From a virus: a stretch of DNA of 64,000 bases. The notes under the pieces were generated by a model. The model ran no database searches and had not been told where the DNA came from. It saw only the letters and a program-made list of their open reading frames with translations. The stretch lies in IMG/VR virus record IMGVR_UViG_3300025141_014429, positions 1 to 64,000 of that record; one strand, given 5' to 3'. Positions 1 through 64,000 of this stretch are shown in pieces (the stretch's first letter is position 1; each line of letters opens with the position of its first letter). Both the position numbers and the translations under genes were made by a program.

Positions 1-8
1 GAGATAAT

Positions 9-377
9 ATGCAATTTCAATTCACACCACAAGCAGACAATTTGATGACGTCAAATATCACTTATGCTTTAAGCAGAGCAGGTATAGAACTTTTACATGG
101 AAGACAAGATATATTCAACCCCGATGTTTTAGAAGAGGTGTTTGGAGACGGTGATATGCACTGCTTTGAACCAGAACGAGGTTATTACGATCCTGAGTTT
201 TATTTCAAAGGACCGGGTGGAACTCTCTTAGGCATCTCATGGAGGTTCGGTCATGTTAGACTTAGAGGTAGCATGCGATCACTTGACGATCAGTTTATAC
301 CGGCATCAGATATCTGTGATTCTTTTGTAAGAGAACTAGTAGAACACATCAACAACTTTCAATCAATCAAGGAGTAA
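9..377 (+). CDS. Hypothetical protein, 122 aa
   Basis: I do not recognise this protein. It is acidic and soluble, with no membrane segment. A GAGATAAT stretch just upstream is a plausible ribosome site. The promoter lies outside the window on the left. The gene is followed after 3 bases by the next small gene, so the two are probably co-transcribed. Function unknown. Confidence 0.75.
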   Translation: MQFQFTPQADNLMTSNITYALSRAGIELLHGRQDIFNPDVLEEVFGDGDMHCFEPERGYYDPEFYFKGPGGTLLGISWRFGHVRLRGSMRSLDDQFIPASDICDSFVRELVEHINNFQSIKE

Positions 378-380
378 ATC

Positions 381-596
381 ATGATGAAACTATACACACA
401 ACAAGAAGTAAAAGCAAGAGCAGCAAGAATATTGTCAATGCCAGCAGGTATTCGTTTAGGAACAATCAATGAGTTTAGAGACATGGCAACAGGCGATACA
501 GCATATGGGATACGTGAAGAATATTACCCAGACAAGCCTAATCAATTCTTCAAAGATGTATTAAGCATCATTGATAAAAGTAACGGAGGTGAGTAA
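381..596 (+). CDS. Small protein, first member of a three-copy family
   Basis: This 71-aa protein has two close relatives in the window, at 7298-7510 and 7515-7727. The shared core is a QQEVxxRAxRIL segment, then GTINEFR, a YGIREEYY-like motif and KPNQFFxDVL. An AAGGAGTAAATC ribosome site precedes two tandem ATG codons at 381 and 384, and either could be used. It overlaps the next gene by one base (TAATG). Function unknown. The family is inferred from my own alignment of the three copies. Confidence 0.85.
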   Translation: MMKLYTQQEVKARAARILSMPAGIRLGTINEFRDMATGDTAYGIREEYYPDKPNQFFKDVLSIIDKSNGGE

Positions 597-910
597 TGAT
601 CGATCCAAATCTATGTTTCTCAGCGACTAATGAAATAATGAATATTGCCAAGTCAATAGTCATGACTTTCAAGCCGGGTTCAGACTATGTAACTGAATCA
701 GATCTTTATAAATATATTGCTGATGAAATGAGTAAGATTGAAAATAGTTGTAGTTCTGACGTAAGAGAAGGCTACACACGACATATTCTAGGCAAGTTTC
801 CAATCTGGATATCAGATGAAGCTTATAAGCGGATACGTCTGACAGAAGTTAAGTCAACACTTTCGAAGCTTAGAGGTGCTGCCAAGTCACACGTGCAAAA
901 TATCACATAA
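596..910 (+). CDS. Hypothetical protein, 104 aa
   Basis: This mixed alpha/beta-looking soluble protein has no motif I recognise. It starts at an ATG overlapping the upstream stop (TAATG) with GGAGGTGAGT as ribosome site, so translation is probably coupled to the preceding gene. Its last codons overlap the CGTGCAAA element of the next promoter (892-921), showing how tightly the promoter array is packed. Confidence 0.8.
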   Translation: MIDPNLCFSATNEIMNIAKSIVMTFKPGSDYVTESDLYKYIADEMSKIENSCSSDVREGYTRHILGKFPIWISDEAYKRIRLTEVKSTLSKLRGAAKSHVQNIT

Positions 911-921
911 CCTATTATAAT
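892..921 (+). promoter_or_regulatory. Array promoter 1 (CGTGCAAA-N16-TATAAT)
   Basis: CGTGCAAA at 892-899, 16 bp, then TATAAT at 916-921. The leader carries ACCAACCAA and AAGGAG before the gene at 958. It overlaps the 3' end of the preceding gene. Confidence 0.85.
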
Positions 922-957
922 ATAAACACATACCAACCAACTAATAAGGAGTTTATT

Positions 958-1155
958 ATGTTAAAATATTTCAAGACACTTAAACAGGCACAAAAATATG
1001 CAGACAATAATTGCGGATCTAAAGAATTGATGGTCATCATTGATAGAGAAGCAAAAGAATATGGCGACGACTGTTATTGCGTCGTTGACCAAGCAGGCAT
1101 CAATCACCTAGACCAAATGAATTGGGACTATAGGGTGTTTGAAGTCTGGAATTAA
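958..1155 (+). CDS. Hypothetical protein, 65 aa
   Basis: A small soluble protein with three cysteines and a tryptophan-rich C-terminus. It has its own array promoter and an AAGGAGTTTATT ribosome site. I recognise no family. A structured RNA segment (1158-1244) begins 3 bases after its stop codon, so that RNA would be the 3' UTR of this message. Confidence 0.8.
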   Translation: MLKYFKTLKQAQKYADNNCGSKELMVIIDREAKEYGDDCYCVVDQAGINHLDQMNWDYRVFEVWN

Positions 1156-1157
1156 AA

Positions 1158-1244
1158 CTCCGTGGTTGGTGTTTACAGACGGCTAGAAGGTCGTCGGAGA
1201 GAGAGCTGGTTACTCTCGGGTATGGGTGGGCAAAAAACATCAAC
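1158..1244 (+). ncRNA. Candidate structured RNA A (pseudoknot-like, anti-leader sequence)
   Basis: CTCCG 1158-1162 can pair with CGGAG 1195-1199. GTTGGTGTTT 1165-1174 can pair with AAACATCAAC 1235-1244 (one G-U). The pairings interlock in a-b-a'-b' order. Two small hairpins sit inside: GACG/CGTC at 1178-1195 and GAGAG/CTCTC at 1201-1217. The 5' strand reads AACTCC-G-TGGTTGG-TGTTT, the antisense of the consensus array leader (AAACA..CCAACCA..GGAGTT). No U-run follows, so it may be a 3' UTR element rather than a free small RNA. Seen in sequence; role inferred. Confidence 0.45.
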
Positions 1245-1245
1245 A

Positions 1246-1275
1246 CGTGCAAAAACTGCGGAAGCATATTATAAT
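1246..1275 (+). promoter_or_regulatory. Array promoter 2
   Basis: CGTGCAAA 1246-1253, 16 bp, TATAAT 1270-1275. The leader has TCAACCAATAAGGAG. It drives the gene at 1306. Confidence 0.85.
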
Positions 1276-1305
1276 ATAACTATATTCAACCAATAAGGAG
1301 TTAAC

Positions 1306-1587
1306 ATGAAGTTTCCAACAGGAACACCAAAAGAAGTAATTGAAGGATGTGCTAAGGTCAGTGCAGAAAACGTTCGCAAACTTAAAGAAAAGCTAAAGTT
1401 TCCAGATGTCAGATCATGCGAAGTATGGCTAGAATATGAGGACGGTTCTGAATATACAGTTGATACATTTCTTAATATGGACCTGGATATCGAGGAACAA
1501 ATACGTGAAACATTTGAAGCACCAAATCTAGAAGTAGAAGAAGGTTCAAAGTTAGTCAACTTCAAGTGGAAAGAACTTGGAATATAA
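1306..1587 (+). CDS. Hypothetical protein, 93 aa
   Basis: An acidic, lysine-rich soluble protein without a recognisable motif. A 111-aa frame opposite it is a shadow. The ATG follows AAGGAGTTAAC 7 bases upstream, and its own array promoter ends 30 bases before the start. The next promoter begins 3 bases after the stop, so it is probably a monocistronic unit. Confidence 0.82.
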   Translation: MKFPTGTPKEVIEGCAKVSAENVRKLKEKLKFPDVRSCEVWLEYEDGSEYTVDTFLNMDLDIEEQIRETFEAPNLEVEEGSKLVNFKWKELGI

Positions 1588-1590
1588 ACC

Positions 1591-1620
1591 CGTGCAAAAA
1601 ACAAACCAACCTATTATAAT
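1591..1620 (+). promoter_or_regulatory. Array promoter 3
   Basis: CGTGCAAA 1591-1598, 16 bp, TATAAT 1615-1620. The leader contains ACCAACCAA and AAGGAGTTATT. It drives the gene at 1652. Confidence 0.85.
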
Positions 1621-1651
1621 ATAACTATACCAACCAAATCAAGGAGTTATT

Positions 1652-1939
1652 ATGTACCCAAAAGCTAAATACATTAACATTTTCGAATCTAAGTTTGTGA
1701 GACCAAATGCCACCGGACATGCTGGCGCGACATATGTAACAAACAGTGATAAGATGGTCACCATTCGTCTCGATGCAATTATATCCATACACACAGAGAG
1801 GATCGAATATTCACATCATCGTTATTGCACAGTCACAATGTCAAACGGTTTTAGATATAAAATCACAGAGGAAACAGCAGAAGAGATTCGCCTCTGCTTG
1901 AATATCGATTCTATCCATGAAAAAAGAGGAGAAGAATAA
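1652..1939 (+). CDS. Hypothetical protein, 95 aa
   Basis: A small soluble protein whose middle part looks like a beta-rich fold (RLDAIISIH, then TVTMSNGFRYKIT). It is reminiscent of phage proteins that test a value in a short beta sheet, but I assign no family. It is first in a run of five tightly spaced genes; the downstream 48-aa gene overlaps its stop (TAATG). Confidence 0.8.
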   Translation: MYPKAKYINIFESKFVRPNATGHAGATYVTNSDKMVTIRLDAIISIHTERIEYSHHRYCTVTMSNGFRYKITEETAEEIRLCLNIDSIHEKRGEE

Positions 1940-2085
1940 TGAAAAACTTTATAATAGTCATTACATACAAAGACGGCACCGTCAGAAGACAGCCGTTATT
2001 CGGAACCATTCAACAAGCATCAGCAGCAATTCAAGCCTATGCACTAGTATCCACAATTGACAACGTTTTCTTGCAATTCAAATAG
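1939..2085 (+). CDS. Small protein, 48 aa
   Basis: This short gene encodes a peptide starting MKNFIIVITYKDGTVRR. It begins inside the stop of the upstream gene (TAATG) with an AGAGGAGAAGA ribosome site and ends just before another GGAG. It looks like a two-strand-plus-helix mini-domain. Function unknown. Confidence 0.65.
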   Translation: MKNFIIVITYKDGTVRRQPLFGTIQQASAAIQAYALVSTIDNVFLQFK

Positions 2086-2093
2086 GAGAAATC

Positions 2094-2168
2094 ATGTTAA
2101 TCAAAGTAGTTACATTAGCAAGACATAGACATAACCAACGAGGTGGTAAATGGGAAAGTATACAGTAG
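2094..2168 (+). CDS. Very small ORF, 24 aa
   Basis: ATG preceded by TAGGAGAAATC, giving MLIKVVTLARHRHNQRGG and a few more residues, basic. It overlaps the start of the next gene by 19 bases, so it may be a translational coupling peptide rather than a functional protein. Confidence 0.4.
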   Translation: MLIKVVTLARHRHNQRGGKWESIQ

Positions 2169-2755
2169 ACGACAATAGGTCAATGCAGCTTAACGACAAC
2201 AACGACCGTTACTGGTCATCCAGAGGTATAGACATAGATGATTTCATCTATGACGACGACACAAATAATCTTTCAAAAGGAAATAAAATCATGTTCATCG
2301 AAATAAATAACAAGCTTATCAATCTAGCACATGTTCACTCAATTAGTACAGAGGTGAATAAAGTCGACGTCAAAAGACACGCAATTGAATGGGATCGCAA
2401 CTGGCCTAGACGCACTCAACATCTAGCCGAGATAATTCCGGAATTTACTATCACATTTACTTCCGAACGTTGGGAAGAAAAAGTAATGATTAGTGCTAAA
2501 GTCCACGATCCGGATCGTATAGGTGATACTTACTATCCAAATAGGGGCAACAGCTATTGTAATGTCAATTATAGCTGCTATATTCCAGATGTGGATCTGC
2601 GTTCAGAGACTAAACTCTCCTATGCAACGATTGTATGCGGAGGCGAGGACTTCGATCAGCAAGCAATTAAAAAAGAGATTGAAGCGTCAAGTCATGGGCT
2701 GACACACGCGTATATCAGATCACTTTGTAGACAACACAATCCAGAATCACAATAA
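2150..2755 (+). CDS. Hypothetical protein, 201 aa
   Basis: I do not recognise the family. The first 47 residues are polar and rich in Asp/Asn. An internal in-frame ATG at 2291 is preceded by AAAGGAAATAAAATC and gives MFIEINNKLINL, which also looks like a natural start, so the product may be 154 aa. The body carries several Trp and Cys residues and looks beta-rich. It is fourth in the operon behind promoter 3. Confidence 0.75.
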   Translation: MGKYTVDDNRSMQLNDNNDRYWSSRGIDIDDFIYDDDTNNLSKGNKIMFIEINNKLINLAHVHSISTEVNKVDVKRHAIEWDRNWPRRTQHLAEIIPEFTITFTSERWEEKVMISAKVHDPDRIGDTYYPNRGNSYCNVNYSCYIPDVDLRSETKLSYATIVCGGEDFDQQAIKKEIEASSHGLTHAYIRSLCRQHNPESQ

Positions 2756-2765
2756 AGGAGAAATC

Positions 2766-3191
2766 ATGAAACCAACTAATCAACCACAAGTTAAGTTAAA
2801 AGGAATAGAGTATCTATTGCTAGCCATTCAATCAGATCCGGGTAAGTCTCAACGACATTATCTGCGTAGGCTTTATCAATATAATCATGGTGTGCCATCA
2901 TACAATAATGGAGGCACTAATAACGGATACTTTACCAGTCAAAGTTATCGTGGCGTTTTATGGTACGACGACTCAAACGATCCAGTATCTGCTAAGTATG
3001 AGTGTTACAAATCTGTTAATAGTGTTTTTATGTGCTGGGGTCCTGCGTCTAACTATGCGTATCGATCAAAGTGTTCAGCTATGAAACTGACGCTATCTGG
3101 TCATGAACGTGCTAATAAAGTCAGAGAAAAGCTAGGTCTTGATCCTATCGATTTATTGAATGGAGCTCCAGCGCATGCAAATTGGGTTTAA
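2766..3191 (+). CDS. Hypothetical protein, 141 aa
   Basis: A Tyr/Asn-rich soluble protein of unknown family, with an AAAGGAGAAATC ribosome site 10 bases after the previous stop. The last 18 bases of the gene contain CATGCAAA, which serves as the upstream element of the next promoter. Confidence 0.75.
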   Translation: MKPTNQPQVKLKGIEYLLLAIQSDPGKSQRHYLRRLYQYNHGVPSYNNGGTNNGYFTSQSYRGVLWYDDSNDPVSAKYECYKSVNSVFMCWGPASNYAYRSKCSAMKLTLSGHERANKVREKLGLDPIDLLNGAPAHANWV

Positions 3192-3203
3192 CTACTGTAT
3201 AAT
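3174..3203 (+). promoter_or_regulatory. Array promoter 4 (CATGCAAA variant)
   Basis: CATGCAAA 3174-3181, 16 bp, TATAAT 3198-3203. The upstream box lies inside the preceding gene. The leader has AACCAAGGAACTAAC. It drives the gene at 3231. Confidence 0.8.
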
Positions 3204-3230
3204 ATAAGTGTATATAACCAAGGAACTAAC

Positions 3231-3842
3231 ATGACCATATTCGAAAATCCAGACTTTTATTATAATGACTTAACACATTTAATAACTAATGAAATCATTA
3301 CGTCTATTGAAAAGGGAATATCAGGCGTAGAAGGATATGCGCGATGGAAATATCCTGTCTTCATTGATGCTGAGGACGATCTTATAGATTGGAGCTTTGA
3401 TGTTCAATACGTTGACGACGTTCCTGGTAGAACGTTCGATGTTTGGGCATCTGCAGGTTTCAATGAGGACTACATTCCTGGGGTCACGTTTACAATTGTA
3501 CTACCAAGAGGAACAGCACTAAAAGATGCTGACATAGATTATCCTGAACTATTCGGTTCAGTTGCACATGAGTTGCATCACATTGCTCAGAAGAATGAAG
3601 GCATATGTGAATATGAAGGGGAGGCATATAACGATCAAGTGAGGTACTACCTCAACCCGACAGAGATACCAGCATTTCATATTGGATTTAGAGCGCAGTG
3701 TGCTCTGTCGGGTGCGGACATGGAAACAGAAATGAGATCTTACTTATCTCTTCAGAATATCAACAAAGAAGAAACTAAACTTATCATTGAGTCTTGGATG
3801 AATCCGAGTTTCGAAATAGCTGAGTTGAACTTACTAGTTTGA
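3231..3842 (+). CDS. Putative zinc metallopeptidase (HExxH), 203 aa
   Basis: The motif GSVAHELHHIAQ, roughly residues 108-120, carries the HExxH zinc-binding signature. Acidic residues about ten positions later (EYEGEAY) could supply the third ligand or the catalytic surroundings. There is no signal peptide, so it would act in the cytoplasm or be packaged. A second HExxH protein lies at 33821-34228. Target unknown. The peptidase call rests on the motif alone. Confidence 0.6.
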   Translation: MTIFENPDFYYNDLTHLITNEIITSIEKGISGVEGYARWKYPVFIDAEDDLIDWSFDVQYVDDVPGRTFDVWASAGFNEDYIPGVTFTIVLPRGTALKDADIDYPELFGSVAHELHHIAQKNEGICEYEGEAYNDQVRYYLNPTEIPAFHIGFRAQCALSGADMETEMRSYLSLQNINKEETKLIIESWMNPSFEIAELNLLV

Positions 3843-3845
3843 ACT

Positions 3846-3875
3846 CGTGTAAATAATAAAACCGAACTGTATAAT
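3846..3875 (+). promoter_or_regulatory. Array promoter 5 (CGTGTAAA variant)
   Basis: CGTGTAAA 3846-3853, 16 bp, TATAAT 3870-3875. Leader AACCAATAAGGAG. It drives the gene at 3904. Confidence 0.83.
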
Positions 3876-3903
3876 AAAAGTGTAACCAATAAGGAGAATG
3901 ATA

Positions 3904-4251
3904 ATGATATATCGAAAACTATTCAACTGGATCGACGGTGATGATGCTTGTGAAGTTACATCAATTACGCTCTATTCAGCACATGATACCGGTCATGACG
4001 AAGAAAAAGACTTTATAATCCGTCGACTCAAGAGTCTTCTGGAAACTGGTGTGACAATCCAGAATATTGTACTTTATCTATGTCCCAAAGATGATCGTCC
4101 AAGATATTATCAGCAATTACCCGACAACTATTTGAATGATATCGATTCGCTCTCTAAAGCTATTGACAATCTTTACAGCGATGGACTAGAACTAGCTGAG
4201 GCTATCGAAACGATGACCATCAATGTTAGCATAAAAGAAAATGGACACTAA
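3904..4251 (+). CDS. Hypothetical protein, 115 aa
   Basis: An acidic soluble protein of unknown family. An ATG two codons earlier (3898) lies only one base after AAGGAG, too close to use, so I chose 3904, seven bases after the ribosome site. Own promoter; the next promoter starts 2 bases after its stop. Confidence 0.78.
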   Translation: MIYRKLFNWIDGDDACEVTSITLYSAHDTGHDEEKDFIIRRLKSLLETGVTIQNIVLYLCPKDDRPRYYQQLPDNYLNDIDSLSKAIDNLYSDGLELAEAIETMTINVSIKENGH

Positions 4252-4253
4252 CA

Positions 4254-4283
4254 CGTGCAAATAATAAAACCAATCTGTATAAT
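4254..4283 (+). promoter_or_regulatory. Array promoter 6
   Basis: CGTGCAAA 4254-4261, 16 bp, TATAAT 4278-4283. The leader AACCAACCAAGGAG is an exact target for both anti-leader loops described at 13041 and 13249. Confidence 0.87.
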
Positions 4284-4310
4284 ATAAGTGTAACCAACCA
4301 AGGAGCAATC

Positions 4311-4553
4311 ATGATACCACTAACACAAATAACATGGGCGTATATCTCAAGACATGGCGATGAAAGACGTGGACGAAAGACAAAGACCATTTATCTTAAT
4401 GCTAGTCACATCTTTAAACTAGAAGAGGAAGAACACGGTACTCGTATATGCTACTCGACAAATGGCAATTGTACAGTAGAAGAGTCACCAGCACAAATAT
4501 CATCATTAATGTTACGAGTACATCAGACTCGTAGTGCAGCAACAAACTATTAG
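4311..4553 (+). CDS. Hypothetical protein, 80 aa
   Basis: A basic N-terminal half (RHGDERRGRKTKT) precedes an acidic stretch (LEEEEHGTR). Unknown family. Strong CCAAGGAGCAATC ribosome site. It heads a five-gene run that ends at about 5306 with stop/start overlaps. Confidence 0.78.
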   Translation: MIPLTQITWAYISRHGDERRGRKTKTIYLNASHIFKLEEEEHGTRICYSTNGNCTVEESPAQISSLMLRVHQTRSAATNY

Positions 4554-4562
4554 GACTTAGTC

Positions 4563-4733
4563 ATGAAAAAGAATGAAGAAATCATAACAACAATTAAAGC
4601 AGCCAGAGGAATAGAGCGAGAAGAACACTTCAAGAACGGAGGATCATTAGTCTCTTGGAGAGGTGGAACTCGAACAGTCCAGCGGAACAAAAAAACCTAC
4701 AGCCGAAAAGGGAAATCAAAATGGAAACAGTAA
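4563..4733 (+). CDS. Small basic protein, 56 aa
   Basis: The peptide reads AARGIEREEHFKNGG followed by SWRGG and a Lys/Arg-rich tail, suggesting nucleic-acid or ribosome contact. It starts 9 bases after the upstream stop, with a weak TAGGACTTAG ribosome site. The next gene starts inside its 3' end. I do not recognise a characterised family. Confidence 0.65.
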   Translation: MKKNEEIITTIKAARGIEREEHFKNGGSLVSWRGGTRTVQRNKKTYSRKGKSKWKQ

Positions 4734-4948
4734 AAACAATCATCGAAGCATACGGCATATGCCAGATATGTGAACATAAATATGACGGGTATACTATACA
4801 CTACACTGTAGAGATATCAGGTGTACAGATATATCTTTGTTCTAGTCTTGAAAATTGTTATACATGTGCTAACAGTATCAATAGTAGTAATCCCATATCA
4901 AGAACAGTAGATGCATTTCGATATCAACAACAAGAAGGAGTAGCATAG
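4721..4948 (+). CDS. Hypothetical Cys-rich protein, 75 aa
   Basis: Start chosen at the ATG at 4721 because AAAGGGAAATC lies just upstream; an earlier in-frame ATG at 4655 has none. The protein has a CQIC pair near residue 13 and C..C..C residues around LCSSLENCYTCAN, so a small zinc-binding domain is possible. It overlaps the preceding gene by 13 bases and the next by one. Confidence 0.7.
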   Translation: METVKTIIEAYGICQICEHKYDGYTIHYTVEISGVQIYLCSSLENCYTCANSINSSNPISRTVDAFRYQQQEGVA

Positions 4949-5103
4949 TGTATTATCAAATATGGAACAAGAAAACAGAAGAGGTCGAGTGCACATGTCC
5001 TGACTACAATTCAGCATTGCGGTTTATCGAAATGATTGGAGATTCAGATCTAACAATCAAAATGATTCCGAAAGAAGATCACCCACTCAGGAGAGGACGA
5101 TGA
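4948..5103 (+). CDS. Small protein, 51 aa, GTG start
   Basis: GTG start preceded by AAGGAGTAGCATA and overlapping the upstream TAG by one base. The product has Cys-x-Cys (ECTCPDY) near its middle and a basic tail. It ends in an ATGA overlap with the next gene. Unknown function. Confidence 0.6.
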   Translation: MYYQIWNKKTEEVECTCPDYNSALRFIEMIGDSDLTIKMIPKEDHPLRRGR

Positions 5104-5306
5104 CATTCCAAGTAGGTGATCTGGTCGAGCAGAAATCGAATGGAACAAAGTGGCTAGTTACAAAAACACAACTCAGTGCATACTCCCCTCAGGGCTATTG
5201 TATCACGATTCAAAGATCGACTTTTCTTAAGACCGGTCATGGTGGATCAAGGACTGACTATCCAATATATTATGACCTGTTTTCTCGTGCAAGTGCGTGC
5301 AAATAA
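5100..5306 (+). CDS. Small SH3-like protein, 68 aa
   Basis: The FQVGDLVEQKSNGTKWLV opening resembles small SH3/Tudor-type barrels that start with a GDxV turn, like the proteins at 16703 and 16945. Start overlaps the upstream TGA (ATGA) with AGGAGAGGACG upstream. The 3' end carries the CGTGCAAA of promoter 7. Fold guess only. Confidence 0.65.
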   Translation: MTFQVGDLVEQKSNGTKWLVTKTQLSAYSPQGYCITIQRSTFLKTGHGGSRTDYPIYYDLFSRASACK

Positions 5307-5325
5307 TAAAACCAAACTGTATAAT
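5296..5325 (+). promoter_or_regulatory. Array promoter 7
   Basis: CGTGCAAA 5296-5303, 16 bp, TATAAT 5320-5325. Leader ACACACCAACTAAAAGG. It drives the gene at 5356. Confidence 0.85.
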
Positions 5326-5355
5326 ATAAACACACACCAACTAAAAGGAAATAAC

Positions 5356-5550
5356 ATGACACAATCACAATTTAGAGAAATCCTTAGAAGAGTTCAGAGC
5401 CTTCACACCGATTTTGAAGAAGGTATATCAGACGAAGCAGCATATGATATGGCACTCTTTATTCTCGATGATAACCCGGGTCTGAAAGAATATATCAATA
5501 ACAATTGCGGTGCCTCCGATGCAGTCGGCTGGCTCATGTGTGAAATGTAG
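5356..5550 (+). CDS. Hypothetical protein, 64 aa
   Basis: Helical acidic protein (LRRVQSLHTDFEEGISDEAAYDMA split over two helices). Start taken at 5356 after AAAAGGAAATAAC; the longer frame runs back through the promoter. It shares the ISDEAAYDMALFIL / ISEEAYSAIIEYLL pattern with the gene at 5717, so the two are probably distant paralogues. Confidence 0.75.
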   Translation: MTQSQFREILRRVQSLHTDFEEGISDEAAYDMALFILDDNPGLKEYINNNCGASDAVGWLMCEM

Positions 5551-5559
5551 GAAGATAAC

Positions 5560-5712
5560 ATGACTAGACTATATAAAAACTGGACAGTACACAACCTAGT
5601 ATCACACCCACTATCAGAGATCGCGTATCTGCTAGGTTTCTCAGAAGAAACATACAACTGGATACATGACGTCTCAATACCCAAACATAAACCCGGAACA
5701 GGGAGAGGATAA
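5560..5712 (+). CDS. Small protein, 50 aa
   Basis: Begins MTRLYKNWTVHNLVSHPLSE and ends in a KHKPGTGRG tail. AGGAAGATAAC ribosome site, 9 bases after the previous stop. It looks like a short helix-rich, possibly membrane-peripheral peptide. No family assigned. Confidence 0.65.
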   Translation: MTRLYKNWTVHNLVSHPLSEIAYLLGFSEETYNWIHDVSIPKHKPGTGRG

Positions 5713-5716
5713 AACT

Positions 5717-5956
5717 ATGAATACAGAATCATTATATAATTTCATCATGCTTTGTCTTAAAGATGATGATGGAATATCAGAGGAAGCTTATAGTGCTATA
5801 ATAGAATATCTCTTATCACAAAATGAACAAGCAATTGTAATCGAAATAAATAGTAAGTGCAAGTCAGCAAATGGGCGGAGGTATATACCTGATGATACTC
5901 CAACTGATTTATTTGAAGATACTCGAGCACGACTAAACAAATTAAACATTAGATAG
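5717..5956 (+). CDS. Hypothetical protein, 79 aa
   Basis: Start chosen at 5717 behind GGGAGAGGATAAAACT. Acidic helical protein sharing an ISEEAYSAIIEYLL segment with the protein at 5356. Third gene of the promoter 7 unit. Function unknown. Confidence 0.72.
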   Translation: MNTESLYNFIMLCLKDDDGISEEAYSAIIEYLLSQNEQAIVIEINSKCKSANGRRYIPDDTPTDLFEDTRARLNKLNIR

Positions 5957-5963
5957 ACATGTA

Positions 5964-5993
5964 CGTGCAAAACACAAAACCACTTTGTATAAT
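5964..5993 (+). promoter_or_regulatory. Array promoter 8
   Basis: CGTGCAAA 5964-5971, 16 bp, TATAAT 5988-5993. Leader CTAACCAATAAGGAGTTATT. It drives the gene at 6024. Confidence 0.86.
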
Positions 5994-6023
5994 ATAAATG
6001 TATCTAACCAATAAGGAGTTATT

Positions 6024-6398
6024 ATGTTAAACATCCAACCAGAAAAAATACTATACACAGGACCAGAAGGCTGCAGCTATCATGCATGGAACTACGAAAT
6101 AAAGCCTAATCTTGTAGGGTCAATCGACGAACACTCTGATACTCTAGATATTACAAGGAAGCTCGACGAACATTTGTTGTATAGAAGAGATGACGTAGAA
6201 TCTTTAAAACAATACATCCATGTCATAGTTGAACTATCAAAAATACATGGATTTACTCACATTGTTGACGAGGAAATGGGAATACTAATCGATGAACCTA
6301 AGCCACTCATCGAAGTAGTCAACGAGAGCTTAAAAGGTTGGCCGACAGGAGCTCAACTAAGAGTGCTCCAAGGTTTAGATATATCACATTTAGCGTAA
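6024..6398 (+). CDS. Hypothetical protein, 124 aa
   Basis: Acidic soluble protein with no motif I know, monocistronic between promoters 8 and 9. AAGGAGTTATT ribosome site at ideal spacing. Confidence 0.78.
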   Translation: MLNIQPEKILYTGPEGCSYHAWNYEIKPNLVGSIDEHSDTLDITRKLDEHLLYRRDDVESLKQYIHVIVELSKIHGFTHIVDEEMGILIDEPKPLIEVVNESLKGWPTGAQLRVLQGLDISHLA

Positions 6399-6400
6399 CA

Positions 6401-6430
6401 CGTGCAAATAATAAAACCAACTTGTATAAT
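6401..6430 (+). promoter_or_regulatory. Array promoter 9
   Basis: CGTGCAAA 6401-6408, 16 bp, TATAAT 6425-6430. Leader ACCAACCAAAGG. It drives the 51-aa gene at 6459. Confidence 0.87.
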
Positions 6431-6458
6431 ATAAACATACCAACCAAAGGAAAATACT

Positions 6459-6614
6459 ATGCAACAAATACCACCCAGACTTAAAAGAACACTAGACGCA
6501 GACTACGGCACTGACGGATGGACTTTTCTAGGTTATGATGAAAACTTATACATCGAAATAAGGTTTCATTTATCAGGAGCTGTCATATCATTCAACCGAG
6601 ACCACTGGTTATAA
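6459..6614 (+). CDS. Small protein, 51 aa
   Basis: ATG after CCAAAGGAAAATACT. The peptide (MQQIPPRLKRTLDADYGTD...) is aromatic-rich at its C-terminus. It has a dedicated promoter in front and another 12 bases behind, which supports a real monocistronic gene despite its size. Confidence 0.68.
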   Translation: MQQIPPRLKRTLDADYGTDGWTFLGYDENLYIEIRFHLSGAVISFNRDHWL

Positions 6615-6625
6615 GGAGCACATAA

Positions 6626-6655
6626 CGTGTAAATAATAAAACCAAACTGTATAAT
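6626..6655 (+). promoter_or_regulatory. Array promoter 10 (CGTGTAAA variant)
   Basis: CGTGTAAA 6626-6633, 16 bp, TATAAT 6650-6655. Leader AAACACACCACAACTTACGGAG. It drives the gene at 6685. Confidence 0.84.
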
Positions 6656-6684
6656 ATAAACACACCACAACTTACGGAGATAAC

Positions 6685-6867
6685 ATGGAAAATATAATCA
6701 AACTATTAAAACAACTAGACGACGGTGGAATCAAAGACGGATTCAAATCAGGACACTATGATTTAGAAGGATGTGTCATTGAACTACTCGATCAATTGTA
6801 TATGCGCGGATGTGATGATGAAAGTTGTCTACAAAAAGATGCAATCATGACTTACCTTCACACTTAG
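6685..6867 (+). CDS. Small protein, 60 aa
   Basis: Acidic helical protein with two cysteines near its end (CDDESCLQ). Ribosome site TACGGAGATAAC. First of a three-gene unit. Unknown function. Confidence 0.7.
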   Translation: MENIIKLLKQLDDGGIKDGFKSGHYDLEGCVIELLDQLYMRGCDDESCLQKDAIMTYLHT

Positions 6868-6876
6868 GGAGAAAAC

Positions 6877-7014
6877 ATGGAAAAAACATTCTTATTTACA
6901 GTCACTTTACAAGGATCAGGTGACACACCCGAGGAGGCTTGGGCTGATGCAGTCGAAGCATTCATCGAAGATCCAGGTGAACCACATGTAATCGAAGAAG
7001 TCGAAGAGGAGTAA
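6877..7014 (+). CDS. Small acidic protein, 45 aa
   Basis: Reads MEKTFLFTVTLQGSGDTPEE, then a helix and a Glu-rich tail (EEVEEE). The pattern resembles short phage beta-beta-alpha proteins with a GxGxTPEEAW motif seen in many phages. AGGGAGAAAAC ribosome site. Ends one base before the next ATG. Confidence 0.68.
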   Translation: MEKTFLFTVTLQGSGDTPEEAWADAVEAFIEDPGEPHVIEEVEEE

Positions 7015-7015
7015 C

Positions 7016-7219
7016 ATGCTAAAGAAGTCAGACATTCCTAACCTGCCCGGGAAGACAGTTATTATAACACACACTAACAAGACATATGAAATAATCTCAG
7101 CAAGTGTAGTTAGATGGGCAGGTCTCGTCGCAGTCCTAAGAGACGCGGAAGGAGAAGAACGAAAAATAGCAATACACACCTCAGTCTGGGACCCACAACG
7201 CAATGCGTATATACTATAG
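7016..7219 (+). CDS. Small beta-rich protein, 67 aa
   Basis: Starts PGKTVIITHTNKTYEIISAS, a pattern of alternating strands, and looks like a small barrel. AGAGGAGTAAC ribosome site. Third gene of the promoter 10 unit. No assigned function. Confidence 0.7.
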   Translation: MLKKSDIPNLPGKTVIITHTNKTYEIISASVVRWAGLVAVLRDAEGEERKIAIHTSVWDPQRNAYIL

Positions 7220-7235
7220 TCTCAAAAATCAAAAG

Positions 7236-7265
7236 CGTGTAAATTGCTAAAACAACTCGTATAAT
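7236..7265 (+). promoter_or_regulatory. Array promoter 11 (CGTGTAAA variant)
   Basis: CGTGTAAA 7236-7243, 16 bp, TATAAT 7260-7265. Leader lacks ACCAACCAA. It drives the gene pair at 7298 and 7515. Confidence 0.83.
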
Positions 7266-7297
7266 ATAAACACCTAATAAATAAAAGGAAAACCACT

Positions 7298-7510
7298 ATG
7301 ACAGAATCATATACACAACAAGAAGTAGAAGAACGAGCTAAACGCATCTTAAGCCAGTCAGGAGGACTAAGACGAGGAACTATCAATGAGTTTCGTAATA
7401 TGGCAAGCGGTGGAACTGAATACGGTATACGTGAGACTTATTACCCTGGAAAACCAAATCAGTTCTTTAGCGATGTCTTAGCTATTATTGAAGAATCAGA
7501 AGAAGGATAA
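7298..7510 (+). CDS. Small protein, second member of the three-copy family
   Basis: 70 aa, closely similar to the product of 381-596: YTQQEVEERAKRIL, GTINEFRNMASG, YGIRETYYPGKPNQFF. The conserved NEFR and YYPxKPNQFF blocks suggest a folded domain with a shared partner. Followed 4 bases later by the third, diverged copy. Function unknown. Confidence 0.85.
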   Translation: MTESYTQQEVEERAKRILSQSGGLRRGTINEFRNMASGGTEYGIRETYYPGKPNQFFSDVLAIIEESEEG

Positions 7511-7514
7511 ACAC

Positions 7515-7727
7515 ATGAAAACAAAACATACAAAACGAGACGTCGAACAACTCGGCCTTCAGATACTCGGCATGCCCGCATATGAACGTATGAATATTCT
7601 AACAGAAATGGCTGAGTACGCATCAACGCAAGATCATCCACTTAGAGACGAGTTCTATCCCCATAAGACACCCAAGTATTTCAGAGCTGTGATCTCTTAT
7701 GTCTTTCAGAACGGTGCCTTGAGTTAA
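7515..7727 (+). CDS. Small protein, third and diverged member of the family
   Basis: 70 aa. The start at 7515 follows AGAAGGATAAACAC. It keeps the layout of the two other copies: a DVEQLGLQILGMP helix, then LTEMAEYAS, then RDEFYPHKTPKYFRAVI. The identical residues are reduced to the structural core. Adjacent tandem position suggests local duplication followed by divergence. Confidence 0.78.
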   Translation: MKTKHTKRDVEQLGLQILGMPAYERMNILTEMAEYASTQDHPLRDEFYPHKTPKYFRAVISYVFQNGALS

Positions 7728-8177
7728 TCCCTATACTCCCAGAAGAGTAGGGCACGAGACGTCTTGCGCCCCGTGCACGCGATGTAGATTTCTCTTCGTT
7801 CGGCAGTGGCCAAAGAGCCACTGCCCTGGGCTCATGGAGCAGCCCTAGTACTCTGTCGTGTATAGCCTAAAAAACCTTTACAGTTCATTCCGGAAAAGAT
7901 AGCTCGCGCCCCGCGCGTGTAGAATGGACTTAGGGCGCGAGATAACTTGCGCTCGAGAACATGTTTTTTTGAAGACAACACAGCTTTTTCATTGACAGAC
8001 AGTACTTGACTGTACTCCCGCCGGACCCAGAGTCAATCCCAGACACCCCGTCATCACCCGGCAGCCCTTTTGGACAAGACGGCTCGCGCCCCGAGCGAGC
8101 GCGCGCACGTGGACACATCCCCACGCGTCACAGACAGCAACAAAGTGAACAAAGTGCGCGCCCTGGAGTCAACTTTT
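7728..8177 (+). other. 450-bp GC-rich noncoding island with strong hairpins
   Basis: No convincing gene on either strand; short frames here are compositional. The GC content is well above the surroundings. GGCAGTGGC 7802-7810 pairs with GCCACTGCC 7817-7825. AGAGTA 7744-7749 pairs with TACTCT 7849-7854, and CACGA 7753-7757 with TCGTG 7856-7860, the latter crossing the former. CTCGCGCCC 7903-7911 pairs with GGGCGCGAG 7933-7941, or alternatively GCGCGAG 7935-7941 with CTTGCGC 7946-7952. GCGCCCCG occurs three times (about 7766, 7907, 8086). Probably one or more structured RNAs or a control locus. Identity unknown. Confidence 0.55.
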
Positions 8178-8207
8178 CGTGTAAATCCCATCACTACACT
8201 GTATAAT
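8178..8207 (+). promoter_or_regulatory. Array promoter 12 (CGTGTAAA variant)
   Basis: CGTGTAAA 8178-8185, 16 bp, TATAAT 8202-8207. Leader ends CCCAAGGAAACATC. It drives the gene at 8239. Confidence 0.83.
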
Positions 8208-8238
8208 AAGATCATAACAAAAAACCCAAGGAAACATC

Positions 8239-8655
8239 ATGTCACTCGATCATCTTATCCCACAAGACGTATTCATAGACGGACTAGTCAATGGAGTCGC
8301 AATCCCGGCTCAGTCGTCCACTGAGCTCTACACTTTCGGCACGCGTCTTATTGACTTCGTAAATAATGCAAACAACGAGTACTGGGCAGGTTGGCACCCT
8401 TCGAAGACCGATCAGCTGATCATTGATCGCAACAACATACACATGATCGACATCGCCTTGGAAGCAGGCAAACTCATTTTCCTTATGCCCAGTAACGGCG
8501 CGGCACAGGATTTGCCAAAAGAGTTTGGACATGGCGCAGTCGGTGTTATTCTCTTCTGCATGCTTGAGAACGAGCAGATCAAAGAGACAACAGCTCCAAA
8601 GGCAGTCGAAGAGCCAAAGCCGAAGCGGCCGGCTCCCAATTTTGATATGCTGTAA
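8239..8655 (+). CDS. Hypothetical protein, 138 aa
   Basis: Soluble domain followed by a Pro/Lys-rich tail (EEPKPKRPAP) ending in NFDML, a short hydrophobic end that could be a docking tag. Base composition is richer in G+C than its neighbours. Two long minus-strand frames overlap it but lack start signals. Own promoter and AAGGAAACATC ribosome site. Function unknown. Confidence 0.8.
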   Translation: MSLDHLIPQDVFIDGLVNGVAIPAQSSTELYTFGTRLIDFVNNANNEYWAGWHPSKTDQLIIDRNNIHMIDIALEAGKLIFLMPSNGAAQDLPKEFGHGAVGVILFCMLENEQIKETTAPKAVEEPKPKRPAPNFDML

Positions 8656-8706
8656 TGCACTCCCCTCTCCACAATTGTCACAAAAAACCGAGGCATGCGC
8701 AAAACA

Positions 8707-8736
8707 CGTGCATAACCTCTTGGGCTCCTGTATAAT
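8707..8736 (+). promoter_or_regulatory. Array promoter 13 (CGTGCATA variant)
   Basis: CGTGCATA 8707-8714, 16 bp, TATAAT 8731-8736. Leader CAACCAACCAAGGAGTTATT. It drives the gene at 8764. Confidence 0.83.
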
Positions 8737-8763
8737 ATAGGGGCAACCAACCAAGGAGTTATT

Positions 8764-9078
8764 ATGAGTGTTTTACGTAAAGTCAAAGGTCAAGAGCTGA
8801 AGCTGGGAATATATTGGGAGCATGAAATATATTTCGCTCCTATCAAGGATAAGAACACCGGTAAGACTATTATGATACCGATGAAAAAGAAGATAGGTCC
8901 GTTTTATAACCATGTGTTTGTATGGACTGGCAGCTTCTGGTGTCCCAAGACCCGTTTTGAAAGATGGAGTGGAACACCAAAACTACAACAAATCAATCAA
9001 CGTTATGCTGATAGACCTACTCATTTTGTGGACCACATATTCGGTACCGATGAGGACGGCAACTCTAAGTTTGCTTAG
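8764..9078 (+). CDS. Hypothetical protein, 104 aa
   Basis: Basic, Trp/Tyr/Phe-rich soluble protein, monocistronic, with the canonical CCAAGGAGTTATT ribosome site. No recognisable family. Confidence 0.78.
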   Translation: MSVLRKVKGQELKLGIYWEHEIYFAPIKDKNTGKTIMIPMKKKIGPFYNHVFVWTGSFWCPKTRFERWSGTPKLQQINQRYADRPTHFVDHIFGTDEDGNSKFA

Positions 9079-9082
9079 AATT

Positions 9083-9112
9083 CATGCATATTTCAAAACC
9101 ACTTATTATAAT
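9083..9112 (+). promoter_or_regulatory. Array promoter 14 (CATGCATA variant)
   Basis: CATGCATA 9083-9090, 16 bp, TATAAT 9107-9112. Leader ACCAACCAATGGAG. It drives the gene at 9142. Confidence 0.78.
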
Positions 9113-9141
9113 ATAAACACCACCAACCAATGGAGAATATT

Positions 9142-9390
9142 ATGTCACAACATAAAACAAAATCAAATCAAGAGTTTTCAATCGAAAGACCTATCAAAAA
9201 ATCTCGTAAGGCACACAAATGCTGTTCATGTCAAAAAACAATACCCGCTAAGTCAAGCTATGTTCGAACAGTCGGTGTATCTGAATCCTATCGACATTAT
9301 GGTAACGACTTTTTTAGCAACGCATGGCATCAAGAATGTCTAGAAGACCATCAAGGATATATCCGCGATCGTTTAAGACGACAAGGATAG
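9142..9390 (+). CDS. Small zinc-finger-like protein, 82 aa
   Basis: The start at 9142 follows AATGGAGAATATT. KCCSCQKTI provides a CxxC knuckle around residue 27, and NAWHQEC provides His and Cys about 40 residues later, a treble-clef or Fpg-type finger layout. Basic at both ends. Probably binds nucleic acid or a protein partner. The zinc site is inferred from spacing only. Confidence 0.72.
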   Translation: MSQHKTKSNQEFSIERPIKKSRKAHKCCSCQKTIPAKSSYVRTVGVSESYRHYGNDFFSNAWHQECLEDHQGYIRDRLRRQG

Positions 9391-9398
9391 CAATATCC

Positions 9399-9428
9399 CG
9401 TGCAAATTTACAGATGCATCCGTATAAT
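9399..9428 (+). promoter_or_regulatory. Array promoter 15
   Basis: CGTGCAAA 9399-9406, 16 bp, TATAAT 9423-9428. Leader ACCAACCAATAAGG. It drives the gene at 9462. Confidence 0.86.
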
Positions 9429-9461
9429 ATAAACACCTACCAACCAATAAGGAAATATAAC

Positions 9462-9710
9462 ATGTTCAAAGTTTACGTTACATTTAAGACTGGAGATCGT
9501 CACCTCGACACCGATTGGTGCGATGAGAAGAAGCTGATGCAATCCTTATATCGTCTTATTCATGGACCGGTCGCTCGGTTAAACATTATCAAGGAAATAC
9601 GCGTTGTCGATCAAGATGACTATACTATATTCCTCAGTCAGGAAGGCAAACAAATCTTTCCTGCTATATTAACGCAACCGCAGGATAACAATCACATCAT
9701 TCAAAACTAA
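9462..9710 (+). CDS. Hypothetical protein, 82 aa
   Basis: Start at 9462 behind AATAAGGAAATATAAC; an upstream in-frame ATG lies inside the previous gene. The opening FKVYVTFKTGDRHLDTDW is a pair of beta strands followed by a helix. Unknown family. Its 3' end is overlapped by an open frame lacking a normal start (9681-9864). Confidence 0.75.
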   Translation: MFKVYVTFKTGDRHLDTDWCDEKKLMQSLYRLIHGPVARLNIIKEIRVVDQDDYTIFLSQEGKQIFPAILTQPQDNNHIIQN

Positions 9711-9864
9711 AATCCTTCGTATCATTCAGTTCTCACTTAGAGCGTTCGGTCAAGAGAATAGCAGAATAGTTATCAAGGTTCTAGAAGCACTAGAACGCGA
9801 ACACATCAAAGAGGAAGAGAAGTGGTTGCGTATCAATGGCCACAACTGGAAAATCAGCAGGTGA
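9681..9864 (+). other. Coding-like frame without a canonical start codon
   Basis: After the stop TAA of the +1 frame near 9670, a frame stays open to TGA at 9862-9864. It encodes about 58 helical, charged residues (for example LEALEREHIKEEEKWLRING), which look protein-like. No ATG, GTG or TTG lies near a ribosome site; only ATA or ATC follow CGCAGGATAACA. It could be a degraded gene, a non-canonical start, or a +1 frameshift extension of the upstream gene. Confidence 0.3.
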
Positions 9865-9871
9865 CAACTCA

Positions 9872-9901
9872 CGTGCAAAACATAAAACCAATCTGTATAA
9901 T
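9872..9901 (+). promoter_or_regulatory. Array promoter 16
   Basis: CGTGCAAA 9872-9879, 16 bp, TATAAT 9896-9901. Leader ACACACCAACCAAAGGAG. It drives the gene at 9929. Confidence 0.87.
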
Positions 9902-9928
9902 ATAAACACACCAACCAAAGGAGAATAC

Positions 9929-10153
9929 ATGCGATCATCAATCATCATTACAGTTCTAGTTAAGAATATAGTTTGGGACACAGATAGTCAAGAGGATATT
10001 ATTGAAAATAACCTCCCAGAAGAAGTACCTGTCCAAGTCGATCTAGCTTCAATACATAGTTTTGATTGTATCAATAAACAAATATGCAATCACCTTTCAG
10101 ACGAATATGGATGGTTGATCTCTGACTATGATTTAGAAGGTTATTCAAAATAA
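9929..10153 (+). CDS. Hypothetical protein, 74 aa
   Basis: Start at 9929 after AAAGGAGAATAC. A strand (SIIITVLVKNIVW) is followed by an acidic segment. No family assigned; monocistronic. Confidence 0.72.
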   Translation: MRSSIIITVLVKNIVWDTDSQEDIIENNLPEEVPVQVDLASIHSFDCINKQICNHLSDEYGWLISDYDLEGYSK

Positions 10154-10162
10154 ATCAAAACA

Positions 10163-10192
10163 CGTGCAAAATCAATTAGAGTTCTGTATAAT
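10163..10192 (+). promoter_or_regulatory. Array promoter 17
   Basis: CGTGCAAA 10163-10170, 16 bp, TATAAT 10187-10192. Leader ACCAACCAATAAGG. It drives the 40-aa gene at 10224. Confidence 0.86.
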
Positions 10193-10223
10193 ATAAACAC
10201 ATACCAACCAATAAGGAAACATT

Positions 10224-10346
10224 ATGAAAAACCAATCACCAACACAACCTTTTTTCGATCTCATTGAAAAAGAGTTAAAAGAATATGAACAAAAAATCGC
10301 ACAAAAAAATGGACATCAATCTAAAACGCGTGCAAAATCAAAATAA
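10224..10346 (+). CDS. Very small protein, 40 aa
   Basis: MKNQSPTQPFFDLIEKELK followed by a Lys/Gln-rich helix and basic tail. It has its own complete promoter, leader and AAGGAAACATT ribosome site, which argues that it is made. The promoter of the next gene overlaps its last six codons. Confidence 0.62.
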   Translation: MKNQSPTQPFFDLIEKELKEYEQKIAQKNGHQSKTRAKSK

Positions 10347-10358
10347 CCACTGTATAAT
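10329..10358 (+). promoter_or_regulatory. Array promoter 18
   Basis: CGTGCAAA 10329-10336, 16 bp, TATAAT 10353-10358. Long leader with two AACCAATAA copies before AAGGAG. It drives the gene at 10401. Confidence 0.86.
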
Positions 10359-10400
10359 ATAAACACCTAACCAATAATAAACAACCAATAAGGAGTCAAT

Positions 10401-10832
10401 ATGACTATTTCAAATAAAACAACCCTTCAAGAGCTTATCAAACTCGGTCTATTTTCAGAAGCTGATATCGAAAAGTTCAATAAAAAACTTCAAAGAGCAG
10501 CTGATAGCCAAGCTCGTAAAGCCTTAGTAGATGGCACCATGTCAGCTATCAAAGCTCTAGTTCAATCAGAAGTCCATAATGGAAATAAGTATTGGTCTGT
10601 TAAAACAGCAGCTCATAGCCTTGGTTTCATGAGTTATATCCAAGCTGATAGAGGGATCGTTCTCAAAGCTCTTACAAAGTTAACTGAGGAAGGGTATTTA
10701 ACTAAGATTGGTCTTAAAACCGTCGAAGGTAAGCTAACAGAGTTAACGCCTAAACAAGTTAACGCATTCCAAATCCGTTATGTAGTTACCCCCGTTGAAG
10801 CTGAAGGCGCTATCGTTCCAGTGGCCAAGTAA
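10401..10832 (+). CDS. Helical protein with repeated LQELIKLG module, 143 aa
   Basis: The first 45 residues (TLQELIKLGLFSEADIEKF...KLQRAADSQARKAL) recur in the proteins at 14265 (TLQELVDSGVITAADVAKFEKRL) and 11302 (TLKELVDLGLISQEM). They define a small paralogous module. The remainder looks like a winged-helix-type domain (LKALTKLTEEGYLTKIGLKT). I infer a DNA-binding or regulatory role; not proven. Confidence 0.78.
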   Translation: MTISNKTTLQELIKLGLFSEADIEKFNKKLQRAADSQARKALVDGTMSAIKALVQSEVHNGNKYWSVKTAAHSLGFMSYIQADRGIVLKALTKLTEEGYLTKIGLKTVEGKLTELTPKQVNAFQIRYVVTPVEAEGAIVPVAK

Positions 10833-10842
10833 GGCCCTGGAG

Positions 10843-10869
10843 GTGGGAGGACTTTAACCGGTCCCCCAC
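10843..10869 (+). terminator. Hairpin after gene 10401-10832
   Basis: GTGGGAGGAC 10843-10852 pairs with GTCCCCCAC 10861-10869 (one bulged A). A T-rich stretch (TTTTATTTT) starts 10 bases later. Likely terminator, slightly imperfect. Confidence 0.5.
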
Positions 10870-10887
10870 TGCCCTCACTTTTATTTT

Positions 10888-10917
10888 CGTGCAAAATCAA
10901 TATCATAGTTGTATAAT
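10888..10917 (+). promoter_or_regulatory. Array promoter 19
   Basis: CGTGCAAA 10888-10895, 16 bp, TATAAT 10912-10917. Leader CATCAACCAAAGGA. It drives the genes at 10945 and 11302. Confidence 0.86.
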
Positions 10918-10944
10918 ATAAACACATCAACCAAAGGATATATT

Positions 10945-11292
10945 ATGAAATACTTTTCAATCGACTATCGTTCACCCCCTTCTGGAATGGGACAAATCAT
11001 TGACACCAAAAAACCTGAGAAGGTTGGAGATCAATATAACTTCATTCTTATTGACTACGGTACTGATCCTCATGAAGATCCCAGCTATGTCATGACAAAA
11101 TACTTCTATTCAGAACAAGCAGCAGAAGAAGGATGGGCAGGAGCAGTTCTTCCCCAAATATTTCAATTCCTTCGAGACTCCAAAGTTACACATGTCCATG
11201 ACAGTGAGCTATCATATGAAGAGGAAGGGGCAGACGAGGATGGGTATTTCCTATTAGATCGCTGGATCGAAATTATGAATTCATATTTATAG
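10945..11292 (+). CDS. Hypothetical protein, 115 aa
   Basis: Start at 10945 after CAAAGGATATATT. Acidic soluble protein, aromatic-rich, no motif recognised. Followed by a small gene with a GGAGACAAA ribosome site 9 bases later. Confidence 0.75.
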   Translation: MKYFSIDYRSPPSGMGQIIDTKKPEKVGDQYNFILIDYGTDPHEDPSYVMTKYFYSEQAAEEGWAGAVLPQIFQFLRDSKVTHVHDSELSYEEEGADEDGYFLLDRWIEIMNSYL

Positions 11293-11301
11293 GAGACAAA
11301 A

Positions 11302-11454
11302 ATGGATGTCAGTGCACTTACGCTCAAAGAGTTGGTAGACCTAGGTCTGATATCTCAGGAGATGATCATACGAATTCAAACCCGTGCTGATCGTCAACTT
11401 GAGAGGATGGCACAAAACCATAAGTTGAGCAATTACATAAAACGAAAAAAATAA
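11302..11454 (+). CDS. Small protein, isolated LxELVxLG module, 50 aa
   Basis: SALTLKELVDLGLISQEMII and a basic tail (IQTRADRQLERM, KRKK) match the N-terminal module of the proteins at 10401 and 14265 without the C-terminal domain. It may act as a partner or competitor of the longer paralogues. TAGGAGACAAAA ribosome site. Confidence 0.68.
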   Translation: MDVSALTLKELVDLGLISQEMIIRIQTRADRQLERMAQNHKLSNYIKRKK

Positions 11455-11469
11455 ACTTTTTTTGAAGTT

Positions 11470-11521
11470 GGTCATTTTTTGACCGGTTTCCAATACGGAG
11501 CTCAAAATAATATGGTATAAT
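11470..11521 (+). promoter_or_regulatory. Sigma-A promoter with GGTCA/TGACC inverted repeat
   Basis: The inverted repeat GGTCA 11470-11474 / TGACC 11480-11484 is followed by a -10 element TATAAT at 11516-11521 within ATATGGTATAATATATC. There is no CGTGCAAA box. The same arrangement, base for base over much of its length, lies upstream of the paralogous sigma gene on the minus strand (17771-17822). The leader carries ACCAACCAACAAGGAG. Distinct promoter class, probably controlled at the repeat. Confidence 0.65.
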
Positions 11522-11552
11522 ATATCTATACCAACCAACAAGGAGTTTATTT

Positions 11553-12017
11553 ATGAATATCAACATTAATGAATATATCAAACTAGTTCACCATATCGCT
11601 CACAAATACCGATGGGCAGGAGCCGCTCATGAGGACTTGGTCAGTGCTGGGATAGAGGGACTAGTTGAGGCTAAGGAGAGATTTGACCCTGAAATGGGGA
11701 ACAAATACATTACTTATGCACATTGGTGGGTCCGAGCTTATATCCAAAAAGCTGTCAATTCTCACATCAAAAATAATCATAAATCATTGAATCAAGAGGA
11801 TAGCCTAGGGCGTCAGGGAATAGATAAGGTTGCTGCTGAATATGAAGCTGATACCGAATCATTGATGGCACCTTATATTGAAAGACTCTTAGCTGTATTA
11901 GCTCTATCTGAGCGTGTTATTATTTCAAAAAGATTTGATTTAAAAGGTCCGATACCCACCAAAAGAGAAGAGGTCCTTGAGGAAGCCCGATCTGAGCTAT
12001 CAGCATTGAAGGTATAA
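11553..12017 (+). CDS. Region-2-only sigma factor A (gp55-like), 154 aa
   Basis: Residues about 20-70 form sigma-70 region 2: EDLVSAGIEGLVEAKERFDP, then YITYAHWWVRAYIQKAV, which is the -10 recognition and melting helix with its conserved aromatics. The C-terminus keeps the first helix of region 4 (LALSERVIISKRFDL), but the helix-turn-helix that would follow is replaced by a short helix. T4 late sigma gp55 is likewise region 2 without region 4. Paralogue at 17258-17740; an orphan region 4 protein lies at 43065-43295. It probably directs host RNA polymerase to one phage promoter class. Confidence 0.85.
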   Translation: MNININEYIKLVHHIAHKYRWAGAAHEDLVSAGIEGLVEAKERFDPEMGNKYITYAHWWVRAYIQKAVNSHIKNNHKSLNQEDSLGRQGIDKVAAEYEADTESLMAPYIERLLAVLALSERVIISKRFDLKGPIPTKREEVLEEARSELSALKV

Positions 12018-12053
12018 AACCCCGATGGTTAGCTAAAAAAAGATAAATAAATA

Positions 12054-12083
12054 CGTGTAAAACTCAATATTTAGAAGTATAAT
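12054..12083 (+). promoter_or_regulatory. Array promoter 20 (CGTGTAAA variant)
   Basis: CGTGTAAA 12054-12061, 16 bp, TATAAT 12078-12083. A long A/C-rich leader precedes the gene at 12141. Just upstream, AACCCCGATGGTTAG (12018-12032) resembles the anti-leader loop of RNA B. Confidence 0.82.
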
Positions 12084-12140
12084 ATAACCATATAATAAAA
12101 CAACCCAACAAATCCAAATCAACATACCAAGGAAACAAAT

Positions 12141-13019
12141 ATGACAAATTTTTTAGAAGGAAGCAAGACTGTTAGACCCGAGACACCTATCATTGACAGT
12201 GTAGCAGAATTTACGCCTGATGCACTTAATCAAGACGGTATTTGGGCACATGCTTTCGATGAGTCAAACGACATTGAGATACCAGCGTACTTAGACAATC
12301 CTATCAAAACAGGACTAAGTTATATGGACTACATTCTTGGTGACGCAGGGTTCTATCCAACACAGTGTACCATCTTAACAGGTGACCCTGGATGTGGAAA
12401 GACTACTATGGCTCTCGAGATGGCATCTGCTATGCGTGGGCTCGGCTCTAATGTCGCATTTGCTTCCTGTGAGATGCGAAGAGAGATGGTCGCTAAATTT
12501 CAAAAGCGGCTCAAAGCAGAACATCCGATCAAAGTCATTACAGACAAGATCGTGCGAACTGCTAGAGGTTCTACCCGTGTTCCCTTTGCATCTCACGTTC
12601 CAACTCTCATTGAGACATGCGAGCGAATCCGTGCGCAAGATCCTGATAAGCCGTTCGTCCTCATTATTGATTCCCTTCAGGAGTTAGATGATGGACACTT
12701 CGGGACCGGGCGCAAGACATCGAAGACAGCATATCGTGCGCTGGACCGACTCAACAGTTACTGCAAGCAGACAGAATGTACTTTGATAGTCATTGGTCAG
12801 GTAACAAAGTCGGGTCAAATGGCCGGTAGCAATGATATCAAGCATCTCATCGATGCACATCTTCATCTATCAGTAGAACAAAAGGATGAAGAGATGCGAG
12901 GTGCTAGAATACTCCAAGCAACAAAGAATAGGTTTGCTGGATGCGGTCAGCTGGTGTTCCTCCAGATGAAGTCCGAAGGATTGCAGGAAATCGCACGTCT
13001 CAAGGAGAGCTCTTTATAA
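12141..13019 (+). CDS. RadA/Sms-like RecA-fold ATPase, 292 aa
   Basis: Walker A GDPGCGKT at residues 81-88, Walker B FVLIIDS at 172-178, and a KNRFA sequence at 262-266 matching the KNRFG motif diagnostic of RadA. It lacks both the N-terminal zinc finger and the C-terminal Lon-like domain of bacterial RadA, so it is a minimal core. Known RadA proteins are branch-migration helicases in recombination. By analogy this protein would help phage recombination-dependent replication. DnaB- or RecA-type relatives are less likely given KNRF. Confidence 0.85.
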   Translation: MTNFLEGSKTVRPETPIIDSVAEFTPDALNQDGIWAHAFDESNDIEIPAYLDNPIKTGLSYMDYILGDAGFYPTQCTILTGDPGCGKTTMALEMASAMRGLGSNVAFASCEMRREMVAKFQKRLKAEHPIKVITDKIVRTARGSTRVPFASHVPTLIETCERIRAQDPDKPFVLIIDSLQELDDGHFGTGRKTSKTAYRALDRLNSYCKQTECTLIVIGQVTKSGQMAGSNDIKHLIDAHLHLSVEQKDEEMRGARILQATKNRFAGCGQLVFLQMKSEGLQEIARLKESSL

Positions 13020-13030
13020 GTTATTAGATG

Positions 13031-13116
13031 TGTGTCGTTCATTGGTTGGTTACCTTTATGGGCGGTAGGTAAGAACGACACAAACTCCGATGGTTGGACC
13101 TACCGCCCACTTTTTT
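13031..13116 (+). ncRNA. Candidate RNA B: perfect pseudoknot with anti-leader loops and U-run
   Basis: Stem 1: TGTGTCGTTC 13031-13040 with GAACGACACA 13073-13082. Stem 2: TGGGCGGTAGGT 13059-13070 with ACCTACCGCCCA 13098-13109. The order 1-2-1'-2' is a classical H-type pseudoknot, followed by TTTTTT 13111-13116. Loop ATTGGTTGGT 13041-13050 is the exact complement of ACCAACCAAT. Loop AACTCCGATGGTTGG 13083-13097 is complementary to CCAACCA and to the SD GGAGTT of the array leaders. Located in the 3' UTR of the RadA-like gene, one base before the tRNA. Confidence 0.7.
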
Positions 13117-13117
13117 A

Positions 13118-13191
13118 GCACCAATAGCTCAAATGGAAAGAGCATCCGCCTTCTAAGCGGACGGTTGCAGGTTCGAGTCCTGCTTGGTGTA
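13118..13191 (+). tRNA. tRNA-Arg (anticodon UCU)
   Basis: Full cloverleaf: acceptor GCACCAA/TTGGTGT (one G-U), D stem GCTC/GAGC, anticodon stem TCCGC/GCGGA with loop CTTCTAA, T stem GCAGG/CCTGC with loop TTCGAGT, discriminator A13191. Anticodon TCT at 13152-13154 reads AGA, the dominant arginine codon of the AT-rich genes to the right. CCA is not encoded. It lies between two pseudoknot RNAs and has no promoter of its own in between. Confidence 0.95.
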
Positions 13192-13204
13192 CAGACTTAA
13201 ACAT

Positions 13205-13278
13205 ACGAATCGATTCTGGGTTCGGGTGCTATGGTAGGATCGGTTCGTTCCTTGGTTGACCATAGCACCCTTTTTTTT
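13205..13278 (+). ncRNA. Candidate RNA C: second pseudoknot with anti-SD loop and U-run
   Basis: Stem 1: ACGAATCGAT 13205-13214 with ATCGGTTCGT 13239-13248 (one G-U). Stem 2: GGGTGCTATGGT 13224-13235 with ACCATAGCACCC 13259-13270, immediately followed by eight Ts. Same 1-2-1'-2' topology and nearly the same stem lengths as RNA B, but unrelated stem sequences. Loop TCCTTGGTTG 13249-13258 is the exact complement of CAACCAAGGA, the SD region of leaders at promoters 6, 13 and 24 and of sigma B. Starts 13 bases after the tRNA. Confidence 0.7.
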
Positions 13279-13279
13279 G

Positions 13280-13309
13280 CGTGTAACTCTCGTGATAACA
13301 AAGTATAAT
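13280..13309 (+). promoter_or_regulatory. Array promoter 21 (CGTGTAAC variant)
   Basis: CGTGTAAC 13280-13287 starts one base after the U-run of RNA C; 16 bp; TATAAT 13304-13309. It drives the gene at 13334. Confidence 0.78.
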
Positions 13310-13333
13310 AACAACACATCCAACGGAGGCTCT

Positions 13334-13519
13334 ATGAAAAGAGGTACACATGTAACAATCACACAACACGAAACTGAAAGTGTGGTGGGTCAACAAGGTA
13401 TTATAACAGCTGCACATTGTGTGACAGGATCTGTGAGATATCATGTCAAAACTGAAACAGCTACATATTATTGTTCAGTCACTCAGCTCAAATTAAGTAA
13501 CGCAATTGCGTGCAAATAA
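13334..13519 (+). CDS. Small beta-rich protein, 61 aa
   Basis: Start at 13334 after AACGGAGGCTCT, one of the strongest ribosome sites here. The MKRGTHVTITQHETES opening and GQQGIITAA resemble a small SH3/KOW-type barrel. Its last codons contain the next promoter's CGTGCAAA. Function unknown. Confidence 0.7.
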   Translation: MKRGTHVTITQHETESVVGQQGIITAAHCVTGSVRYHVKTETATYYCSVTQLKLSNAIACK

Positions 13520-13538
13520 ACATTAAACCACGTATAAT
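13509..13538 (+). promoter_or_regulatory. Array promoter 22
   Basis: CGTGCAAA 13509-13516, 16 bp, TATAAT 13533-13538. It overlaps the end of the preceding gene and drives 13570. Confidence 0.85.
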
Positions 13539-13569
13539 AGATACACACCCAAACAATCAAGGAAATATT

Positions 13570-14169
13570 ATGACCCATACAAAACAACAAGTTCTTGACC
13601 TTCTTCAAGACCCTGACTATGTCGGAGCAGCAATCATTCTTATCGGACAAAATCAGACTCAGGATGAATTGAGAACCAAGCATACCCATAATCTTAATGG
13701 AGAAGGATTCTCAGCCGCATATGCAAAGGTTGGTACAAGGTTTTATGAGTTTGTTACAGGTATTCAAACCTCAACTGGTAAGAAGAAGTGGCAATCCCGA
13801 TCCCTCGCTCACCCAAAAGCTGATCAGATATTTCGTCGTTATATCAACAATCGTGGCTGTAACAATGCTATTGACTATGCTCGTGATATTGCAGCTCTCC
13901 ATTGGAAACAACTAGGTGCTATGTTTGAAGTTGGTTTTACTGTTCCATCATATGACGTTCAAGTTGGAGAACCTGAAGCTGCACCAGCTAAACAAGAACC
14001 AGCACGTATATTGTTGGCTTGCCAGTTTATCAAAGTCAGTGGTAAGGCCGTCCAAGTCAAGATGAATGGGAATGGCAAAAAGATTTGGTTACCAAAGTCT
14101 CAAGTCCAATCAACAGAAGATGGATTGAGTATACCAACATGGTTGGCTTCCAACAAAGGACTCCTGTAA
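13570..14169 (+). CDS. Hypothetical protein, 199 aa
   Basis: Start at 13570 behind CAAGGAAATATT. Two parts are separated by a Pro/Ala/Glu linker (GEPEAAPAKQEPAR). The N-terminal domain of about 135 residues has several Trp and basic residues. The C-terminal domain of about 55 residues (ILLACQFIKVSGKAVQVKM then KKIWLPKSQV) looks like a small beta barrel. Unknown function; the linker and basic faces would fit a nucleic-acid-associated protein. Confidence 0.75.
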   Translation: MTHTKQQVLDLLQDPDYVGAAIILIGQNQTQDELRTKHTHNLNGEGFSAAYAKVGTRFYEFVTGIQTSTGKKKWQSRSLAHPKADQIFRRYINNRGCNNAIDYARDIAALHWKQLGAMFEVGFTVPSYDVQVGEPEAAPAKQEPARILLACQFIKVSGKAVQVKMNGNGKKIWLPKSQVQSTEDGLSIPTWLASNKGLL

Positions 14170-14194
14170 GGGGTCCAACTTCATCTTTCATTTT

Positions 14195-14224
14195 CGTGCA
14201 AAACTCTAATCTAACCCGTATAAT
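14195..14224 (+). promoter_or_regulatory. Array promoter 23
   Basis: CGTGCAAA 14195-14202, 16 bp, TATAAT 14219-14224. The leader CAACAACCAAGGAG is an exact match for the loop of RNA C. Listed elsewhere in this annotation as promoter 24 of the leader comparison. It drives the gene at 14265. Confidence 0.86.
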
Positions 14225-14264
14225 ATAAACACATAATCCAATAACAACAACCAAGGAGAATATT

Positions 14265-14678
14265 ATGTCATTCAATCAAAAAACCCTTCAAGAGCTTGTA
14301 GATTCAGGCGTCATTACAGCAGCTGATGTTGCTAAGTTTGAAAAACGTCTAGCTCGTTTAGATAAGAAAGCAGCTAAGGAAGCTAGAGCAGCTGAAGTCC
14401 TTACCAAAGTTGGAGATGCTTTTCATGAGCTGACCAAGGAAGGTAATCCAACAAAGCATCGTGCAATTTGGGAAAAAGTTGGTCGTGAAGCTCATAGCCG
14501 TGACGAAGTCCTAGATGCTCTTAGAACTCTACGAGATAACGGAGAAGCCCGTACCTATAAGCTTAGTAACAATAACTTTCAAATCTTTTGGGCTCAACCT
14601 CTACCTGTTGTAGAAGAAGCTGATGAAGATGCAGATGCAGAAGCTCTTGCTGTTATCCCTGGTGTTGATGAGGTTTAG
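14265..14678 (+). CDS. Helical protein with LQELVDSG module, 137 aa
   Basis: TLQELVDSGVITAADVAKFEKRL matches the N-terminal module of the proteins at 10401 and 11302. A Lys/Ala-rich helix, a winged-helix-like part (VLDALRTLRDNGEARTYKL) and an acidic tail (EEADEDADAEAL) follow. Architecture like a small DNA-binding regulator with an acidic C-terminal arm. Function inferred from layout only. Confidence 0.78.
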   Translation: MSFNQKTLQELVDSGVITAADVAKFEKRLARLDKKAAKEARAAEVLTKVGDAFHELTKEGNPTKHRAIWEKVGREAHSRDEVLDALRTLRDNGEARTYKLSNNNFQIFWAQPLPVVEEADEDADAEALAVIPGVDEV

Positions 14679-14686
14679 GCCTCATC
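14667..14686 (+). terminator. Hairpin overlapping stop codon
   Basis: GATGAGG 14667-14673 pairs with CCTCATC 14680-14686 around the TAG stop. No T-run follows, so it may protect the 3' end rather than terminate. Confidence 0.3.
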
Positions 14687-14692
14687 ACCTAG

Positions 14693-14722
14693 CGTGTAAA
14701 CATCGAAGTTCAGTTGTATAAT
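14693..14722 (+). promoter_or_regulatory. Array promoter 24 (CGTGTAAA variant)
   Basis: CGTGTAAA 14693-14700, 16 bp, TATAAT 14717-14722. Short leader ACATCAAGGAGATAAC. It drives 14743 and 14932. Confidence 0.84.
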
Positions 14723-14742
14723 ATAAACATCAAGGAGATAAC

Positions 14743-14922
14743 ATGACAATAACACTTAAATCACTTTTCACTGCCTTCATCTCTCTGGTTATGCCAGGAG
14801 TGGGCCAACTCTTCTATGGAGAACTAGGTTGGGCACTATTTTGGTTTGTAACAGCAATCATCACAGGTGGACTTACAATATGGCCATCAGCAATTCACTG
14901 TCTTTTTTTAGCAAACAAATAG
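14743..14922 (+). CDS. TM2-domain-like membrane peptide, 59 aa
   Basis: Two hydrophobic segments. The first ends in MPGVGQLFYGELGWALFWF, matching the PGxGhxYxG turn of TM2-domain proteins; the second is FVTAIITGGLTIWP. It would sit in the inner membrane with a short loop. Perfect CAAGGAGATAAC ribosome site and its own promoter. A role in membrane take-over or exclusion is speculative. Confidence 0.75.
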   Translation: MTITLKSLFTAFISLVMPGVGQLFYGELGWALFWFVTAIITGGLTIWPSAIHCLFLANK

Positions 14923-14931
14923 GAGTATCAC

Positions 14932-15213
14932 ATGAAACTAACAGATCTATCCGCAGCATTAGCTAATCTAACACCGCTAGAACGTACACAAATCGAAGCA
15001 GCAAAGAGTAGCTATATGTTGCATGTTGCTATAGTAACATCTGAATATATTAAGCAAAAGGAAGAGCTGGAAAATTTTGAATTGTTCACCGATCCAGAAG
15101 ATGCCATATCTCAGCAAACACTAGTACTAATCCGTAAGCAGGTCGCAGAGATGGAGATGAAGGTATCACAACTAGCATGTGAGCTGGAGAATCATTTCAA
15201 TATATCAGCGTAA
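14932..15213 (+). CDS. Helical/coiled-coil protein, 93 aa
   Basis: Heptad-like helices dominate (LVLIRKQVAEMEMKVSQLA). Predicted oligomer. Ribosome site TAGGAGTATCAC, 9 bases after the TM2-like gene, suggesting co-expression. Unknown function. Confidence 0.75.
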   Translation: MKLTDLSAALANLTPLERTQIEAAKSSYMLHVAIVTSEYIKQKEELENFELFTDPEDAISQQTLVLIRKQVAEMEMKVSQLACELENHFNISA

Positions 15214-15215
15214 TA

Positions 15216-15245
15216 CGTGTAAAACGATCGATTGACTAGTATAAT
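15216..15245 (+). promoter_or_regulatory. Array promoter 25 (CGTGTAAA variant)
   Basis: CGTGTAAA 15216-15223, 16 bp, TATAAT 15240-15245. Leader ACACACCAACCAAAGG. It drives the lipoprotein gene. Confidence 0.86.
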
Positions 15246-15272
15246 ATAAACACACCAACCAAAGGAAACAAC

Positions 15273-15896
15273 ATGATCACACTACTTATTCTTACAGCAT
15301 GCGGAAACGAAAACCAAATCATTGACACATCCCCACCCTCAGCTAGTGTCGAAGAAGTGACAGAAGAATGTGCACCGGCAGAACAACCTGTCATCAACCT
15401 CACATGTCCGGAAGTGCAGCTAACATGCCCTGAACCGGTTATCAATGTCCAAGTTTCAGCTCCGGATGTACAGGTTGATGTTGCAGCTCCAGATGTCGAT
15501 GTCACTGTGGAAGGCCCTGATATGTCAGGTATAGAAGCAGCAATTGATGAAATGATTGATGCGTTGAGCAGCAATTCTGGCGGCACTTCAGGAGACAAGG
15601 AATGGATATTCTTTGCTAGTGATATAACAGTCGCATCAGGAGATGTTATAACTGCTACAAACACTAGAACCACCGATCTGATCATAACAGAGATAAGACT
15701 ATCCAATACCATTGAATGCTGGATAGAAGGATCTGCAGGTATTATTGCTTACGTTGGGCACAACACCGGTGCACCAACAAATAGTCAACAAGGCTCAAAT
15801 CAACTAAGTCTCCCTATACATCAAGGTGAAACACTATATTGCAGCACCCATGAAAGTGGTGCAGGATACGTATTTGTCAACGGTTACTATCAATAA
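15273..15896 (+). CDS. Phage-encoded lipoprotein, 207 aa
   Basis: A very short signal sequence MITLLILTAC ends in lipobox LTAC with the lipidated Cys at residue 10. Then come a low-complexity acidic region with near-repeats (LTCPEVQ/LTCPEPV, APDVQVDV/APDVDVTV) and a beta-rich C-terminal domain of about 100 residues with two Cys. The unusually short signal is odd but the n/h/lipobox order is intact. T5 Llp shows that such phage lipoproteins can block receptors against superinfection. That role is inferred here. Confidence 0.78.
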   Translation: MITLLILTACGNENQIIDTSPPSASVEEVTEECAPAEQPVINLTCPEVQLTCPEPVINVQVSAPDVQVDVAAPDVDVTVEGPDMSGIEAAIDEMIDALSSNSGGTSGDKEWIFFASDITVASGDVITATNTRTTDLIITEIRLSNTIECWIEGSAGIIAYVGHNTGAPTNSQQGSNQLSLPIHQGETLYCSTHESGAGYVFVNGYYQ

Positions 15897-15926
15897 CATG
15901 CAAATTCTAGATAGGTATAGTATAAT
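15897..15926 (+). promoter_or_regulatory. Array promoter 26 (CATGCAAA variant)
   Basis: CATGCAAA 15897-15904, 16 bp, TATAAT 15921-15926. Leader ATACCAACTAGGAG. Last clear member of the array; it drives the run 15956-16648. Confidence 0.8.
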
Positions 15927-15955
15927 AACAATGCATACCAACTAGGAGTTAAACT

Positions 15956-16084
15956 ATGACAACCATCACCTGGAAGAACCGACAAGGTACACACACTGTA
16001 ACATTCACCCATTCAATCGCACGAGTATTCATAATGAAACTACGAACACTTGGCCTCACCTTTACTCTAACCAAGGAGCTCTAA
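15956..16084 (+). CDS. Very small protein, 42 aa
   Basis: MTTITWKNRQGTHTVTFTHS then a basic helix. CTAGGAGTTAAACT ribosome site behind promoter 26. The 3' end contains CCAAGGAG for the next start. Unknown. Confidence 0.58.
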   Translation: MTTITWKNRQGTHTVTFTHSIARVFIMKLRTLGLTFTLTKEL

Positions 16085-16086
16085 CC

Positions 16087-16185
16087 ATGGGCGCAATCAT
16101 CTTCTTAATCATCTGCTTTATCATGGTCTGTGACATTGCAAATACCCTAGACAAACAATACAACCCCAACAACAAAAGGAAATAA
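16087..16185 (+). CDS. Single-pass membrane peptide, 32 aa
   Basis: MGAIIFLIICFIMVCDIAN is a single transmembrane helix followed by a polar tail. CAAGGAGCTCTAACC ribosome site, 2 bases after the previous stop. It is translated within the same message as a second membrane protein at 16439. Confidence 0.58.
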   Translation: MGAIIFLIICFIMVCDIANTLDKQYNPNNKRK

Positions 16186-16187
16186 AC

Positions 16188-16454
16188 ATGACTATAAAAC
16201 AGTTATCTGAATACATTAATAAATATAAGAACAATCCACTTGGTGTCTGTGTCGACGCACTTGAGGATATGATACACCGCTTTGATCATCCTGAAGCTGA
16301 CGGCTATGTCTCAGCTATAGTTGGTGACGCTGATGTTCTGCTTATGCGTGCCTATGAAGCTCACAATGCAGCAATTGACTCAGAAGTAGCTACTGAGGTT
16401 CATCTTGGCAACCCTATTTTGCTAGAAGTTGCAAGGCAATGCCCATGTTGTTAG
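16188..16454 (+). CDS. Hypothetical protein, 88 aa
   Basis: Helical acidic soluble protein ending in CPCC. AAAAGGAAATAAAC ribosome site. Overlaps the next membrane-protein gene by 16 bases. No family recognised. Confidence 0.72.
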   Translation: MTIKQLSEYINKYKNNPLGVCVDALEDMIHRFDHPEADGYVSAIVGDADVLLMRAYEAHNAAIDSEVATEVHLGNPILLEVARQCPCC

Positions 16455-16648
16455 CATTATACAACATCTTTGTTTTAGTTGTGGGATCAGCAGCAATCAT
16501 ATGTGCTTCACTATGTGCTGTTGCTCTCGTCAACATCTTTGCAGCATCTGCAATCACCTACCGCGATGATAAGCTACTACTTGCATGGTCACTACCATGC
16601 ACAATGCTTTTTGTTGGGTTACTTATGATAATGTTAGGTTATATATAG
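16439..16648 (+). CDS. Small membrane protein, two TM segments, 69 aa
   Basis: Two long hydrophobic stretches (residues about 5-36 and 46-69) are separated by a charged YRDDK loop. Start could be ATG 16439 or 16445. Placement inside the 3' end of the upstream gene suggests coupled translation. Unknown function; together with 14743 and 16087 it forms a cluster of small inner-membrane proteins. Confidence 0.65.
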   Translation: MPMLLALYNIFVLVVGSAAIICASLCAVALVNIFAASAITYRDDKLLLAWSLPCTMLFVGLLMIMLGYI

Positions 16649-16702
16649 AAGACGTTGATCACGGTTGAACTCCGTCCAACTAAATAGGTTAACCTAGGTA
16701 TA

Positions 16703-16948
16703 ATGAAAGAAGAAGCAACCAACAGCAAAGCTATTGAGGACGCACCACTTCGCGCTGGCGACTTGGTGCTTTGCAAGCTTCGCAATGGATATCAGCGACA
16801 TGTACTAGTGCTGAGTGTAATACCCTATCAGTTATGGAAGGGAGACACCACTGGCTATAGGTACCGCTACAGAGTACTTTATAGACGAGGCACTATCGGT
16901 AAGATGGGATTGCGAAGTCATTGGCTGGTACAGAGAGCTGATGTATGA
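16703..16948 (+). CDS. Small basic SH3-like protein, 81 aa
   Basis: PLRAGDLVLCKLRNGYQRHV opens like a small beta barrel with GDLV turn; the protein is strongly basic. The ATG falls inside a TATAAT (16699-16704), so that hexamer cannot be its -10. CCTAGG just upstream gives a weak ribosome site. G+C content is higher than in the array. ATGA overlap with the next gene. Confidence 0.65.
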   Translation: MKEEATNSKAIEDAPLRAGDLVLCKLRNGYQRHVLVLSVIPYQLWKGDTTGYRYRYRVLYRRGTIGKMGLRSHWLVQRADV

Positions 16949-17244
16949 GTGGAGCTGAAAGCACTTTTTTCGTGGGAGATGTGGTTGAATTACTCTTTGA
17001 ATACCGCATGCGGAACGACAATGAATATGATCACAGGTCCCTGCAGCGTGGAATCGTCTTATACGTGGACGAAGTATGGGAAGCTTATACAGTAATGTGG
17101 ACAGACGGAACTGTGAGCCGGAACATGTTCTTGGACGAATGCACAACTCGGTGCATCATTCCAGCGAAAGGAACTTCGCGCTCGAACACAGCACTTCGAA
17201 CTTTGCGCCCGGGAATGCTGCATAGCGGATCTTTGGGGTGGTGA
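16945..17244 (+). CDS. Small SH3-like protein, 99 aa
   Basis: FVGDVVELLFEYRM and VLYVDEVWEAYTVMWTDGT resemble the barrel-like neighbour at 16703; both may be a diverged tandem pair. C-terminus basic and low-complexity. ATGA-coupled to the upstream gene; 13 bases from the converging sigma gene. Function unknown. Confidence 0.62.
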   Translation: MSGAESTFFVGDVVELLFEYRMRNDNEYDHRSLQRGIVLYVDEVWEAYTVMWTDGTVSRNMFLDECTTRCIIPAKGTSRSNTALRTLRPGMLHSGSLGW

Positions 17245-17257
17245 ATTGAGGTACCTC

Positions 17258-17740
17258 TTACTTAAGTAAGGCAGCAAGCTCCTCACGTGCCTCAGCAAGG
17301 TGAGCTTCTCGTTTAGGTTCTACTTCAAAATCAAAATCAAATCTTCTTGCAATAATAACTCTTTCCTTTACGGAGAGAACTGCCAACATACGGTCCACAT
17401 ATGGGCCCATGATATCTTGCATGCTAGGGCCTGAAGTATCGGGGACCTCAGCTAACTTTTCATGCATAGATTTGCCACAACTGTCTTGCGATTCAATGGA
17501 GACTAAACCACTTTGCGCGCGAATATGACGGTCAGCTGCTTGTTGTACTTTACCCCGTATCCACCACCAAGCGAAGGTAATAAACTTGTTCCCGGTATCC
17601 GGATCGAAACGTTCCTTAGCGATTTGTAAACCCATATATCCCTCTGCGACGAGGTCGTCGTACTCTGCGCCACACCACGCGTATCGCTTCGCCATTTGGT
17701 GGATAAGAGGGACTAGATTTGGATATTCTACATTTGACAT
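17258..17740 (-). CDS. Region-2-only sigma factor B, 160 aa
   Basis: Clear paralogue of the sigma at 11553: DDLVAEGYMGLQIAKERFDP then FITFAWWWIRGKVQQAADRH, including the invariant Trp-rich melting helix. The C-terminus has LSVKERVIIARRFDF and a helix ending REELAALLK, but no region 4 helix-turn-helix. Promoter and leader (ACAACCAAGGAG) are duplicated from the other copy. It could recognise a second promoter class or be expressed at a different time. G+C content is higher than that of its sister. Confidence 0.85.
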   Translation of the reverse strand: MSNVEYPNLVPLIHQMAKRYAWCGAEYDDLVAEGYMGLQIAKERFDPDTGNKFITFAWWWIRGKVQQAADRHIRAQSGLVSIESQDSCGKSMHEKLAEVPDTSGPSMQDIMGPYVDRMLAVLSVKERVIIARRFDFDFEVEPKREAHLAEAREELAALLK

Positions 17741-17770
17741 ATTATACTCCTTGGTTGTTTGTATAGATAT

Positions 17771-17822
17771 ATTATACCATATTATTTTTAAGTCTGTATC
17801 CGGAACCGGTCAAAAAATGACC
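17771..17822 (-). promoter_or_regulatory. Sigma-B promoter, duplicate of the sigma-A promoter
   Basis: On the minus strand, GGTCA/TGACC inverted repeat (17822-17808), then ATACxG, then AATATGGTATAATATATC with the -10 at 17776-17771. Matches the sigma-A promoter over about 90 bp. No CGTGCAAA box. Confidence 0.65.
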
Positions 17823-18181
17823 AACTTAAAAAAAAGTTTAAAAAAGTTTTTTGTACTTGGAGCTCGAATGTGCGAAGCCGATATGCATCTCGCGCTAAGG
17901 GCTAGGGCGCCTAGGCCCTGCCCGGGGGCGCTGCGTCGGGGCCCGCGTCTAGCCCACCGGCGCGGCCTGCGCCAGCCCCTGGCCCGCCTAAGGACGTTCA
18001 CTCTGCTCGAGAATTTTTCAAAAACTTTTAGTACAGCCAGACAACGAAGAGAACGATATATCACGATTATCACACGAAACACACGAAGTAACTCATTTTC
18101 TGCACGGAAGAGCAGTGGCTATAGACCAAAATCAAAAAAAATTCTTCGGGAAAATTTCAAAACTTTTTCCTATTTATATTC
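17823..18181. other. Noncoding gap with extremely GC-rich core (about 17860-18005)
   Basis: Flanks are A/T-rich. The core reads mostly G and C and can form many hairpins, for example CTAGGGCGCCTAG, AGGGC/GCCCT and GCGC-GGCCT-GCGC near 17965. A 199-aa plus-strand frame and a minus-strand frame cross it, but are Arg/Pro-rich and without ribosome sites, so I regard them as compositional. Possible structured RNA, replication origin or foreign insert. It separates the two sigma/early genes from the virion-type region. Confidence 0.45.
18171..18178 (+). promoter_or_regulatory. TATTTATA octamer before a leader-poor gene
   Basis: TATTTATA ends 3 bases before ATG 18182 and no SD is present. Similar octamers stand before 20276, 26064, 29004, 36012 and 44732. 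Candidate late-promoter element; unproven. Confidence 0.3.
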
Positions 18182-19564
18182 ATGAAGATTACAAGAAGAC
18201 AACTTAGACAAATCATTGAATCAAGTGTTATCAAGCGAGGCGACGATTACGTCGCTCCCGTTGAAGCCCCACTCACAGATCCGCGAGATTATGATTTTGA
18301 CCTATCAGATGAAAACAAAGAAAAACTCCATGCATTAGCAGGATCAGATCCGAATTCAGGCGGACCGGCTCAGGCAGACAGCTTAGCTGACACCTTAGAT
18401 TTCCCTAGTTCAGGTCGTTTCGGTGCAGATACGCTAAGCATGCAAACAAAAATGTATGACATGGGCTTGGATTTAATTAATGATCCGGAAGTCGATCAAC
18501 TACTAGATCGTGCAATTGAACTCTCTGTTAAAGATAATTATTCAGAACACATAACTGATGATCTCATTTACGTTCTAAATGCAGGTTATAAGTATCCAGA
18601 AGGGCCGGGTGGTTTTCAGTTATTTTTAAATGGTGATCCGGATTTTAATGATGAAAATCTGGATACTGAATGGGGAGGGCTAAATACTACAGTTTTTCAT
18701 CCAGGTCGGCCGGCGATTACCTCTGATCTGATTACCTTTGTCATGAGAAAAATGTACTTCCTAATTGGGATAAAACTCACCGGTATTCAAGATTCAATGC
18801 GCAGGGATGGTACCTCAGCTTTAGAATTGGTCGATGACTTCAGCTCCGATAGAAATGTAGAAGAACTTGCTCCGGAATACTTGAAGCAACGTTTTGAAAA
18901 GTTTGAGAAAGTCAAAGAATTATTTAAAAAAAGAACATCGAAGGCAAGATATCCTGCGGTTGCTCAGCATGTATACGACAAGTTGATGAAGCCAATGTAC
19001 GAGATATTCACCTCAGCTCATAAAGCTTATAAGCATGTTGACCCAGAGATAGACATGAGCCAAATCAAAGAGAGTAAGTTAGGAGACAACATGAAGCTAA
19101 ACAGAAAATCACTGCGCCGACTCATTATGGAAGAAATCGAAATTCTTGCAGAAGCGCCAGAAAACTCGCCCTTTCCTTATCGCGCAAAGGTCATGCTCGG
19201 TCTAGTACCTGGTGTGGACGTTTTACCAACTAGTGCAGTTGAAGAGCCATGGAATTCAGATGATGATGAACATCGAGCACTCTATGTCGCGCTACAAGAT
19301 CTAGGTGACATTGTCATGCCCGGATCACAAAACAGCACAGGTCAAGTTCAACTCAGGCAGGAAAAACTACGAGGTGGTGAGCGCTTACCCTTTCTTATGG
19401 ATAAGCTTAACATTGCAAAGAGTATCATCATGGATTCTGTCGATCCTTCTACAGAAAGAAAATGGTTTGTTAGAGAGGAAGACGCTCTAGTCCACTTTAT
19501 TACAGAACTAGGGCGTGTACTAACTAGAGAATCAGGCGGTCCGGACTTTAGCGTACTACAGTAG
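18182..19564 (+). CDS. Virion-type protein with two capsid-targeting-like peptides, 460 aa
   Basis: N-terminus MKITRRQLRQIIESS is the first of the shared targeting peptides. At residue 304 a second one appears in frame, MKLNRKSLRRLIMEE, encoded at 19091 just behind TTAGGAGACAAC, a strong internal ribosome site. Either two genes have fused in frame, or a 157-aa product is also made from the internal start. Both halves are acidic and lack domains I recognise. By analogy with T4, cutting after IIE and LIME would release two mature head-internal proteins. Confidence 0.8.
   Translation: MKITRRQLRQIIESSVIKRGDDYVAPVEAPLTDPRDYDFDLSDENKEKLHALAGSDPNSGGPAQADSLADTLDFPSSGRFGADTLSMQTKMYDMGLDLINDPEVDQLLDRAIELSVKDNYSEHITDDLIYVLNAGYKYPEGPGGFQLFLNGDPDFNDENLDTEWGGLNTTVFHPGRPAITSDLITFVMRKMYFLIGIKLTGIQDSMRRDGTSALELVDDFSSDRNVEELAPEYLKQRFEKFEKVKELFKKRTSKARYPAVAQHVYDKLMKPMYEIFTSAHKAYKHVDPEIDMSQIKESKLGDNMKLNRKSLRRLIMEEIEILAEAPENSPFPYRAKVMLGLVPGVDVLPTSAVEEPWNSDDDEHRALYVALQDLGDIVMPGSQNSTGQVQLRQEKLRGGERLPFLMDKLNIAKSIIMDSVDPSTERKWFVREEDALVHFITELGRVLTRESGGPDFSVLQ
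19091..19564 (+). CDS. Alternative internal product, 157 aa
   Basis: In-frame ATG with AGGAGACAAC at ideal spacing and a complete targeting peptide immediately after it. It was probably an independent gene originally. Nested in the 460-aa frame above. Confidence 0.55.
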   Translation: MKLNRKSLRRLIMEEIEILAEAPENSPFPYRAKVMLGLVPGVDVLPTSAVEEPWNSDDDEHRALYVALQDLGDIVMPGSQNSTGQVQLRQEKLRGGERLPFLMDKLNIAKSIIMDSVDPSTERKWFVREEDALVHFITELGRVLTRESGGPDFSVLQ

Positions 19565-19571
19565 GTTAATA

Positions 19572-19664
19572 ATGAAACTTACAAGAGTACAATTGCGAAG
19601 TCTGATAGACGAGCTCATGAGCTTAGACTACCAATTAACACCCGTTGTAATTGCAAATCGATAA
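19572..19664 (+). pseudogene. Orphan targeting-peptide fragment, 30 aa
   Basis: MKLTRVQLRSLIDELMS is a clear copy of the shared N-terminal peptide but the frame ends after 30 codons. Its 3' part overlaps the C-terminal end of the minus-strand beta-barrel gene. Best explained as the 5' remnant of a virion gene replaced by insertion of the barrel gene. Confidence 0.55.
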
Positions 19665-20164
19665 TAGTCCTTCACATCGGGTATATAAGCCACATGAACA
19701 GGTACACTAAACTTACCTGCCTGCTGTGTCCATCCTACAGCAGTTACTAAATGAAAATAATGTTCCTGATTAGATGGGTCATATATAGTACCATTCACGC
19801 CCACACCTAGCTGTAGAGCCTCGTTGATCTCGAAGCCTACCAATACATTAGCACTAGGTGCTAGTACACTCTGGTCAATACCAGAGACCATGATGTTTTG
19901 TATATAGAGGATATCTAGCCAGTCACCCCCATGCATTGTCTGCTGCATCTCGAATCCGAGTGAAACCATATGTGGACTTTCTAGTCTGTCGCTTGTGTCA
20001 GCTTTATTTGCGTAAGTGTAGCCAAAACGCATACCTTTTCTCGTCGTCCATTCTTCACCCGTCAGGTCATACACTTCATCGTTTTTTGCATATGATATAG
20101 TGGGTATCATTGTGAAGATAATTGTTATCAGTACTATGATTAATCCTATGAAATTCTTTAACAT
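19628..20164 (-). CDS. Outer-membrane beta-barrel-like protein with signal peptide, 178 aa
   Basis: N-terminal signal sequence (MLKNFIGLIIVLITIIFTMI then SYA, probable cleavage near residue 26), followed by amphipathic strands with Gly/aromatic alternation (MRFGYTYAN, ANVLVGFEI, LQLGVGVNG) and a terminal aromatic W, typical of small outer-membrane barrels. Opposite to its neighbours, it looks like a moron. TATAAT lies 40 bases upstream on its strand, and AAAGGAGACACT is its ribosome site. Possible roles are receptor masking or serum/phage resistance, by analogy with Lom/Ail. Confidence 0.72.
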   Translation of the reverse strand: MLKNFIGLIIVLITIIFTMIPTISYAKNDEVYDLTGEEWTTRKGMRFGYTYANKADTSDRLESPHMVSLGFEMQQTMHGGDWLDILYIQNIMVSGIDQSVLAPSANVLVGFEINEALQLGVGVNGTIYDPSNQEHYFHLVTAVGWTQQAGKFSVPVHVAYIPDVKDYYRFAITTGVNW

Positions 20165-20275
20165 AGTGTCTCCTTTATAATAGATTGATTCAATTATAAC
20201 CGGTCAATACAAGAAGTACTAACTAATTTATAACTTTTGCAAATTATTTCATATTTATCGATAGAGGGGTATCTT

Positions 20276-20869
20276 ATGAAAATAACAAGACGACAATTAA
20301 GAAAACTTATTATGGAGCAACTCAATACAGATCAGCTTCAAAAACTAAGTGGTTATCTATATAGCGATAATGAAGAAGACCTCAGGCAAGGCTTAGCACT
20401 AGTGCAATCTTTTATTGATGAAGAGGGCATGTATCCAGGAGTGACGCAATTATATAATGAAGTGGCTGCTGCTAAAAATGCAAAAATTGAACAGGTAAGA
20501 GGTGAGCTCACCAGTTTAGAACAGCAAAATACTGATATCCGCAATAAAACACGTAGTGTCTTAAAACAAATTGATGTACATCGTGATAGTTTTATAACAG
20601 GTGAGGAACCGAGTACTGGGCATAGCATGCTTAAACAAATAGCTGGTGTCGACATGCCGCAAGATAAGCTTAATGTGATGAAAAGAGAATTTACCCACCT
20701 CATACACAGAGGTTTTAAAGCCGAAAAAGCATTGGAAGCAAAGCATGCAGAACTCCAAAAACTTTTAAATAATTACAGAATATTTGAAGAATTCCCTATT
20801 GAATTAGACTATGGTAACAGGGGAAGTGTTGTCATACAAGACCCACTGATGGAATCTAAGTGGAAATAA
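20276..20869 (+). CDS. Coiled-coil virion-type protein with targeting peptide, 197 aa
   Basis: Start fixed at 20276 because GAGGGGTATCTT precedes it and the peptide MKITRRQLRKLIMEQL begins there; cleavage would follow LIME. The rest is largely helical with coiled-coil stretches (IEQVRGELTSLEQQNTDI). No known domain. TTTGCAAA (20236) and TATTTATC (20252) lie upstream as candidate promoter parts. Confidence 0.8.
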   Translation: MKITRRQLRKLIMEQLNTDQLQKLSGYLYSDNEEDLRQGLALVQSFIDEEGMYPGVTQLYNEVAAAKNAKIEQVRGELTSLEQQNTDIRNKTRSVLKQIDVHRDSFITGEEPSTGHSMLKQIAGVDMPQDKLNVMKREFTHLIHRGFKAEKALEAKHAELQKLLNNYRIFEEFPIELDYGNRGSVVIQDPLMESKWK

Positions 20870-20871
20870 GT

Positions 20872-20946
20872 CGAGAAGGACCCGTGGTCCTACTCGGCGC
20901 TCGTAGAGTAAAAGTCGCGCCGGCGGACGGCGGGAATTCTTTTTTA
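20872..20946 (+). ncRNA. GC-rich double hairpin with T-run
   Basis: Hairpin 1: CGAGAAGGACC 20872-20882 with GGTCCTACTCG 20886-20896 (one mismatch, loop CGT). Hairpin 2: GGCGC 20896-20900 with GCGCC 20917-20921, then GGCGGACGGCGGG and T6 from 20940. Either a strong terminator for the preceding gene or a short structured RNA. Confidence 0.5.
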
Positions 20947-20985
20947 ATGTTTTTTAGGTTGATTAAGAATAATTATGTATAGGTT

Positions 20986-21015
20986 AATGGGATGAGGTTG
21001 GTTGTGTGTCCCATT
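20986..21015 (+). other. Hairpin exposing GGTTGGTTG
   Basis: AATGGGA 20986-20992 pairs with TCCCATT 21009-21015. The 16-base loop contains GGTTGGTTG (20996-21004), complementary to CAACCAAC, which occurs in the leaders of promoter 1 and sigma A. Sits 35 bases before gene 21051. Confidence 0.35.
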
Positions 21016-21050
21016 TATTAAATGAATTGTTTAAACATAAGGTGAGTTAA

Positions 21051-21764
21051 ATGAAGTTAAACAGAATTAAACTGCGACAATTAATTATTGAAGTTCTGGT
21101 TGAGGGAAGTCACAAGTATGTTGCTAAGTCTGGAATTGGTGGAGAAGATGATGAAGTTTATACGATGGATCAAACCCATGTAGCTAAATTAACTGGAAGA
21201 ACACTTGACGCGATGTCAAAAGGCAAGCACCCAAATCTTGGTGCGTTAAAGGTGAGTGACCCAGACTATGCAAGTAAATTAGCATCAGATGCAGGATATC
21301 AACCAGAAACAACTACTATCGAGCGCGGTGCGCAAAATATTCCAGACAGCGAATTTACTAAACCAGACTCACCACTCCAAGATTATTCACAAGGTAAGTC
21401 AATAGAATTTACGAAGTATTTGAAAAAAGAATGCAGGAAAAGAGGATATACTTGTACTGTTAAAGACGAGAGAAACTTTGACCCTGAGGATCCTTTTCTT
21501 GCTGTGAGTGTTATGGATGATAATGCAATTGAAAGGAAAAAACTTTACGGTGAAAGTGAGTATGGTATTGATGCTAGTATTCATTTGAGTGACGATGGAG
21601 AAGGTATCTTTATTGAAATTTTTGACAACAGAGTCGATGCATCACCATTCAGCTTTAATGATGCTAGTATTGGTTTTGGTGAAGCAGAGACTGCACCATA
21701 TTTTAAACAGTCTGGTGGTTTAGATGAACTAGCAAAAAGAATTTTAGATAGTACTGCATATTGA
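21051..21764 (+). CDS. Virion-type protein with targeting peptide, 237 aa
   Basis: MKLNRIKLRQLIIEVLVEG carries the shared peptide, with a predicted cut after LIIE. The body is acidic and soluble with no domain I recognise. AAGGTGAGTTAA ribosome site. Separated by two bases from the Ig-like protein downstream, so probably a two-gene unit. Confidence 0.8.
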   Translation: MKLNRIKLRQLIIEVLVEGSHKYVAKSGIGGEDDEVYTMDQTHVAKLTGRTLDAMSKGKHPNLGALKVSDPDYASKLASDAGYQPETTTIERGAQNIPDSEFTKPDSPLQDYSQGKSIEFTKYLKKECRKRGYTCTVKDERNFDPEDPFLAVSVMDDNAIERKKLYGESEYGIDASIHLSDDGEGIFIEIFDNRVDASPFSFNDASIGFGEAETAPYFKQSGGLDELAKRILDSTAY

Positions 21765-21778
21765 ATGAAGGAGTATGT

Positions 21779-22624
21779 GTGAGTGAAAAAAATAACTTAT
21801 TAGATATTGATGGTTTTGTTGACTTAGTTAAAATGTTGGATGAAGAATTGCTATCAGAAAACCCTAGCGTAAATGTTAAAAAACATTCTCTACAAGAGCA
21901 ATTCATAGAAGTAATTAGAGATGCTGATGCTTTTGAAGAGTGGCAAGAATTATCGAATCAAAGAAAAATTGAGATGCAGGAAAGCTTTTCAGAATTTGGT
22001 AAAAAAACTAGAGGTCGAAGACGTAGATTGTTTGTACCTATAATAAATTCTGGTCCCGGTGCTATTGTTCAGGGAAATGCACAACAAATAAATTTCACAG
22101 GACAAAATTTTGGTAATAGTGAAATACAAATTCAATATGTCTTTGGAGGATCCTCAGCAACATCAACTGCTACACCAGAAAATCAAGGAACTTCTGCAAA
22201 TACATTTGTTCCAGCGGCTGTTTATGGACAAACGTTAGGTACCAGCATTACTATGTCTATAGTTGCAAATAACTTTACATCAAATGAATTTACAACAAAT
22301 GTTTTAGGCATTGTTATAGCACAACCTAACATTTTAAGCATTACAGGAGATATAAAGAATGGAGCTGTAACTACATTAACAATTGCCGGATCTAACTTTG
22401 GATCCGGAGCACCGGGACATCCTGCAATAGTTCAATTTAATGTAGGTGGTTCAATTACAAATCAAAATGCTGTGTCTACTAGTCAAACTTTAGTTACAGT
22501 TGAGGTACCGCCTGCTATTTATAGTCAGCCTGTTGGAACTACAGTTAATATTAAAGTTTTACGGAATGATGGTGGATCACCAGTTCCATCAGGCAACAGT
22601 ATTAATAAAACAATTATATCTTAA
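21779..22624 (+). CDS. IPT/TIG-like Ig-domain protein, 281 aa
   Basis: GTG start at 21779 behind GAAGGAGTATGT; the apparent TTG start upstream has no ribosome site. About 85 acidic helical residues lead to two tandem IPT/TIG-type Ig domains (QQINFTGQNFGNSEIQI and TTLTIAGSNFGSGAPG, each the characteristic GxxFG turn). Such domains decorate capsids or tail fibres in phages. Probably a virion surface or fibre component. Confidence 0.72.
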   Translation: MSEKNNLLDIDGFVDLVKMLDEELLSENPSVNVKKHSLQEQFIEVIRDADAFEEWQELSNQRKIEMQESFSEFGKKTRGRRRRLFVPIINSGPGAIVQGNAQQINFTGQNFGNSEIQIQYVFGGSSATSTATPENQGTSANTFVPAAVYGQTLGTSITMSIVANNFTSNEFTTNVLGIVIAQPNILSITGDIKNGAVTTLTIAGSNFGSGAPGHPAIVQFNVGGSITNQNAVSTSQTLVTVEVPPAIYSQPVGTTVNIKVLRNDGGSPVPSGNSINKTIIS

Positions 22625-22669
22625 AATTAGCTTATTCCTTAATAATTATACTTGTATTACGGAGTATAT

Positions 22670-23122
22670 ATGGATTCAATGTTAGATATACTGTTAAATC
22701 ATGGCTCTCTCGGTGTATTTGCTGCTTTTTTAATTTGGTTATATACCAATATGCAGCAACGCATGGATGAGTTAGTCAATAAATTTCAAACTCAAATAGA
22801 TGAGATGCGCAAAGATCAAAAAGATGAACAAGAATTACTACGTGTTCGTTATGATGATGTAATTGCAAAGTATGATTCTGAACGTAAACAAATGCGACTT
22901 CAAATCAAAGATAGATTAGAAAAGGTTGGATTGCGAACACAAAAAATCGATCAAAGAACATCTAACATTCTGATTAGACAAGAAAGCGGCAATGATGATA
23001 TTGGTTCTCTTGATAAGAAAATAGAAATAATGGCAGATCTGCTCAAACAAATGGAACAAGAGCAAAGAGTTAGAAATTTAGTTAAAATGGCTCATGGTGA
23101 TAATACTATTCCCCCAAAATAG
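22670..23122 (+). CDS. BhlA/holin-like membrane protein, 150 aa
   Basis: Start at 22670 after TACGGAGTATAT. One N-terminal TM segment (SLGVFAAFLIWLYTNM) is followed by a long charged coiled coil. This order, hydrophobic anchor then QxRxDELxxK helix, resembles BhlA/UviB-type holin-like proteins. The nearby peptidoglycan-related genes fit lysis, but a tail-tube or tether role is also possible. Confidence 0.55.
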   Translation: MDSMLDILLNHGSLGVFAAFLIWLYTNMQQRMDELVNKFQTQIDEMRKDQKDEQELLRVRYDDVIAKYDSERKQMRLQIKDRLEKVGLRTQKIDQRTSNILIRQESGNDDIGSLDKKIEIMADLLKQMEQEQRVRNLVKMAHGDNTIPPK

Positions 23123-23132
23123 AAGTGATTAA

Positions 23133-23858
23133 ATGAAAATATCAGAAAACAAAATAAGAAGATTGATAAGAGAATCTTTGTTTGGTAAAAGAATAAAGAC
23201 TATTAATGAAAGTATCATTGATAATTTTGTTGCAAAAGCAAAAGAAATAGGTGGTGACATTGCTAACAAAGCTGCTGAGTTTGGGGAAAATTTTCTTAAA
23301 TTTTATTCGGCAACACCTGCAGGATTAATATTTAGTTCATTAACTGGATGTTCATCATCAGGATGTAGTAAAGCAGGTTGTCATTGGGTTTGGTGGTTTA
23401 ACAACGGTATAATGAGTACTTGCAAATATAATCTATATGCTGTATCTGCTCAAGATGGTTCTATTCAGAAAAATTTTCACATTATTCACTGGCCTAAAGA
23501 ATCTTTTGATGAATTAATATCTGAAGATAGTATTTTTTGTGAAAAAGACTTTTCTAAAGCTTTTGGAAAATCTGAATGGGGAGATATTTTTGAAATGTTG
23601 CAAAATAGAAAAAAAGATGAAGAGCTTCTAGAATACACACTCAGTGAAGAAACTAATCGCGACTTAGATAACGGAGGTGTGTGCTGGGCCATTGACATGT
23701 CTCCTGGCACTATTTCAGATGCAAGGATTCCTCAAACACCAGGAATACTCATTGGAATAGATTTAGACGGGTACATTGATGTGCTTAATGAACCTAATAA
23801 TTTTCAAATCATAGGGGATCCTGTTTTAGTTGAAAGTGGTGGTGGCGCTAGCGGGTAA
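23133..23858 (+). CDS. Virion-type protein with targeting peptide, 241 aa
   Basis: MKISENKIRRLIRESLFG is a diverged shared peptide (cut after LIRE). A Cys-rich patch follows (SGCSKAGCHWVWWFN, then STCKYN), possibly disulfide- or metal-bound, and a C-terminal acidic domain. No known family. The gene ends a five-gene + strand unit. Confidence 0.75.
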   Translation: MKISENKIRRLIRESLFGKRIKTINESIIDNFVAKAKEIGGDIANKAAEFGENFLKFYSATPAGLIFSSLTGCSSSGCSKAGCHWVWWFNNGIMSTCKYNLYAVSAQDGSIQKNFHIIHWPKESFDELISEDSIFCEKDFSKAFGKSEWGDIFEMLQNRKKDEELLEYTLSEETNRDLDNGGVCWAIDMSPGTISDARIPQTPGILIGIDLDGYIDVLNEPNNFQIIGDPVLVESGGGASG

Positions 23859-23882
23859 TAATTTTTAATATATTAAAAATAT

Positions 23883-23912
23883 TTTGTAAACCCACCCCTT
23901 TATGTGTATAAT
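23883..23912 (+). promoter_or_regulatory. Array-type promoter (TTTGTAAA variant)
   Basis: TTTGTAAA 23883-23890, 16 bp, TATAAT 23907-23912. Same geometry as the early array but with TTTGTAAA. It drives the gene at 23976. Confidence 0.7.
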
Positions 23913-23975
23913 ATTATTAATTGGTTCAACAAATACCAGTTAAAAATCATAAAAAATTAAAGGGAGATATAATTT

Positions 23976-24176
23976 ATGAGATACAATAAATCAAAAGCTA
24001 CTACAAGATTCAATTTCAACATTAACCGTGATACAATCTCACACAAGAAAGGCGTTAATCGACTAGTAATTGGAACACGTGACAGTGGAACATATGGTAC
24101 TACTTCATCACAGTTTACATTGACTGTTAAAGAAGCAAAAGCACTTCGAAGCTTTTTGAATGAACATCTAGGTTAA
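23976..24176 (+). CDS. Small basic protein, 66 aa
   Basis: MRYNKSKATTRFNFNINRDT, a beta-rich middle and a helix VKEAKALRSFLNEHL. It lacks the targeting peptide and is monocistronic between a promoter and a terminator. AAGGGAGATATAATTT ribosome site. Function unknown. Confidence 0.78.
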   Translation: MRYNKSKATTRFNFNINRDTISHKKGVNRLVIGTRDSGTYGTTSSQFTLTVKEAKALRSFLNEHLG

Positions 24177-24206
24177 TTAGTTAAAGCTTTAGATTATAAA
24201 AAAAAG

Positions 24207-24233
24207 AAAACCTCCCTTATGGGAGGTTTTCTA
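24207..24233. terminator. Bidirectional rho-independent terminator
   Basis: AAAACCTCCC 24207-24216 pairs with GGGAGGTTTT 24221-24230, loop TTAT, with A- and T-rich flanks on both sides. Separates converging genes 23976 (+) and 24234 (-). Confidence 0.88.
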
Positions 24234-25253
24234 TTATCTTCTTCGATCCCAAATTCTTGCGTTATTTCTTTTCTTTTGTTTTTTTGCTGCGTAATATAAT
24301 CTTTTAAATGCATTTCGTACATTTTCATTTCCAGATCCTAAGTTTGACATATATTGTAGATTTTCCTCTAATTCTCTGTCATACTGGTTATCAAATCCGC
24401 TTTTTCTAACATTTTTATACCACGTATTTAAAAGCCATATAAAATTCTCTTTTAGCGCTTTCTTTTCTGACATACTATAGTCAGTGTAATTTTTAAGCTC
24501 TTCTAAGTATGTATTAAAGAAATCTTTCATATTGTTAATGGCATCAAATTTATCGCCCATATTATCTTCATCTTCATAGTATCCTATCTTGTAACCTAAT
24601 TCAATAACAAGATTGTAAAAATGATCCATCATATCAACACCTGTATCTAAACTTGATATGAGATTATAAGACATTCTACCGGATCCTGGTGCCGCATTTG
24701 TATCAAAAAATCCGGCATCCAACATTTGTTGAAACCATGTTTCTTTTGTCCTAGAGTCTATCGGTGCCATTAACCAATCTACTGTTTTTAAAAATTCCGC
24801 AGCTGCTGACTGTGCTGAGGATATCCTCCTATCAGCATTTCTTATTGGGGGGCTCACGTTGCGTGCCATGTTACATAGTGAAATATAAGCCTTAAGAAAT
24901 TCTTTGGCGTTCTGTATTTTTACAATATTTTGTGCGCCGGCAGCTAATTCTTGCATGGAATGTTGTTGTTGCTCTTGTTGTTGCTCTTCCTGCGCTAAAA
25001 TAATTTCTTCAGCTTGAGAAAAGCTCATCAAACCATCATCAACTTTTCCAAGAATATTAAAAATATTTCCCAAATCTTGGAAAGATTTACTTGCTGTAGG
25101 GTCAGGATTCTTATCCGGATGATAAGTTCTAGCAAATTCCCTATACTTGCTTTTAAAATCATTTTTTTCATATGCATCAAGCAAATCTTGTTTTTGTTTC
25201 TGGCTTAATTGTTCACTAATTAATATTTTGATAATTAATTTATCTACGAGCAC
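24234..25253 (-). CDS. J-domain (DnaJ-like) virion-type protein, 339 aa
   Basis: Residues 17-70 form a J domain with the HPD motif at 45-47 (EFARTYHPDKNPDPTA). A Gln-rich linker and a long helical region follow. The N-terminus MLVDKLIIKILISEQL fits the shared targeting pattern (cut after LISE), so the J domain would be near the new N-terminus of the mature protein. J proteins recruit Hsp70. An ejected one could redirect host DnaK on infection. Only minus-strand member of the targeting-peptide set. Confidence 0.8.
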   Translation of the reverse strand: MLVDKLIIKILISEQLSQKQKQDLLDAYEKNDFKSKYREFARTYHPDKNPDPTASKSFQDLGNIFNILGKVDDGLMSFSQAEEIILAQEEQQQEQQQHSMQELAAGAQNIVKIQNAKEFLKAYISLCNMARNVSPPIRNADRRISSAQSAAAEFLKTVDWLMAPIDSRTKETWFQQMLDAGFFDTNAAPGSGRMSYNLISSLDTGVDMMDHFYNLVIELGYKIGYYEDEDNMGDKFDAINNMKDFFNTYLEELKNYTDYSMSEKKALKENFIWLLNTWYKNVRKSGFDNQYDRELEENLQYMSNLGSGNENVRNAFKRLYYAAKKQKKRNNARIWDRRR

Positions 25254-25312
25254 TATTCACCTCTTGTTTATAGTTAATTATGTGGTGATATTGTAATTTT
25301 CTATGTAAAGTA

Positions 25313-25597
25313 ATGAGCAGCAGAATAAAATATAATGAAGAGAGCGCAACTCAAAGTATTGAGGGATATTGGTGCATAAGGGACTTAAGGGTTGGAGATG
25401 TTATCAAGATCAAACCTGCTTTAGAAAAAAAGCAACCTACTCTCTTTCCTCAGTCTGGATACTGCATTGTAATAAAAGTTATAAAACATATATACAAAGA
25501 TTACCCAGATGAGCATCTTCTTCACGTCCTTAGTAAAAAAAGAGGAATATTTAAAATTCAACCAGAGTGTTGCATGTTAGTAGTAGGCGTTTCATGA
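25313..25597 (+). CDS. Hypothetical beta-rich protein, 94 aa
   Basis: DLRVGDVIKIKPALEKKQPT and GYCIVIKVIK suggest a small barrel. First of three ATGA-coupled genes. No good ribosome site is visible before ATG 25313. Function unknown. Confidence 0.7.
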   Translation: MSSRIKYNEESATQSIEGYWCIRDLRVGDVIKIKPALEKKQPTLFPQSGYCIVIKVIKHIYKDYPDEHLLHVLSKKRGIFKIQPECCMLVVGVS

Positions 25598-25839
25598 AAG
25601 ACAAATTTAAAATAGAAAAAGGTGATTTACTGAAGATCGGGTTAGAAACCTTAGGAACATTCTGGTGTGACTCAGGGGAAAGCTTTGACTACATAGTACC
25701 TAGAGGAACAGTAACTGTGGCTATGTCAAATATTAATCAGATTCCTGGTTGGGAAATATTAGAACTAGATATACTATTAGACAATAGAATTGTTACCTTA
25801 ATTTTAAATACTGATTTAGCTGAGATAGATATAATTTAA
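25594..25839 (+). CDS. Hypothetical beta-rich protein, 81 aa
   Basis: Start at 25594 overlaps the previous stop (ATGA). FKIEKGDLLKIGLETLGTFW again starts with a GDLxKI turn, so it may be a diverged tandem copy of the preceding barrel-like protein. Unknown role. Confidence 0.7.
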   Translation: MKDKFKIEKGDLLKIGLETLGTFWCDSGESFDYIVPRGTVTVAMSNINQIPGWEILELDILLDNRIVTLILNTDLAEIDII

Positions 25840-26051
25840 TGGAATCAATAAGAAACAGTTATTGGGTAATTCACATCAATCAGGAAATGATTACTGATCA
25901 TGAAGGGAAGTACTTAATTTTTGAATCTTTATCAACATTAATACTATATCTTGGTTACGAACTGGATGAAGATTTAAGAAAAATTGCAAACTACGATCAG
26001 ATTGCAATAGATACAGAAGATTTAGATATGGGAATAAATATAATAAACTAG
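25839..26051 (+). CDS. Hypothetical protein, 70 aa
   Basis: Acidic alpha/beta protein (SYWVIHINQEMITDHEG...). Start overlaps the upstream TAA by one base (TAATG). Unknown family. Confidence 0.68.
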   Translation: MESIRNSYWVIHINQEMITDHEGKYLIFESLSTLILYLGYELDEDLRKIANYDQIAIDTEDLDMGINIIN

Positions 26052-26063
26052 ATATTTATTTTT

Positions 26064-26447
26064 ATGTTAATAAGCGAAACAATACTGAGATTGTCTATTG
26101 CTAGGCTGATTATTGAGAGTGACAATGTGGACAGCAAAAAGGCTGTTGAGTATGTGAAAAAGTATCTTGGCCCGGAGTACTTATATCTTTTAGCGCAACC
26201 TGCATTAATACAAGTGCTAGGCTCAACTTTTCAACCGATAACTGTACCTTCACATGTAAGAGACGTAAGAATAGAAGATCATGAAAAAGATGCAAAAGAG
26301 TCAGAAAAACTTAGCAAAGGATCATTAAAAATAGGTAAAGCAGGTGAATTTGATATTTATGATGTCAATATCGATTCAATTGAAGACATAACAGATGAAT
26401 TAAAATTTCGTGATGAAACTAGTTTCTTAGATAAGAAAAAGAAGTAG
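26064..26447 (+). CDS. Virion-type protein with targeting peptide, 127 aa
   Basis: MLISETILRLSIARLIIES fits the shared peptide with a longer spacer (cut after LIIE). No SD; TATTTATT (26053-26060) ends 3 bases before the ATG, as at 18182. C-terminal half is charged and Lys/Asp-rich. No known domain. Confidence 0.7.
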   Translation: MLISETILRLSIARLIIESDNVDSKKAVEYVKKYLGPEYLYLLAQPALIQVLGSTFQPITVPSHVRDVRIEDHEKDAKESEKLSKGSLKIGKAGEFDIYDVNIDSIEDITDELKFRDETSFLDKKKK

Positions 26448-26457
26448 CAATCGATAT

Positions 26458-26724
26458 ATGTCTTCAAAAAAGAAATGTTGCAAAATAAAGACTTATGATC
26501 TAGTCTCATCGCAGGTATTTTCTGCAGGCTATTCGGCGCCGGGTCCTAATCAGACTTTTATAGAAGCTAGTAGGCAAAGAATGTTTACTGGTTACGCAAT
26601 AGTCCTAGAACCTGTGGATGAAGATGTAACAGACCCCACTTGCAAAATTATGTTGTCAAATGGTAGTACACTTAGAGTTCGTTCAGGATATTTATTAATA
26701 TTGTCTAACTATGAAGAATCATAA
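26458..26724 (+). CDS. Hypothetical beta-rich protein, 88 aa
   Basis: Basic Cys-containing N-terminus (MSSKKKCCKIKTYDLV) and strands such as GYAIVLEPVD and LRVRSGYLLIL, barrel-like. Ends one base before the next start. Function unknown. Confidence 0.68.
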   Translation: MSSKKKCCKIKTYDLVSSQVFSAGYSAPGPNQTFIEASRQRMFTGYAIVLEPVDEDVTDPTCKIMLSNGSTLRVRSGYLLILSNYEES

Positions 26725-26725
26725 A

Positions 26726-27196
26726 ATGAAATTATCTAGAAAAATCATAAGAAAAATAATAATTGAGTCACTTTCAGAAGATCGTCATGATCCCAACAAG
26801 CTAAATCTTCACGATGCAAAAATTGGTGATATACCAATTAAAATTCAAATATGCGATGAAATTGAAGATAGAAAGAAAGGACTCATGTTTCGTCACAGCA
26901 TGCCAAAAAATGAAGGAATGTTGTTTATTCATGATGCACCGATAGAAGCTAGTTATTATATGAAAAATACCTACATTCCTTTAACAATTGCTTTTGCGGA
27001 TGAAGAAGGTGTTATATTTCAAATGGAAGACATGTCACCTGAAGATTTAACAAGTAAAGTATCAATTCAACCTGCTTTATATGCTTTAGAAATGAATCAG
27101 GGATGGTTTGATCGGAACGGAATAGTTATAGGTGACAATATAGATTTTAAGGAGAGATTGTGCAAAGACTTAATAAATATGAACTCAGATATCTGA
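26726..27196 (+). CDS. DUF192 protein with targeting peptide, 156 aa
   Basis: Start at 26726 because MKLSRKIIRKIIIESL, the shared peptide (cut after IIIE), begins there. The rest is a typical DUF192 domain: ICDEIEDRKKGLMFR, MPKNEGMLFIH, YYMKNTYIPLTIAF, ALEMNQGWFDRNGI. DUF192 proteins are small beta proteins, usually periplasmic, of undetermined biochemical role. Its fusion to a capsid-targeting peptide implies packaging in the head. Overlaps the next gene by 37 bases. Confidence 0.82.
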   Translation: MKLSRKIIRKIIIESLSEDRHDPNKLNLHDAKIGDIPIKIQICDEIEDRKKGLMFRHSMPKNEGMLFIHDAPIEASYYMKNTYIPLTIAFADEEGVIFQMEDMSPEDLTSKVSIQPALYALEMNQGWFDRNGIVIGDNIDFKERLCKDLINMNSDI

Positions 27197-28077
27197 TTAA
27201 TGAAGAATCTAAATCAACTCAATATAGTCAACAAAAGCTAGATGAAGGTGCATTAGACTACGTAGAAAATCTTGCTGTTACTGCACTAGGACATGCAGGA
27301 TTTGGTGATGCTGCTGCTGCTATTAAAGCTGTAGGACCTGATGCTTATAGAGTTGGAAAAAGTGCTATGGAACTTAATACTGAATTAGAGAAAGCAACAA
27401 ATGGAATGTTAAATTTAGTAGACTTTTTTCGTGAAGATATTGACGATAACCCAGAAATGCAAGAAGCTTTAATGATTATATCAAGTCCGGAGTTAAGTCA
27501 GCCAGATAGAGATTTAATCAAGCAAAAGTTGGTCCGGTTAGGTGAAAATACGAAAAAGTTATTAGTATCTATAGTTTCAATATTTCCTGATGTTGTAATA
27601 TCAGGAAGCATTGCCTTAGCCATAACAAATATGCCTATTGAAAAGTTTTTAATAGAAGCAGCTGGAGTTTTCGCTGATATGATGGATAAAGCTGAAGAAT
27701 CTATGTTTGGCGGTGTAATGAAAGGATTTTTAGAGTTCATGGCTAAACTAGCTAATGGGCCGGCAGGATTACTATTTAACAGTCCGCTAATTACATTTAA
27801 GAATATGGGTGCTTTAGCTAATGCAACACTAAACCCGGGTGTTACCCCTTTTAAACAGTTTAGTTCTTCTCTTTCTGATGCAGGCGTTACAGATATGGCA
27901 AAAGGTATTGCTAAAGACAAAGCTTTAGGTTATTTAGACAACTTTAGTGCTATTGATGATTTTGACTTAGATGCGCCTGATTTGCAAATGGTAGCTGAAT
28001 CTAGAAAAAGAACAGCAGTAAATCAAGGACCTTCATTCAATGAAGCGAGAATGCTAAAACTAGCAGGAATCAAATGA
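27160..28077 (+). CDS. Virion-type protein with targeting peptide, 305 aa, GTG start
   Basis: GTG start after TTAAGGAGAGATT. MQRLNKYELRYLINEES is a shared-peptide variant (cut after LINE). The centre holds three long hydrophobic helices (LLVSIVSIFPDVVISGSIAL, MPIEKFLIEAAGVFADMM, NGPAGLLFNSPLITF), which could insert into membranes. Candidate ejected pore-type protein; similar organisation to 29374. Family unknown. Confidence 0.75.
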   Translation: MQRLNKYELRYLINEESKSTQYSQQKLDEGALDYVENLAVTALGHAGFGDAAAAIKAVGPDAYRVGKSAMELNTELEKATNGMLNLVDFFREDIDDNPEMQEALMIISSPELSQPDRDLIKQKLVRLGENTKKLLVSIVSIFPDVVISGSIALAITNMPIEKFLIEAAGVFADMMDKAEESMFGGVMKGFLEFMAKLANGPAGLLFNSPLITFKNMGALANATLNPGVTPFKQFSSSLSDAGVTDMAKGIAKDKALGYLDNFSAIDDFDLDAPDLQMVAESRKRTAVNQGPSFNEARMLKLAGIK

Positions 28078-28532
28078 GACTAACAAGAAGACAATTAAGA
28101 CAGTTAATCTTAGAGCAAGCAGATGTAGTTATTGTTGATCCAAAAACAGAAGATGAAGCTGAAGCGAATAATAGAGATCAAGATAAATTAAAAAAACAAA
28201 TAGCAGATGATAATCCAGATGCATCTCCTGAGGATGTTGACAGTGCATATGAAAAGATAAAATCCGAACAAAATGAATCAATTACTCTTATGAAAAAACC
28301 CATGCATAATCATGACAGTGTATCAATAGTTGACTTTATGGGTAGGCCAGATCACGAAGGTAAGATGGCTTATAAACAACTTAAGAGAACTAGTTCGATG
28401 TCTCAATCACTCTGTCACAGACTGGAAGATAAAGAAAACATACAACTTCCTGCCTGGGTACAGTCAAAAATAACAAAAGCAGCTGACTATATACAAACTG
28501 TATACAACTACTTGGATGAAGATCTAGACTAA
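28074..28532 (+). CDS. Virion-type protein with targeting peptide, 152 aa
   Basis: MRLTRRQLRQLILEQAD is nearly the consensus peptide (cut after LILE). ATGA overlap with the preceding gene. Acidic helical body with DNPDASPEDVDSAYEKI and a C-terminal helical region. No known domain. Confidence 0.82.
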   Translation: MRLTRRQLRQLILEQADVVIVDPKTEDEAEANNRDQDKLKKQIADDNPDASPEDVDSAYEKIKSEQNESITLMKKPMHNHDSVSIVDFMGRPDHEGKMAYKQLKRTSSMSQSLCHRLEDKENIQLPAWVQSKITKAADYIQTVYNYLDEDLD

Positions 28533-28601
28533 TAAACTGTACTTTTCTTTCTAAACGTATATGTAGTTTATATAGGTTTAGATTAGTTTAGTGAGTTATT
28601 T

Positions 28602-28937
28602 GTGCCAGAATTTCAGTCGCTTGTATTATTTTTAATTACTGTCATTGTTTCATCAGTATACATTTTAGGTAGATTTGTTGATCATCATGATCCTAATTCA
28701 AAACAAAATTATTACGATTATAATTCGAACAATAAGGCAAACAACAGAGAAAATCATACTGCGATGATTAAAAAACAATCTATAAAAATGATAGAGCAAG
28801 AACTTCGTGATCGAAAGTTAGTTAATCAAACTGTTCATAAGATTATGTCTTTACAGAATAAAAACAATCTTGAAGAGATGGAAGTCTACGATATAAAGAC
28901 AGGAAAGAAAATCAAATACTATAAAGAAAATAGTTGA
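28602..28937 (+). CDS. Membrane-anchored coiled-coil protein, 111 aa, GTG start
   Basis: GTG start behind TTAGTGAG; one N-terminal TM helix (SLVLFLITVIVSSVYILG), then an Asn/Lys-rich soluble helix (MIEQELRDRKLVNQTVHKIM). No targeting peptide. Possible Rz-type spanin or holin-associated protein; not certain. Confidence 0.6.
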   Translation: MPEFQSLVLFLITVIVSSVYILGRFVDHHDPNSKQNYYDYNSNNKANNRENHTAMIKKQSIKMIEQELRDRKLVNQTVHKIMSLQNKNNLEEMEVYDIKTGKKIKYYKENS

Positions 28938-29003
28938 TATTTTCATATCTTTAGAATAAACGTGGTGCAGTAGATATTTATAAGTATAATTTTGGGGGTT
29001 GCC

Positions 29004-29357
29004 GTGAAAAATATTAACAGAAAACTACTAAGGGAATTAATAGTTGAGGAAATTCTTAATGAGTGCGGTTGTAAAGCTGCAGCTCCAGATCCAAGAGAAT
29101 TAATTCCTCAATTTGAAATTGTAGGACTTGAGAATCATCCGCATTTTGATATGATATCAGATTATGAATTAGATCGAGAAGGTCATGCGCTAGATGCAAA
29201 ATGCCCGGGATCTTATGCAAAAACTGCAGATCAACTTGTAATTAATCCAGAATTTGTTGCTAGTATAATAAAGATTTTAATGGATAAGTCCGGATCAACA
29301 TGTCCACAAAGTTCTGCAAAAGCTTTAAATGACATTGCTACGCTGTATAATTTTTAA
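29004..29357 (+). CDS. Virion-type protein with targeting peptide, 117 aa, GTG start
   Basis: GTG at 29004 follows TTGGGGGTTGCC and starts the peptide MKNINRKLLRELIVEEIL (cut after LIVE). The body has a CGCKAAA patch and acidic segments. TATTTATA lies 21 bases upstream. Unknown domain. Confidence 0.75.
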   Translation: MKNINRKLLRELIVEEILNECGCKAAAPDPRELIPQFEIVGLENHPHFDMISDYELDREGHALDAKCPGSYAKTADQLVINPEFVASIIKILMDKSGSTCPQSSAKALNDIATLYNF

Positions 29358-29373
29358 GGAGAATTAGAATAAA

Positions 29374-30150
29374 ATGAAAAAATCTAAAAGAACACTTTTA
29401 AAAAGTAATAAAATTGCTCAATTAGTCTTGATGGAAGCCAAACTATTAACAGAAGAAAAAAGAATTCTTGATGGCTTGATACTTGAAGGTCGAAAAATGG
29501 AAATGGCTGGATATGATCAGATTGCAATCAATGAAGGCATTATGGATATGCTCAAAAAATTCGGTGGTGATGCTCTAAGCGGAGGTATTGAAAAGATGAA
29601 AGAATATTTTGTTGAAGGCATGCTTAAATTTTTCGGCTTGGACCCTAAAGCTAATACTGCAATGGGTTTAGTAGGATGCGCAATAAAAAATAGTTTAGGT
29701 AATCTTTCAATTGAGAAATTTCAAGAACTAATCACCGGAACAAGAGAAGGATTTTCTGGATTCAATGCAGAAAGTATGAAAACTGTCTGGGGAAATGTTT
29801 GCAATGATGTTGCTGATTTAATAATTCAAGGTATTACAGAGTGTGGTGTAGAAAAAGCACAGAATTCTAAATTTGTTGAAAACTTTTATGGTGCAATTGT
29901 TGGTCAGACAACTGCAGCTGCTGCTAAAGATAATCCTCTTTGGCAAATAAGTGATGAAATGTTCCAGAACTTTATTAACAATACAGAAGTAATGGGATCT
30001 ATAAGAGGTGCAATTACTGAATTTGTTTGTAATTTAAATATTGTAGAAATGCTAGACTATGCTACAAAACAATTAGGTAATATGGCTGGCGGGTTTTTGG
30101 ATATGTTTGGACTAGGAAATATGTTTGGTGGTACACCTGCTAAAGCTTAA
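29374..30150 (+). CDS. Virion-type protein with diverged targeting peptide, 258 aa
   Basis: MKKSKRTLLKSNKIAQLVLMEAK is a longer, diverged version of the peptide (cut after LVLME). A Gly/Met-rich C-terminus (MAGGFLDMFGLGNMFGG) and amphipathic helices suggest a membrane-active or flexible protein. AAGGAGAATTAGAATAAA ribosome site. No family known. Confidence 0.72.
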   Translation: MKKSKRTLLKSNKIAQLVLMEAKLLTEEKRILDGLILEGRKMEMAGYDQIAINEGIMDMLKKFGGDALSGGIEKMKEYFVEGMLKFFGLDPKANTAMGLVGCAIKNSLGNLSIEKFQELITGTREGFSGFNAESMKTVWGNVCNDVADLIIQGITECGVEKAQNSKFVENFYGAIVGQTTAAAAKDNPLWQISDEMFQNFINNTEVMGSIRGAITEFVCNLNIVEMLDYATKQLGNMAGGFLDMFGLGNMFGGTPAKA

Positions 30151-30163
30151 TTAGGAATCGTTA

Positions 30164-33067
30164 ATGAATAAAAAAAATAAAAGAAAAATCAGATTAACAG
30201 AATCGCAGCTTCAAAAACTAATCTTAAAAGAATTTAGACCTAAAAAGACTATGCCCGGTGGGGATGTCATTACTTCAAGTGGTAAAAAGTATCGAGTACC
30301 TGGAAGTCCTAAAAAGACTAGAAATAGACAAGCAGTTGAGGATATTGGTGATGGTGCAGGTGATAGAGAAATAGCTTTTTTTGATTCAACACAAAAACTC
30401 ATATTAAATTTTGAATCTACACCTAGCTTGCTGGAAGCAACTTATGCAAGTGTACAATCCTTTGTATCTAATAATTGGGATGATTTAACTAACGGCTTGA
30501 TTGAAGGTCTTTACTTTGGAGATCCTAATAATCCCGGTAATATAGTATCTGATCCTATAGATACAATCTGGAATTGGACAGCATCATTTCTTATACAACG
30601 AGGTCAGTCAATATCTGATGTTGCTTCAAATTTTGAACTTGCACAAGTGAGTGAGAGATTAAGCAAGCTTCGAGCTTTTGAAGGTGTAGACGTCGTTGGT
30701 TCTTTCGCGGGTCAGCTTTTAATATCAATAGAAAGTTTAGAACAACTTTGTGATTTTGGAATTACACTCCTCTCAGAGCCTATATCTACGGAAAACATTG
30801 ATGATCTTTTTCAAATAGTTTCTCTACTTGCAGGCAACAAAAGATCAATAAAGGATGCACTTGGAAGATCAGGAGAATTAAACTCTGTGTGGTCTGATTT
30901 TAAACAAAAATACATGAAAGGTGCTATAGAAATATTTAACGCAACAACAAACGCGAAAATACAGACAGGTGAGGCAGACTTTGCAAATCCTGGCCCAGTT
31001 ATGGCCACAGATAAGCAAATTGTTGTTAACGCATTGGAATATTTCAAACACGCACTCTGGGAACAAGGTGGATTGAATCAGTGGGTAATGTTTGAAGGTG
31101 ATGTACAAATAGCAACAAAGACTGTAAGTAGAAATGAGGCCGGCCCTCTTGATAAACTGCTTACATTCATTGGATATGGAGATGCTAATCAAGAGATTGA
31201 AGTTCCTGATCCTGAAAATAGTACGTTTAATTTTACTAGGACATCACCTGGTAATCAGACTATTATTGAACGATTGGACTTTCTTGATGACTACTACGGA
31301 AGACAACGACAGGAAGCTCAAAATACTTTAAATAGTTTAGGTAATACAATACAGAATAGTTTAGGTGATCAAGCTAAACAACAACTAGAAGCATTTAAAT
31401 CTTTACAAGCCATAATGGCTTCAACTATGAAAATATCTAGAGCTATTAGAAGAAATTTACAGGTTGCGCAAGCTTTAAGACTTCCAGGTCAAGGTAGTGA
31501 CACTAGTGTACAATTAGCCCTCCAGTTCGATGAATCAATTAGAGATAGAAGAAAAAATAAGAAGCTTCTACTAGAGCAGGCCAGTGCTGTAAACTATGCT
31601 GGTAATTTTGGTGACTACGTAGATCAGTTAGCAAATTCACAAGGAGGACCGTTTACAGGAAGTGAGCTTCAAAATTATACTCTAACTGATGAAGACGAAG
31701 CAGCTCTCTGGTTAGGTCCTGATCAAAATGCTGACCCTTTTAAAATGGATAATTTAATGGGTAATGACACTTGGCCAGGCCCTGATTATGCAGGTCTAGC
31801 CAGTGCAGTAGTAGCATTTATGTTTACTGAAGAAGGTATGGCGCGAACAGGTGCTTACATTAATGATGATGAAAGTGAAGTTGGCTTACCTAATGAAGAC
31901 ACAGTAGCATTTTACATACTAGATATGAAGTCAGAAGACGAAGACAATCCAAAGTGGATAAATATTTTATATCAACCTGACTTTGCTGTTGCTTTTGAGG
32001 AGGCATTAGAAAGACAATTTGGGCAGTACCAACGTGTTATAAAATTACCCCCCAATCCAGAAGAAGATCCAGAAAAACCTGAAGAAGAAGATAAAAAAGG
32101 TAAAAATTGTCCTAAGGATAAGTTAAGCGTTGAGATTGAAGCACTCCCTGATAACAAAGCTAGAACTTTAAAATTCCAGAAAATTATAAACAAATATATA
32201 ACTCATCACGATTTAATGGGCGGTTCAATTGGTGAAGATGGAAAATGGGGACCTAGGACTGATGAAGGTTTTGAAAGGGTGCTTATTCATGGTTTGTCAG
32301 ATACACTAAATCATCCTGTTTACGGTGACTTAAATTTAAATAATAATGCTATATCATCTATGGCTTCTAAATGGAAACAAAACGCTAGAAGGCTAAATAG
32401 GACAGGTTACATCAACAGTAATGATAATGGAGATATAACAGGAGCACTTGCTTTAGTTTATGACCTCTATAATTGTAATGATGAGTACGGAAAGAAAACA
32501 ATTAAAAGAAGTGGAGTGCCAAAAAAATCTACACCTGAAAAATCTGGTAAACCTAGGAAAGTAGGGGCAAAGAATGATGATGATGGTGTAGAATCTAAAG
32601 GTAAGTGCGCTGATGGTTCTGCTATGAAGAAGGCAACTTGGCGCGATATACAAATTCAATTTAATCAAAAATCAAAAAAGTTTGCTCTAGATCCGAAATC
32701 TGTTGATCAGTTAAAGGTTGATTTGGCAAAACAAACAGCTGCATTTATTGTTAACCCACCGCATAATATGAATCCAGTCGATCGTGAGCATGTAGGGACA
32801 TTTACAGTTGGTATGGGCGGAAGAATTAAAAATAGAAAATCTCATGACTGGAATGTTCCAGATGCTTATGAGAAGATCATTGATAAGGCTATGAAGAATC
32901 TAATTCAAAAAGCAAAAAAAGACTCTAAAGGTTTAGACGTTGTTAGAAATTCTAACATTATTATTACAATTCCTTGTGGAAACTATACTACACTTGCTGA
33001 GTCAATTAGGCAGAAAAGAGAAAAAGATTTTGAGAATCTTTTGCGTGAATTGATTAAAAAGGTATAG
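30164..33067 (+). CDS. Giant virion-type protein with peptidoglycan-binding-like segment, 967 aa
   Basis: Begins MNKKNKRKIRLTESQLQKLI, with the shared peptide displaced by ten basic residues. Long helical parts follow. Around residues 680-710 the sequence HHDLMGGSIGEDGKWGPRTDEGF resembles a PG_binding_1 domain (GxWGPxT). The C-terminal 130 residues form a separate basic domain. Position next to an M15 peptidase supports a role in cell-wall penetration or as a large internal/ejected protein. Confidence 0.7.
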   Translation: MNKKNKRKIRLTESQLQKLILKEFRPKKTMPGGDVITSSGKKYRVPGSPKKTRNRQAVEDIGDGAGDREIAFFDSTQKLILNFESTPSLLEATYASVQSFVSNNWDDLTNGLIEGLYFGDPNNPGNIVSDPIDTIWNWTASFLIQRGQSISDVASNFELAQVSERLSKLRAFEGVDVVGSFAGQLLISIESLEQLCDFGITLLSEPISTENIDDLFQIVSLLAGNKRSIKDALGRSGELNSVWSDFKQKYMKGAIEIFNATTNAKIQTGEADFANPGPVMATDKQIVVNALEYFKHALWEQGGLNQWVMFEGDVQIATKTVSRNEAGPLDKLLTFIGYGDANQEIEVPDPENSTFNFTRTSPGNQTIIERLDFLDDYYGRQRQEAQNTLNSLGNTIQNSLGDQAKQQLEAFKSLQAIMASTMKISRAIRRNLQVAQALRLPGQGSDTSVQLALQFDESIRDRRKNKKLLLEQASAVNYAGNFGDYVDQLANSQGGPFTGSELQNYTLTDEDEAALWLGPDQNADPFKMDNLMGNDTWPGPDYAGLASAVVAFMFTEEGMARTGAYINDDESEVGLPNEDTVAFYILDMKSEDEDNPKWINILYQPDFAVAFEEALERQFGQYQRVIKLPPNPEEDPEKPEEEDKKGKNCPKDKLSVEIEALPDNKARTLKFQKIINKYITHHDLMGGSIGEDGKWGPRTDEGFERVLIHGLSDTLNHPVYGDLNLNNNAISSMASKWKQNARRLNRTGYINSNDNGDITGALALVYDLYNCNDEYGKKTIKRSGVPKKSTPEKSGKPRKVGAKNDDDGVESKGKCADGSAMKKATWRDIQIQFNQKSKKFALDPKSVDQLKVDLAKQTAAFIVNPPHNMNPVDREHVGTFTVGMGGRIKNRKSHDWNVPDAYEKIIDKAMKNLIQKAKKDSKGLDVVRNSNIIITIPCGNYTTLAESIRQKREKDFENLLRELIKKV

Positions 33068-33070
33068 AGT

Positions 33071-33811
33071 ATGATTATTAACGAATTAATGCTTAGAAAA
33101 ATCATAAAAGATCAGCTAGTCAAAGAGCAGGTTTCTGCTAGAGGTTCTATAGTTCCAGGAGCAGAAACCGGTTCATCTGATTCTTCTGATGAAAGCGAAG
33201 ACGTAAATATTGATGCTGTCACTAAAAAAGGAGGTAAGTTTTATTTAGGTAATATCTCCACCGGTCTATCAGGAGATAAGTTTAAAAAATTAATGGCTGA
33301 TATGCAAAACTTTATTAATAAAGAGTACCCAGAAGTTGGCATACAGATAGAGTCCCTAGGTATTATGAGAGACTTAGAGTCTGCAGCTGATACTTCAAAT
33401 CCTAATAGGATCCCAGGATCTAAACACGGAGCAGGATTAGCTTTGGATGTTAAATATCATACAAAAAAACACGGAAGATATACAAATTATGAAAAAAATA
33501 ATGCAAAATTAGCTAAGGATCCTAAGTTTTTAAAAACACTGCAAAAGTTTAATGAAACTCAAAGTGATATCGGGTGGGGTGGTACTTGGGGTAAATCAAA
33601 TCCGGCAGAGGGTATGGCTCAAGGTAAAGGAATTACTGAATTACACCACTGGGAAATTAGAGACGCCAGCGTGCCGGAATATTTTGAAAAATTTCCAAAA
33701 GTTAAAAAAGCTATAGAAGATTTAGGAATGACTTCTAAGGATATGATCAAAAAAGATAACAGGTCTAAGCTTTATAAAGCACTGGTAAGTAGTGCAAAAA
33801 AGTCTTCTTAA
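33071..33811 (+). CDS. M15-type peptidoglycan peptidase with targeting-like N-terminus, 246 aa
   Basis: MIINELMLRKIIKDQLVKE resembles the shared peptide. The catalytic part contains SKHGAGLALDVKYH and later HHWEIRD, matching the H..D...HxW zinc-ligand pattern of D-Ala-D-Ala-type M15/VanY peptidases. These enzymes cut peptide bridges in peptidoglycan. Three bases after the giant gene. It could be the endolysin or a virion-borne enzyme; the targeting-like start favours the latter. Confidence 0.75.
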   Translation: MIINELMLRKIIKDQLVKEQVSARGSIVPGAETGSSDSSDESEDVNIDAVTKKGGKFYLGNISTGLSGDKFKKLMADMQNFINKEYPEVGIQIESLGIMRDLESAADTSNPNRIPGSKHGAGLALDVKYHTKKHGRYTNYEKNNAKLAKDPKFLKTLQKFNETQSDIGWGGTWGKSNPAEGMAQGKGITELHHWEIRDASVPEYFEKFPKVKKAIEDLGMTSKDMIKKDNRSKLYKALVSSAKKSS

Positions 33812-33820
33812 AACACTGTT

Positions 33821-34228
33821 TTAATGATATATCATCTTTCTATGTGGTTTGCTTTTAGCAAACCTTTTTATTATCTCACCAGCTCGAGCATTTGCTTGAT
33901 CTTCGTGAAAACCACCTGCGTCTCTAATGTTTCCACCTTCTAAGAGGCCTAACTCATCTTGCATCATATGTGTCATTTCATGTGCTATTGATCTTAACAC
34001 ATCGACAAAAGCTCTATCTTTTGCATAAATAATACACTTGTTTTCACCAATATGATAAGCAGCTGTTGTTGCGATACCATATGGCTTTCTTTTACTTACA
34101 ATTTGGATGTCATAGTTACCAGTAATCGGTAGGAAATCAGCACAGAAGTTACAAAATTCGCCCACTAAATGTACTTTATTCCTATCTTCACACATTGGAA
34201 GATCTTTACTTATTTTTAATTTACTCAT
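33821..34228 (-). CDS. Small HExxH metallopeptidase-like protein, 135 aa
   Basis: LRSIAHEMTHMMQDELGLLEGG carries HExxH, and GGFHEDQANARAGE about 25 residues later offers the third ligand, an arrangement of zinc metallopeptidases. Four Cys near the N-terminus (two in CNFCADF). No signal peptide. Converges on the M15 gene and is followed by the trypsin-like gene on the same strand, so they may be one unit. Confidence 0.68.
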   Translation of the reverse strand: MSKLKISKDLPMCEDRNKVHLVGEFCNFCADFLPITGNYDIQIVSKRKPYGIATTAAYHIGENKCIIYAKDRAFVDVLRSIAHEMTHMMQDELGLLEGGNIRDAGGFHEDQANARAGEIIKRFAKSKPHRKMIYH

Positions 34229-34243
34229 GTTAGTAAATATATT

Positions 34244-35092
34244 CTAATAAAGTATTATGCCTGTTTCTTTGTCAAAGTCAAGTAAAAACTTTCTTATTTC
34301 ATCAACATGAGGTCCTGCTGATATGTTTTGGAATGGTATGATTGATATAGATACTACACTGATTAGTTGTCCTTTCTTATTAAGAACTAAACTACCCGAA
34401 CTACCGTAAGTTGCAGGTATTGTATACATACAACCGTATCTAGAGTCACAACCACCGTAATTACCGTTAAAATGTAATCTAAAAGATTTTCCGTATATAG
34501 AGAGTGGAGAACTTACTGTAAATATATTTTCACCAATATCAGGCATTTTTTTAGCTAATTTAATGTTATCAAAATCAAATTTTCTTGTTTCTAACTCATT
34601 AATTCTAAAAGACAATAAACACAAATCAGACTTAGGATCGATTTTTTCTATATAGGCACTAGTTGCAGTATTTAAAAAATGAACAATGATTAACTTTTTA
34701 TATTCAATATATTTTCCATCCTCACCGGTAGCTAATAAATCTTCTTCAGTGTCAAAACAAAAGTGTGCTGCTGTTAGTGCAAACAGTATATCATCTTCTA
34801 TACCAATGACTCCGCCAGAAGCTGAAGAGAGACTAGCAGTTTCTACTTTATCATTATCACATTCTTCACCGACAACACAAAATTCTAGATACTTGTTTAT
34901 TAGAACATGTTTTTCAAAGTATACAAAATAATCATTATTGTAAGGTGTATCTTTTGACGTCTCGAGAGAAACTAAATTAGTTCCATTTTGAATATCTCCT
35001 TTCATAACTCTTATGCAAGAAAATACAAAAACAACAAAAATTAATGCTAACATCACTTCCCCCAATATCAAATATGTGTATCTTTTAAACAT
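34244..35092 (-). CDS. Membrane-anchored trypsin-like serine protease, 282 aa
   Basis: Start at 35092, because GGAGGCAAAT precedes it. An N-terminal TM anchor (YLILGEVMLALIFVVFVFSC) is followed by a trypsin fold: His in LTAAHFC (about residue 110), Asp in PKSDLCLL (about 156), Ser in GSSGSLVL (about 232). Paired Cys (CVVGEEC, CDSRYGC) fit an oxidising periplasm. Serine proteases of this type are rare in phages. It could degrade host envelope proteins or process an anti-phage factor. Active-site residues are all present. Confidence 0.82.
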   Translation of the reverse strand: MFKRYTYLILGEVMLALIFVVFVFSCIRVMKGDIQNGTNLVSLETSKDTPYNNDYFVYFEKHVLINKYLEFCVVGEECDNDKVETASLSSASGGVIGIEDDILFALTAAHFCFDTEEDLLATGEDGKYIEYKKLIIVHFLNTATSAYIEKIDPKSDLCLLSFRINELETRKFDFDNIKLAKKMPDIGENIFTVSSPLSIYGKSFRLHFNGNYGGCDSRYGCMYTIPATYGSSGSLVLNKKGQLISVVSISIIPFQNISAGPHVDEIRKFLLDFDKETGIILY

Positions 35093-35199
35093 ATTTGCCT
35101 CCATAATATTACTTAACTTTCTGTGGAGAAAATGACACTTTTTTTTATTAATTTAACTTTAGCAAACCCTACATGATAATTAATATCAGGAGTGAAATT

Positions 35200-35892
35200 A
35201 TGTCTGAGCTTAACATGCGATCATTTTTACCTCATGATAAACTTTCTAAAAAAATTTGGGAAGATGATGAAAATATGCGCCCTGATGTACTGAGAGCATT
35301 AGAAAATATTGCAAATGAATTTTTAAATTACTTAAAGATTGATGTTGATGTTGATGATGTAACTTTTACAGGATCTTATGCAAATTACAATTATACTCCT
35401 TACAGTGATATAGATTTGCATATAGTGATTGATTTCAATAAAGTTTCTAGTGATGAAGATCTAGTAGAAGGTTTTATGAATGCTAAAAAAAGTTACTGGA
35501 ATGATAGATATGATATAAAAGTTAATGATATTGAAGTTGAAATTTATCCACAAGATTCTTCTGAAGATCATATATCTTCAGGTATTTATAGTATTGATAA
35601 AGAAAAATGGTTAATAAGACCCGAGAAATTTCAAAAAGAACCTAATTTAAAGTCAGCTAATAAAAAGTTTCAAATGTTAAAAAGAGAAATTTCTTCTGCT
35701 ATAGAATCTGAAGATCTGAAAAGTATAGAGAGGCTTTTAAAGAAAATAAGAGATATGAGAAAATCAGCTTTAAGTAAGTCAGGAGAAATGTCTGTTGAAA
35801 ATATAGCTTATAAGATGTTAAGATCTGAAGATTTGATACAGAAAATGTATGATTTAAAATTTAATTTATATGGAGATTCTATTTCATTATGA
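35200..35892 (+). CDS. Nucleotidyltransferase-fold protein, 230 aa
   Basis: Start at 35200 behind CAGGAGTGAAATT rather than an upstream ATG without ribosome site. FTGSYANYNYTPYSDIDLHIVID is a polymerase-beta-type nucleotidyltransferase motif (GSxxN...DxD), with a third acidic residue in EVEIYP. C-terminal helices follow. Relatives transfer AMP or other nucleotides to small molecules, RNA or proteins, including toxin-antitoxin MNT types. Substrate unknown. Confidence 0.75.
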   Translation: MSELNMRSFLPHDKLSKKIWEDDENMRPDVLRALENIANEFLNYLKIDVDVDDVTFTGSYANYNYTPYSDIDLHIVIDFNKVSSDEDLVEGFMNAKKSYWNDRYDIKVNDIEVEIYPQDSSEDHISSGIYSIDKEKWLIRPEKFQKEPNLKSANKKFQMLKREISSAIESEDLKSIERLLKKIRDMRKSALSKSGEMSVENIAYKMLRSEDLIQKMYDLKFNLYGDSISL

Positions 35893-35961
35893 ATAATATT
35901 ATTAATAAGATAATACAGAACTATAATCTACTTTTACAAATTAAATTTAAATTAATTTATT

Positions 35962-35991
35962 TTTGTAAATTCAGTATTTATGATTTAAATT
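35962..35991 (+). promoter_or_regulatory. Candidate promoter of the YeaH operon
   Basis: TTTGTAAA 35962-35969, 16 bp, TAAATT 35986-35991. A TATTTATG octamer lies between them at 35975. Weak -10. Confidence 0.4.
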
Positions 35992-36011
35992 AATTCTAAG
36001 AGGTTTATATA

Positions 36012-37190
36012 ATGTCAATATTTAAAGAACATAAAACTATAGCAGATAGATCAGCTACAGATAGAAGAAGACATAAAAAGAAAATAGAAAAAGCTATCAA
36101 GGAAGGTATTCATGATATTATTGCTGAAGAGAATATTATTGGAAAAGATGGCAAGAAGAAAATAAAAATTCCTGTAAGAGGTATTAAAGAATTCAGGTTT
36201 ATATACAATGATGAGCCGGGAAATGGCCAAAAAAAGGTAGGATCAGCACAAGGTAAAAATATATCAAAAGGACAAAAAATATCTAGTGGTAAACAAAAGA
36301 AGGGTAAAGGTAAAAAAACAGATAAACCGGGTAATGAATCAGGTGATGAATACTATGAGGTAGAAATTTCTTTAGAAGAATTAGCAAATTATCTTTTTGA
36401 TGATTTAGACTTGCCTGAATTGGAAAAGAAGAATTTCACTAATATTGTTAGTGAAAAGTATAAAAGAAAAGGTTACAGACCTCAAGGTATAAGGCCTAGA
36501 TTATCAAAAAAAGAGACAATTAAAAATAAAATTCGTAGAAAGAAAAAAGCAATAAAGACAGGCACATATGATCCTGAGTCTGAAGAAAGATTCACATTTC
36601 ACGAAAGTGATCTAAAATACAAACACATTGCAGTTACACAAAAAGAAGTTACAAATGCTGTGATATTTTTTATCATGGATGTCTCAGGATCAATGGGGAA
36701 AACTAAGAAATTTCTTGCAAGAAGCTTTTTCTTCTTATTGTATCAATTCTTAAGACATAGATATCAAAAAGTAGAAATTGTTTTTATATCACACACAACA
36801 GAAGCATGGGAAGTTGATGAGGAACAATTCTTTTCTAGGGGCTCATCAGGAGGTACATTCATAAGTTCAGGAATAGAAAGATGCTTAGAGATAATAACAC
36901 AGCGATACTCGCCTGAAAATTGGAACATATATAGTTTTCACTGCAGTGATGGTGATAACTGGTCAGAAGATAATAAAAAAGCATTAGATTTAACTGATCA
37001 ACTAAAAGAAATGTGTCAATTATGTGCATATATCCAAATACTGGGTAGGAATAGTTTCGGTGCCGGAGACGGTAATAAGATGGCAGATGTATATGATCAA
37101 ATGCAGGATAAGAAATTTAAAGTTTCTAAAATAAACAATAAGAAAGATGTTTGGCCTGAATTTGCTAAGTTATTTGGAGGTAAATTATGA
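36012..37190 (+). CDS. yeaH: YeaH/YhbH-family (DUF444) VWA protein, 392 aa
   Basis: Basic N-terminal region, then a low-complexity Lys/Gly linker and a C-terminal von Willebrand A domain with MIDAS sequence IMDVSGSMG (about residue 224) and later FHCSDGDNW. Length and layout match YeaH (E. coli) and YhbH (Bacillus). In bacteria it acts with kinase YeaG/PrkA in stress and nitrogen-starvation responses and sporulation. Here it heads a three-gene set: yeaH, ycgB (4-base overlap), yeaG. Confidence 0.9.
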   Translation: MSIFKEHKTIADRSATDRRRHKKKIEKAIKEGIHDIIAEENIIGKDGKKKIKIPVRGIKEFRFIYNDEPGNGQKKVGSAQGKNISKGQKISSGKQKKGKGKKTDKPGNESGDEYYEVEISLEELANYLFDDLDLPELEKKNFTNIVSEKYKRKGYRPQGIRPRLSKKETIKNKIRRKKKAIKTGTYDPESEERFTFHESDLKYKHIAVTQKEVTNAVIFFIMDVSGSMGKTKKFLARSFFFLLYQFLRHRYQKVEIVFISHTTEAWEVDEEQFFSRGSSGGTFISSGIERCLEIITQRYSPENWNIYSFHCSDGDNWSEDNKKALDLTDQLKEMCQLCAYIQILGRNSFGAGDGNKMADVYDQMQDKKFKVSKINNKKDVWPEFAKLFGGKL

Positions 37191-38509
37191 CATGGAAGAT
37201 AAATGATCTTACTAGTTGGGATGATAAAATCATAGAAATTGCTAAAAAATACAATTTAGACTGGTATGATATCAACTATGAGATATGTGATTATTACGAA
37301 ATGATGGGTCATATGTCATATCACGGCATGCCAAGTCATTACAATCACTGGAGTTATGGAAAGTCATTCGAACAAACACGACAACTTTACAATTTAGGAG
37401 CACAAGGTCTACCATACGAATTAATTATAAATTCAGACCCATCTATAGCTTATCTCATGAGACAAAATGATTTATATCTTCAGATATTAATTATGGCACA
37501 CTGTATTGGTCATAGTGATTTTTTTAAAAATAATCGCTGTTTTCAGCATACAGATGCAAAAAATATTGTAGCTAAATTTAGAAATGCAAGAAATAGAATT
37601 CAAAAATATTCCGAAGATCCCAGTATAGGAATTGATGTTGTTGAAGAATTTATTGATTGTTTACATAGTATAAGATTCCAAACATGCAGACATAATATTC
37701 CACGTAAATCAAAAAATCAAATCAAACGTGATCTGATTAAAAAATACAACAAGGATAAAAACAACCAATTGATTAAGAAAGTATCCTTGAATAGATTAGA
37801 ATCATCACAACTATTAGAAGATGATCATGATTTGCTTTCATTTTTACTAGAATACGGAACACATTTTGAAGATTGGCAACTAGATATAATTAATATAGTT
37901 AGAGAAGACAGCATGTATTTTATTCCTCAAATAAAGACAAAGATACTTAATGAGGGATGGGCTTCTTTTTGGCATTATAAAATTCTTCATGAGTTGGAAT
38001 TGCCACAAGAATATCATATTCCTTTTTTGAAAATGCATAATGCAGTAGTCAGACCTCATATAGGTGGAATCAATCCTTATCATGTAGGCTTTTATCTTTT
38101 TCAAAAAATTGAAAAAGAAATGGGATTAGATGAATGTTTTCTAATACGAGAAGTGCACGACGATGAATCAGCGATAAGAATGTATTTAGATGAAGATGAT
38201 TTTAGAAAATTAAACTTGTTTACATATTCAAAAGATAAAAATAATGATACTTTTATCGATGAAGTATCAGATCATGATGACTGGAAAGTTGTTAGAAATA
38301 CACTGCTGCAGAACACCGGTGTTAATTCAATCCCAAGAATATATGCACATGATATAAAGAAAGATAAGTCATTGGTTCTTAAGCACGATCATGACGGAAG
38401 AGATCTAGACTTAGAATATGCTGATAAAGTTATTGAAAACGTTCGACATCTCTGGCCAGAAGGCGCAGTTCTTTTTACTGTAATAGAAGATGAGATATGG
38501 GAAATATAG
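37187..38509 (+). CDS. ycgB: SpoVR/YcgB-family protein, 440 aa
   Basis: Family signatures include YGMPSHYNHWSYGKSF near residue 50, MAHCIGHSDFF, LLNEGWASFWHYKILHELE-type text and NPYHVGFYLFQKIEKEMG. Full-length relative to YcgB/SpoVR (about 450-510 aa). Function in bacteria is still unclear, but the gene is nearly always beside yeaG/yeaH. ATGA overlap with yeaH shows translational coupling. Confidence 0.92.
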   Translation: MTWKINDLTSWDDKIIEIAKKYNLDWYDINYEICDYYEMMGHMSYHGMPSHYNHWSYGKSFEQTRQLYNLGAQGLPYELIINSDPSIAYLMRQNDLYLQILIMAHCIGHSDFFKNNRCFQHTDAKNIVAKFRNARNRIQKYSEDPSIGIDVVEEFIDCLHSIRFQTCRHNIPRKSKNQIKRDLIKKYNKDKNNQLIKKVSLNRLESSQLLEDDHDLLSFLLEYGTHFEDWQLDIINIVREDSMYFIPQIKTKILNEGWASFWHYKILHELELPQEYHIPFLKMHNAVVRPHIGGINPYHVGFYLFQKIEKEMGLDECFLIREVHDDESAIRMYLDEDDFRKLNLFTYSKDKNNDTFIDEVSDHDDWKVVRNTLLQNTGVNSIPRIYAHDIKKDKSLVLKHDHDGRDLDLEYADKVIENVRHLWPEGAVLFTVIEDEIWEI

Positions 38510-38576
38510 GGTAAACTTTTTTTAATATATAGTTATAATAGTATATGACAGCAATTAATTTCATAGGAAAATAAAA

Positions 38577-40511
38577 ATGGCCAACAAAGATTTTTTAAAA
38601 ATTATCAAAAAGCAGAGATCAAAAAGCAAGAAAAAGAAATTTCAAGGTACTCTTTTAGAGTATTTAGATATCATACAGGAAGATCCTAGCGCAGTTCAAT
38701 TAGCTCATAGAAGACTTTATGATGTAATTAATAATAAAGGTTGCAAAACAGTTGATATTGATGACGATGGTTACAGAGGCATCTTTAATGGTGATAAGAT
38801 TAGAACATATGATTATTTTAAAGAAGAATTCTTTGGAATGGAACTCATCATCAATAAGCTTATGAGGTATATGAAATCAGCTGCACTTAAAGGTGAAGAA
38901 TCTAGACAAGTACTTTTACTTATGGGGCCGGTAGGTGCAGGTAAATCAGCACTAACAGAGCATGTTAAAAGAGCACTTGAACTAGCAGAACCTGCATATC
39001 ATTTAGATGGTTGTCCAATTCGTGAAGAACCTCTTCATTTAATTCCTAGAAGTTTAAGACCTGAATTTGAAAAAATACTTGGTGTTAAAATTGAAGGTGA
39101 TCTATGCCCTATTTGTCGTCATAGGCTTATCAATGATTTTAATGGAGAGTATGAAAAATTTCCAGTTAAACAATCATCATTTTCACAAAGAGGACGAAGA
39201 GGTATTGCAACAGTGCCGCCTATGGATGCAAATTCACAGGATGTATCTGTTTTAATCGGAACTGAAGATATTAGTAAACTAGATCTTTATCCAGAAGATG
39301 ATCCTAGAGTATTATCGCTGAATGGTGCATTCAATGTGGGTAATAGAGGAATAGTAGAATTTGTTGAGGTATTTAAAAATGAAATTGAGTTTTTGCATAC
39401 TATGTTAACAGCAACTCAAGAAAAGCGTGTACCTTCGCCAGGTAAAAACGATATGATCTATTTTGATGGAGTCATATTATCCCATTGTAATGAAGCAGAG
39501 TGGAACAGATTTAAAGGTGAACACACGAATGAGGCTATTTTAGACAGGGTCATGAGAATAGAAGTACCTTACGTGCTAGAACTAGATCAAGAAATGAAAA
39601 TTTATGAAAAGATGATAAATAGATCTGATTTCAAAGGTGCACATATTGCACCGCATACTATTAAAATTGCATCGATGTTCTCAATAATGTCACGACTTAA
39701 AACGTCAAACAAGTGTGATATCCTTACTAAAATGAAAATATATAATGGTGAAGATATTATAGAAAAAGGAAAAGTAAGAAAAGTAGACATTAGAGACTTA
39801 AAAGATGAAGCAAGAAAAGAAGGGATGACGGGTATATCTACAAGATTTATTATGAAAGCCCTAGATGCAGCATTATCTGATTCTGACAGGAATATGATCA
39901 CTCCAATAAGTGTAATGGAAAGTCTAAGTAAACAAGTCAAAGAACAAATAATTGCTGAAGATGTTAAGGAAACTTACTTAGAAATAATCCAAAAGATAAT
40001 AAGGGAAGAATACCTTCGAATTCTAGAAACTGAAATAGCTAAAGCATTTATCACTGCTTACGAAGAACAAGCACAATCATTGTTTGAATCTTATCTTGAT
40101 AATGCAGAGTGTTACACAACAGGTGCTAACGTCAAGGATAAGATAACAAGAGAAGAACGTGAACCTGATGAAAAATTCATGAAGTCTATAGAAGAAATGA
40201 TAGGTGTTGTAGGTTCTGCACGTGACGGGTTCAGATCAGATGTTACTTCATATATGTTTTCTAAGATGAGAAGAGGAGAAACTATTGATTTTAAATCGTA
40301 TGGACCACTCAGAGAAGCAATCGAAGAATATATGATAATGTCAGTTAAAGATATATCTAGAATTGTAACTAGATCTAGATCAAGAGATGATGATCAAAAG
40401 AAAAAGTATAGTGAAATGGTCAGTACGTTGATTGAAGAGTATGGGTATGATGAATGGTCAGCTGAAGAAATACTGACTTATGCTTCAAATAACCTCTGGA
40501 GAGACTCATAA
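38577..40511 (+). CDS. yeaG: PrkA/YeaG serine kinase-AAA protein, 644 aa
   Basis: Walker A GPVGAGKS near residue 120 within a AAA+ domain, a central C-x2-C (LCPICRHR), and a C-terminal PrkA-type kinase domain. Length matches YeaG/PrkA (about 640 aa). In bacteria this kinase controls stress gene expression. A phage copy could keep starved hosts productive. Weak TATAAT at 38534 and GAAAATAAAA before the start; 67-base gap to ycgB. Confidence 0.92.
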   Translation: MANKDFLKIIKKQRSKSKKKKFQGTLLEYLDIIQEDPSAVQLAHRRLYDVINNKGCKTVDIDDDGYRGIFNGDKIRTYDYFKEEFFGMELIINKLMRYMKSAALKGEESRQVLLLMGPVGAGKSALTEHVKRALELAEPAYHLDGCPIREEPLHLIPRSLRPEFEKILGVKIEGDLCPICRHRLINDFNGEYEKFPVKQSSFSQRGRRGIATVPPMDANSQDVSVLIGTEDISKLDLYPEDDPRVLSLNGAFNVGNRGIVEFVEVFKNEIEFLHTMLTATQEKRVPSPGKNDMIYFDGVILSHCNEAEWNRFKGEHTNEAILDRVMRIEVPYVLELDQEMKIYEKMINRSDFKGAHIAPHTIKIASMFSIMSRLKTSNKCDILTKMKIYNGEDIIEKGKVRKVDIRDLKDEARKEGMTGISTRFIMKALDAALSDSDRNMITPISVMESLSKQVKEQIIAEDVKETYLEIIQKIIREEYLRILETEIAKAFITAYEEQAQSLFESYLDNAECYTTGANVKDKITREEREPDEKFMKSIEEMIGVVGSARDGFRSDVTSYMFSKMRRGETIDFKSYGPLREAIEEYMIMSVKDISRIVTRSRSRDDDQKKKYSEMVSTLIEEYGYDEWSAEEILTYASNNLWRDS

Positions 40512-40515
40512 AGTC

Positions 40516-41802
40516 ATGGACTTTATTGAACTTAAAGACAAGGAATTCCTAGAAAAATTACTTAGAGAGGAATACAAATCTTTTAAAAATTCTAGTGAAG
40601 ATGATACAGTTTATGAAAAAGGCTTTTTAGTAAAAGGAAAGTCTTTCAATTACTTAAATTCAAAAAGTGGAAATGAATCACAAAGTATATTTAGACCCCT
40701 GATAACAAATATATTTTCTGATTTAGAGTCGATTTATCCAGGACTAGGAGAACAATTTATTGATATTACTATGTCAGAAATTTCCAAACCCGGGTTTAAA
40801 GATGAGAAATTATCTGATATTGAAAACAGTATTAGTGAAATGATCAATGTAGTAAAGTCCAAGTCGATCAATATGTGTAAAAATGACTTTAGATATTTTG
40901 TTACAAATGAAATTTCTAAATGTAACAGAAAAATAATAAGAACAATTGTAGATAATATGAGAGTTTCTACAAGACTTTTTATTGAAGAAAGTCATATTGA
41001 TAAAAATATTATTCTTAAAACAAATAGTATAACATTTAATTTAGACTTTGATGGTGATTTTTTATTAAATAAACAAAAATGGGAAGCTAAAGACTATAAT
41101 TTTGTTATTATAGATGGTTTTATAGATACAGTAGGTGAAATATATCATCTGTTGCAAAATGCAAGTGAAAATAAAGAACCTTATGTAATATTTTGCAAAG
41201 GAATGAGCCCAGAGGTCAAAGATGTATTTTTGCAAAATTTAAAAAGAAGAACAATAAATGTTTTTCCTGTTTCGCTAGATATCAATGAATTGAATGTTAA
41301 TATTCTTATTGATTTTGCAATGCTTCATGGATCAGATGTTGTTAGTTCATTAAAAGGTGAAACAATATCAATAGCAATAAGGCGAAAACTTAAGAAAGGA
41401 CAAAAAATAAGCATAGATAAAAACGGAATTAATTTTAAACCATTAATATCCGACAACATTATTGCAAGGCATGTAGAATACTTAGAAAAAAGAAAAGCAG
41501 CGTCTAGTATAGAAGTAAATACAGAAATATTAGAAAAAAGAATAAAGATGTTATCAGCTGATAAAATTATATTAAAAATAGATAAAAGTGACAGTATTTT
41601 GGCAAGAGATGTAAAAAAGACTTTGTTCTTTCTTAAAACAGGATCTTCGGGAGTGTTTTACGGTAAGAAAAATCATATTACAGAATTAAAGATAATTCCA
41701 ACATACTCAATAATTCATCTACTTAAGAAAACTTTGTCATTCTTAAAAACAATTTACACTATTGATTGCGCAGTTATAATTAGAAAGAAAACTGGTCAAT
41801 AG
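40516..41802 (+). CDS. Divergent chaperonin-like (GroEL apical/intermediate) protein, 428 aa
   Basis: The stretch FVIIDGFIDTVGEIYHLLQN, then PYVIFCKGMSPEVKDVFLQNL, then INVFPVSLDINELNVNIL and FAMLHGSDVVSS, follows the GroEL apical domain in order: IxDKKIS..LLPxLE, PLLIIAEDVEGEALATL, AVKAPGF.RRKAML, and IATLTGGTVIS. The following IARHVEYLEKRKA...LEKRIKMLSADKIILKID...ARDVKKTLFF matches the descending intermediate helix. The N-terminal ATP-binding part is not recognisable. Start 40516 avoids overlapping yeaG. Confidence 0.6.
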   Translation: MDFIELKDKEFLEKLLREEYKSFKNSSEDDTVYEKGFLVKGKSFNYLNSKSGNESQSIFRPLITNIFSDLESIYPGLGEQFIDITMSEISKPGFKDEKLSDIENSISEMINVVKSKSINMCKNDFRYFVTNEISKCNRKIIRTIVDNMRVSTRLFIEESHIDKNIILKTNSITFNLDFDGDFLLNKQKWEAKDYNFVIIDGFIDTVGEIYHLLQNASENKEPYVIFCKGMSPEVKDVFLQNLKRRTINVFPVSLDINELNVNILIDFAMLHGSDVVSSLKGETISIAIRRKLKKGQKISIDKNGINFKPLISDNIIARHVEYLEKRKAASSIEVNTEILEKRIKMLSADKIILKIDKSDSILARDVKKTLFFLKTGSSGVFYGKKNHITELKIIPTYSIIHLLKKTLSFLKTIYTIDCAVIIRKKTGQ

Positions 41803-41810
41803 GAGAAATA

Positions 41811-42038
41811 ATGGCTTTAAAAGAATCTGATGTTACGAGATCATTTATAACAGTAGTTAGTCACGTAAAAAATCAAACAAAAAACAATGTTGTATTGGCA
41901 CATCAAAAAGGTATGTTTGGAGAGCTTAATAAGAGTCAAATTGAAAGAATATGCAATATTATTGAAAGCTCAATTGAACAAGCAGCAACTGCTGCTATAG
42001 CTTCAGAAGCAAGAGGATTAGCAAAAGCTTCAGAATAG
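41811..42038 (+). CDS. Hypothetical helical protein, 75 aa
   Basis: Short Ala-rich helical protein (IEQAATAAIASEARGLAKASE). AGGAGAAATA ribosome site 8 bases after the chaperonin-like gene. Function unknown. Confidence 0.75.
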   Translation: MALKESDVTRSFITVVSHVKNQTKNNVVLAHQKGMFGELNKSQIERICNIIESSIEQAATAAIASEARGLAKASE

Positions 42039-42041
42039 TCT

Positions 42042-42533
42042 ATGACCAAGTACAAAGGAATTAAGCATCTTATTGAATGTCATTGTATTTTACCTCAATA
42101 CAAGCGGCGAGATCCGCCTTTTTATCATAAATTTACTGTGTACTCTAAAATAATAGATGGTTTAGTTTATGAAAAATATGCACAATGTAATAATTGTGAC
42201 ATTGTGCATAAAGTTTTTGATATATGCAAATCTGAAATAGTTGTAGGTAAAGAAGAGTTTAATACAGGTTTGACAATATCTGACATGTCTCTACAGTTGT
42301 CAGATAAATTAAGTATGCTACTTTCTAATAGTAACTGTGACTATGCAACATGGGAACATGTACTTGATATCATAGATGAAGAAAGGTGGGAAGAACCTGT
42401 TGTAATTAAAAGAGAAATAGTAGATGATAAGACAGTTGTAAAAATTTTAAAAATACAATCAGGTGAAAGAATTAAGATACAGACAAAAACTATAGAGGAT
42501 CAATTAGTAGGAGAGTACTATGAAAATAGGTAA
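42042..42533 (+). CDS. Cys-rich conserved phage-type protein, 163 aa
   Basis: N-terminal HLIECHCILPQYK and YAQCNNCDIVHKV supply CxC/CxxC pairs of a zinc ribbon. The remainder is alpha/beta and acidic. Similar zinc-ribbon proteins of unknown role are widespread in T4-like phages, but I cannot name the family. Overlaps the next gene by 14 bases. Confidence 0.68.
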   Translation: MTKYKGIKHLIECHCILPQYKRRDPPFYHKFTVYSKIIDGLVYEKYAQCNNCDIVHKVFDICKSEIVVGKEEFNTGLTISDMSLQLSDKLSMLLSNSNCDYATWEHVLDIIDEERWEEPVVIKREIVDDKTVVKILKIQSGERIKIQTKTIEDQLVGEYYENR

Positions 42534-42789
42534 AACAGAAAGTGAGAAAGATATCAAAAATATCCAAGAGTCTAGAGAAATTGTTAAAACTATAATAGAT
42601 TACGGTGTCAATGAAGAGCATAAGGTGAACATACTTTATTTTTTATCTCTTGAATTAGAAAATAGATCTGCGCTTGAGGATATAACTAAAATTTTAAAAA
42701 AATATAGGTCTGGTATTAAACCTGATGAAGAATCACAGTATGATGATAAAGAACCTGATGGCGATAATAGAAAGCTATTAGGGGTTTGA
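42520..42789 (+). CDS. Hypothetical acidic protein, 89 aa
   Basis: Helical N-terminal part (IKNIQESREIVKTIIDYG then LENRSALEDITKILKKYR) and acidic disordered tail. Start within the preceding gene behind TAGGAGAGTACT. Function unknown. Confidence 0.75.
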   Translation: MKIGKTESEKDIKNIQESREIVKTIIDYGVNEEHKVNILYFLSLELENRSALEDITKILKKYRSGIKPDEESQYDDKEPDGDNRKLLGV

Positions 42790-42808
42790 CAAATTTAAGG
42801 AGTGAAAA

Positions 42809-43012
42809 ATGTCTGAATCAAACTTACTTTTAGGACAGTGGGAAGAGTTGAAAACTTTAGTTGAGTCCCTAGAGAGCGATATACAAAAAAACGCTGTCAA
42901 AGGAAATAAATCAGCAGGAGTTAGAGTTAGAAAAGGTCTAAGGCTAGTAAAAAAGCAAGCTACAGAACTGGTCAAAGCAACACTAAATAATGACAAAGCA
43001 GAAGAAGCTTAG
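42809..43012 (+). CDS. Histone H1-like (Hc1-family) protein, 67 aa
   Basis: WEELKTLVESLESDIQKNA then KGNKSAGVRVRKGLRLVKK then ATELVKATL closely follows the Hc1/histone H1-like N-terminal pattern (LKELV..LE.D..K...KGNK.AG.R.RK.L..LK..A). In Chlamydia and Bacteroidetes such proteins compact DNA. A phage copy may condense phage DNA or reshape the host nucleoid. TAAGGAGTGAAAA ribosome site. Confidence 0.75.
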   Translation: MSESNLLLGQWEELKTLVESLESDIQKNAVKGNKSAGVRVRKGLRLVKKQATELVKATLNNDKAEEA

Positions 43013-43020
43013 TATTTATA
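43013..43020 (+). promoter_or_regulatory. TATTTATA octamer
   Basis: TATTTATA after the histone-like gene, just before a terminator. No + strand gene follows directly, which weakens the promoter reading of this octamer. Confidence 0.2.
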
Positions 43021-43037
43021 TTTTCCATAATTTGTTT

Positions 43038-43066
43038 AAAAGCTCACTTTATGTGAGCTTTTTTTT
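43038..43066. terminator. Rho-independent terminator
   Basis: AAAAGCTCAC 43038-43047 pairs with GTGAGCTTTT 43053-43062, followed by more Ts. It ends the unit coming from yeaH and, in reverse, serves the converging gene 43065. Confidence 0.88.
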
Positions 43067-43295
43067 ATAAATTAATTTTCTTTTTAATCTTTTTAAGAAC
43101 TTGTTTTTCTATTTGACAAATTCTCATTCTTGTTACATTAAAAAGATTCCCTATATCTTGAAGGGTCCATTCTTTTCTTTTTGTTCCTACAATTACACAA
43201 TTACCAGATGATTTATCTTTGATCCAATATCTGCACGCTTTTAATTTACAGCCTGTGCAATTTTGTTCTTGAAACTTATAACATTTCATTCTCAC
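43065..43295 (-). CDS. Orphan sigma-70 region 4 protein with Cys-rich head, 76 aa
   Basis: C-terminal half RKEWTLQDIGNLFNVTRMR and ICQIEKQVLKKI is a sigma-70 region 4.2 helix-turn-helix (TLEEIGK.FNVTRERIRQIE.KALRKL). The N-terminus has Cys 5, 13, 16 and 21, a possible metal or Fe-S site. The two sigma proteins at 11553 and 17258 have region 2 without this part, so this protein could be the missing module, analogous to T4 gp33, which replaces region 4 at the beta flap. Confidence 0.78.
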   Translation of the reverse strand: MRMKCYKFQEQNCTGCKLKACRYWIKDKSSGNCVIVGTKRKEWTLQDIGNLFNVTRMRICQIEKQVLKKIKKKINL

Positions 43296-43365
43296 TCCTT
43301 ATACTAGAAATAGTTTAAGCATATTATACACAGATGAGATAATTAAGAACAATAAGGAGTTAATT

Positions 43366-44688
43366 TTGTCTAAACTAAAAAACCGAAAACTATTTGTAAT
43401 TGATACTAGTGTTCTACTTTATGATAAATCATCAATACACTCATTCCCAGGAAATGACTTAATCATACCATTAGTTGTTCTAGACGAATTAGACAGATTC
43501 AAAGACAAGAAAGGAATTGTTGGTGAAAATGCAAGATATATAAATCGCTATCTTGACAACCTTAGAAGTACAGGAAAGCTTTATCAAGGAATAGAGATAC
43601 AAAATAAACAAACAATTAGAGTTGAATTAGGTGGAATGAGAGATGTTCCTGTTGGATTGGATCCTAATCTTGCAGATAATAAAATCATTTCTGTTGCCAT
43701 GAATTTGCAAGGAAAAACAAAGCAAAAGGTTGTAGTTGTCACTAAAGATATAAATTTCAGAGTTAAATGTGATGCATTAAGTATACTTGCAGAAGACTAC
43801 TATAAAGACAAAATCATTGAAAGTTCAGAAGAAATATATCAAGGGCACATTGAAATAGACGTTGAAAGTAGTTTCATTGATGATGTCTACAGCGAAAAAA
43901 TTAAAAACATATCAGACATTGAAGAATTATGTCAAAAAAGAATTTATGAAAATCATTTTTTCTGTCTAAAGAATGGTAGTCAGTCTTTCATAGGAATGAA
44001 CAACGGAGGACAAGTAAAAAAAGCTCCTGAAAATTCTCAACTTTTAGAAGATTTCATGGGTATCAAGCCAAGAAATAGAGAACAGGTATATGCCTTAAAT
44101 CTACTATGTGATGAAAATATTCCTCTTGTTTCACTTGCCGGTCTTGCTGGGTCAGGAAAAACTTTCTTAACACTTATGGCTGCGATTGATTCACTTAATA
44201 AGAAAAAGTATGAGAGGATTGTAATAACAAGAAATATACAACCTGTAGGTAGAGACATTGGTTTTTTACCTGGAGACGTTAACGATAAGATGATGCCTTG
44301 GATGGCACCAATTATGGATAACTTTAGACATGGGCTAAAAGATAAGAACTTAATGTATTTTCATGCAATGAAAGATAAAGGACATATAGAAATAGCACCA
44401 CTTTCATTCATCAGAGGTAGAACATTTTCAAATACATTTCTCATACTTGACGAAGCTCAAAATGCATCCATTCATGAACTTAAGACAGTAATTACAAGAA
44501 TGGGAGAAAATAGCAAAATTGTGTTACTTGGAGACATTGATCAAATTGATACGCCTTATTTAGATTCGCTTTCAAACGGTCTAACAATTGTTGCAGAAAA
44601 GTTTAAAGAGAGTAATTTAGCAGGTCATGTCTTACTTAAAAAAGGTGAGAGATCTTCACTGGCAACAATAGCTTCGAAGATAATTTAG
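43366..44688 (+). CDS. PIN-PhoH (YlaK-type) protein, 440 aa, TTG start
   Basis: TTG start behind AATAAGGAGTTAAT. N-terminal PIN nuclease domain (LFVIDTSVLLYD, LDELDRFK, ending DNKIISVAMNL then VTKDINFRVK), then a PhoH ATPase with Walker A GLAGSGKT (residue about 262) and FLILDEAQNAS. PIN-PhoH proteins are predicted RNA-unwinding and cleaving enzymes; PhoH is common in marine phages, the PIN fusion less so. Likely a role in host RNA degradation. Confidence 0.9.
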   Translation: MSKLKNRKLFVIDTSVLLYDKSSIHSFPGNDLIIPLVVLDELDRFKDKKGIVGENARYINRYLDNLRSTGKLYQGIEIQNKQTIRVELGGMRDVPVGLDPNLADNKIISVAMNLQGKTKQKVVVVTKDINFRVKCDALSILAEDYYKDKIIESSEEIYQGHIEIDVESSFIDDVYSEKIKNISDIEELCQKRIYENHFFCLKNGSQSFIGMNNGGQVKKAPENSQLLEDFMGIKPRNREQVYALNLLCDENIPLVSLAGLAGSGKTFLTLMAAIDSLNKKKYERIVITRNIQPVGRDIGFLPGDVNDKMMPWMAPIMDNFRHGLKDKNLMYFHAMKDKGHIEIAPLSFIRGRTFSNTFLILDEAQNASIHELKTVITRMGENSKIVLLGDIDQIDTPYLDSLSNGLTIVAEKFKESNLAGHVLLKKGERSSLATIASKII

Positions 44689-44708
44689 ATAAATTTAATA
44701 TTGTCGGA

Positions 44709-44716
44709 TATTTATA
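44709..44716 (+). promoter_or_regulatory. TATTTATA octamer before the fibre genes
   Basis: TATTTATA, 15 bases before ATG 44732, with GAGGAACA as ribosome site. Candidate late-promoter element at the head of the fibre/glycan unit. Confidence 0.35.
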
Positions 44717-44731
44717 CCATGAGGAACAATC

Positions 44732-45064
44732 ATGGCAAAGCGAGATAAAAATAGATTTAGAAAAACATATCCTTATTTGAGAAGAAAACCGGTTTTTGAA
44801 ACTGTGTTAGGCGGCGGGTCTAGTATTGGAGAAATTGAAGTAGGCATCATAAGTTACAATAAGACAGATGTCGGTACACATACCTTTACTACGTCTTTCA
44901 GTTCAGTACCCACAATAACAGCAGTTGCGGCAGAAACATCAGGTGGTACTCCTGCAAATGTAAATGTTTATGTTGAAGCTGTCGACTTAGGGTCAGTTCA
45001 AATAAGAGTTAGCGATGCAAACTTTGTAGGAAACGTTCATTTTCACGCAATAACTCCGAGTTAG
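44732..45064 (+). CDS. Lectin-like/fibre mini-protein 1, 110 aa
   Basis: Basic N-terminus (MAKRDKNRFRKTYPYLRRK), then a beta domain FSSVPTITAVAAE ... VNVYVEAVDLGSVQIRVSD, ending FVGNVHFHAI. This resembles small H-type-lectin or fibre-tip domains. Its C-terminal half is similar to that of the next protein, so they are a tandem duplicate. Probably virion surface, adjacent to the tail fibre. Confidence 0.7.
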   Translation: MAKRDKNRFRKTYPYLRRKPVFETVLGGGSSIGEIEVGIISYNKTDVGTHTFTTSFSSVPTITAVAAETSGGTPANVNVYVEAVDLGSVQIRVSDANFVGNVHFHAITPS

Positions 45065-45067
45065 ATC

Positions 45068-45292
45068 ATGTCATCATTTACAATAGAAGTTCATAGCGTA
45101 ACGTTTACAGGAAGCAGTCAGCAATCTATTTCTTTTTCTAATTCTTACATATCAGTACCATCTGTGGCGGTAGTTGCTGACTCTGATAATGTCAACGCTT
45201 ACATAGAAAATATTACGACTACTGGCGCAACAATAAGAGTTAGTGACGATATATTTAATGGAACTGTTCAAGTACAAGTAATTGGAATTTAG
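45068..45292 (+). CDS. Lectin-like/fibre mini-protein 2, 74 aa
   Basis: Similar core to the preceding protein: ISVPSVAVVADS, VNAYIENITTTGATIRVSD, FNGTVQVQVIGI. It lacks the basic N-terminal extension. Starts 3 bases after the previous stop. Probably an accessory receptor-binding or trimer component of the fibre. Confidence 0.7.
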   Translation: MSSFTIEVHSVTFTGSSQQSISFSNSYISVPSVAVVADSDNVNAYIENITTTGATIRVSDDIFNGTVQVQVIGI

Positions 45293-45300
45293 GAGACACA

Positions 45301-46953
45301 ATGCCATCAAAAGATTTTACATCAAATCAAATTAGAGTAACAAAATTAATAGCTTCAGGAGGCCTTTCAGGTGGAGGAGCTCAGGCAGGAAACAATATAG
45401 GCATAGCTATTTATTCTGCATCTGATGCATCAGATGTTGCTGGAGGAATAGCTGACTCATCTATGCTTGATAAAGTTGGAAAAGATGTTTTTATGTTTAT
45501 ATCGGGTAGCACCACACCAAAAGGTAAGGATCACATAGAAGGATCAATAACTTTAATAGGGGGTGACCTTCATGTCTCTGGTGCATTGACAACAACAGGA
45601 ATTCTGTCAGGTGCTATACCTCCAGCAAGTATACTCGGCAGTGCTAATAGAATTCCTTTTTACAATAATGCTGCACCCCATAGTTTGACTAGTGATTCAC
45701 AGTTTAAATATTTTCATACAACAACAAATAAAGGGTTTTTGATGGGAGGCCCATCAAGTATTGTAGCTTCAAATGCTGCTAAATTATCTGTTGCCGCAGA
45801 ACTTGGTGTCGATTGCCAAGGACAGAATGATCCATCAAAATACGCACTAATGGTAAACGGGTTTAAAGACGATGGTGGTGGTGGTGTGAGCCTTGTTGAT
45901 ACAGAAGGTGGTGTAGGACTTGGGTTCTCTAGAAACTATACAGATGTAGGTGCCAGTATTGTTCATGATTCTTATGCCTCCTCAACAGGTGATTACTCAA
46001 GAGGAAGTCTTAAGTTCTTCAACAAAAATAACAACACCGACGGAGGAGTTCAGGCACAATGTTTTGAAATCGTAGGATCACACAATGGTTTAGTTAGAGC
46101 TACAGCAGGTCTTTCCATTGATGGTGGACTTATGGGTGGAATGTTTAATGTTGGTGACCCTACTATGGCTTCTGTAGGCTCAGGCACACGTCATCTTGAA
46201 TTTGACAAAAGAACAATGCAAGCTAAGGGTGATGAATGGGTACCTATGGTAGAAACGCATACAGGGGTTAAAACACTAAATACACTTTATATACATCCTT
46301 ACGGTGGTCATGTTTCAATAGGATATGACGGGATTACTAGACGTCCTTTACCTAATAGCATGCTAAGAGTAGCATCAGCTTCAATTTATGAAACTTCAGT
46401 AAATACTAATAGATATGTAGCTGACTTTAGGCATACAACTTGGAATGGAGACTCATCAGGTTCACCTAATCCAGGTGATGCTCAACATGGTGGTATAAGA
46501 ATTCAATGTGGTCAATATGCTGCCAGCGCAGATGACTCTGCATTGTGGATTAATTTCTTTGATGGAGATGGAACAGGTGGTTCACTAGGTAGAATTGCTA
46601 TGAAGAATGGAGTTGGCGCATTCTTGTGGAATAGTTCAGATGAGAGGATTAAGGCAGATATAAAACCTACATCTGTTAATGCGCTCAGTTTATTAAATAA
46701 GATAAATCTAAAATCCTTTAAAAAAGTACATAAGTCAGGAATTACTGGTTCTGCAAACCCAATTGGATTCGTTGCGCAAGATGTTGAAAGTTCAATTCCA
46801 GAATTAGTATCTGATTATAATGACGAAGCTTATGATTTCAAAGTCAAAAGTCTTGGATATTCTGGATTTGTTCCATATCTTGTAAAGGCTGTTCAAGAAT
46901 TAAGTGCAGAAAACGATGCTTTAAAAGCTAGGATTGAAGCTTTAGAAAATTAA
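45301..46953 (+). CDS. Tail fibre with S74 intramolecular chaperone, 550 aa
   Basis: Gly/Ser-rich N-terminal shaft with beta repeats; the C-terminal ~105 residues, starting at NSSDERIKADIKPTS (about residue 443), are a Peptidase_S74 chaperone. The SSDERIK motif supplies the cleavage Ser and Lys. A long coiled-coil helix (QELSAENDALKARIEALEN) closes the trimer. The chaperone folds the fibre and is cut off by itself. Predicted receptor-binding fibre. Confidence 0.88.
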   Translation: MPSKDFTSNQIRVTKLIASGGLSGGGAQAGNNIGIAIYSASDASDVAGGIADSSMLDKVGKDVFMFISGSTTPKGKDHIEGSITLIGGDLHVSGALTTTGILSGAIPPASILGSANRIPFYNNAAPHSLTSDSQFKYFHTTTNKGFLMGGPSSIVASNAAKLSVAAELGVDCQGQNDPSKYALMVNGFKDDGGGGVSLVDTEGGVGLGFSRNYTDVGASIVHDSYASSTGDYSRGSLKFFNKNNNTDGGVQAQCFEIVGSHNGLVRATAGLSIDGGLMGGMFNVGDPTMASVGSGTRHLEFDKRTMQAKGDEWVPMVETHTGVKTLNTLYIHPYGGHVSIGYDGITRRPLPNSMLRVASASIYETSVNTNRYVADFRHTTWNGDSSGSPNPGDAQHGGIRIQCGQYAASADDSALWINFFDGDGTGGSLGRIAMKNGVGAFLWNSSDERIKADIKPTSVNALSLLNKINLKSFKKVHKSGITGSANPIGFVAQDVESSIPELVSDYNDEAYDFKVKSLGYSGFVPYLVKAVQELSAENDALKARIEALEN

Positions 46954-47030
46954 GAATCTATGTAATAATTAAAAAATAGTTTTATCTCTTGGTCAATAAG
47001 CTGTATTATTGGCACAAAAGGAGATAAAAT

Positions 47031-48965
47031 ATGTTAACTAGTCCATTTGACACAGGAAGTGTTAGTAGGTTTGATTCAAACAAATTTAATCAAGCACAAG
47101 TTATTTTTGTTGCAGATATGTTTGTCGATGAATATGTTGGAGGTGCTGAACTTACAACTCAAGCACTTATAGATTCTGCTACAACTCCAACTTACTGGGT
47201 AAAAGCTAATCAGATTACACCTGAATTAATCCAAGCAGGTGTAGGTAAACATTGGGTATTCTGCAATTACACATCAATGCAACAACAACTTATTCCTGTG
47301 GTTATTGCCAATCTAAGTTATTCAATCATAGAATACGATTATAAATTTTGCAAGTATCGATCAATTGAGAAGCATGAAGTTGCCGAAGGAAAACCTTGTG
47401 ACTGTCATGATGAAATGCAAGGAAAATTAACGTCAGCATTCTTTCACGGTGCTGACAATGTTTTCTGGATGTCACAGAAGCAGTCAGATTTGTACGTGGA
47501 ACGTTTTCCTTTTCTTTCCGGTGGTAATAATCATATTTTATCTTCTGTGTTCTCTATTAACACTCTAGATAAGCTAAAAGAACTAAGAAGTAAATATCGC
47601 GGCAAGAAAAACGACAAGTGGTTAATAATTGGCTCTACAAGCTGGATTAAGGGTGCAAGTGAGTCAGAAGAGACTTGCAAAATAAATAATTTAGAATACG
47701 AAACAGTCTGGGGTTTACCTTATGAGGAAATGCTAGAAAAATTGGCACAATCAAAAGGACATGTTTACTCTCCTCCTGGTGGAGATACATGCCCAAGAGT
47801 CGTTATAGAGGCTAAACTTTTAGGCTGTGATCTTTTAATTAACGATAATGTCCAGCACAAATATGAAGACTGGTTCAATAGCAGGGTTGAGGTAATTGAT
47901 GAGTATCTAAGAGAGTCACCAGATAGATTCTGGAAAGTTATTGAAAGTCAAATCAATCATGTACCTACTATTAGTGGCTATACAACAACACGTAATTGTA
48001 TTTCTCAAAAATATCCCTTTAAGCAATGTATTGAGTCACTTTTAGGATTTTGTGATCAGGTTGTTGTTGTAGATGGCGGTTCCACAGATGGGACGTGGGA
48101 GGCTCTGGAGGAACTTTCTGTCGCAAATGATAGAATTATCATTGCACAAAACAAAAGGGACTGGGACCACCCTCGCTTCGCTGTATTTGATGGTTTACAA
48201 AAGGCTTACGCTAGAAGTTTATGTACTGGAGAATGGTGTTGGCAAATGGACTCAGATGAGGTTGTTCATGAGAAAGATTATGGCAAAGTAAAGGAAGTTA
48301 TTAAAAGATTACCTAAAGCAACAGATCTCATTGCATTACCTGTTATTGAATACTGGGGAGGCCCAGAGAAAGTTCGCATAGATGTTAATCCTTGGAAATG
48401 GAGGCTGAGTAGAAATAGAAAATATATTACACATGGAATACCTAAACAACTTAGAGTCATTGATGAAGAAGATCAATTATATGCTAGGCCAGGAACTGAC
48501 GGATGTGATTATATTGATACAGAGACACATGAAATAATACCTTGCACAACATTTTACACAAAAGAAGTGCACCAGCTTAGAGAAAATGCATTTAAAAATG
48601 GTAATCAAGGTGTAAATGGTTACGAAAATTGGTATAATCAAATAGTAAACGTTCTGCCTAGTGTTTATCATTATTCTTGGTTTGACATAGAGAGGAAAAT
48701 CAAGACTTATCGTGGATACTGGACAAAGCATTGGCAAAGTCTATATAATATTAAACAAGAAGATACTCCTGAAAACAACATGTTTTTTAAAAAGAAATGG
48801 TCTGATGTAGCAGATGAAGAAATAGAACAGTTATCAAAAGAGCTAGGAGAGAAAATGGGTGGTTGGATATTTCATGAGCCCATTAACTTTAATAAACCTA
48901 CACCTTGGGTAAAAATAAATAGAGGTCAACCTGAGTTGATGAAAAGTTGGAATGATAAGAAATAA
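47031..48965 (+). CDS. Bifunctional glycosyltransferase (GT4-like + GT2), 644 aa
   Basis: Residues about 1-300 resemble a GT-B/GT4 transferase (GSTSWIKGASESEE, then SPPGGDTCPRVVIEAKLLGC, the acidic UDP-sugar-site pattern). Residues about 310-560 form a GT2-type GT-A domain (VVVVDGGSTDGTWEAL and QMDSDEVVH, the DxD-like motif). One chain thus adds two sugars in sequence. It starts a block of more than 15 co-directional glycan genes with one-base overlaps. Confidence 0.8.
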   Translation: MLTSPFDTGSVSRFDSNKFNQAQVIFVADMFVDEYVGGAELTTQALIDSATTPTYWVKANQITPELIQAGVGKHWVFCNYTSMQQQLIPVVIANLSYSIIEYDYKFCKYRSIEKHEVAEGKPCDCHDEMQGKLTSAFFHGADNVFWMSQKQSDLYVERFPFLSGGNNHILSSVFSINTLDKLKELRSKYRGKKNDKWLIIGSTSWIKGASESEETCKINNLEYETVWGLPYEEMLEKLAQSKGHVYSPPGGDTCPRVVIEAKLLGCDLLINDNVQHKYEDWFNSRVEVIDEYLRESPDRFWKVIESQINHVPTISGYTTTRNCISQKYPFKQCIESLLGFCDQVVVVDGGSTDGTWEALEELSVANDRIIIAQNKRDWDHPRFAVFDGLQKAYARSLCTGEWCWQMDSDEVVHEKDYGKVKEVIKRLPKATDLIALPVIEYWGGPEKVRIDVNPWKWRLSRNRKYITHGIPKQLRVIDEEDQLYARPGTDGCDYIDTETHEIIPCTTFYTKEVHQLRENAFKNGNQGVNGYENWYNQIVNVLPSVYHYSWFDIERKIKTYRGYWTKHWQSLYNIKQEDTPENNMFFKKKWSDVADEEIEQLSKELGEKMGGWIFHEPINFNKPTPWVKINRGQPELMKSWNDKK

Positions 48966-49672
48966 TGACACCTAATAAAGTAATTTTCATAACGCCAATG
49001 TACAACTCAGAAGAGTACTTACCAGAATTAGTGTCGTCAATTATATCTCAAAAAAATCAAAATTGGGAACATATAATAGTTGATGACATGTCATCTGATG
49101 AGAGTTATGAAAAAGCTTTAGAATTAACCAAAGAATATTCTAGATTTAAAGTAATAAAAAGTAATGAAAAGAAATATCCGATTAGAATTACTATTGAAGA
49201 AAGTAAAAAATATCAAGATGAAAATGTAATAATAGCGATGATTGATTCTGACGACGCACTAATGAATAATAATACAGTAGATATTATATTAAATCATTAT
49301 AGTGATGAAGAATTAGATACAGCTTGGACTGCACATTACTGGGATGTTCACGGCATGAATATATCAGGAGATTTATATCCTGATGAAGATCCTTACGAAG
49401 TAGATTGGACAACATCACACCTTAAAACTTTTAGATCATCCATTGTCAAAAATTTAAGTAATAAAAACTTTAAAGATGATCAAGGTAAATGGTTTAAATC
49501 TGCTTCTGACCAGGTAGTGTACTTACCGCTTTTGTACATTAGTAGGAAGCGAAAATTCATAAGCGATATCTGTTACCTGTATAGGGTTAATTTAAAAGGT
49601 GAGACTAATACAAATACGCATAATCAACAATCTACTGTTGATTTTATTAGAAAGCGAGGTTTTATAAAATGA
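48965..49672 (+). CDS. GT2 glycosyltransferase, 235 aa
   Basis: FITPMYNSEEYLPELVSSI then IIVDDMSSDESYEKA and AMIDSDDAL (DxD-like) are the hallmarks of family GT2. Single base overlap with the upstream gene. Donor and acceptor unknown. Confidence 0.85.
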   Translation: MTPNKVIFITPMYNSEEYLPELVSSIISQKNQNWEHIIVDDMSSDESYEKALELTKEYSRFKVIKSNEKKYPIRITIEESKKYQDENVIIAMIDSDDALMNNNTVDIILNHYSDEELDTAWTAHYWDVHGMNISGDLYPDEDPYEVDWTTSHLKTFRSSIVKNLSNKNFKDDQGKWFKSASDQVVYLPLLYISRKRKFISDICYLYRVNLKGETNTNTHNQQSTVDFIRKRGFIK

Positions 49673-50037
49673 AAGATAATGTAAAGCATATAAGTGAGTG
49701 TAAAAAAACTGACAAACCTTGGGGTTATGAAGTACTATGGGCTCAGACAGATGAATATGTTGCAAAATTAATGCAAATTAGAGCCGGTCATAGAATGAGT
49801 CTACAATATCACGAAAAGAAAGAAGAGACTTTATACGTAATGTCTGGATTGTTAATTGTTTGGCAAAGTGAAGATGATGAAAAATGGATTGCACTCCGCC
49901 CCGGTGACATATATCACGTCAAACCCGGTCAAATTCATAGGTTTGGTGCAGACGCTACTGGTGATACAATGCTAATGGAAGTCAGTACAAATTTTTTAGA
50001 TGATGTTTTTAGAATAAAGGATGATTATGAAAGATAA
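49669..50037 (+). CDS. Cupin sugar isomerase-like protein, 122 aa
   Basis: KPWGYEVLWAQTD and SLQYHEKKEETLYVMSG and RPGDIYHVKPGQIHRFGA match the C-terminal cupin of type II mannose-6-phosphate isomerase/ManC. Likely isomerises Man-6-P, feeding GDP-mannose for the Gmd/Fcl pathway at the right end. The domain is stand-alone here. ATGA overlap with the GT2 gene. Confidence 0.75.
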   Translation: MKDNVKHISECKKTDKPWGYEVLWAQTDEYVAKLMQIRAGHRMSLQYHEKKEETLYVMSGLLIVWQSEDDEKWIALRPGDIYHVKPGQIHRFGADATGDTMLMEVSTNFLDDVFRIKDDYER

Positions 50038-50854
50038 AAATGAAAGATATTTTAAGGTAGGCAAGGTAAATATTGATTTAGATAATTTCTTTAAGACTGA
50101 CTGGGATCAGGTTAAAGTTAATGCATTGATTGACTTATTATACTTTCCTTTAAGAATATTAAATTCTTTGGAAGGAGTTGAGATAGACAAAGAGTCTAAT
50201 CAAAAAATATATCAAATATTTGAAAGAGAGATTAATCATAAATCATATTATGAACTTTCACAAAGCTGGAAAGCTTTGTTTGGAGAGGGTTCTTTTTTAC
50301 CTTATCATTTAGACGGCTGTATTTTAGATGGTGATGAAGAATCTTTTGACATTCCTGTTTTTGAGCATATTTTAAAAAATAACGATATCAAATCTATTAT
50401 TGATGTAGGCTGTGGCTCCGGACATGTAACAAATTATTTCAAAGAAAAAGGTAAAATATGCACTGGCGTTGATGGCTCACCAAGAGCAATAAAATATGCC
50501 AGGAATAAATTTAAAAACATAGAATTTATAGAACATGACTTTGCAAAAGGTAAAAACAATATTGTAATTAGTCATGATATAGCAATATCAATAGAATTTT
50601 TAGAGCATGTCGAAGAAAAGTACCAAGAAAATTATATGAATATATTCGAAAAATCAAAAAAGTGTTATGTTACTTTTGCTCCGGAAGGACAACCCGGTTA
50701 TCATCATGTCAATTGCAGAAATCAAGAATACTGGATTAATGTATTTGACAAATATAATTTTGATTTTTGCGAAGAAGAAACTGACTTAGTTAGATCTATT
50801 GCTAGCGGCTACTATTTTAAGAATAATGGTTTAGTTTTTAAAAAAAGAGAATAA
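50027..50854 (+). CDS. SAM-dependent methyltransferase, 275 aa
   Basis: Start at 50027 gives good spacing to AAAGG. IIDVGCGSGHVTNYFKEKG is a class I SAM-binding motif; EHDFAKGKNNIVIS and SIEFLEHVEEKYQ follow. Probably O-methylates a sugar or a glycan intermediate. Overlaps the cupin gene by 11 bases. Confidence 0.82.
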   Translation: MKDKNERYFKVGKVNIDLDNFFKTDWDQVKVNALIDLLYFPLRILNSLEGVEIDKESNQKIYQIFEREINHKSYYELSQSWKALFGEGSFLPYHLDGCILDGDEESFDIPVFEHILKNNDIKSIIDVGCGSGHVTNYFKEKGKICTGVDGSPRAIKYARNKFKNIEFIEHDFAKGKNNIVISHDIAISIEFLEHVEEKYQENYMNIFEKSKKCYVTFAPEGQPGYHHVNCRNQEYWINVFDKYNFDFCEEETDLVRSIASGYYFKNNGLVFKKRE

Positions 50855-50857
50855 CAA

Positions 50858-51703
50858 ATGAAAATTGTTACTAATGATTATCGCTGCGGAACTAGTTCTT
50901 CTATACTGGACTATAATATAGTAGATGTAGTAATTGTTTCTGAAGAAAATTACGATCATGTATATGATATAGAAGATGATCTTTTTTTTGTAGGGCATGA
51001 TTTTTTATTCTACTTGTGGGACACAGAAGAAAAGGTGCAAAAATGGATATCACACAAGCACAGAAAAGCAGTTTGGTGCTTTGAAAGAATTGATGCAATA
51101 GTACCACAGTGGAAAGCAAAATCTGAATACAGTATATCCCTTCTTAAGCGGTTTGTAGACCAAATATACGTTTGTGACGAAGATGATGCAAATACTTATG
51201 GAGACTGGTTTCCACAGTGGGCCAGTAGAAAGTTTTTTGATAACAGAGATAAAAAGATAAACAATGATAAAATACTATTTTCCGGACAAGCAGGTAAACC
51301 TGAGTATGCATCAAGGAATAAACTTTTAAACGATATCATTGCAGACCGAGATCTCAAAAACAAAATTAATATTACTAATTTTTCTAGAGACTATTCTTGG
51401 GATGATTATTGCAATAATTTACTTTCTTATGAAAAAATATTAAATCCCGTAGGGATTCTAAGAGGTTTTAATACTAGAACTTACGAAGTATTATATTCAG
51501 GAAGACTTTTACTACAACAAACCTATGGTAATTACGCTAAGCATTCTAGCATAGTTGAATCATGTCCAAATGTTGTTTTGTTCCAAACTTTACCTGAATT
51601 AAAATCAAAAATTAAATTATTAAAAACTGAAGATAGTACAAAATTTTTTGAAAATAACAACATATATGCACGCTTCAAGTCTATAGGGTGTGAAATAAAA
51701 TAA
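50858..51703 (+). CDS. Putative GT-B glycosyltransferase, 281 aa
   Basis: The C-terminal part (ILNPVGILRGFNTRTYEVLYSGRLLLQQTYG) is the pattern of GT1/GT4 CgeB-like transferases. The N-terminal half has ISLLKRFVDQIYVCDEDDANT. Family assignment from this motif is reasonable but not certain. Substrate unknown. Confidence 0.68.
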   Translation: MKIVTNDYRCGTSSSILDYNIVDVVIVSEENYDHVYDIEDDLFFVGHDFLFYLWDTEEKVQKWISHKHRKAVWCFERIDAIVPQWKAKSEYSISLLKRFVDQIYVCDEDDANTYGDWFPQWASRKFFDNRDKKINNDKILFSGQAGKPEYASRNKLLNDIIADRDLKNKINITNFSRDYSWDDYCNNLLSYEKILNPVGILRGFNTRTYEVLYSGRLLLQQTYGNYAKHSSIVESCPNVVLFQTLPELKSKIKLLKTEDSTKFFENNNIYARFKSIGCEIK

Positions 51704-51712
51704 GAGAAAATA

Positions 51713-52630
51713 ATGCAAATTACAGAGCAACAACTCAAAGATCAGTGGAAAAATTTATGTACAAACTTTCCACTAGTTTGTGGAATAAACACATACAATA
51801 ATGAGCTAACTATATATGCTTGTTTACAGCAAGCAGTTAAAAACTTTCACAAAGTAATAGTATTTGATGACGGTAGTACAGATAGAACTTTTACGTTTAT
51901 AAATAAATTTATTGAAGATTTTGAGCCTAAAAATTTAATAGTAATGTCTGTTGATCATATAGATCCCTGGCCTGATCAAAAAATTGAAAAAGATCATGGT
52001 CCTGATGAGGGTGTTCTTATGAAGAAGACTCATGCAAAATCAAAGGCAAAAGCTCATAGCATAATAAAACAAAATTTTCCTAATGCTTTGTATATTTCTT
52101 TAGAGTCAGATGTTATTTGTAATGACAACATAACAAGTAGAATCTATGATAGAATATCTAAGTGGGACGATCCCTTAAGGGATGTTGAATTTTTTAATGT
52201 TATGATGGCAATTGATAGAGAGTATTTTAGAGCAATATCATCATCAGAAGAAAAATGGATACCGTTAAAAGGTATAAAGCAAAGAGGCCCTTGTGACCAT
52301 CCAGGAGACTGGACACTCGCTTGTTTTTGGAATGGAGGTATAACTAGCATACAACCTGATCCAAGTTTTCCTTACGGTGCATGTACATTTCCGTGGTCAG
52401 CAAAAAATCAAACACAGAAAAAAGGACAGGACACAGATAATCCTTATGGTTTCCACATGTACAATTATAATAACAAATGTCTAGATGCAGATGTATCTAA
52501 GTCTTTAAAATTTACTTATAAAGAACTTAATGATCCTTTTATAGATATAAATACTTTAAAAAATGTTTGGTTTCCTAAAGAGTTGAAAATAAATAAAGAA
52601 GGAAAAAGATATGTGGAGGTTTTGCAATGA
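51713..52630 (+). CDS. GT2-like glycosyltransferase, 305 aa
   Basis: TYNNELTIYACLQQAVKNF then VIVFDDGSTDRTFTFINKF and a SLESDV metal-type motif mark GT-A/GT2. The protein is followed by a 4-base overlap with an NAD-dependent epimerase gene. Confidence 0.8.
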   Translation: MQITEQQLKDQWKNLCTNFPLVCGINTYNNELTIYACLQQAVKNFHKVIVFDDGSTDRTFTFINKFIEDFEPKNLIVMSVDHIDPWPDQKIEKDHGPDEGVLMKKTHAKSKAKAHSIIKQNFPNALYISLESDVICNDNITSRIYDRISKWDDPLRDVEFFNVMMAIDREYFRAISSSEEKWIPLKGIKQRGPCDHPGDWTLACFWNGGITSIQPDPSFPYGACTFPWSAKNQTQKKGQDTDNPYGFHMYNYNNKCLDADVSKSLKFTYKELNDPFIDINTLKNVWFPKELKINKEGKRYVEVLQ

Positions 52631-53523
52631 GGTATGTTGTAACAGGAGGAAGGGGTTTTATAGGATCACATTTTGTTGAAAAATTGCTCAAATTAGGACA
52701 CAGTGTAGTTGATATAGATAAAATGACTTATGCTGCTTCTAAAGAATTACCTTGGGACGATCATTCAAATTATACACATCTTAAAGAAGATATATGTAGT
52801 ATTAATCACATACCTCCATGTGATTATTTAGTTAATTTTGCTGCAGAGTCTCACGTTGATAATTCAATACATGAATCAAAAACATTTTTAAAAAGTAATA
52901 CAGAAGGTGTACACAATATACTGGAGTTACTAAGAGGAAAAGTATATGAAAGACCTCTTTTCATTCATATAAGCACAGACGAAGTCTATGGTGATACAAT
53001 CAGTGGAACTTTTAAAGAAAGTGATGTTTTAAACCCGAGCAATCCTTACGCTGCCTCAAAGGCAGCTGCAGAAATGTTTGTTCTTTCTCATGGTAGAACT
53101 TATGGAATAGATTATATTATCACTAGATCTGGCAACAATTATGGTGAGAGGCAATATATTGAAAAATTAATAGCAAATACAATCGACTGTATGAAACTAG
53201 GCAGAAAAATACCTATTCATGGTGATGGTATGTATATTAGAGATTGGATATACGTCAAGGATAATGTAGATGCTATACTAAAAATAATAGAGTCTGGCCA
53301 AAAAAATCAAACATTTAATATTGCTTCTCACAATGAAATGACCAATTTAGAAGTTGTAAGAACAGTTGTTTCTTGGTTTACTGATAAAGACTACAAAGAG
53401 TTTATCAACTTTGTCCCAAATAGATTAGGTCAAGATGTTAGATATTCAATATGCAATAAAAAAGTTAAAAAATTAGGTTGGATACCGAAGCACACAAAAG
53501 GAATAAAGAGGTTTATAAAATGA
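52627..53523 (+). CDS. dTDP-glucose 4,6-dehydratase-like SDR, 298 aa
   Basis: VVTGGRGFIGSHFVEKLLK (GxxGxxG), DYLVNFAAESHVDNSI, STDEVYGDT and YAASKAA (YxxxK) are those of RmlB/dTDP-glucose 4,6-dehydratase. With the FdtA/QdtA-like isomerase (56995) and the DegT aminotransferase (55971), it would make dTDP-3-amino-3,6-dideoxyhexose. The RmlA step is not in the window. Confidence 0.85.
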   Translation: MRYVVTGGRGFIGSHFVEKLLKLGHSVVDIDKMTYAASKELPWDDHSNYTHLKEDICSINHIPPCDYLVNFAAESHVDNSIHESKTFLKSNTEGVHNILELLRGKVYERPLFIHISTDEVYGDTISGTFKESDVLNPSNPYAASKAAAEMFVLSHGRTYGIDYIITRSGNNYGERQYIEKLIANTIDCMKLGRKIPIHGDGMYIRDWIYVKDNVDAILKIIESGQKNQTFNIASHNEMTNLEVVRTVVSWFTDKDYKEFINFVPNRLGQDVRYSICNKKVKKLGWIPKHTKGIKRFIK

Positions 53524-54470
53524 GAAATTTAGTAACAATATCAGATAAAAAGTATCTAGAAAAAGGAATAACATTATTTGAGTCGTTAATGAATACACAG
53601 TCAGAAAAAAGTTTTACTTTATTTTATATTTGCTTAGATGATCAAACATTTAAAAAGATTGAAGAAATTTCTAAAAATAATAGTCATGTCAAACCAATTC
53701 ACATTAATAGTGTAGAAAATGATAATTTTGAATTGAAAGCACATAGAAAGTGTACTCCTTCTAATGAGGCAATTTCTAATGGAAACGCACAGGGAAGAGA
53801 CCCAAGTTATATACAGTTTTGCTGGTCCCTATCTGCATATATGTGTCATTATTTTTTAAATAGAGTAGGATTGGATAACATTTACTACCTAGATGCTGAT
53901 TTGTTTTTCTATGAAGACTTGAAAATTTTTGATGATGAGTTAGATAATAGAAGCATCGGTATTGTACGACACAGAATAGATTATCTACCGGGAAGTGGCG
54001 AATATAATGTCGGCATAGTATATTTTAAAAATGATTATCAAGGTAAGCAATGTTCGCTATGGTGGAAAAAACAACTTTTCAAAGATCCTAATAGCAATCC
54101 ATATTATGCTTGGTATGGGCAATGTGGCGATCAAAAATACTTAGAACTTTTTCCAAAGATCTTTGGAGATTCTGTTGCAATTATTGACAAAGATATTGGG
54201 CATTTAGCGCCTTGGAATGCTACTTTTCATGAATACAAAGATGGTAAAGTGATTTGGGAAGGCAGAAAACAGACTTTACTATACTTTCATTTTGCACATT
54301 TTAAAAGAGATCAAAAGACAAATAATTACAAAACCTCTTATAATAATGAGTGGATATGGGGTGCACCAGAACTTTATCATAGTTTTGTAAAAGACAAATA
54401 TGATGATTATTATTTAAAGACAAAAGATGCAATCGAAAAATACAAAATAACGGAAATAGATAATGAGTAA
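53520..54470 (+). CDS. GT8-like glycosyltransferase, 316 aa
   Basis: Start at 53520 inside the preceding stop (ATGA). NLVTISDKKYLEKGITLFES, FTLFYICLDDQTFKKI, and NIYYLDADLFFYEDLK (DxD) match family GT8. A later GHLAPWNATF segment is characteristic of this fold. Acceptor unknown. Confidence 0.78.
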   Translation: MRNLVTISDKKYLEKGITLFESLMNTQSEKSFTLFYICLDDQTFKKIEEISKNNSHVKPIHINSVENDNFELKAHRKCTPSNEAISNGNAQGRDPSYIQFCWSLSAYMCHYFLNRVGLDNIYYLDADLFFYEDLKIFDDELDNRSIGIVRHRIDYLPGSGEYNVGIVYFKNDYQGKQCSLWWKKQLFKDPNSNPYYAWYGQCGDQKYLELFPKIFGDSVAIIDKDIGHLAPWNATFHEYKDGKVIWEGRKQTLLYFHFAHFKRDQKTNNYKTSYNNEWIWGAPELYHSFVKDKYDDYYLKTKDAIEKYKITEIDNE

Positions 54471-55974
54471 TTTAAAGAGTAAAATAGCATTTGGAATGAT
54501 AGTTTTTGAAGGCGATTATGTTTTAGAGGCAAGTTTAGAATCAGTTTACCCTTATGCTTCACAAATTTTAATTGCTGAAGGACCGGTCAAATTTTGGCAA
54601 GACAAAGGAAGAGTCACATCAAAAGACAACACTAATAGTATTATTGATAACTTCCCGGATCCTGAGAATAAAATAACAATAGTTCATGGTCAATTTTCTG
54701 AAAAAGACGAACAGTGTTCTGCTTATATGAAATATCTCAAAGACGATATTGACTTTGTTTGGAATCTAGATTCTGATGAAGTATTTAAAGGTGAAGATAT
54801 TGAAAATTTAATAAAAATAATGGAAGACAACAACTATACTAGCGCTGATTTAAAAAGCTGCAGTTTTTTTGGAGGATTCGACAGGTACATCGGAGGCTTT
54901 GAAGAAAAGAAAGGAAACTTTCATAGAGTGTTTAAAGTTTATCCAGGATCTACTTGGCTGACTCATAGACCTCCAACAATAATTCATAAAAAAGAATATG
55001 ATCATATACCTAAAAAGCACATTGATGGCGATACACTATGGTTTAAACATAACATTCGAATGTATCACTATTCCTATGTTTTTCCAAATCAAGTAAAAAA
55101 TAAAATTGAGTACTATGAAGCAAAAGTTAGTAAAGAAAACTGTTTTAAAAATTATTATGAAACAATCTATAAACCATGGGTGACTTCAAGCAGTGAAGAT
55201 GAAAAATTTAAAATAGAATCAATTAACAGTGGCGTTCATGAATTTATTAAAAGTGTAAGAACACACGCTTATACAAAGAAATTTTTAGGTTCTCACCCAG
55301 ACGTAATAAACAAAAGAATTAAAAACTACAAGGAAAGAATCATGAGAGAAATTAAAAAAGATAATGAAAATCAATGCTGGGACAATCCAAACATATACAA
55401 ACATATGCTAGATGGAGCTAAAGGTAAGATTTTTGCCAAACTAGAGCATTCAGATCACTGGCCTCATCTTAAGAGTCTACTAGACATAAGCAGTAAATCA
55501 GGTTCTAAAAAATTATGTGATTTAGGTTGTGGGGCAGCTGCACTAGGTGAAATTTATAAAGATATGGAGTATACGGGCAGTGATTTAGATAATGTCATAG
55601 AAAATGTTGCTCAAAAATTTTATCCAGAAGGTAATTTTATAAAGTCAGATATTAAAAGATCAAATTTGCAATTTTTAAATAATTTTGACTGTATTTTGCT
55701 TAATGGGCTTATAGAAGTTGTTGAAAATCCTATTGAGTGTTTGGATAAAATATTAAAAAATGCAAAACATCAAGTAATTATTCATCGTCAATGCATTGGT
55801 AACGAAACTAAATCTTGGCTCATCCCTTCTTACGGAGGAATGGACTCTTATAGAAGTCAATTCTCTGAAAATGACATTAACAATCTATTGTCTAAGCATA
55901 ACTTTAAACTAATTAAACTAATTCATATACAGCAACTTGATCAGTATAGTTTTTTAATTGAGAAAAATAAATGA
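54463..55974 (+). CDS. GT2-methyltransferase fusion, 503 aa
   Basis: N-terminal ~300 residues are GT2-like (FGMIVFEGDYVLEASLESV, VWNLDSDEVF). C-terminal ~180 residues form a SAM methyltransferase (KLCDLGCGAAALGEIYKDM; LLNGLIEVVENP). Transfer and methylation of one residue in one chain is plausible. Overlaps both neighbours. Confidence 0.75.
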   Translation: MSNLKSKIAFGMIVFEGDYVLEASLESVYPYASQILIAEGPVKFWQDKGRVTSKDNTNSIIDNFPDPENKITIVHGQFSEKDEQCSAYMKYLKDDIDFVWNLDSDEVFKGEDIENLIKIMEDNNYTSADLKSCSFFGGFDRYIGGFEEKKGNFHRVFKVYPGSTWLTHRPPTIIHKKEYDHIPKKHIDGDTLWFKHNIRMYHYSYVFPNQVKNKIEYYEAKVSKENCFKNYYETIYKPWVTSSSEDEKFKIESINSGVHEFIKSVRTHAYTKKFLGSHPDVINKRIKNYKERIMREIKKDNENQCWDNPNIYKHMLDGAKGKIFAKLEHSDHWPHLKSLLDISSKSGSKKLCDLGCGAAALGEIYKDMEYTGSDLDNVIENVAQKFYPEGNFIKSDIKRSNLQFLNNFDCILLNGLIEVVENPIECLDKILKNAKHQVIIHRQCIGNETKSWLIPSYGGMDSYRSQFSENDINNLLSKHNFKLIKLIHIQQLDQYSFLIEKNK

Positions 55975-57008
55975 AATTTTTAGATACAACTTCTGAATAT
56001 ATTTTTTTTAAAAAAGAGATAGACAGTATTGTCAATAAAACTGCAATGAGTGGGAAATACTTATTAGGAGACAATACAAAAAGTTTGGAAAGCAAATTTA
56101 ATCTAATAGTAGGGAATGAATATAGTAACGTAGCAGTTAAAAACTGTACAGATGCAATTACTATGATTGTAAAGAAAATATGGCGTCCTAATATGCCAAT
56201 TATTTTGCCAAATTTTGGAGCTTACCCTACAAGCGTAGCAGTTCATGCAATAACTAAAAATGTTCATTATGTTGATGTTGATAAAACTTTTACTATTGAT
56301 GCTGATAAGCTTCCAGACATTAAAAACGGAATTATAATACCTGTTCACTTATTTGGGAATAACTGTGACATGAAAAAAATTATGGATTACGCAAAGTCTA
56401 ATAATCACATTGTCATAGAAGACTGTGCTCAATCAACTGGATCTGGTACTGGAAATTTTGGGCACTACAGCGTTTTTAGCTTTTATCCAACAAAACCCTT
56501 AGCGTCGATGGGTGATGGAGGAATGATATGTACAAGAATGGGTGACGAAGAATATTTTAGAAAATTTAGATTCTATGGGCAACTAGGAAGAAATATGGAG
56601 TTTGTTGGTATTAACTCTAGAATTGATGAATTCCAAGCAGGTATTGTTCTTTCAAAATTAAGTAAATTTCATGAACTTAATGAAAAAAGAAAAGAAATAG
56701 CTTGCAGATATTCTGAGTTTGTTGTAGGCATGAAACCTAGAGGAAACTGTGTATATCACCAGTTTCCATTGCTTTTTAAAAATAGAGAAAAAGTAATTAA
56801 TTTGATGAAAAATCTTAAAATTCCTTTTATAATTCACTATGAAAAACACGTAACAGACTTTAAATTTTTAAACGATCTAAATTATAAAGCAAATTTTAGA
56901 GTATCTGATAAAATATTATCAATACCAGTGCATCCTTTTATGAGGGAGGATGAAATCAAAATAGTATGTGAATTCTTAAAAGAAGTAGGTAAATATGAAA
57001 TTAAGTAG
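55971..57008 (+). CDS. DegT/DnrJ/EryC1/StrS aminotransferase, 345 aa
   Basis: LPNFGAYPTSVAVHAI, VIEDCAQSTGSG and SFYPTKPLASMGDGGMI (PLP Lys in the FYPTK motif) match this PLP family. Probably adds the 3-amino group to the ketosugar made by the dehydratase and isomerase. ATGA overlap upstream and 14-base overlap with the isomerase gene. Confidence 0.88.
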   Translation: MKFLDTTSEYIFFKKEIDSIVNKTAMSGKYLLGDNTKSLESKFNLIVGNEYSNVAVKNCTDAITMIVKKIWRPNMPIILPNFGAYPTSVAVHAITKNVHYVDVDKTFTIDADKLPDIKNGIIIPVHLFGNNCDMKKIMDYAKSNNHIVIEDCAQSTGSGTGNFGHYSVFSFYPTKPLASMGDGGMICTRMGDEEYFRKFRFYGQLGRNMEFVGINSRIDEFQAGIVLSKLSKFHELNEKRKEIACRYSEFVVGMKPRGNCVYHQFPLLFKNREKVINLMKNLKIPFIIHYEKHVTDFKFLNDLNYKANFRVSDKILSIPVHPFMREDEIKIVCEFLKEVGKYEIK

Positions 57009-57381
57009 TAAACTAGTGTCTGGAGAAAGAGGTGATCTTAATGAATTTAGTTTTGATAAAATAGATATTAAAAGAATATTTGTTGTTTCTAATGTTCCTG
57101 ACGGATCGATAAGAGGATATCATGCCCATAAAAATACAAGACAGTATCTTTGTTGTATAGCAGGCAAGTTAGAAATTGTTTTAGACAATGGAAATGAAAG
57201 AACTAAATATTTTTTAGAAAAGTCTGACTACATATATCAAGATTCTCTAATTTGGTCAGAAATAAAGTTTATTGATAAAGAATCAAAACTGCTTGTTGCC
57301 AGCGCTACCCGTCATAACGAAAGCGACTATATAAGAGACTATAAAGAATTTACTCTTCTAACGAAAGGACAAAACAAGTGA
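56995..57381 (+). CDS. FdtA/QdtA-type ketoisomerase (WxcM-like cupin), 128 aa
   Basis: RIFVVSNVPDGSIRGYHAHK and RQYLCCIAGKLEIVLDNG match dTDP-4-dehydro-6-deoxyglucose 3,4-ketoisomerases (FdtA, QdtA; WxcM-like cupin). The full dTDP-Fuc3N/Qui3N route would be RmlB-like, this enzyme and the DegT enzyme. FdtA and QdtA cannot be told apart by eye. Confidence 0.85.
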   Translation: MKLSSKLVSGERGDLNEFSFDKIDIKRIFVVSNVPDGSIRGYHAHKNTRQYLCCIAGKLEIVLDNGNERTKYFLEKSDYIYQDSLIWSEIKFIDKESKLLVASATRHNESDYIRDYKEFTLLTKGQNK

Positions 57382-58160
57382 ACAAAGATAAGGTACTTAT
57401 TATAGGAAATAAGCCATATAAAAATCTAAGCATAGGAAAGTTAATTGATAATTTTCAAAACAATGTAAGATGTAATTTTTCTATACCTTTGCCAGAATTT
57501 AATAATGGGGCAATTTACGACGAGTTAGCCTTGTGCAATCATCAATGGAGTAATCTAGTACAAAAAAATCTTTCCTTAGACGACATTATTAAAATTTATC
57601 GAGATGCATATAGTGTCGAATATATGCAGAAGTACTATAGTTTATATAAAAAAAGTCTGAAAAATTATAAAAGGGTATGGTATGCGAAAGAAGATACTAG
57701 AAATTTTAACATAGGGTTGTCAATAATTGGTTGCCCGTATACACTTAATGCAATACCTAGAACGGGATATACAGCAATGTTGCAAAAAATTCTAGAAGGC
57801 AAAGATGTATTCGTAACTAATTTTAGTATCCAAAAAGAAGTTCGTTATACGTCATATGTATGCAAAGAATATGCTTTAAAAATATATGAAAGCGAAAAAA
57901 ATAAAAAGCAAGGAAAAAAAGAGTCTGTTCCAACTTGTCATGATTCTGAAACAGATGTGAAAATTTTGAGATGGCTTCATGACAATAAAATAATTGATGC
58001 ATCTTTATGTTTTTTACAAGATGTTGATGATAAAAATTTTCTCTTAGATTTTGAGTCAGAAAAATTAATAGTATCAGACTTCATTAGAGAATTAATCTAC
58101 AAATTCAAAAGAAATAAAGAAAAAATATTAAAAATGAAAACTTTTAATCAGAAAGAATAA
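57378..58160 (+). CDS. Hypothetical glycan-cluster protein, 260 aa, GTG start
   Basis: GTG start overlaps the previous TGA. VLIIGNKPYKNLSIGKLIDN at the N-terminus, with a later NIGLSIIGCPYTLNAIPRTG, resembles GT29/sialyltransferase-type proteins, but I would not insist. Its C-terminal ILKMKT sequence derives from a 22-bp direct repeat shared with the next gene's start. Confidence 0.6.
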   Translation: MNKDKVLIIGNKPYKNLSIGKLIDNFQNNVRCNFSIPLPEFNNGAIYDELALCNHQWSNLVQKNLSLDDIIKIYRDAYSVEYMQKYYSLYKKSLKNYKRVWYAKEDTRNFNIGLSIIGCPYTLNAIPRTGYTAMLQKILEGKDVFVTNFSIQKEVRYTSYVCKEYALKIYESEKNKKQGKKESVPTCHDSETDVKILRWLHDNKIIDASLCFLQDVDDKNFLLDFESEKLIVSDFIRELIYKFKRNKEKILKMKTFNQKE

Positions 58161-58265
58161 GCTTATTCTTTGTAAATTAAAAATAATATATGTATAATAA
58201 CAACAAATATTAAATATTGGATTGCAAAAGTGACTATAAAAAGAAAAATATTAAAAATGAAAACT
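58121..58265 (+). repeat. 22-bp direct repeat pair
   Basis: 58121-58142 and 58244-58265 are identical 22-mers (AAAAATATTA then AAAATGAAAACT), 123 bp apart. The copies encode ILKMKT at the end of one protein and the start of the next; a promoter lies between. Suggests duplication or repeat-mediated insertion of the YjbQ-like gene. Confidence 0.75.
58169..58198 (+). promoter_or_regulatory. Array-type promoter (TTTGTAAA variant)
   Basis: TTTGTAAA 58169-58176, 16 bp, TATAAT 58193-58198. Second TTTGTAAA copy besides 23883. Lies in the only sizeable gap of the glycan block and drives the gene at 58230. Confidence 0.7.
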
Positions 58266-58691
58266 GGCAAATTATTTACAAATATCACAAAAGAAGTTGT
58301 TGAATTTTGCAATATTCAAGAAGTAAAAGAAGGAATAATTTGTATATTCTCAAAACATACAACATGTTGTGTTAAAATATTAGAAGATGAATTATTTCAC
58401 AAAGCTGATGTTAGGTTTTTTCTTGATAAAATAGCACCAAAGTGGAAAGAACCAGAAGGTGATCACAAAAATATAAAATATCTTCACGATCTTATATCAT
58501 TAAGAGAAGATTGTCCTTTAGATGAGCCAATAAATGGTCATAGTCACATAAGAAGTTTATTTTTTAATTCTTCTGAAACAATACCTGTAATTGATGGATC
58601 ACCCATACTAGGGAAATGGCAAAGTATTTTCGTAGTTGAGCTAGATCCGACTAGAGACAGGGAAATATCTTTAACATTTTTAGAAGGGTAA
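58230..58691 (+). CDS. YjbQ/UPF0047-family protein, 153 aa, GTG start
   Basis: GIICIFSKHTTCCVKILEDE, NGHSHIRSLFFNSSETIPV and LGKWQSIFVVELDPTRDREI match UPF0047/YjbQ. The GTG at 58230 gives KRKILKMKT as first strand, consistent with the family; an ATG at 58258 would remove it. Bacterial YjbQ has weak thiamine-phosphate-synthase activity; true role unclear. Rare in phages and embedded in a glycan operon with its own promoter. Confidence 0.85.
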   Translation: MTIKRKILKMKTGKLFTNITKEVVEFCNIQEVKEGIICIFSKHTTCCVKILEDELFHKADVRFFLDKIAPKWKEPEGDHKNIKYLHDLISLREDCPLDEPINGHSHIRSLFFNSSETIPVIDGSPILGKWQSIFVVELDPTRDREISLTFLEG

Positions 58692-59411
58692 ATGATGAAA
58701 AATCAGAAATATAATTTTTTATATAGATCATCTTCAACAGATAGCGTAAAAGCAGAGCTTGGTACAATTGAAAAAGACGCATCTGGATTTAATGGATTGT
58801 TTAACCCAGAGAGATTCAGGGGCGAAGAGATAATAAGAAAACTTCTTTCTAAAGATTTTTCAACAGTTTTGGATATTGGTGCAGGAAAGAAAGAGCAGAC
58901 AAACTTTCTATCGAAACATGGAAAAAAAGTTTACACAAACGGTATCACAAAGGGCTCAAATGCTTTAGACTTCTATGACTATGATGGAGATTTTAACTCT
59001 ATTAGTTTTAATAAAAAGTTTGATGCATCTTTATGTAGTCACGTCTTAGAACATCAGCTTAATACTCATGAGTTTTTAGAAAATGTTGTAAGCGTAACAA
59101 AAGAGAATGGATACATTGTAATAATAGTGCCTCCAAGAAAACCGTTTATTATAGGAGGACATGTCAGTATATGGAATGCAGGCCTTGTTTTATATCATCT
59201 TGTTCTTGCTGGAGTTGACTGCTCTGTCGAGTGCAATATAAAACAATATGACTATAATATTGGAATAATTGTTAAAAATGTTCCCATTAAAGAGGACATA
59301 AAGAGTAGTATAACTTTTGACGGCGGTGATATTGATAACTTTTTATCAAAATATTTCCCCGTCAATGCTCATGATGGATTTAACGGAGACATAATGGAGT
59401 TTAACTGGTGA
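58692..59411 (+). CDS. SAM-dependent methyltransferase-like protein, 239 aa
   Basis: FSTVLDIGAGKKEQTNFLSK gives the SAM glycine loop; SLCSHVLEHQLN follows as motif II/III. Start ATG 58692 or 58695, immediately after the YjbQ stop. Likely methylates a nonulosonate- or hexose-type sugar. Overlaps the next gene by 4 bases. Confidence 0.78.
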   Translation: MMKNQKYNFLYRSSSTDSVKAELGTIEKDASGFNGLFNPERFRGEEIIRKLLSKDFSTVLDIGAGKKEQTNFLSKHGKKVYTNGITKGSNALDFYDYDGDFNSISFNKKFDASLCSHVLEHQLNTHEFLENVVSVTKENGYIVIIVPPRKPFIIGGHVSIWNAGLVLYHLVLAGVDCSVECNIKQYDYNIGIIVKNVPIKEDIKSSITFDGGDIDNFLSKYFPVNAHDGFNGDIMEFNW

Positions 59412-60097
59412 AAATATTTACATATATTAAAAATAATTCATCTCGAATATCGAGAAAGAACTTTAAGATACTAGGGGGTATACCCTTGTGGAAGCATTTA
59501 ATATACAATGTTAATTCATTTTCTGAAGTTTTTATAGACACTGATAGTCAGGAAGTTATAGATGAGTGCAATAGAGACGAAATGCTGATGGGTGTTACTG
59601 CTTACTCTAGGTCTCAAAAGTTTATAGACATGGAGAACGATCTAAAAAATAAATTAAGCCCTGCGCTTCTAATGACTAAAAATTTTTTATCTAAATTTGT
59701 AGATGATGAAAATGAAGTAATTGTTTTAACACATGTAACTTCTCCATTTTTAAAAATTGAAACAATTTTAGATGCAATTACTTTCCTGGGTAAAGGATAC
59801 GATGCAGTTCATTCAGTCACTTCAAAACAAGATTTTGCATGGTTGAATTCTTTTGATTACCCGATCAATTTCAACCCTAGCGTTGTACAAAGAACACAAG
59901 ATTTAGAAAAGATTTATTTCTCAAATGGTGCTTTTTTTATATTCACAAAAAAAACTTTTCTAGAAAACAATAATAGATTTGGTAAAAAAAATTACTTGTA
60001 TGAAATCAATGATGTTGAAGGGATAGAAATTGATACTTTGAATGACTTAGATTTTGCGAAAATAGTTTATAAAGGAGTTAAAAATGGAAATAATTGA
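59408..60097 (+). CDS. CMP-acylneuraminate cytidylyltransferase-like (NeuA/KdsB-type), 229 aa, GTG start
   Basis: GTG start overlaps the upstream stop. FTYIKNNSSRISRKNFKILG GIPL is the R(S)xR(x)K(N) signature of NeuA-type enzymes; TDSQEVIDEC and VLTHVTSPF follow. Activates a 2-keto sugar acid as CMP derivative. Its usual partner NeuB is absent; a DRE-TIM aldolase gene follows instead. Confidence 0.8.
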   Translation: MKIFTYIKNNSSRISRKNFKILGGIPLWKHLIYNVNSFSEVFIDTDSQEVIDECNRDEMLMGVTAYSRSQKFIDMENDLKNKLSPALLMTKNFLSKFVDDENEVIVLTHVTSPFLKIETILDAITFLGKGYDAVHSVTSKQDFAWLNSFDYPINFNPSVVQRTQDLEKIYFSNGAFFIFTKKTFLENNNRFGKKNYLYEINDVEGIEIDTLNDLDFAKIVYKGVKNGNN

Positions 60098-61019
60098 TGT
60101 TACACTTAGGGACGGTGGTCACGCTGTTAATTTTGATTGGCCTGTTCATGTTGCTAGAGAATATTATAAATTAATTTCTAATATTGACAGTGTAACTTAT
60201 GTTGAAATGGGTTACTGGAAGCAGACTTCAAAGACTAGTAATAGATTCTACAATCTAGATATAGCGAAATTAGTAGAAGTCATTGGTGATAAACCAAAAA
60301 AGAAAGTTGCTGTAATGATAGACTATCACTATTGCAAAAAAGACTTAAACGAATATCCAGACTGTAAACAAAATGTTGTTGGAATGATTAGAGTCTGTAG
60401 TAGAAAAAATGATATCGATAAAGCACTCCCATTTATCCAGAAATTAAAAAATAAGACAGGCTTGAAAGTAAGTCTTAATGTTTTCAACATTTCAAATTAC
60501 AGTAAAAAAGAAATAGATGATGTTGCAGAAAAAGTAAAAAATTATAATTTAGATTATGTTTACTTTGCTGATACGCACGGCTCACTTGATTTTGAAGTAG
60601 ATAGTCAAAGATTTAAAGATGCAGTTAGTGTCTTAAGAGAAAGTAATATAAAGGTTGGTATGCACTTACATGACCATAGAGGTAAAGCTTATAGTAACTT
60701 TAAGCACCTTAAAAGTATTGGTTTTACTGGTTTCGATGCATCTACGAGAGGCATGGGAAAAGGTGTTGGTAATTTAAGATTAGAAAATGTTATTGAAGAC
60801 AAAGAATTAATTGATCTAATGAGCTTTGTTGCTAGAAATGAAAAAAAATTCACTATGAGAGCAAGTCCATACGGAGTAATTACAGCCAAATATGGAATTA
60901 CTGATTATTACGCGTATTATGCAGAAAAAAATAAAATTACTATCGAATTATTTGATAGAATATGTAAAAACATAGAAGACATAGATAAAGATGTCTTCAA
61001 TATAGAAAAGATAAAATAA
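60084..61019 (+). CDS. DRE-TIM (HMGL-like) aldolase/lyase, 311 aa
   Basis: IIDVTLRDGGHAVNFDW near the start and GMHLHDHRGKAYSNFKHLK near residue 190 are the DRE-TIM metallolyase motifs (HMG-CoA lyase, 4-hydroxy-2-oxovalerate aldolase). Such enzymes join or split pyruvate-type units. Sitting between a CMP-sugar synthetase and an SDR, it may make the 2-keto acid carbon chain instead of NeuB. Pathway role inferred. Confidence 0.82.
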   Translation: MEIIDVTLRDGGHAVNFDWPVHVAREYYKLISNIDSVTYVEMGYWKQTSKTSNRFYNLDIAKLVEVIGDKPKKKVAVMIDYHYCKKDLNEYPDCKQNVVGMIRVCSRKNDIDKALPFIQKLKNKTGLKVSLNVFNISNYSKKEIDDVAEKVKNYNLDYVYFADTHGSLDFEVDSQRFKDAVSVLRESNIKVGMHLHDHRGKAYSNFKHLKSIGFTGFDASTRGMGKGVGNLRLENVIEDKELIDLMSFVARNEKKFTMRASPYGVITAKYGITDYYAYYAEKNKITIELFDRICKNIEDIDKDVFNIEKIK

Positions 61020-61020
61020 A

Positions 61021-61710
61021 ATGAAAGTAATAATAACAGGCACAAGTTCAGGTTTAGGAAAGGCTCTCGCAAATCAATTTGTAGAATTAGGTCATGAAAC
61101 GATAGGTATCAGTAGATCTAATTCTAAAGAAACAAAATATGTTTGTGACTTAAGTGAAGATAGAAATATTAAAAACACTCTTAGTAAAATAACTACTGAG
61201 TATGCTAACAAGTCTATAGAGTATTTATTTTTAAATGCAGGTGTTTTAGGAGATATTAAAAAAGCTTCAAAAGTAGAAAACAAGGAGCTCCAAGAAGCTT
61301 TGCAAGTTAATTTATTTGCAAACAAACTAATAATTGATACTTTTTTAAATTCTAAAGTTAAAGTTAAAAACATTATAATGATATCGTCAGGAGCTTCTAT
61401 TAAAGCATACGATGGTTGGCTTTCTTATTGTTTGTCAAAAGCAGCATTAAATCAACTTGCCAGATGCTACGCTATAGAAAATACAGATATAAATTTTCTA
61501 AGTTTAGCTCCAGGAATAATTCAAACAAAAATGCAAGATAAAATTATTGAATATTCTACAGAAAAATTTTCTTCAATTAAGAAATTTAAAGATTTGTACG
61601 GAAAAAATCCATCACCAGAAGAAATTGCAAATAAAGTAATTAGAAGCTTAGGAACGCTTAATAAACAAAAAAGTGGAAGCTTTTTTGACTTAAGGAGTAT
61701 AGATGATTAG
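61021..61710 (+). CDS. Short-chain dehydrogenase/reductase, 229 aa
   Basis: VIITGTSSGLGKALANQFVE (TGxxxGxG), NAGVLG, MISSGAS and YCLSKAALN (catalytic YxxxK) are a classical SDR. Probably reduces a keto intermediate of the CMP-sugar branch. Starts one base after the aldolase stop. Confidence 0.88.
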   Translation: MKVIITGTSSGLGKALANQFVELGHETIGISRSNSKETKYVCDLSEDRNIKNTLSKITTEYANKSIEYLFLNAGVLGDIKKASKVENKELQEALQVNLFANKLIIDTFLNSKVKVKNIIMISSGASIKAYDGWLSYCLSKAALNQLARCYAIENTDINFLSLAPGIIQTKMQDKIIEYSTEKFSSIKKFKDLYGKNPSPEEIANKVIRSLGTLNKQKSGSFFDLRSIDD

Positions 61711-62128
61711 TAAGATATACAATGAAAATGACAACAGACCTTCACTACTTAAGGATGAATTTAAGCAAATAGGTGTTGATTTCGACGGTGTTATTCATGC
61801 ATGTTCAAAAGGTTATCATGATGGAACAATTTATGACGATCCTATACCCGGCTCATTGGAAGCTGTAAAAAGATTAGCCAGTAAATATAAAGTAATAGTA
61901 TATACTGCCAAAGCTCGTCATGACAGGCCATTAGTTAACGGAAAAACTGGTGTTGAATTGGTTTGGGAGTGGCTCAAAGAAAAAGGGTTTAGTAAGTATA
62001 TTTCCGAAGTGACAGCTGAGAAGCCAAGAGTAGTTTTTTATATTGACGACAGGGCGATTAGGTTTACAGATTGGAAACAAACAATAAGAGAATTAAATTC
62101 ATTTGGGATAGATATAGATGGAACATAG
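61703..62128 (+). CDS. HAD-superfamily phosphatase, 141 aa
   Basis: IGVDFDGVIHACSKGYHDG (DxD motif I), VIVYTAKARHD (motif II) and FYIDDRAIRF (motif IV) mark a small HAD phosphatase. In nonulosonate pathways a HAD enzyme removes the phosphate before CMP activation; the same step is suggested here. Overlaps the SDR gene by 8 bases. Confidence 0.85.
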   Translation: MISKIYNENDNRPSLLKDEFKQIGVDFDGVIHACSKGYHDGTIYDDPIPGSLEAVKRLASKYKVIVYTAKARHDRPLVNGKTGVELVWEWLKEKGFSKYISEVTAEKPRVVFYIDDRAIRFTDWKQTIRELNSFGIDIDGT

Positions 62129-62183
62129 AGTCTTCCGATATGCATGTAAGTTTACTGATAAATAGAACTAGAAGGAAAAATTT

Positions 62184-63104
62184 ATGAATATTCTGATAAC
62201 AGGAGGTACCGGTTTAGTGGGCTCATCCTTTAAAAATATTATAACAGATAATAAACTTGCTTACATAGGGTCAGAATACGACTTAACAAAAAAAAGAGAG
62301 TCTGATCGTATGTTATACGATTTTTCTCCTGATGCTGTAATACATCTCGCTGCTAAAGTTGGAGGTGTAAAAGGTAATATGACAATGATGTATGATTTTT
62401 ACACAGACAACATTAAAATCAATACAAACGTTATTGATTCTTGTAAAGAGTTTGGAATAAAAAAAGTTGTGTCTCTTTTATCCACATGTGTTTATCCGGA
62501 TAATGTTAAATATCCGTTAACTGAAGATCAAATTCATAATGGTGAACCTCATGTTAGTAATTATGGATATGCATATGCAAAAAGAATGTTAGACGTACAC
62601 AGCAGAGCAGTAAGAAGCCAACATAACTTAAATTATATAACAGCAATACCTAACAACATATACGGCCCCAATGATAATTTTGATTTAGAAAACGGACATG
62701 TAATACCTGCGATAATTAGAAAAATATATGAAGCAAAAAAGACAAATAAGATTCCGGTGTTCTGGGGTTCCGGTATGCCGCTTAGAGAGTTTACATGTTC
62801 AAAAGATATAGCAAGGGCTATTCTACGCTTACTAGAGAATTATAATGGAATCAATCCAGTTAATATTGGTAAAACAGGAGATGTTAGCATCAAAGAGGTC
62901 GTCGAAATAATATCTGAGTGTTTAAGCTATAGCGGTGAAATTCAATGGGATAAGACAAAACCAGAAGGTCAGTACAAGAAACCAAGCAGTAATAAAAAAT
63001 TTTTGAACATGTTTGAAGATTTTGAGTATACTTCTTTTAAACAAGGGATTAAAGAAACTTGTGAGTGGTTTGTAGAAAAATATCCAAAAGTAAGAGGAGT
63101 TTAA
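62184..63104 (+). CDS. fcl: GDP-L-fucose synthase-like (Fcl/WcaG), 306 aa
   Basis: [41 protein letters not shown] and YGYAYAKRM (YxxxK) match GDP-L-fucose synthase. The epimerising/reducing step after Gmd. Ribosome site GAAGGAAAAATTT. Together with 63106 it makes GDP-L-fucose or a close relative. Confidence 0.88.
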
Positions 63105-63105
63105 A

Positions 63106-64000
63106 TTGAAAACAGCACTAATCACAGGAGTAACTGGTCAAGATGGTTCGTATCTTGCTGAATTACTTTTGAGTAAAGGTTATCAAGTAATTGGAATTAA
63201 AAGAAGAAATTCTTTGATATCAACTGATAGAATTGATCATATAATGAATGATGAAAAATTGGTTTTAAATTTTACACTTGTTTATGGTAATATGAATGAT
63301 TCTGGTAATTTGCACAGAACTCTACTAAAGTACAAACCTGATGAAGTATACAATCTGGCAGCACAATCTCATGTTAGAGTTTCTTTTGATACTCCTGAAG
63401 AAACAACAGAGTTTGTGGCAATGGGAACATTAAGACTCTTGGAAGCAATGAGAAATGTCTGCCCAGAAGCAAGATACTACCAGGCATCTTCATCAGAAAT
63501 GTTTGGAGACAATCCGGATCATCCTCAGAATGAAGACACTAGATTAATGCCGGCTAGCCCTTATGCTTGTGCAAAAACATATGCACATAATATATGTAGG
63601 AATTATAGGCAGTCTTATGGTATGCATATTTCTTCTGGGATACTATTTAACCATGAAAGCCCACGAAGAGGTGAGACTTTTGTCACAAGAAAGATTACAA
63701 TTGCTGCAGCAAAAATAAAATTAGGCTTACAGAAGAAATTATATTTAGGAAATTTAGACGCAAAGAGGGATTGGGGGCATGCCAAAGATTATGTTGAAGC
63801 TATGTGGTTAATGTTGCAGCAAGATATACCCGATGATTATGTCATAGCGACTGGTGAAACTTGTGCTGTATCTGACTTTTTAAGAATTGTGTTTGACATT
63901 GCTGGGTTAGATGAACGTAAATATGTGGAAATAGATGAAAGGCTTTATAGGCCTCATGAGGTACCACTTCTACTCGGAGACGCTACAAAAGCTAGAAAAA
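63106..64000 (+). CDS. gmd: GDP-mannose 4,6-dehydratase (Gmd), partial, TTG start
   Basis: Starts at TTG 63106 behind AGAGGAGTTTAAA; the frame runs open to the window end (298 codons). [21 protein letters not shown], then [22 protein letters not shown] and YACAKTYAH are Gmd signatures. Converts GDP-mannose to the 4-keto-6-deoxy sugar used by Fcl. The 3' end is cut by the window. Missed easily because of its TTG start. Confidence 0.93.

Follow-up and report, generated by a model that had tools for sequence, protein, structure and literature searches.

Predicted pseudoknot RNAs beside a phage tRNA gene bear loops complementary to a shared early leader, suggesting an RNA brake on early gene expression

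Several described systems come close to the locus reported here. According to passages of PMC12197685, the c4 antisense RNA of phages P1 and P7 blocks translation through loops complementary to sequences around the ribosome binding site. In T4, RegA shuts off translation of about 30 early mRNAs at the initiation region and RegB cuts the GGAG of the SD in early mRNAs, as set out in passages of PMC3014915. The T4 RNAs of bands C and D, which are small, stable, made by a virulent phage and given as of unknown function, are named in passages of PMC4933390; these passages also describe sRNA1 and sRNA2 of PAK_P3, abundant RNAs of about 100 bases for which translational silencing has been proposed. 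In E. coli, a tRNA transcript gives off its 3' trailer as the regulatory RNA 3'ETS-leuZ (part of PMC8166272).

The window analysed here is a stretch of 64,000 nucleotides opening a virus record of 123,028 bases (G000). The G000 terminase is at most 44% identical to those of named phages (Microcystis and Flavobacterium phages), and many IMG/VR contigs are closer to it. The first ~17.7 kb of the window hold small genes in an early-type region, "early" being a label taken from gene layout. Most of these genes are each preceded by an individual promoter, CGTGYAAA-N15-KTATAATATAA, which has 28 matches in the window at up to 3 mismatches against 0.16 expected. Nearly all early genes also have in common a CA-rich leader of the pattern CCAACCAA..AGGAG, exemplified before a start codon by TAAACACACCAACCAAAGGAG; the pattern marking the regulon is CGTGCAAA-N15-TATAATATAA. 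The early regions supplying leaders were delimited by eye. The exact sequence CAACCAAGGA occurs, RNA C aside, at four places in the window, including the leader of the minus-strand sigma B gene, as had been claimed in the original prediction. The relevant features are:

4285..4310, plus strand: early leader with exact CAACCAAGGA (match 4295-4304), target example
8738..8763, plus strand: early leader with exact CAACCAAGGA (match 8748-8757), target example
14226..14264, plus strand: early leader with exact CAACCAAGGA (match 14248-14257), target example
17741..17769, minus strand: sigma B gene leader with exact CAACCAAGGA (match 17748-17757), target example
892..925, plus strand: early-type promoter (promoter match) of the gene bearing RNA B in its 3' UTR
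12054..12087, plus strand: early-type promoter (promoter match) of the RadA/KaiC-like gene
12141..13019, plus strand: gene for a RadA/KaiC-like ATPase, adjoining the RNA locus on its upstream side

The promoter at 12054..12087 is that of the RadA/KaiC-like gene and hence probably of RNA A too; homologues of this gene adjoin candidate RNAs in four other phages. We consider it fairly probable that RNAs A, B and C are trans-acting antisense RNAs of the phage, directed at the common 5' leader of its own early mRNAs and damping their translation.

The two sigma-like genes have in common a promoter-upstream sequence (GACCGGTTTCC.. / GACCGGTTCCGG.., at 11515-11521 on the plus strand and 17771-17777 on the minus strand) which sets them apart from the remaining early genes with their CGTGCAAA class. 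Elsewhere in the window, between 18182 and 33811, many unrelated proteins, their genes starting near 18182, 20237, 21051, 23133, 26711, 28074, 28992 and 33071, have a similar short N-terminal motif (MKITRRQLRQII or MRLTRRQLRQLI, for instance), possibly, as a guess, a packaging or targeting signal. At 36012-40511, three adjacent genes resemble, judged by eye, the bacterial set of VWA protein, SpoVR-like protein and PrkA-like kinase (YeaH, YcgB, YeaG).

Two of the three elements lie at the tRNA gene, with the stems and loops read from the sequence:

13031..13116, plus strand: RNA A, an H-type pseudoknot that ends in U6 and lies in the RadA/KaiC-like gene's 3' UTR
13031-13040: RNA A stem a, TGTGTCGTTC
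13041-13058: RNA A L1, ATTGGTTGGTTACCTTTA, antisense to leaders
13059-13070: RNA A stem b, TGGGCGGTAGGT, followed by L2 (AA)
13073-13082: RNA A a', GAACGACACA
13083-13097: RNA A L3, AACTCCGATGGTTGG, antisense to leaders
13098-13109: RNA A b', ACCTACCGCCCA, followed by C and U6
13118..13192, plus strand: tRNA-Arg (TCT), between RNA A and RNA C
13205..13278, plus strand: RNA C, an H-type pseudoknot that ends in U8, putative 3' trailer of the tRNA
13205-13214: RNA C stem a, ACGAATCGAT
between stems a and b: RNA C L1, TCTGGGTTC
13224-13235: RNA C stem b, GGGTGCTATGGT, followed by L2 (AGG)
13239-13248: RNA C a', ATCGGTTCGT
13249-13258: RNA C L3, TCCTTGGTTG, antisense to leader and SD
13259-13270: RNA C b', ACCATAGCACCC, followed by U8 (13271-13278)

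Both predicted structures have the two stems in a-b-a'-b' order of an H-type pseudoknot, a fold that nested folding is unable to display, with stem energies of -14.3 and -23.8 kcal/mol for RNA A and -11.6 and -21.8 kcal/mol for RNA C. RNA C had been described beforehand as a pseudoknot of this order ending in a U-run, with stems near-identical to those of RNA A in length and unrelated in sequence; the sequence reading and a scan score of 59 bear this out, and the stems are of 10 and 12 bp in both RNAs. The further claim of a two-RNA set at the tRNA holds in that RNA A and RNA C flank tRNA-Arg; the number does not stand, as a minimum of three elements exists and relatives differ in which ones they have. 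That L3 of RNA A is also antisense to leaders goes beyond what had been claimed. Just past the first sigma gene, AACCCCGATGGTTAG (12018-12040) resembles this L3 and is a possible remnant of a further element.

In order to evaluate how rare such structures are, a uniform pseudoknot scan was run on both strands of 224 stretches (2,538,994 bases), with overlapping or duplicate loci and L275-L278 set apart. RNA C scored 59 and RNA A 57; apart from these, only a single element each from G034 and G036 reached at least 57. The next-best score in these 2.54 Mb was 46, and the maximum in three dinucleotide-shuffle sets (6.6 Mb) was 45. The structure of RNA A and RNA C is far beyond chance. All four pseudoknots scoring at least 57 adjoin a tRNA and bear anti-leader loops: three begin 5 to 12 nt 3' of a tRNA (13205 in G000, 17967 in G034, 46144 in G036), and RNA A ends just ahead of tRNA-Arg. 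In G000, G034 and G036, the only three carriers in the scan, a pseudoknot directly follows a tRNA and may be co-transcribed with it. The pseudoknot was absent from the 25 terminase relatives scanned (of 31 long ones), which share the structural genes of G000 and do not have its early region.

At the Rfam thresholds, the tRNA alone passes in the window, and neither RNA A nor RNA C reaches that of any family; a riboswitch or other known RNA class, considered as a candidate, is without Rfam support. As to Hfq- or ProQ-dependent sRNAs, a class defined by chaperone binding, the two RNAs do have a U-tail. Pseudoknotted RNAs occur in toxin-antitoxin, abortive-infection and anti-defence systems, and the elements could be the RNA partner of such a system. 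We regard this as highly improbable: no toxin-like family was found among eight window proteins scanned, no Rfam family besides the tRNA was found, and the match to the leaders would be left unexplained.

G034 (IMGVR_UViG_3300029319_009305, 107,885 bases) and G036 (IMGVR_UViG_3300006802_000087, 75,823 bases) were found by a promoter scan and a promoter-plus-leader scan, and not by way of the RNAs. The early genes they have in common with the window are 36-70% identical at the protein level, and these genes include the one for the RadA/KaiC-like ATPase that precedes the tRNA-RNA locus (45% identity in G034, 43% in G036). Their pseudoknots, each with a U-run, have an S1 of 9-10 bp, an S2 of 13-14 bp and an L3 of about 10-14 nt. 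All their stems are unlike those of G000, whereas L3 reads CCTTGGTTTGG and TAAAACTCCTTGGTT against TCCTTGGTTG in RNA C. Replacement of the stems with retention of the loop is what is expected where selection acts on the structure and the loop but not on the sequence of the stems. Loss of the loop or stems in relatives, which the original prediction had named as counting against it, is not what these phages display: they keep the build and the kind of loop, with different stems. Across the pseudoknots, the recurring anti-leader or anti-SD loop sequences are TCCTTGGTTG, CCTTGGTTTGG, AACTCCTTGGTT and AACTCCGATGGTTGG.

In G039, the 3' UTR of the RadA-like gene is without a pseudoknot and by eye holds a hairpin chain with CTGTGGTTGGT, ACTCCTTGGGTGGG and CGTGGTTGGT; G037 has a weaker candidate at the same place, 3' of its RadA-like gene. 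Evidence from these two counts for less, since the stretches were picked for the position of RNA A. Single early proteins used as queries for close relatives found nothing, alignments of the RadA-like and 141-aa proteins returned G034 only, and the exact RNA C core had no match in viral contigs. Three other features were seen in the relatives: a hairpin (GATATAACCG..CGGTTATATC) with U7 and an internal CTCCTC stretch between tRNA-Arg and tRNA-Met of G036 (L258, 6076-6150); GTATCTCGCGCTACGC-type repeats behind the RadA-like gene in G036 (L259, 5060-5160) and G037 (L262, minus strand, ~1440-1300); and a tmRNA gene in G034 (L192, 717-1192; Rfam RF00023, 97 bits), which is unusual for a phage.

The complementarity of loops and leaders was evaluated as the mean duplex energy between each loop, delimited by hand, and the early leaders of the phage that carries it, compared to 300 shuffles of the loop. 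RNA B gave the strongest value (mean -17.7, z -8.1), and L3 of RNA A (-14.0, z -6.2), L3 of RNA C (-11.9, z -4.5) and L1 of RNA A (-11.5, z -3.8) were likewise well below their shuffles. Similar values were obtained in the relatives for the G034 copy of RNA B (-17.0, z -6.4), L3 of G036 (-11.9, z -6.2) and the middle loop of G039 (-14.3, z -5.2). Scores were weak for L3 and L1 of G034 (z -2.1 and -2.4), L1 of G036 (z -2.6) and the outer loops of G039 (z -2.4 each). L1 of RNA C had no complementarity to the leaders (z -0.2), and the hairpin loop of G037 did not exceed its shuffles (z -0.4; 91 of 300 shuffles). The elements were also ranked, on 12 sampled leaders or all if fewer, among the 16-nt windows that their genome offers once start regions are masked. 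Equally good windows numbered 3 for RNA A, 0 for RNA B and 2 for RNA C among 41,201 in G000; 20 for the pseudoknot and 0 for the RNA B copy among 35,030 in G034; 13 for the pseudoknot among 23,390 in G036; 0 among 18,187 for the G039 element; and 2 among 14,224 for that of G037. The argument that topology, anti-SD loop and tRNA position do not coincide by chance is supported by the same build in two distant phages and by pairing well beyond shuffled and genome-wide backgrounds.

A second approach assumed no RNA and counted, per 25-nt window with start regions masked, the early leaders sharing an 8-nt perfect complement. Among 207,892 positions of G000, the best two were 1151 (RNA B) and 13029 (RNA A), with 14 of 28 leaders each, and RNA C came sixth (9 of 28). 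The RNA B copy was fourth-equal in G034 (12 of 24 leaders), where the pseudoknot fell outside the top nine; in G036, both pseudoknot and RNA B were outside the top sites. Several top antisense matches in G036 and G037 were the antisense of the leaders themselves, hence the masking, and matches of at least 10 nt (109 sites in G000) were mostly noise and were set aside. On the plus strand of the early region, TTGGTTG is confined to RNA A (at 13042), RNA C (at 13252) and position 17751, the last being the antisense of the sigma B leader.

With pairing predicted at -8 kcal/mol or better, and the SD counted as covered when at least 3 of its bases are paired, L3 of RNA C would pair with 26 of 28 leaders, each time over the SD. 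L3 of G036 would do so in all of 27 leaders, and L3 of G034 in 20 of 24, again with the SD covered in every paired one. Predicted pairing of RNA A L3 (27 of 28) and RNA B (28 of 28) lies over the SD in 11 and 12 leaders respectively. L1 of RNA A is predicted to pair with 23 of 28 leaders just upstream of the SD and over it in 1, and this free SD in 22 of 23 leaders is what would be expected if the RNAs activated or protected the mRNAs, by stabilising them or steering ribosomes or a phage protein. Since L3 of RNA C and of G036 cover the SD in every paired leader, such a role is judged improbable, and repression is preferred. In the pseudoknot, L3 spans the groove, and a 10 bp pairing may need the knot to open.

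The fit of the loops to the leaders of G034, G036, G037 and G039 is about as good as to those of their own phage, and so gives no sign of phage-specific co-evolution. This would suit superinfection exclusion, in which the RNAs are directed not at the phage's own genes but at related phages that enter the cell with the same leader, whose early mRNAs they block. Yet the phage's own early mRNAs would be struck too, and RNA A and RNA B stand behind early-type promoters, not late ones. Superinfection exclusion is accordingly thought unlikely, although it is, with plain termination, one of the two chief rivals of a brake on the phage's own early genes.

The third element, found by the 8-mer scan, lies apart from the tRNA:

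1156..1248, plus strand: RNA B, structured element in an early gene 3' UTR
1157-1169: RNA B anti-leader arm, ACTCCGTGGTTGG
1201-1217: RNA B covarying hairpin

It is flanked by a stop codon (1152-1154) and the next promoter (1246), and has copies in G034 (34866) and G036 (54774, 57167, 60947 and a weak one at 69016). The 13-nt arm ACTCCGTGGTTGG, nearly the same as L3 of RNA A, is identical in all five aligned copies, and the remainder varies. The hairpin (GAGAG/CTCTC, CATAG/CTATG, CACAG/CTGTG) pairs in every copy, with both sides changed in two of five pairs; a proposed closing stem shifts register, with 69% of cells paired. The arm is able to pair with the element's own 3' end, which counts against a free arm as antisense action would have it. 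Beyond the five training rows, which it recovers by construction, a model search gave a sixth match that is weak (22.8 bits, E 0.05) as well as a partial one. The G036 copy passes no Rfam family threshold, and bacterial genomes searched with the hairpin pattern gave no match. Three matches of the arm in bacterial genomes look like chance, with weak model scores and neither leaders nor pseudoknots nearby.

RNA B also bears on the second chief rival, that RNA A and RNA C are merely unusual terminators or 3' stabilisers of a gene and a tRNA, with incidental loops. Both lie at transcript ends, and stem b with the U-run is terminator-like in each; the loop exceeds 20 nt, where an intrinsic terminator has a short one, and a standard terminator scan of 11000-15000 returned none. 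Against this reading, stem a and a particular loop are both dispensable for termination, G034 and G036 retain the loop despite the change of all stems, loop-leader pairing is far above shuffles, and in RNA B the same arm occurs with no U-run. We therefore hold this explanation to be unlikely as well.

Retention of the anti-leader loops while the rest changes suggests, from comparison of sequences, an RNA brake on early gene expression. We infer expression, processing, in vivo pairing, repression and timing of RNAs A, B and C as follows. The three RNAs would arise from the same early promoter class as their targets, RNA A and RNA B as 3' ends of early-gene transcripts (promoters 12054 and 892) and RNA C as the 3' trailer of the tRNA transcript, freed upon tRNA excision. 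In RNA A and RNA C, the two long stems and the U-tail would stabilise the RNA and end transcription. In 23 to 28 of the 28 leaders, the loops would find a partner in ACCAACCAA, in the AAGGAG next to it or in both, and pairing over or next to the SD would keep the ribosome off. As the RNAs would accumulate along with the early mRNAs, early translation would become self-limiting. More tentatively, with somewhat less than an even chance, a whole phage group may run its early shut-off by RNA in place of RegA/RegB-like proteins: one shared leader would be read by fast-changing scaffold RNAs (tRNA pseudoknots, the 3' UTR RNA B, the G039 hairpin chains) with a complementary loop, so that one short sequence controls 20 to 28 genes.

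RNAs A and C are placed among the phage antisense RNAs, as a new form outside the named families, because the tRNA alone passes Rfam thresholds; in the open-licence PMC literature, no report was found of a regulon-wide antisense system of this sort. As in c4, the loops of RNAs A, B and C are predicted to be complementary to the ribosome-binding regions of their targets, whereas c4 has one target (ant), and the passages of PMC12197685 report no pseudoknot, shared leader regulon or tRNA-trailer position. T4 rnaC/rnaD lie directly 3' of tRNA-Arg (L275 sequence) and, unlike RNA A and RNA C, have no strong pseudoknot with a U-run (best scan score 28). PAK_P3 sRNA2 resembles the tRNA-adjacent RNAs in lying between two tRNAs; the PAK_P3 sRNAs are nevertheless late, and passages of PMC4933390 propose that they match single genes or the T-psi-C loops of tRNAs, not a leader regulon. 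3'ETS-leuZ is, in part of PMC8166272, a chromosomal RNA acting as a sponge of sRNAs, whereas the targets proposed here are mRNA leaders. The scheme would give a testable function to stable tRNA-adjacent RNAs of virulent phages (T4 band C/D, PAK_P3 sRNA2) and would show RNA scaffolds changing beyond recognition while the guide loop stays. Phage antisense RNAs, as far as the cited passages describe them, have one target mRNA or a small number of them; in the present scheme, the standardised leader would let a single loop sequence reach an entire regulon. RegA and RegB are proteins (passages of PMC3014915), whereas the agent proposed here is RNA reading the shared leader: regulon-wide control by a loop RNA would, if true, do the job that T4 gives to proteins.

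Follow-up and report, generated by a model that had tools for sequence, protein, structure and literature searches.

A short N-terminal peptide on otherwise unrelated proteins of T4-related phages: a candidate prohead-targeting propeptide

Motif genes and head module of the record

The window analyzed in this study is the first 64 kb (64,000 bases) of a 123,028-base IMG/VR virus record (IMGVR_UViG_3300025141_014429; G000 in our analysis); gene calls outside annotated records were made by script. Its first part (1-20000) is densely packed with mostly small ORFs, has a G+C content of 0.38-0.44 versus 0.29-0.37 further on, and holds a single tRNA gene (tRNA-Arg at 13118). A run of genes between 18182 and 33811 encodes proteins with a shared N-terminal peptide, M-K-[IL]-T-R-R-Q-L-R-[KR]-[LI]-I-x-E. 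The genes are listed below with their scores under the final profile; in the notation of sites, ^ stands after the E.

18182-19564, + strand: 460-aa ORF with two peptide copies and two different cargo domains in one frame
18182, residues 1-14: first copy, MKITRRQLRQIIES, 35.7 bits
18182, residues 304-317: second copy, MKLNRKSLRRLIMEEIEILAEA, 28.7 bits
19091-19564, + strand: internal in-frame peptide copy with its own ATG and AGGAG, 28.7 bits
19572-19664, + strand: 30-aa ORF opening with the peptide, stop after residue 30, 23.5 bits
20276-20869, + strand: motif protein, 197 aa, coiled-coil-like body, no Pfam match above cut-off, 39.3 bits
21051-21764, + strand: motif protein, 237 aa, sites I-I-E^V and L-V-E^G, 26.1 bits
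23133-23858, + strand: motif protein, 241 aa, sites I-R-E^S and I-N-E^S, 27.4 bits
24234-25253, - strand: J domain protein (Pfam DnaJ, E 1.1e-7), N-terminus loosely similar, 1.8 bits
26064-26447, + strand: 127 aa, -0.8 bits
26711-27196, + strand: DUF192 protein (Pfam E 1.7e-28, from residue 38); peptide MKLSRKIIRKIIIESLSED at 26726, the probable start, 24.9 bits
27160-28077, + strand: motif protein, 305 aa, 17.3 bits
28074-28532, + strand: motif protein, 152 aa, 37.7 bits
29004-29357, + strand: motif protein, 117 aa, sites I-V-E^E and L-N-E^C, 20.9 bits
29374-30150, + strand: 258 aa, sites L-M-E^A and L-T-E^E, own N-terminus -6.6 bits
30164-33067, + strand: motif protein, 967 aa, peptide IRLTESQLQKLILKEF from residue 9, 23.3 bits
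33071-33811, + strand: M15-like peptidase (KHGAGLALDV ... HHWE), diverged peptide MIINELMLRKIIKD, 14.1 bits

An earlier, sequence-only reading had named fifteen carriers of a capsid-targeting-like peptide in this run. Twelve of the fifteen hold, at 14.1-39.3 bits, and three (24234 on the - strand, 26064 and 29374) score below that range, all three keeping [LI]xE within their first 25 residues. Membership is doubtful for 24234-25253 (-) and 26064; 29374 may be a diverged member, because its homologue in the relative G006 has a clear motif. The start at 19091, which had been counted as an ORF of its own, is actually an in-frame copy within the ORF 18182-19564; it is flanked by I-K-E^S upstream and L-A-E^A downstream and is possibly a second start or a polyprotein junction. 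The ORF at 19572 is probably a decayed or truncated gene. Three further members of the same record (103412, 116809, and 117374) lie outside the window and were missing from the earlier list.

Searches of Pfam and PHROGs gave no match for most members in the window. The recognizable domains are DUF192 (26711), the J domain of the doubtful member 24234 (-), and the M15-like peptidase at 33071. The last matches Peptidase_M15_4 at E 0.0014, below the Pfam cut-off, and its H119, D126, and H193 are kept in two homologues; a profile search of the PDB gave no match, and the fold matches in the PDB (best E 0.9) of its structure model (mean pLDDT 48) were meaningless and were left unused. The body of 28074 is related to a G004 protein that likewise bears the motif, and that of 30164 is partly common to motif proteins of G006 and G009.

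Two genes beside the motif cluster lie on the opposite strand, lack the peptide, and encode a small AHEMTH (HExxH-like) protein (33821-34228) and a Trypsin_2 peptidase (34244-35104, E 5.1e-6). Consecutive DUF444 (YeaH-like), SpoVR, and PrkA genes follow at 36012-40511 (+), which we take to be a phage-borne version of the bacterial yeaG-yeaH-ycgB trio. A PhoH/PIN protein is encoded at 43366, upstream of a long block (47031-64104, +) that reads as glycosyltransferases, methyltransferases, an aminotransferase, epimerases, and an HMGL-like enzyme.

A T4-type head module with T4-like gene order was found in the same record, outside the window:

111744: terminase, named from sequence reading and gene order
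113362: portal, named from sequence reading and gene order
115361: head-module gene between portal and protease
116206-116808: protease, phrog_207 (head maturation protease) E 7.9e-53, Pfam Peptidase_S77 E 1.5e-29 at 116290-116712
116809 and 117374: motif genes directly behind the protease
117607 and 118109: head-module genes between 117374 and the scaffold-like gene
118825: scaffold-like gene
120471-122405: gp23-type capsid protein, phrog_138 E 9.4e-73

Capsid protein, protease, portal, and terminase in T4-like order identify a T4-related head module of the gp23/gp21 lineage. A search of the genome for a gp21-like protease had been proposed with the sequence-only reading, and it was positive: the Peptidase_S77 match (E 1.5e-29) has T4 gp21 (5jbl) as its nearest PDB chain, and in an alignment the catalytic gp21 residues H85 and S140 are kept in G000 and its relatives. 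A gp21-family head maturation protease, as expected of a T4-type capsid-targeting system, is thus present. We also looked for a close cultured relative of this phage; none was found.

Occurrence of the peptide and the proteins that carry it

A first profile was trained on 11 window peptides only, with the start Met column excluded. In a held-out test on seven related phages it gave 107 N-terminal matches of at least 12 bits, against 0.38 predicted by the internal rate and 0.75 by shuffled N-termini. The retrained profile detected 259 motif genes across 17 records, with the counts reaching 43/266 in G009, 33/172 in G019, 29/239 in G031, and 29/277 in G011. Array size varies widely, since other relatives (G007, G008, G012) have only 0-1 strong matches each. 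Conservation ends with the peptide: information is confined to residues 1-16 of the 259 proteins, and blastp sorts the 255 bodies that reach 40 aa into 212 clusters, of which 183 have a single member. The claim that the members are otherwise unrelated proteins is borne out by these clusters, and a common short N-terminal peptide on otherwise different proteins is the T4-type arrangement.

A strict back-translated pattern (MKITRRQLR, then two positions, then I) matched 31 stretches among 2.9 million viral contigs of IMG/VR; a shuffled-residue control pattern had no matches in the same contigs. In 84,980 bacterial and archaeal genomes the strict pattern was found in one contig only, NHDW01000006.1 (305,838 bases), part of a Methylococcaceae MAG. 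This contig (L209, L210, and L211 of G037:C5) holds all 27 profile matches and the sole S77 gene of that genome; terminase-, portal-, and capsid-like genes are in L210, and about 20 adjacent motif genes form a run in L209. It is most likely a jumbo phage binned in error. The nearest named record with an array is LR756508.1, an uncultured 484-kb phage that carries no annotation; it has about 15 such genes around its S77 protease and head genes, together with a related capsid protein. No profile match was obtained in T4, RM378, S-SM2, Mel-JY01, or LR756511.1, all S77-positive, and one marginal match was found in Flavobacterium phage immuto. The peptide is thus the trait of one lineage within the gp21-bearing phages, and those that carry it are uncultured T4-related phages, mostly of marine origin.

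Copies of the peptide also occur inside proteins and at their C-termini in the 17-record set. One ORF of G024 has three copies, and G019 26259 has one at each end. Upstream of 14 of the 27 internal copies there is an [LIV]xE no more than 12 residues away, compared with 5.5 expected. The ORF at 18182 and one of G035a share a first domain (49% identity) that leads through I-K-E^S or I-K-E^G into the motif and then into unrelated second domains. An EF-hand-like DVDGDGKLTISE stretch directly precedes the internal copies in G019 15340 and 26259. Copies at the extreme C-terminus (G002 133008 and 139695; G035a 11594 and 19701; G011 170131) belong to proteins that look alike between relatives, which suggests C-terminal address tags.

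Most of the cargo, as we call the bodies behind the peptide, has no recognized domain in Pfam or PHROGs. Among 136 cluster representatives, Pfam matched YkuD_2, DUF192, Peptidase_M23, NUDIX, RNase_T, HD_4, and TseH once each; PHROGs add endolysin, nucleotidase, and peptidase matches. A PDB search with a nucleotidase-like cargo protein gave no match.

The cleavage-site signature and the head protease

It has been shown that T4 gp21 cuts after L/I-x-E (PMC9026906). Columns 12-14 of the motif read [LI]-x-E in 174 of the 259 proteins, so that the T4-type site is present at the end of the peptide as a sequence signature. These columns prove little alone because they are part of the motif, and the stretch after it serves as the independent test. 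In residues 16-28, [LI]xE occurs in 126/259 proteins versus 51.6+-5.5 after shuffling (z 13.5) and [LI]xE[AGS] in 55/259 versus 11.3 (z 12.2). Control patterns in the same residues were flat ([LI]xD z -1.5, [LI]xK 0.4, [LI]xQ -0.3, [VF]xE -0.2); [LI]xR reached z 3.3 and [LI]xxE z 6.8, the latter excess probably stemming in part from L-L-x-E runs. The signal persisted after removal of similar peptides (z 13.1) and in held-out arrays (22/43 versus 6.8 expected). Site starts cluster at 12, 16-17, and 19-20 and are gone after 21. The spacing of the second sites (16/17, 19/20) is helix-like, yet clear enrichment is found only for E and L/I.

In the protein encoded beside the protease, the strongest site is L-x-E-(G/S/A), about eight residues downstream of the motif: among 62 distinct homologues of the 116809 protein it reads L (57), then a variable position, then E (59) and G/S/A (62) (the K-E-C columns served for selection and hence were not counted). 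The capsid protein has an invariant L59-x-E61 followed by A/Q/S, close to the T4 gp23 cut. The earlier identification of LIxE in the peptide as a T4-type site is supported as to type, since a second (L/I)xE(A/G/S) is enriched, and needs amendment as to place: residues 11-14 are perhaps not the sole or main cut, and the conserved I12-x-E14 could be part of a docking helix rather than the cut site.

Within cargo bodies the site is depleted. Outside the peptide, [LI]xE occurs at a ratio of 0.78 (95% CI 0.69-0.88) relative to other proteins of the same phages, versus 1.19 for [LI]xD, 1.12 for xK, 1.34 for xQ, and 1.22 for xR, the bias that an (L/I)xE protease would impose on proteins exposed to it. 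In the scaffold homologues [LI]xE is 2.10 times as frequent as expected, which fits a protein destined for fragmentation like T4 gp22. The mature capsid protein, included as a positive control for avoidance, failed with a ratio of 1.70; avoidance is thus not universal among head proteins, and we regard it as a moderate signal in cargo bodies.

The protease is followed directly by two motif proteins here and in nearly all of 80 relatives. Relatives collected via the protease are S77-positive by construction. Among the pattern-matched records S77 was found in 3 of 21, the same three being all the gp23-type capsid-positive records among 16 tested; every record with both the motif and a gp23-type capsid gene has S77 too. 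The 18 records in which S77 was undetected are probably fragments without a head module, because all 13 of those tested also have no capsid gene, and for that reason we dropped the missing S77 as a refutation.

Proposed mechanism, alternatives and comparison with known systems

We consider it highly probable that the peptide is a prohead-targeting propeptide of a T4-related lineage, with gp21-type cleavage, packaging in the head, and ejection of the cargo. In this mechanism an amphipathic helix some 16-22 residues long and positively charged would dock unrelated cargo onto the assembling head core. After closure of the shell the gp21-type serine protease would cut after (L/I)-x-E at residue 14 and/or about 18-23, and mature cargo would be released inside the head. 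A structure model of the 116809 protein has a single confident helix at residues 6-25, the motif up to the cut site, and then disorder. From the peptide, the modularity, the association with protease and head genes, the cleavage signature, and the avoidance, all computed here, we infer docking on the head core, cleavage, and retention in the head. By analogy with the T4 internal proteins and Alt, the mature cargo may then be ejected into the host with the DNA and act early in infection. The capsid-targeting reading, first put forward from the window alone, gains from the second site, the site avoidance, the protease association, the members in the head operon, and the tandem polyproteins. It is also fairly likely, in our view, that the peptide amounts to a general delivery system, in which one removable helix, placed N-terminally, C-terminally, or between polyprotein domains, loads tens of fast-evolving, mostly unknown effectors per head, and the protease is both tag remover and polyprotein cutter. 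Because the sets are replaced almost entirely from one related phage to the next, the lineage would on that reading hold hundreds of undescribed host-takeover or counter-defence proteins recognizable by a single tag.

The two motif genes in the head operon behind the protease, one with a largely disordered product in the model, and the scaffold homologues rich in [LI]xE (2.1 times expectation) would also suit a peptide that docks core or scaffold proteins whose sole role is to shape the head and which are then broken down inside it, like T4 gp22, gp67, and gp68, without any delivered cargo. We think this unlikely: most member bodies avoid [LI]xE, the opposite of a degraded core, the sets differ almost completely between phages (212 clusters), and there are enzymes among the cargo (L,D-transpeptidase, M23, NUDIX, RNase T, HD, and TseH-like domains). 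Binding to membranes or nucleic acid is within the reach of cationic amphipathic helices, and part of the cargo looks like wall-active effectors that are secreted (M23, YkuD_2, TseH-like). An address to the tail, baseplate, membrane, or nucleoid in which the head protease takes no part might be considered. However, such an address predicts neither the second (L/I)xE(A/G/S) site or its avoidance in the bodies nor the association with S77 and the members in the head operon, and it seems quite improbable.

It might also be asked if the 5' end is conserved as a nucleic-acid feature, a translation or recombination cassette encoding a functionless peptide. Codon identity within the motif (0.44-0.59) is somewhat above the expectation from codon usage (0.35-0.47), and some peptides may have spread by recombination. 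A further point in favor is AATAGTTATA, which lies some 18-40 bases ahead of several motif genes in G019, G020, and G031, and in the window upstream of 27160. It stands almost exclusively before motif genes in G019 and G020, is not a general pattern, and is possibly a lineage-specific promoter. The T4-type late promoter TATAAATA was not enriched upstream of motif genes (0/259 versus 11/1835). Synonymous codons nevertheless vary nearly as usage predicts, which places selection at the level of the peptide; there are also copies inside proteins and at C-termini, and beyond the motif the pattern carries on as a protease signature in the amino acids. A pure DNA repeat or cassette was rejected, codon identity being just modestly above expectation, and we give the nucleic-acid explanation very little chance.

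In T4 the capsid-targeting sequence has been described on Alt and on three small internal proteins, IPI, IPII, and IPIII. These T4 proteins resemble those described here in having a short N-terminal peptide that opens with M-K, a hydrophobic pair followed by x-E, and different mature bodies; IPII and IPIII begin MKTYQEFIAEA. A gp21-family protease and an L/I-x-E site are common to both systems, here by sequence signature. The T4 propeptides have 10-19 residues (PMC9026906), and those reported here 14-23. It has been shown that Alt is trimmed by gp21 at both ends, including the C-terminus (PMC5694885), a cut that the C-terminal copies in this lineage recall. Unlike T4, the present phages use another peptide sequence with a basic R/K-rich helix, have up to 43 motif genes per genome and about 20 adjacent genes in a run, and place copies internally in polyprotein-like ORFs and at C-termini. 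The likeness is one of design only: homology to the T4 peptide is not demonstrable, as the profile has no match in T4.

The ejection proteins of the phiKZ-like giant phages SPN3US and 201phi2-1 are head proteins whose propeptides are cut after x-E by a gp21-related protease, and two SPN3US paralogues have an identical N-terminal 15-residue peptide (PMC5694885). These phages differ in the cut motif (A/S-x-E), the protease (S80), and the capsid lineage. The phages studied here are not of that type: their protease is S77, L/I is enriched two positions before E, and [AGST]xE is not enriched. In the literature we consulted on phiKZ-like phages, we found no address peptide shared by dozens of unrelated proteins. 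Nor did we find a report of this peptide, or of metagenomic capsid targeting, in the open-access literature, a result that says little about subscription journals.

In T-even phages the internal proteins are a diverse defence set in which the targeting sequence alone is conserved (PMC3012670), and it has been suggested in a review that the capsid-targeting sequence may be a general packaging route for various proteins in T4-like phages (PMC9026906). A related lineage appears to have scaled up T4-style packaging, with up to 43 genes per genome and hardly any shared bodies. Should they be packaged, these proteins would be candidates for effectors of the first minute (counter-defence, wall, and nucleotide enzymes), and one sequence tag suffices to list them; the compact address helix with its cognate protease is on offer for loading proteins into phage heads. 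The concept is that of T4; the differences lie in the peptide, the number of cargo proteins, the arrays, and the placing of copies inside proteins and at C-termini, and the comparison makes testable the old question of what docks the T4 internal proteins onto the core.

Follow-up and report, generated by a model that had tools for sequence, protein, structure and literature searches.

The window analysed here (64,000 nucleotides, positions 1 to 64,000 of IMG/VR record IMGVR_UViG_3300025141_014429) carries a gene cassette that we read, with a probability of roughly 0.5, as the phages' own form of the bacterial PrkA-YeaH-SpoVR module, taken up in one block by a single event and acting as an ATP-driven protein-remodelling machine with a GroEL-derived partner. 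The genes encoding DUF444/VWA, SpoVR and PrkA proteins adjoin at 36012-40511, all full-length and all on the plus strand (Table 1), and the 123,028-base virus record also harbors T4-like gp23-type capsid and large terminase genes. The open reading frames, their Pfam matches and these two phage genes bear out a sequence-only reading of this DNA, which had described a complete, adjacent, full-length and phage-borne triad. The VWA and SpoVR frames share 4 nt at the VWA stop, and the likely start of a divergent GroEL-like frame, at 40516, lies 4 nt past the PrkA stop.

Table 1. The cassette and its downstream neighbors (positions within the window)
Feature	Position	Strand	Length	Evidence
DUF444 / YeaH-type VWA protein	36012..37190	+	392 aa	Pfam DUF444 E 7.7e-113
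SpoVR / YcgB protein	37187..38509	+	440 aa	Pfam SpoVR 6.7e-117, SpoVR_C 3.4e-08
PrkA / YeaG AAA+ protein, PrkA C-terminal domain	38577..40511	+	644 aa	AAA_PrkA 2.4e-142, PrkA 4.1e-77
Divergent GroEL/Cpn60-like protein	40516..41802	+	428 aa	alignment-profile match to PDB GroEL 2.2e-34
Conserved protein	42042..42533	+	163 aa	downstream of cassette; synteny
PhoH-like protein	43366..44688	+		phrog_2765 E 9.6e-103; syntenic with cassette

Conserved motifs of the three triad proteins

All three triad proteins matched their Pfam families above the curated cut-offs and over nearly the full profile length. The VWA protein scored 378 bits against PF04285 (cut-off 27), and its MIDAS residues (DxSxS, T, D), namely D223, S225, S227, T282 and D313, were present in 38 of 38 phage representatives. 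Of 36 alignment columns whose identity across bacteria reaches 97% or more, 34 are kept in the window VWA, MIDAS residues included; a sequence search retrieved no PDB homologue for it. PrkA retains 69 of 71 such columns, Walker A included, and the Walker A/AAA residues G117, P118, G122, K123 and S124 were likewise found in all 38 representatives. Its AAA_PrkA and PrkA C-terminal domains scored 474.7 and 259.8 bits, and a solved PrkA homologue (PDB 9xip) aligned over residues 18-638 with an E value of 5.3e-94. The earlier designation "PrkA kinase-AAA" stands for family identity and AAA motifs, while "kinase" is a label only, the activity being disputed (PMC13001217): that 2026 Bacillus anthracis paper reports both kinase and protease activity of PrkA to be negligible, and cites a claim of protease activity for the B. 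subtilis protein. Active-site loss was looked for by closer alignment of the triad proteins and did not occur, in agreement with the initial description of the motifs as intact.

The SpoVR protein (PF04293, 391 bits, profile positions 2-404 of 407) displays the motifs H105-x-x-G-H109 and N255-E256-G257, and the residues H105, H109, E153, N255, E256, H263, H284, N296, Y298 and D326 were invariant across 58 of 58 phage and bacterial rows. Neither single-protein nor profile searches found a PDB homologue (profile best E 0.27, to an unrelated protein), and an AF2 model with a pLDDT of 92 produced no significant PDB match by Foldseek (best E 0.19). The second-look aligner VIA yielded Z scores of up to 11.3 over ~180 residues, in a list dominated by zinc metallopeptidases, with 25 of the 28 rows at Z ≥5 being named zinc metallopeptidases or ACE-family proteins. 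The predicted SpoVR fold may thus resemble that of zinc metallopeptidases, a likeness that rests on the second-look aligner since Foldseek gave no significant PDB match. H105, H109 and E256 are candidates for the two histidines and downstream glutamate of a gluzincin-type metal site. The HExxH motif of gluzincins was absent, HxxGH taking its place and position 106 being filled by C, V or A in all 58 rows, and ordinary peptidase chemistry is doubtful because the HExxH glutamate is missing throughout.

Gene order, ancestry and distribution

The order VWA-SpoVR-PrkA was found in 101 of 101 distinct IMG/VR phage loci, whereas all 58 bacterial loci have PrkA-VWA-SpoVR, in line with the earlier remark that the arrangement departs from the bacterial yeaG-yeaH-ycgB order. 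Distinct loci were those in which all three frames exceeded length limits of 300 (VWA), 380 (SpoVR) and 560 aa (PrkA), and the merging of identical PrkA sequences reduced 168 loci to 100, to which the window was added. One survey recovered all three genes in 140 of 145 loci, the five incomplete ones comprising two pieces of the window and three loci cut by their ends. The triad is a conserved cassette of this phage group and no one-off, and its carriers are giant phages of seas and lakes that are widespread but uncultured. It shares with the bacterial prkA-yhbH-spoVR / yeaG-yeaH-ycgB module the same three Pfam families, adjacent, on the same strand and with key residues kept, and differs from it in the permuted order, the GroEL-like fourth gene and the carriage by phages.

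Phylogenies of each gene, proposed in the sequence-only reading as a check on joint acquisition, were built with 24 of the 38 phage representatives in one set and 18 of 38 in another (L191 being added to both). The phage group formed a single clade in all three gene trees (SH-aLRT 100), each time next to bacterial triads of one and the same type. These trees indicate that the triad genes of the jumbo group came from one bacterial operon type and were acquired together once, since all three descend from that type. Their closest relatives belong to a Clostridia-type triad (Clostridium, Syntrophomonas, Flammeovirga and a Bdellovibrionales MAG), with identities of 52-61% for PrkA, 41-50% for VWA and 36-46% for SpoVR; unlike the phage cassette, this triad has the bacterial order and showed no chaperonin match in the loci examined. 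The triad is under strong purifying selection, with dN/dS in the close pair of the window and locus L003 at ~0.02 for VWA, ~0.03 for SpoVR and ~0.06 for PrkA, and in a comparison of nine genes PrkA was the best conserved, its median identity to the window being 70% vs 30-57%.

Triads also occur in other phages. The Thermus phages phiYS40, phiLo, MN1 and Lalka8 have a full triad that shares the permuted order of the jumbo group, at a distance of ~30-33% PrkA identity. A single phage origin of this order, with Thermus and jumbo phages as one clade, was rejected for PrkA (p-AU 3e-81) on a tree with long Thermus-phage branches that held 8 of the 38 phage representatives and left out L185, L188, L189 and others. 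The mahaphages LR745206, LR756511 and LR756504 are, like the present group, jumbo phages with triad genes, but exhibit the bacterial order PrkA-VWA-SpoVR where all three lie close together; three of four mahaphages grouped with gammaproteobacteria in the tree holding 24 of the 38 representatives. Their triad is a third acquisition, in bacterial order, and at least three separate phage lineages have acquired the triad. Additionally, a report on the jumbo Ralstonia phage RsoM2USA lists SpoVR as ORF28 and PrkA as ORF30 (PMC8504454).

As to universality within the capsid clade, SpoVR was found in one of 15 capsid-bearing contigs, picked from 80 loci and mostly the longest ones, a count that at face value speaks against universality. 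The other 14, however, are partial contigs whose capsid proteins match those of triad contigs exactly or are interspersed among them, and on the upstream side of the capsid gene they extend for no more than ~70 kb, whereas the triad mostly lies 63-113 kb away on that side (see below); universality is therefore unproven.

The divergent chaperonin-like gene and its surroundings

A divergent GroEL-like gene, passed over in the sequence-only reading, lies immediately 3' of PrkA in 84 of the 101 distinct loci, which are related phage loci and not independent events; a GroEL-like gene lies upstream of the triad in six more, while two triad loci with sufficient flank yielded no chaperonin. A Foldseek comparison revealed the GroEL fold (E 1.4e-21, TM up to 0.78). 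With GroEL/Cpn60, including the full-length GroEL of the same phages, the protein shares this fold and the apical and intermediate sequence; it differs in having 428 aa instead of ~530-545 and in the loss of the DGTTT and GGG motifs, and its identity to the phages' own GroEL is 13-16%. Within the family alignment (58 of 66 extracted frames), a string similar to each of these ATP-binding motifs occurred in 1 of 58 members, at aligned columns that do not match, vs 8 of 8 phage full-length GroELs, and none of the 58 matched Pfam Cpn60_TCP1 at E 0.01. The family was present in 20 of 20 large contigs, 14 of which bear a Cpn60_TCP1 match elsewhere. Chaperonin pairing as a general rule for triads was rejected, as none of nine further records of triad-bearing phages matched a chaperonin, with none detected in either the Thermus phage or the mahaphage records; the pairing is thus not required for triad function.

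Further downstream, the 163-aa protein, which matches no Pfam family, was located within 7 kb of the cassette in 17 of the 19 loci that extend so far, as was the PhoH-like gene (17 of 19, median 3.5 kb). By contig coordinates, 16 of 19 contigs have the cassette upstream of the capsid gene at a distance of 63-113 kb; in G006, G007 and G012 the triad is placed elsewhere relative to that gene. The late-promoter signal TATAAATA was no more frequent than chance predicts in the window (10 occurrences vs 10.2 expected), in the capsid region and upstream of the VWA or capsid gene, and we draw no inference on cassette expression time because of this.

A putative remodelling machine and competing readings

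The genomic context favors protein handling at least as much as dormancy control, because the divergent chaperonin-like gene follows PrkA, or a chaperonin precedes the triad, in most of the loci. In the remodelling machine that we favor, PrkA would be the AAA+ motor and the VWA protein a metal-dependent adaptor binding clients, by analogy with other AAA+/VWA pairs, while SpoVR would be a metalloprotein, predicted to fold like a zinc peptidase, that holds or acts upon the client brought to it. The phage group studied here would couple the module to the GroEL-derived protein, which keeps client-binding and hinge domains and is probably a passive holdase, ring or adaptor, since its ATP-binding motifs are missing, and which may work beside the true phage GroEL encoded elsewhere. 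While the phage infects slow-growing hosts, the clients could be host proteins or the phage's own virion or replication proteins; we infer who the clients are, when the cassette is expressed, that a complex forms and that metal is bound. A more elaborate four-part version, in which the ATPase-stripped chaperonin ring serves as client chamber or docking platform for PrkA, the VWA adaptor and a zincin-like SpoVR, is doubtful. If true, it would mean that a large group of marine phages remodels or inactivates specific proteins in infection with true phage GroEL as partner, by a kind of machine not described in bacteria.

It is possible, and we hold it tentatively, that the triad instead controls the state of the host, mimicking host YeaG/YeaH/YcgB in the starvation or stationary programme and so braking host metabolism or sustaining a starved host until infection is complete; the override or exploitation of dormancy put forward in the sequence-only reading would belong here. 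Two studies describe Escherichia coli YeaG and YeaH as required for survival of nitrogen starvation and as acting as a "metabolic brake" (PMC4664914, PMC10954441), and a marine OMZ study reports spoVR as the most abundant viral sporulation AMG, its authors arguing for manipulation of host state (PMC8940887). The proximity of PhoH, another stress-type gene, and the uptake of the triad by at least three phage lineages point the same way. However, no sequence tie links the phage proteins to any host regulator, their nearest relatives are those of the Clostridia-type operon, and the chaperonin-like fourth gene is left unexplained.

A role in virion morphogenesis, with the module folding, processing or remodelling capsid or tail proteins, is unlikely. 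The triad lies between portal/minor head genes and TerL in Lalka8 and near TerL in phiYS40, and is paired with chaperonins in the jumbo group, but there, in 16 of the 19 contigs, its distance from the capsid gene places it outside the head cluster, adjoining tail fibre, PhoH and glycan genes. The sequence-only reading had set against itself the case of such triads being common in the group with a known structural function: they are common, but no structural function is known for them. AAA+ and VWA proteins are also known from bacterial conflict systems, which would suit a module that disables host defence proteins or shuts out rival phages, yet seven cassette and neighbor proteins matched no PADLOC model and we regard counter-defence or superinfection exclusion as very improbable. 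That the triad is functionless passive cargo, for which its bacterial origin and nothing further speaks, is scarcely credible in view of dN/dS values of 0.02-0.06, the order fixed in 101 of 101 loci and the leading conservation of PrkA.

Marine viruses with SpoVR and annotated phages with a triad are already on record; the conserved cassette with its degenerate chaperonin appears new within the PMC papers searched. The bacterial PrkA-YeaH-SpoVR module is widespread and its biochemical function unsettled, kinase, protease and neither having all been claimed. Because phages have taken up the triad at least three times and fixed it in one group, its activity must bring a benefit of its own in the course of a single infection, and the phage cassette offers a self-contained system for learning what the module does. 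The degenerate chaperonin and the predicted zinc-peptidase-like fold of SpoVR lead to concrete protein-remodelling hypotheses in place of "stress gene", and the cultured triad-bearing Thermus phages make triad function testable now.

Triad genes and their order in the jumbo phages

The three genes of the triad, VWA (DUF444/YeaH), SpoVR (YcgB) and PrkA (YeaG), were recovered at exactly the coordinates assigned to them by the sequence-only reading, and each product scored far above the Pfam cut-off for its own family, in agreement with the full length claimed there. The start of SpoVR overlaps the end of VWA by 4 nt, and 67 nt separate the SpoVR end from the PrkA start. The proposal of intact motifs was also borne out: where bacterial identity in an alignment column is 97% or higher, the window's VWA matches at 34 of 36 columns, MIDAS residues among them, and its PrkA at 69 of 71, Walker A among them, with no active-site loss in either alignment. 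Its SpoVR has all the polar residues that are invariant over 58 aligned rows from phages and bacteria. The dN/dS values against the nearest relative (locus L003) were ~0.02 for VWA, ~0.03 for SpoVR and ~0.06 for PrkA. The triad is neither a chance assembly nor a decayed one. A zinc-type motif of PrkA (window residues ~146-180) occurs in two forms within the phage group, one with cysteines (GDLCPICR; window and L024) and one without (GDISPVAR; L051 and L057), a split that parallels the one among the other aligned PrkA proteins.

The virus record containing the window comprises 123,028 bases and also encodes a large terminase and a gp23-type capsid protein, whose closest annotated relatives belong to distant T4-like phages, including Rhodothermus, Flavobacterium and Microcystis phages. 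Scans of IMG/VR seeded with PrkA, SpoVR and VWA returned 64, 80 and 36 loci, respectively, the 80 of the SpoVR scan being part of 243 confirmed. All three genes were found in 140 of 145 IMG/VR loci, without exception ordered VWA-SpoVR-PrkA, the remaining five being pieces of the window or cut by locus ends. After identical PrkA proteins had been merged, this order was observed in 101/101 phage loci, versus PrkA-VWA-SpoVR in 58/58 bacterial loci with three full-length genes, which upholds the departure from bacterial order first noted in the window. The cassette-bearing contigs reach 298 kb, and gp23 capsid and terminase are present in 19 of the 20 large ones, two of which (G001 and G011) each harbor two tandem gp23-type capsid genes. 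A 306-kb contig filed under the bacterial MAG Methylococcaceae TMED69 (NHDW01000006.1, L191) carries the phage-order triad, a chaperonin-like gene and the same neighbors as the phage group, and almost certainly derives from a member of that group that was mis-binned into a genome collection.

Features of the window
Feature	Coordinates	Strand	Basis
Small protein with HEMTH (HExxH) motif	33821-34228	-	Motif
Trypsin-like protease, N-terminal membrane-type segment	34244-35104	-	Pfam Trypsin_2, 5.1e-06
VWA (DUF444/YeaH)	36012-37190	+	Pfam
SpoVR (YcgB)	37187-38509	+	Pfam
PrkA (YeaG)	38577-40511	+	Pfam
GroEL-like protein	40516-41802	+	Profile match to GroEL, predicted GroEL fold
Tail fibre with endosialidase-type chaperone domain, then long glycan/sugar-nucleotide gene run	45301-63104		

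Upstream of the triad, the trypsin-like and HEMTH genes form a pair divergent from it, found in about half of the loci with room for them (38/76 and 35/76). An inverted repeat precedes VWA (~35930-35980, around TTTACAAAT ... TTTGTAAAT), and the 8-mer TTGTAAAT, found 5' of VWA in 22/99 loci, is perhaps a shared regulatory site. Across the window, G+C drops near 20 kb from ~0.40 (1-20000, a stretch of numerous short genes that includes one tRNA-Arg) to ~0.32 (20000-64000); the run after the tail fibre includes epimerases, an aminotransferase, methyltransferases and glycosyltransferases.

A GroEL-like fourth gene and the predicted fold of SpoVR

Directly behind PrkA lies a gene overlooked by the sequence-only reading, listed as an ORF at 40480-41802 and most likely starting four bases past the PrkA stop. 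Pfam gave no match for this ORF, and single-sequence comparison gave a Cpn60 match for 0 of its 58 homologs; the profile of this short family matched GroEL structures at 2.2e-34, covering GroEL residues 117-410. Its AlphaFold2 model (pLDDT 88.9) retrieved the GroEL fold in Foldseek (E 1.4e-21), with TM up to 0.78, highest against co-chaperonin-bound forms. DGTTT and GGG, the ATP-binding motifs retained in 8/8 full-length GroELs of the same phages, are missing from the short protein. In 84/101 loci the gene immediately follows PrkA, and six more have a GroEL-like gene upstream; among the 11 loci with neither, nine are short of flank and two (L166, L174) have flank enough. All 20 large contigs encode the short family, and 14 have a Cpn60_TCP1 match (13 full-length, one cut by the contig end). 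Contigs G006, G007 and G012 carry the short gene at another place, with their full-length Cpn60 ~3.5-7 kb from the triad (G007 by hand). No triad-chaperonin pairing was seen in bacterial triads or in other triad phages. One short-family match (G010, 217454-218689, the contig of L004) contains an in-frame TAG.

The predicted SpoVR model, of high confidence (pLDDT 92), had no significant Foldseek match in the PDB. In a second look with VIA-align 2, Z reached 11.3, and 25 of the 28 rows with Z >=5 were named zinc metallopeptidases or ACE-family proteins. H105 and H109 (HxxGH) and E256 (NEGWA) are invariant in 58/58 sequences, and the glutamate of HExxH is absent from all 58. NEGWA presumably resembles the third-ligand motif of zinc aminopeptidases. 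These observations suggest that SpoVR may have a zinc-peptidase-like fold with altered chemistry.

Origin and repeated capture of the module

The closest bacterial PrkA proteins form a distinct type (52-61% identity) found in Clostridium, Syntrophomonas, Flammeovirga, a Bdellovibrionales MAG and others, identity to other bacteria being 33-40% among the matches listed; bacteria with this Clostridia-type PrkA also encode VWA and SpoVR, as PrkA-VWA-SpoVR. The jumbo phages are monophyletic in each gene tree (SH-aLRT 100), grouping with Clostridia-type sequences for PrkA and SpoVR and falling in an unresolved fork beside them for VWA. Joint acquisition, a question that the sequence-only reading had put to gene phylogenies, agrees with this single clade and its neighbors: the three trees and the bacterial operon order indicate that the jumbo-phage triad most likely derives from one acquisition of all three genes, permuted afterwards. 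In each of the three trees, the triad of L193, labelled Lutibacter sp. B2, clusters with Bacillota of the Clostridia type, and its organism label or contig is therefore suspect.

Earlier records already include phages with single genes of the triad and phages in which all three are annotated. Thermus phages phiYS40, phiLo, MN1 and Lalka8 carry VWA-SpoVR-PrkA, with an additional gene ahead of PrkA in phiYS40 and with the Lalka8 triad between portal/minor head genes and TerL, so the permuted order is common to two phage lineages. Of the four mahaphages analysed, three keep PrkA-VWA-SpoVR, as in bacteria; in the fourth (LR756502), the SpoVR match is far from PrkA and VWA. SpoVR and PrkA ORFs are reported for the Ralstonia jumbo phage RsoM2USA (PMC8504454). 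In the PrkA tree, three mahaphages have gammaproteobacteria as their neighbors, and the Thermus phages are placed beside Chloroflexi/Bacilli types; a single clade of Thermus and jumbo phages was rejected (p-AU 3e-81), a value to be read with caution given the long Thermus-phage branches. These separate placements and the rejection indicate that phages have captured the module at least three times. Our search of the PMC literature found no paper that describes a conserved triad cassette in phages, the permuted order of its genes, a triad-linked degenerate chaperonin or a zincin-like SpoVR.

Candidate function of the cassette

AAA+/VWA pairs that remodel proteins are known, and the PrkA/VWA pairing resembles them. 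ATP-driven protein remodelling is the best-supported reading of the cassette because this pairing is joined by a zincin-like SpoVR and a chaperonin-derived fourth protein. That the phage triad instead mimics a host starvation brake, in line with the interference with host dormancy raised by the sequence-only reading, keeps real support from YeaG/YeaH phenotypes in E. coli (PMC4664914 and PMC10954441), from the reported abundance of viral spoVR in a marine oxygen-minimum zone (PMC8940887) and from the PhoH gene neighboring the cassette. Promoter analysis gave no readable expression timing for the cassette, and the present data do not decisively separate the two readings. On the better-supported one, remodelling, the cassette would serve these phages as an ATP-driven protein-remodelling module.
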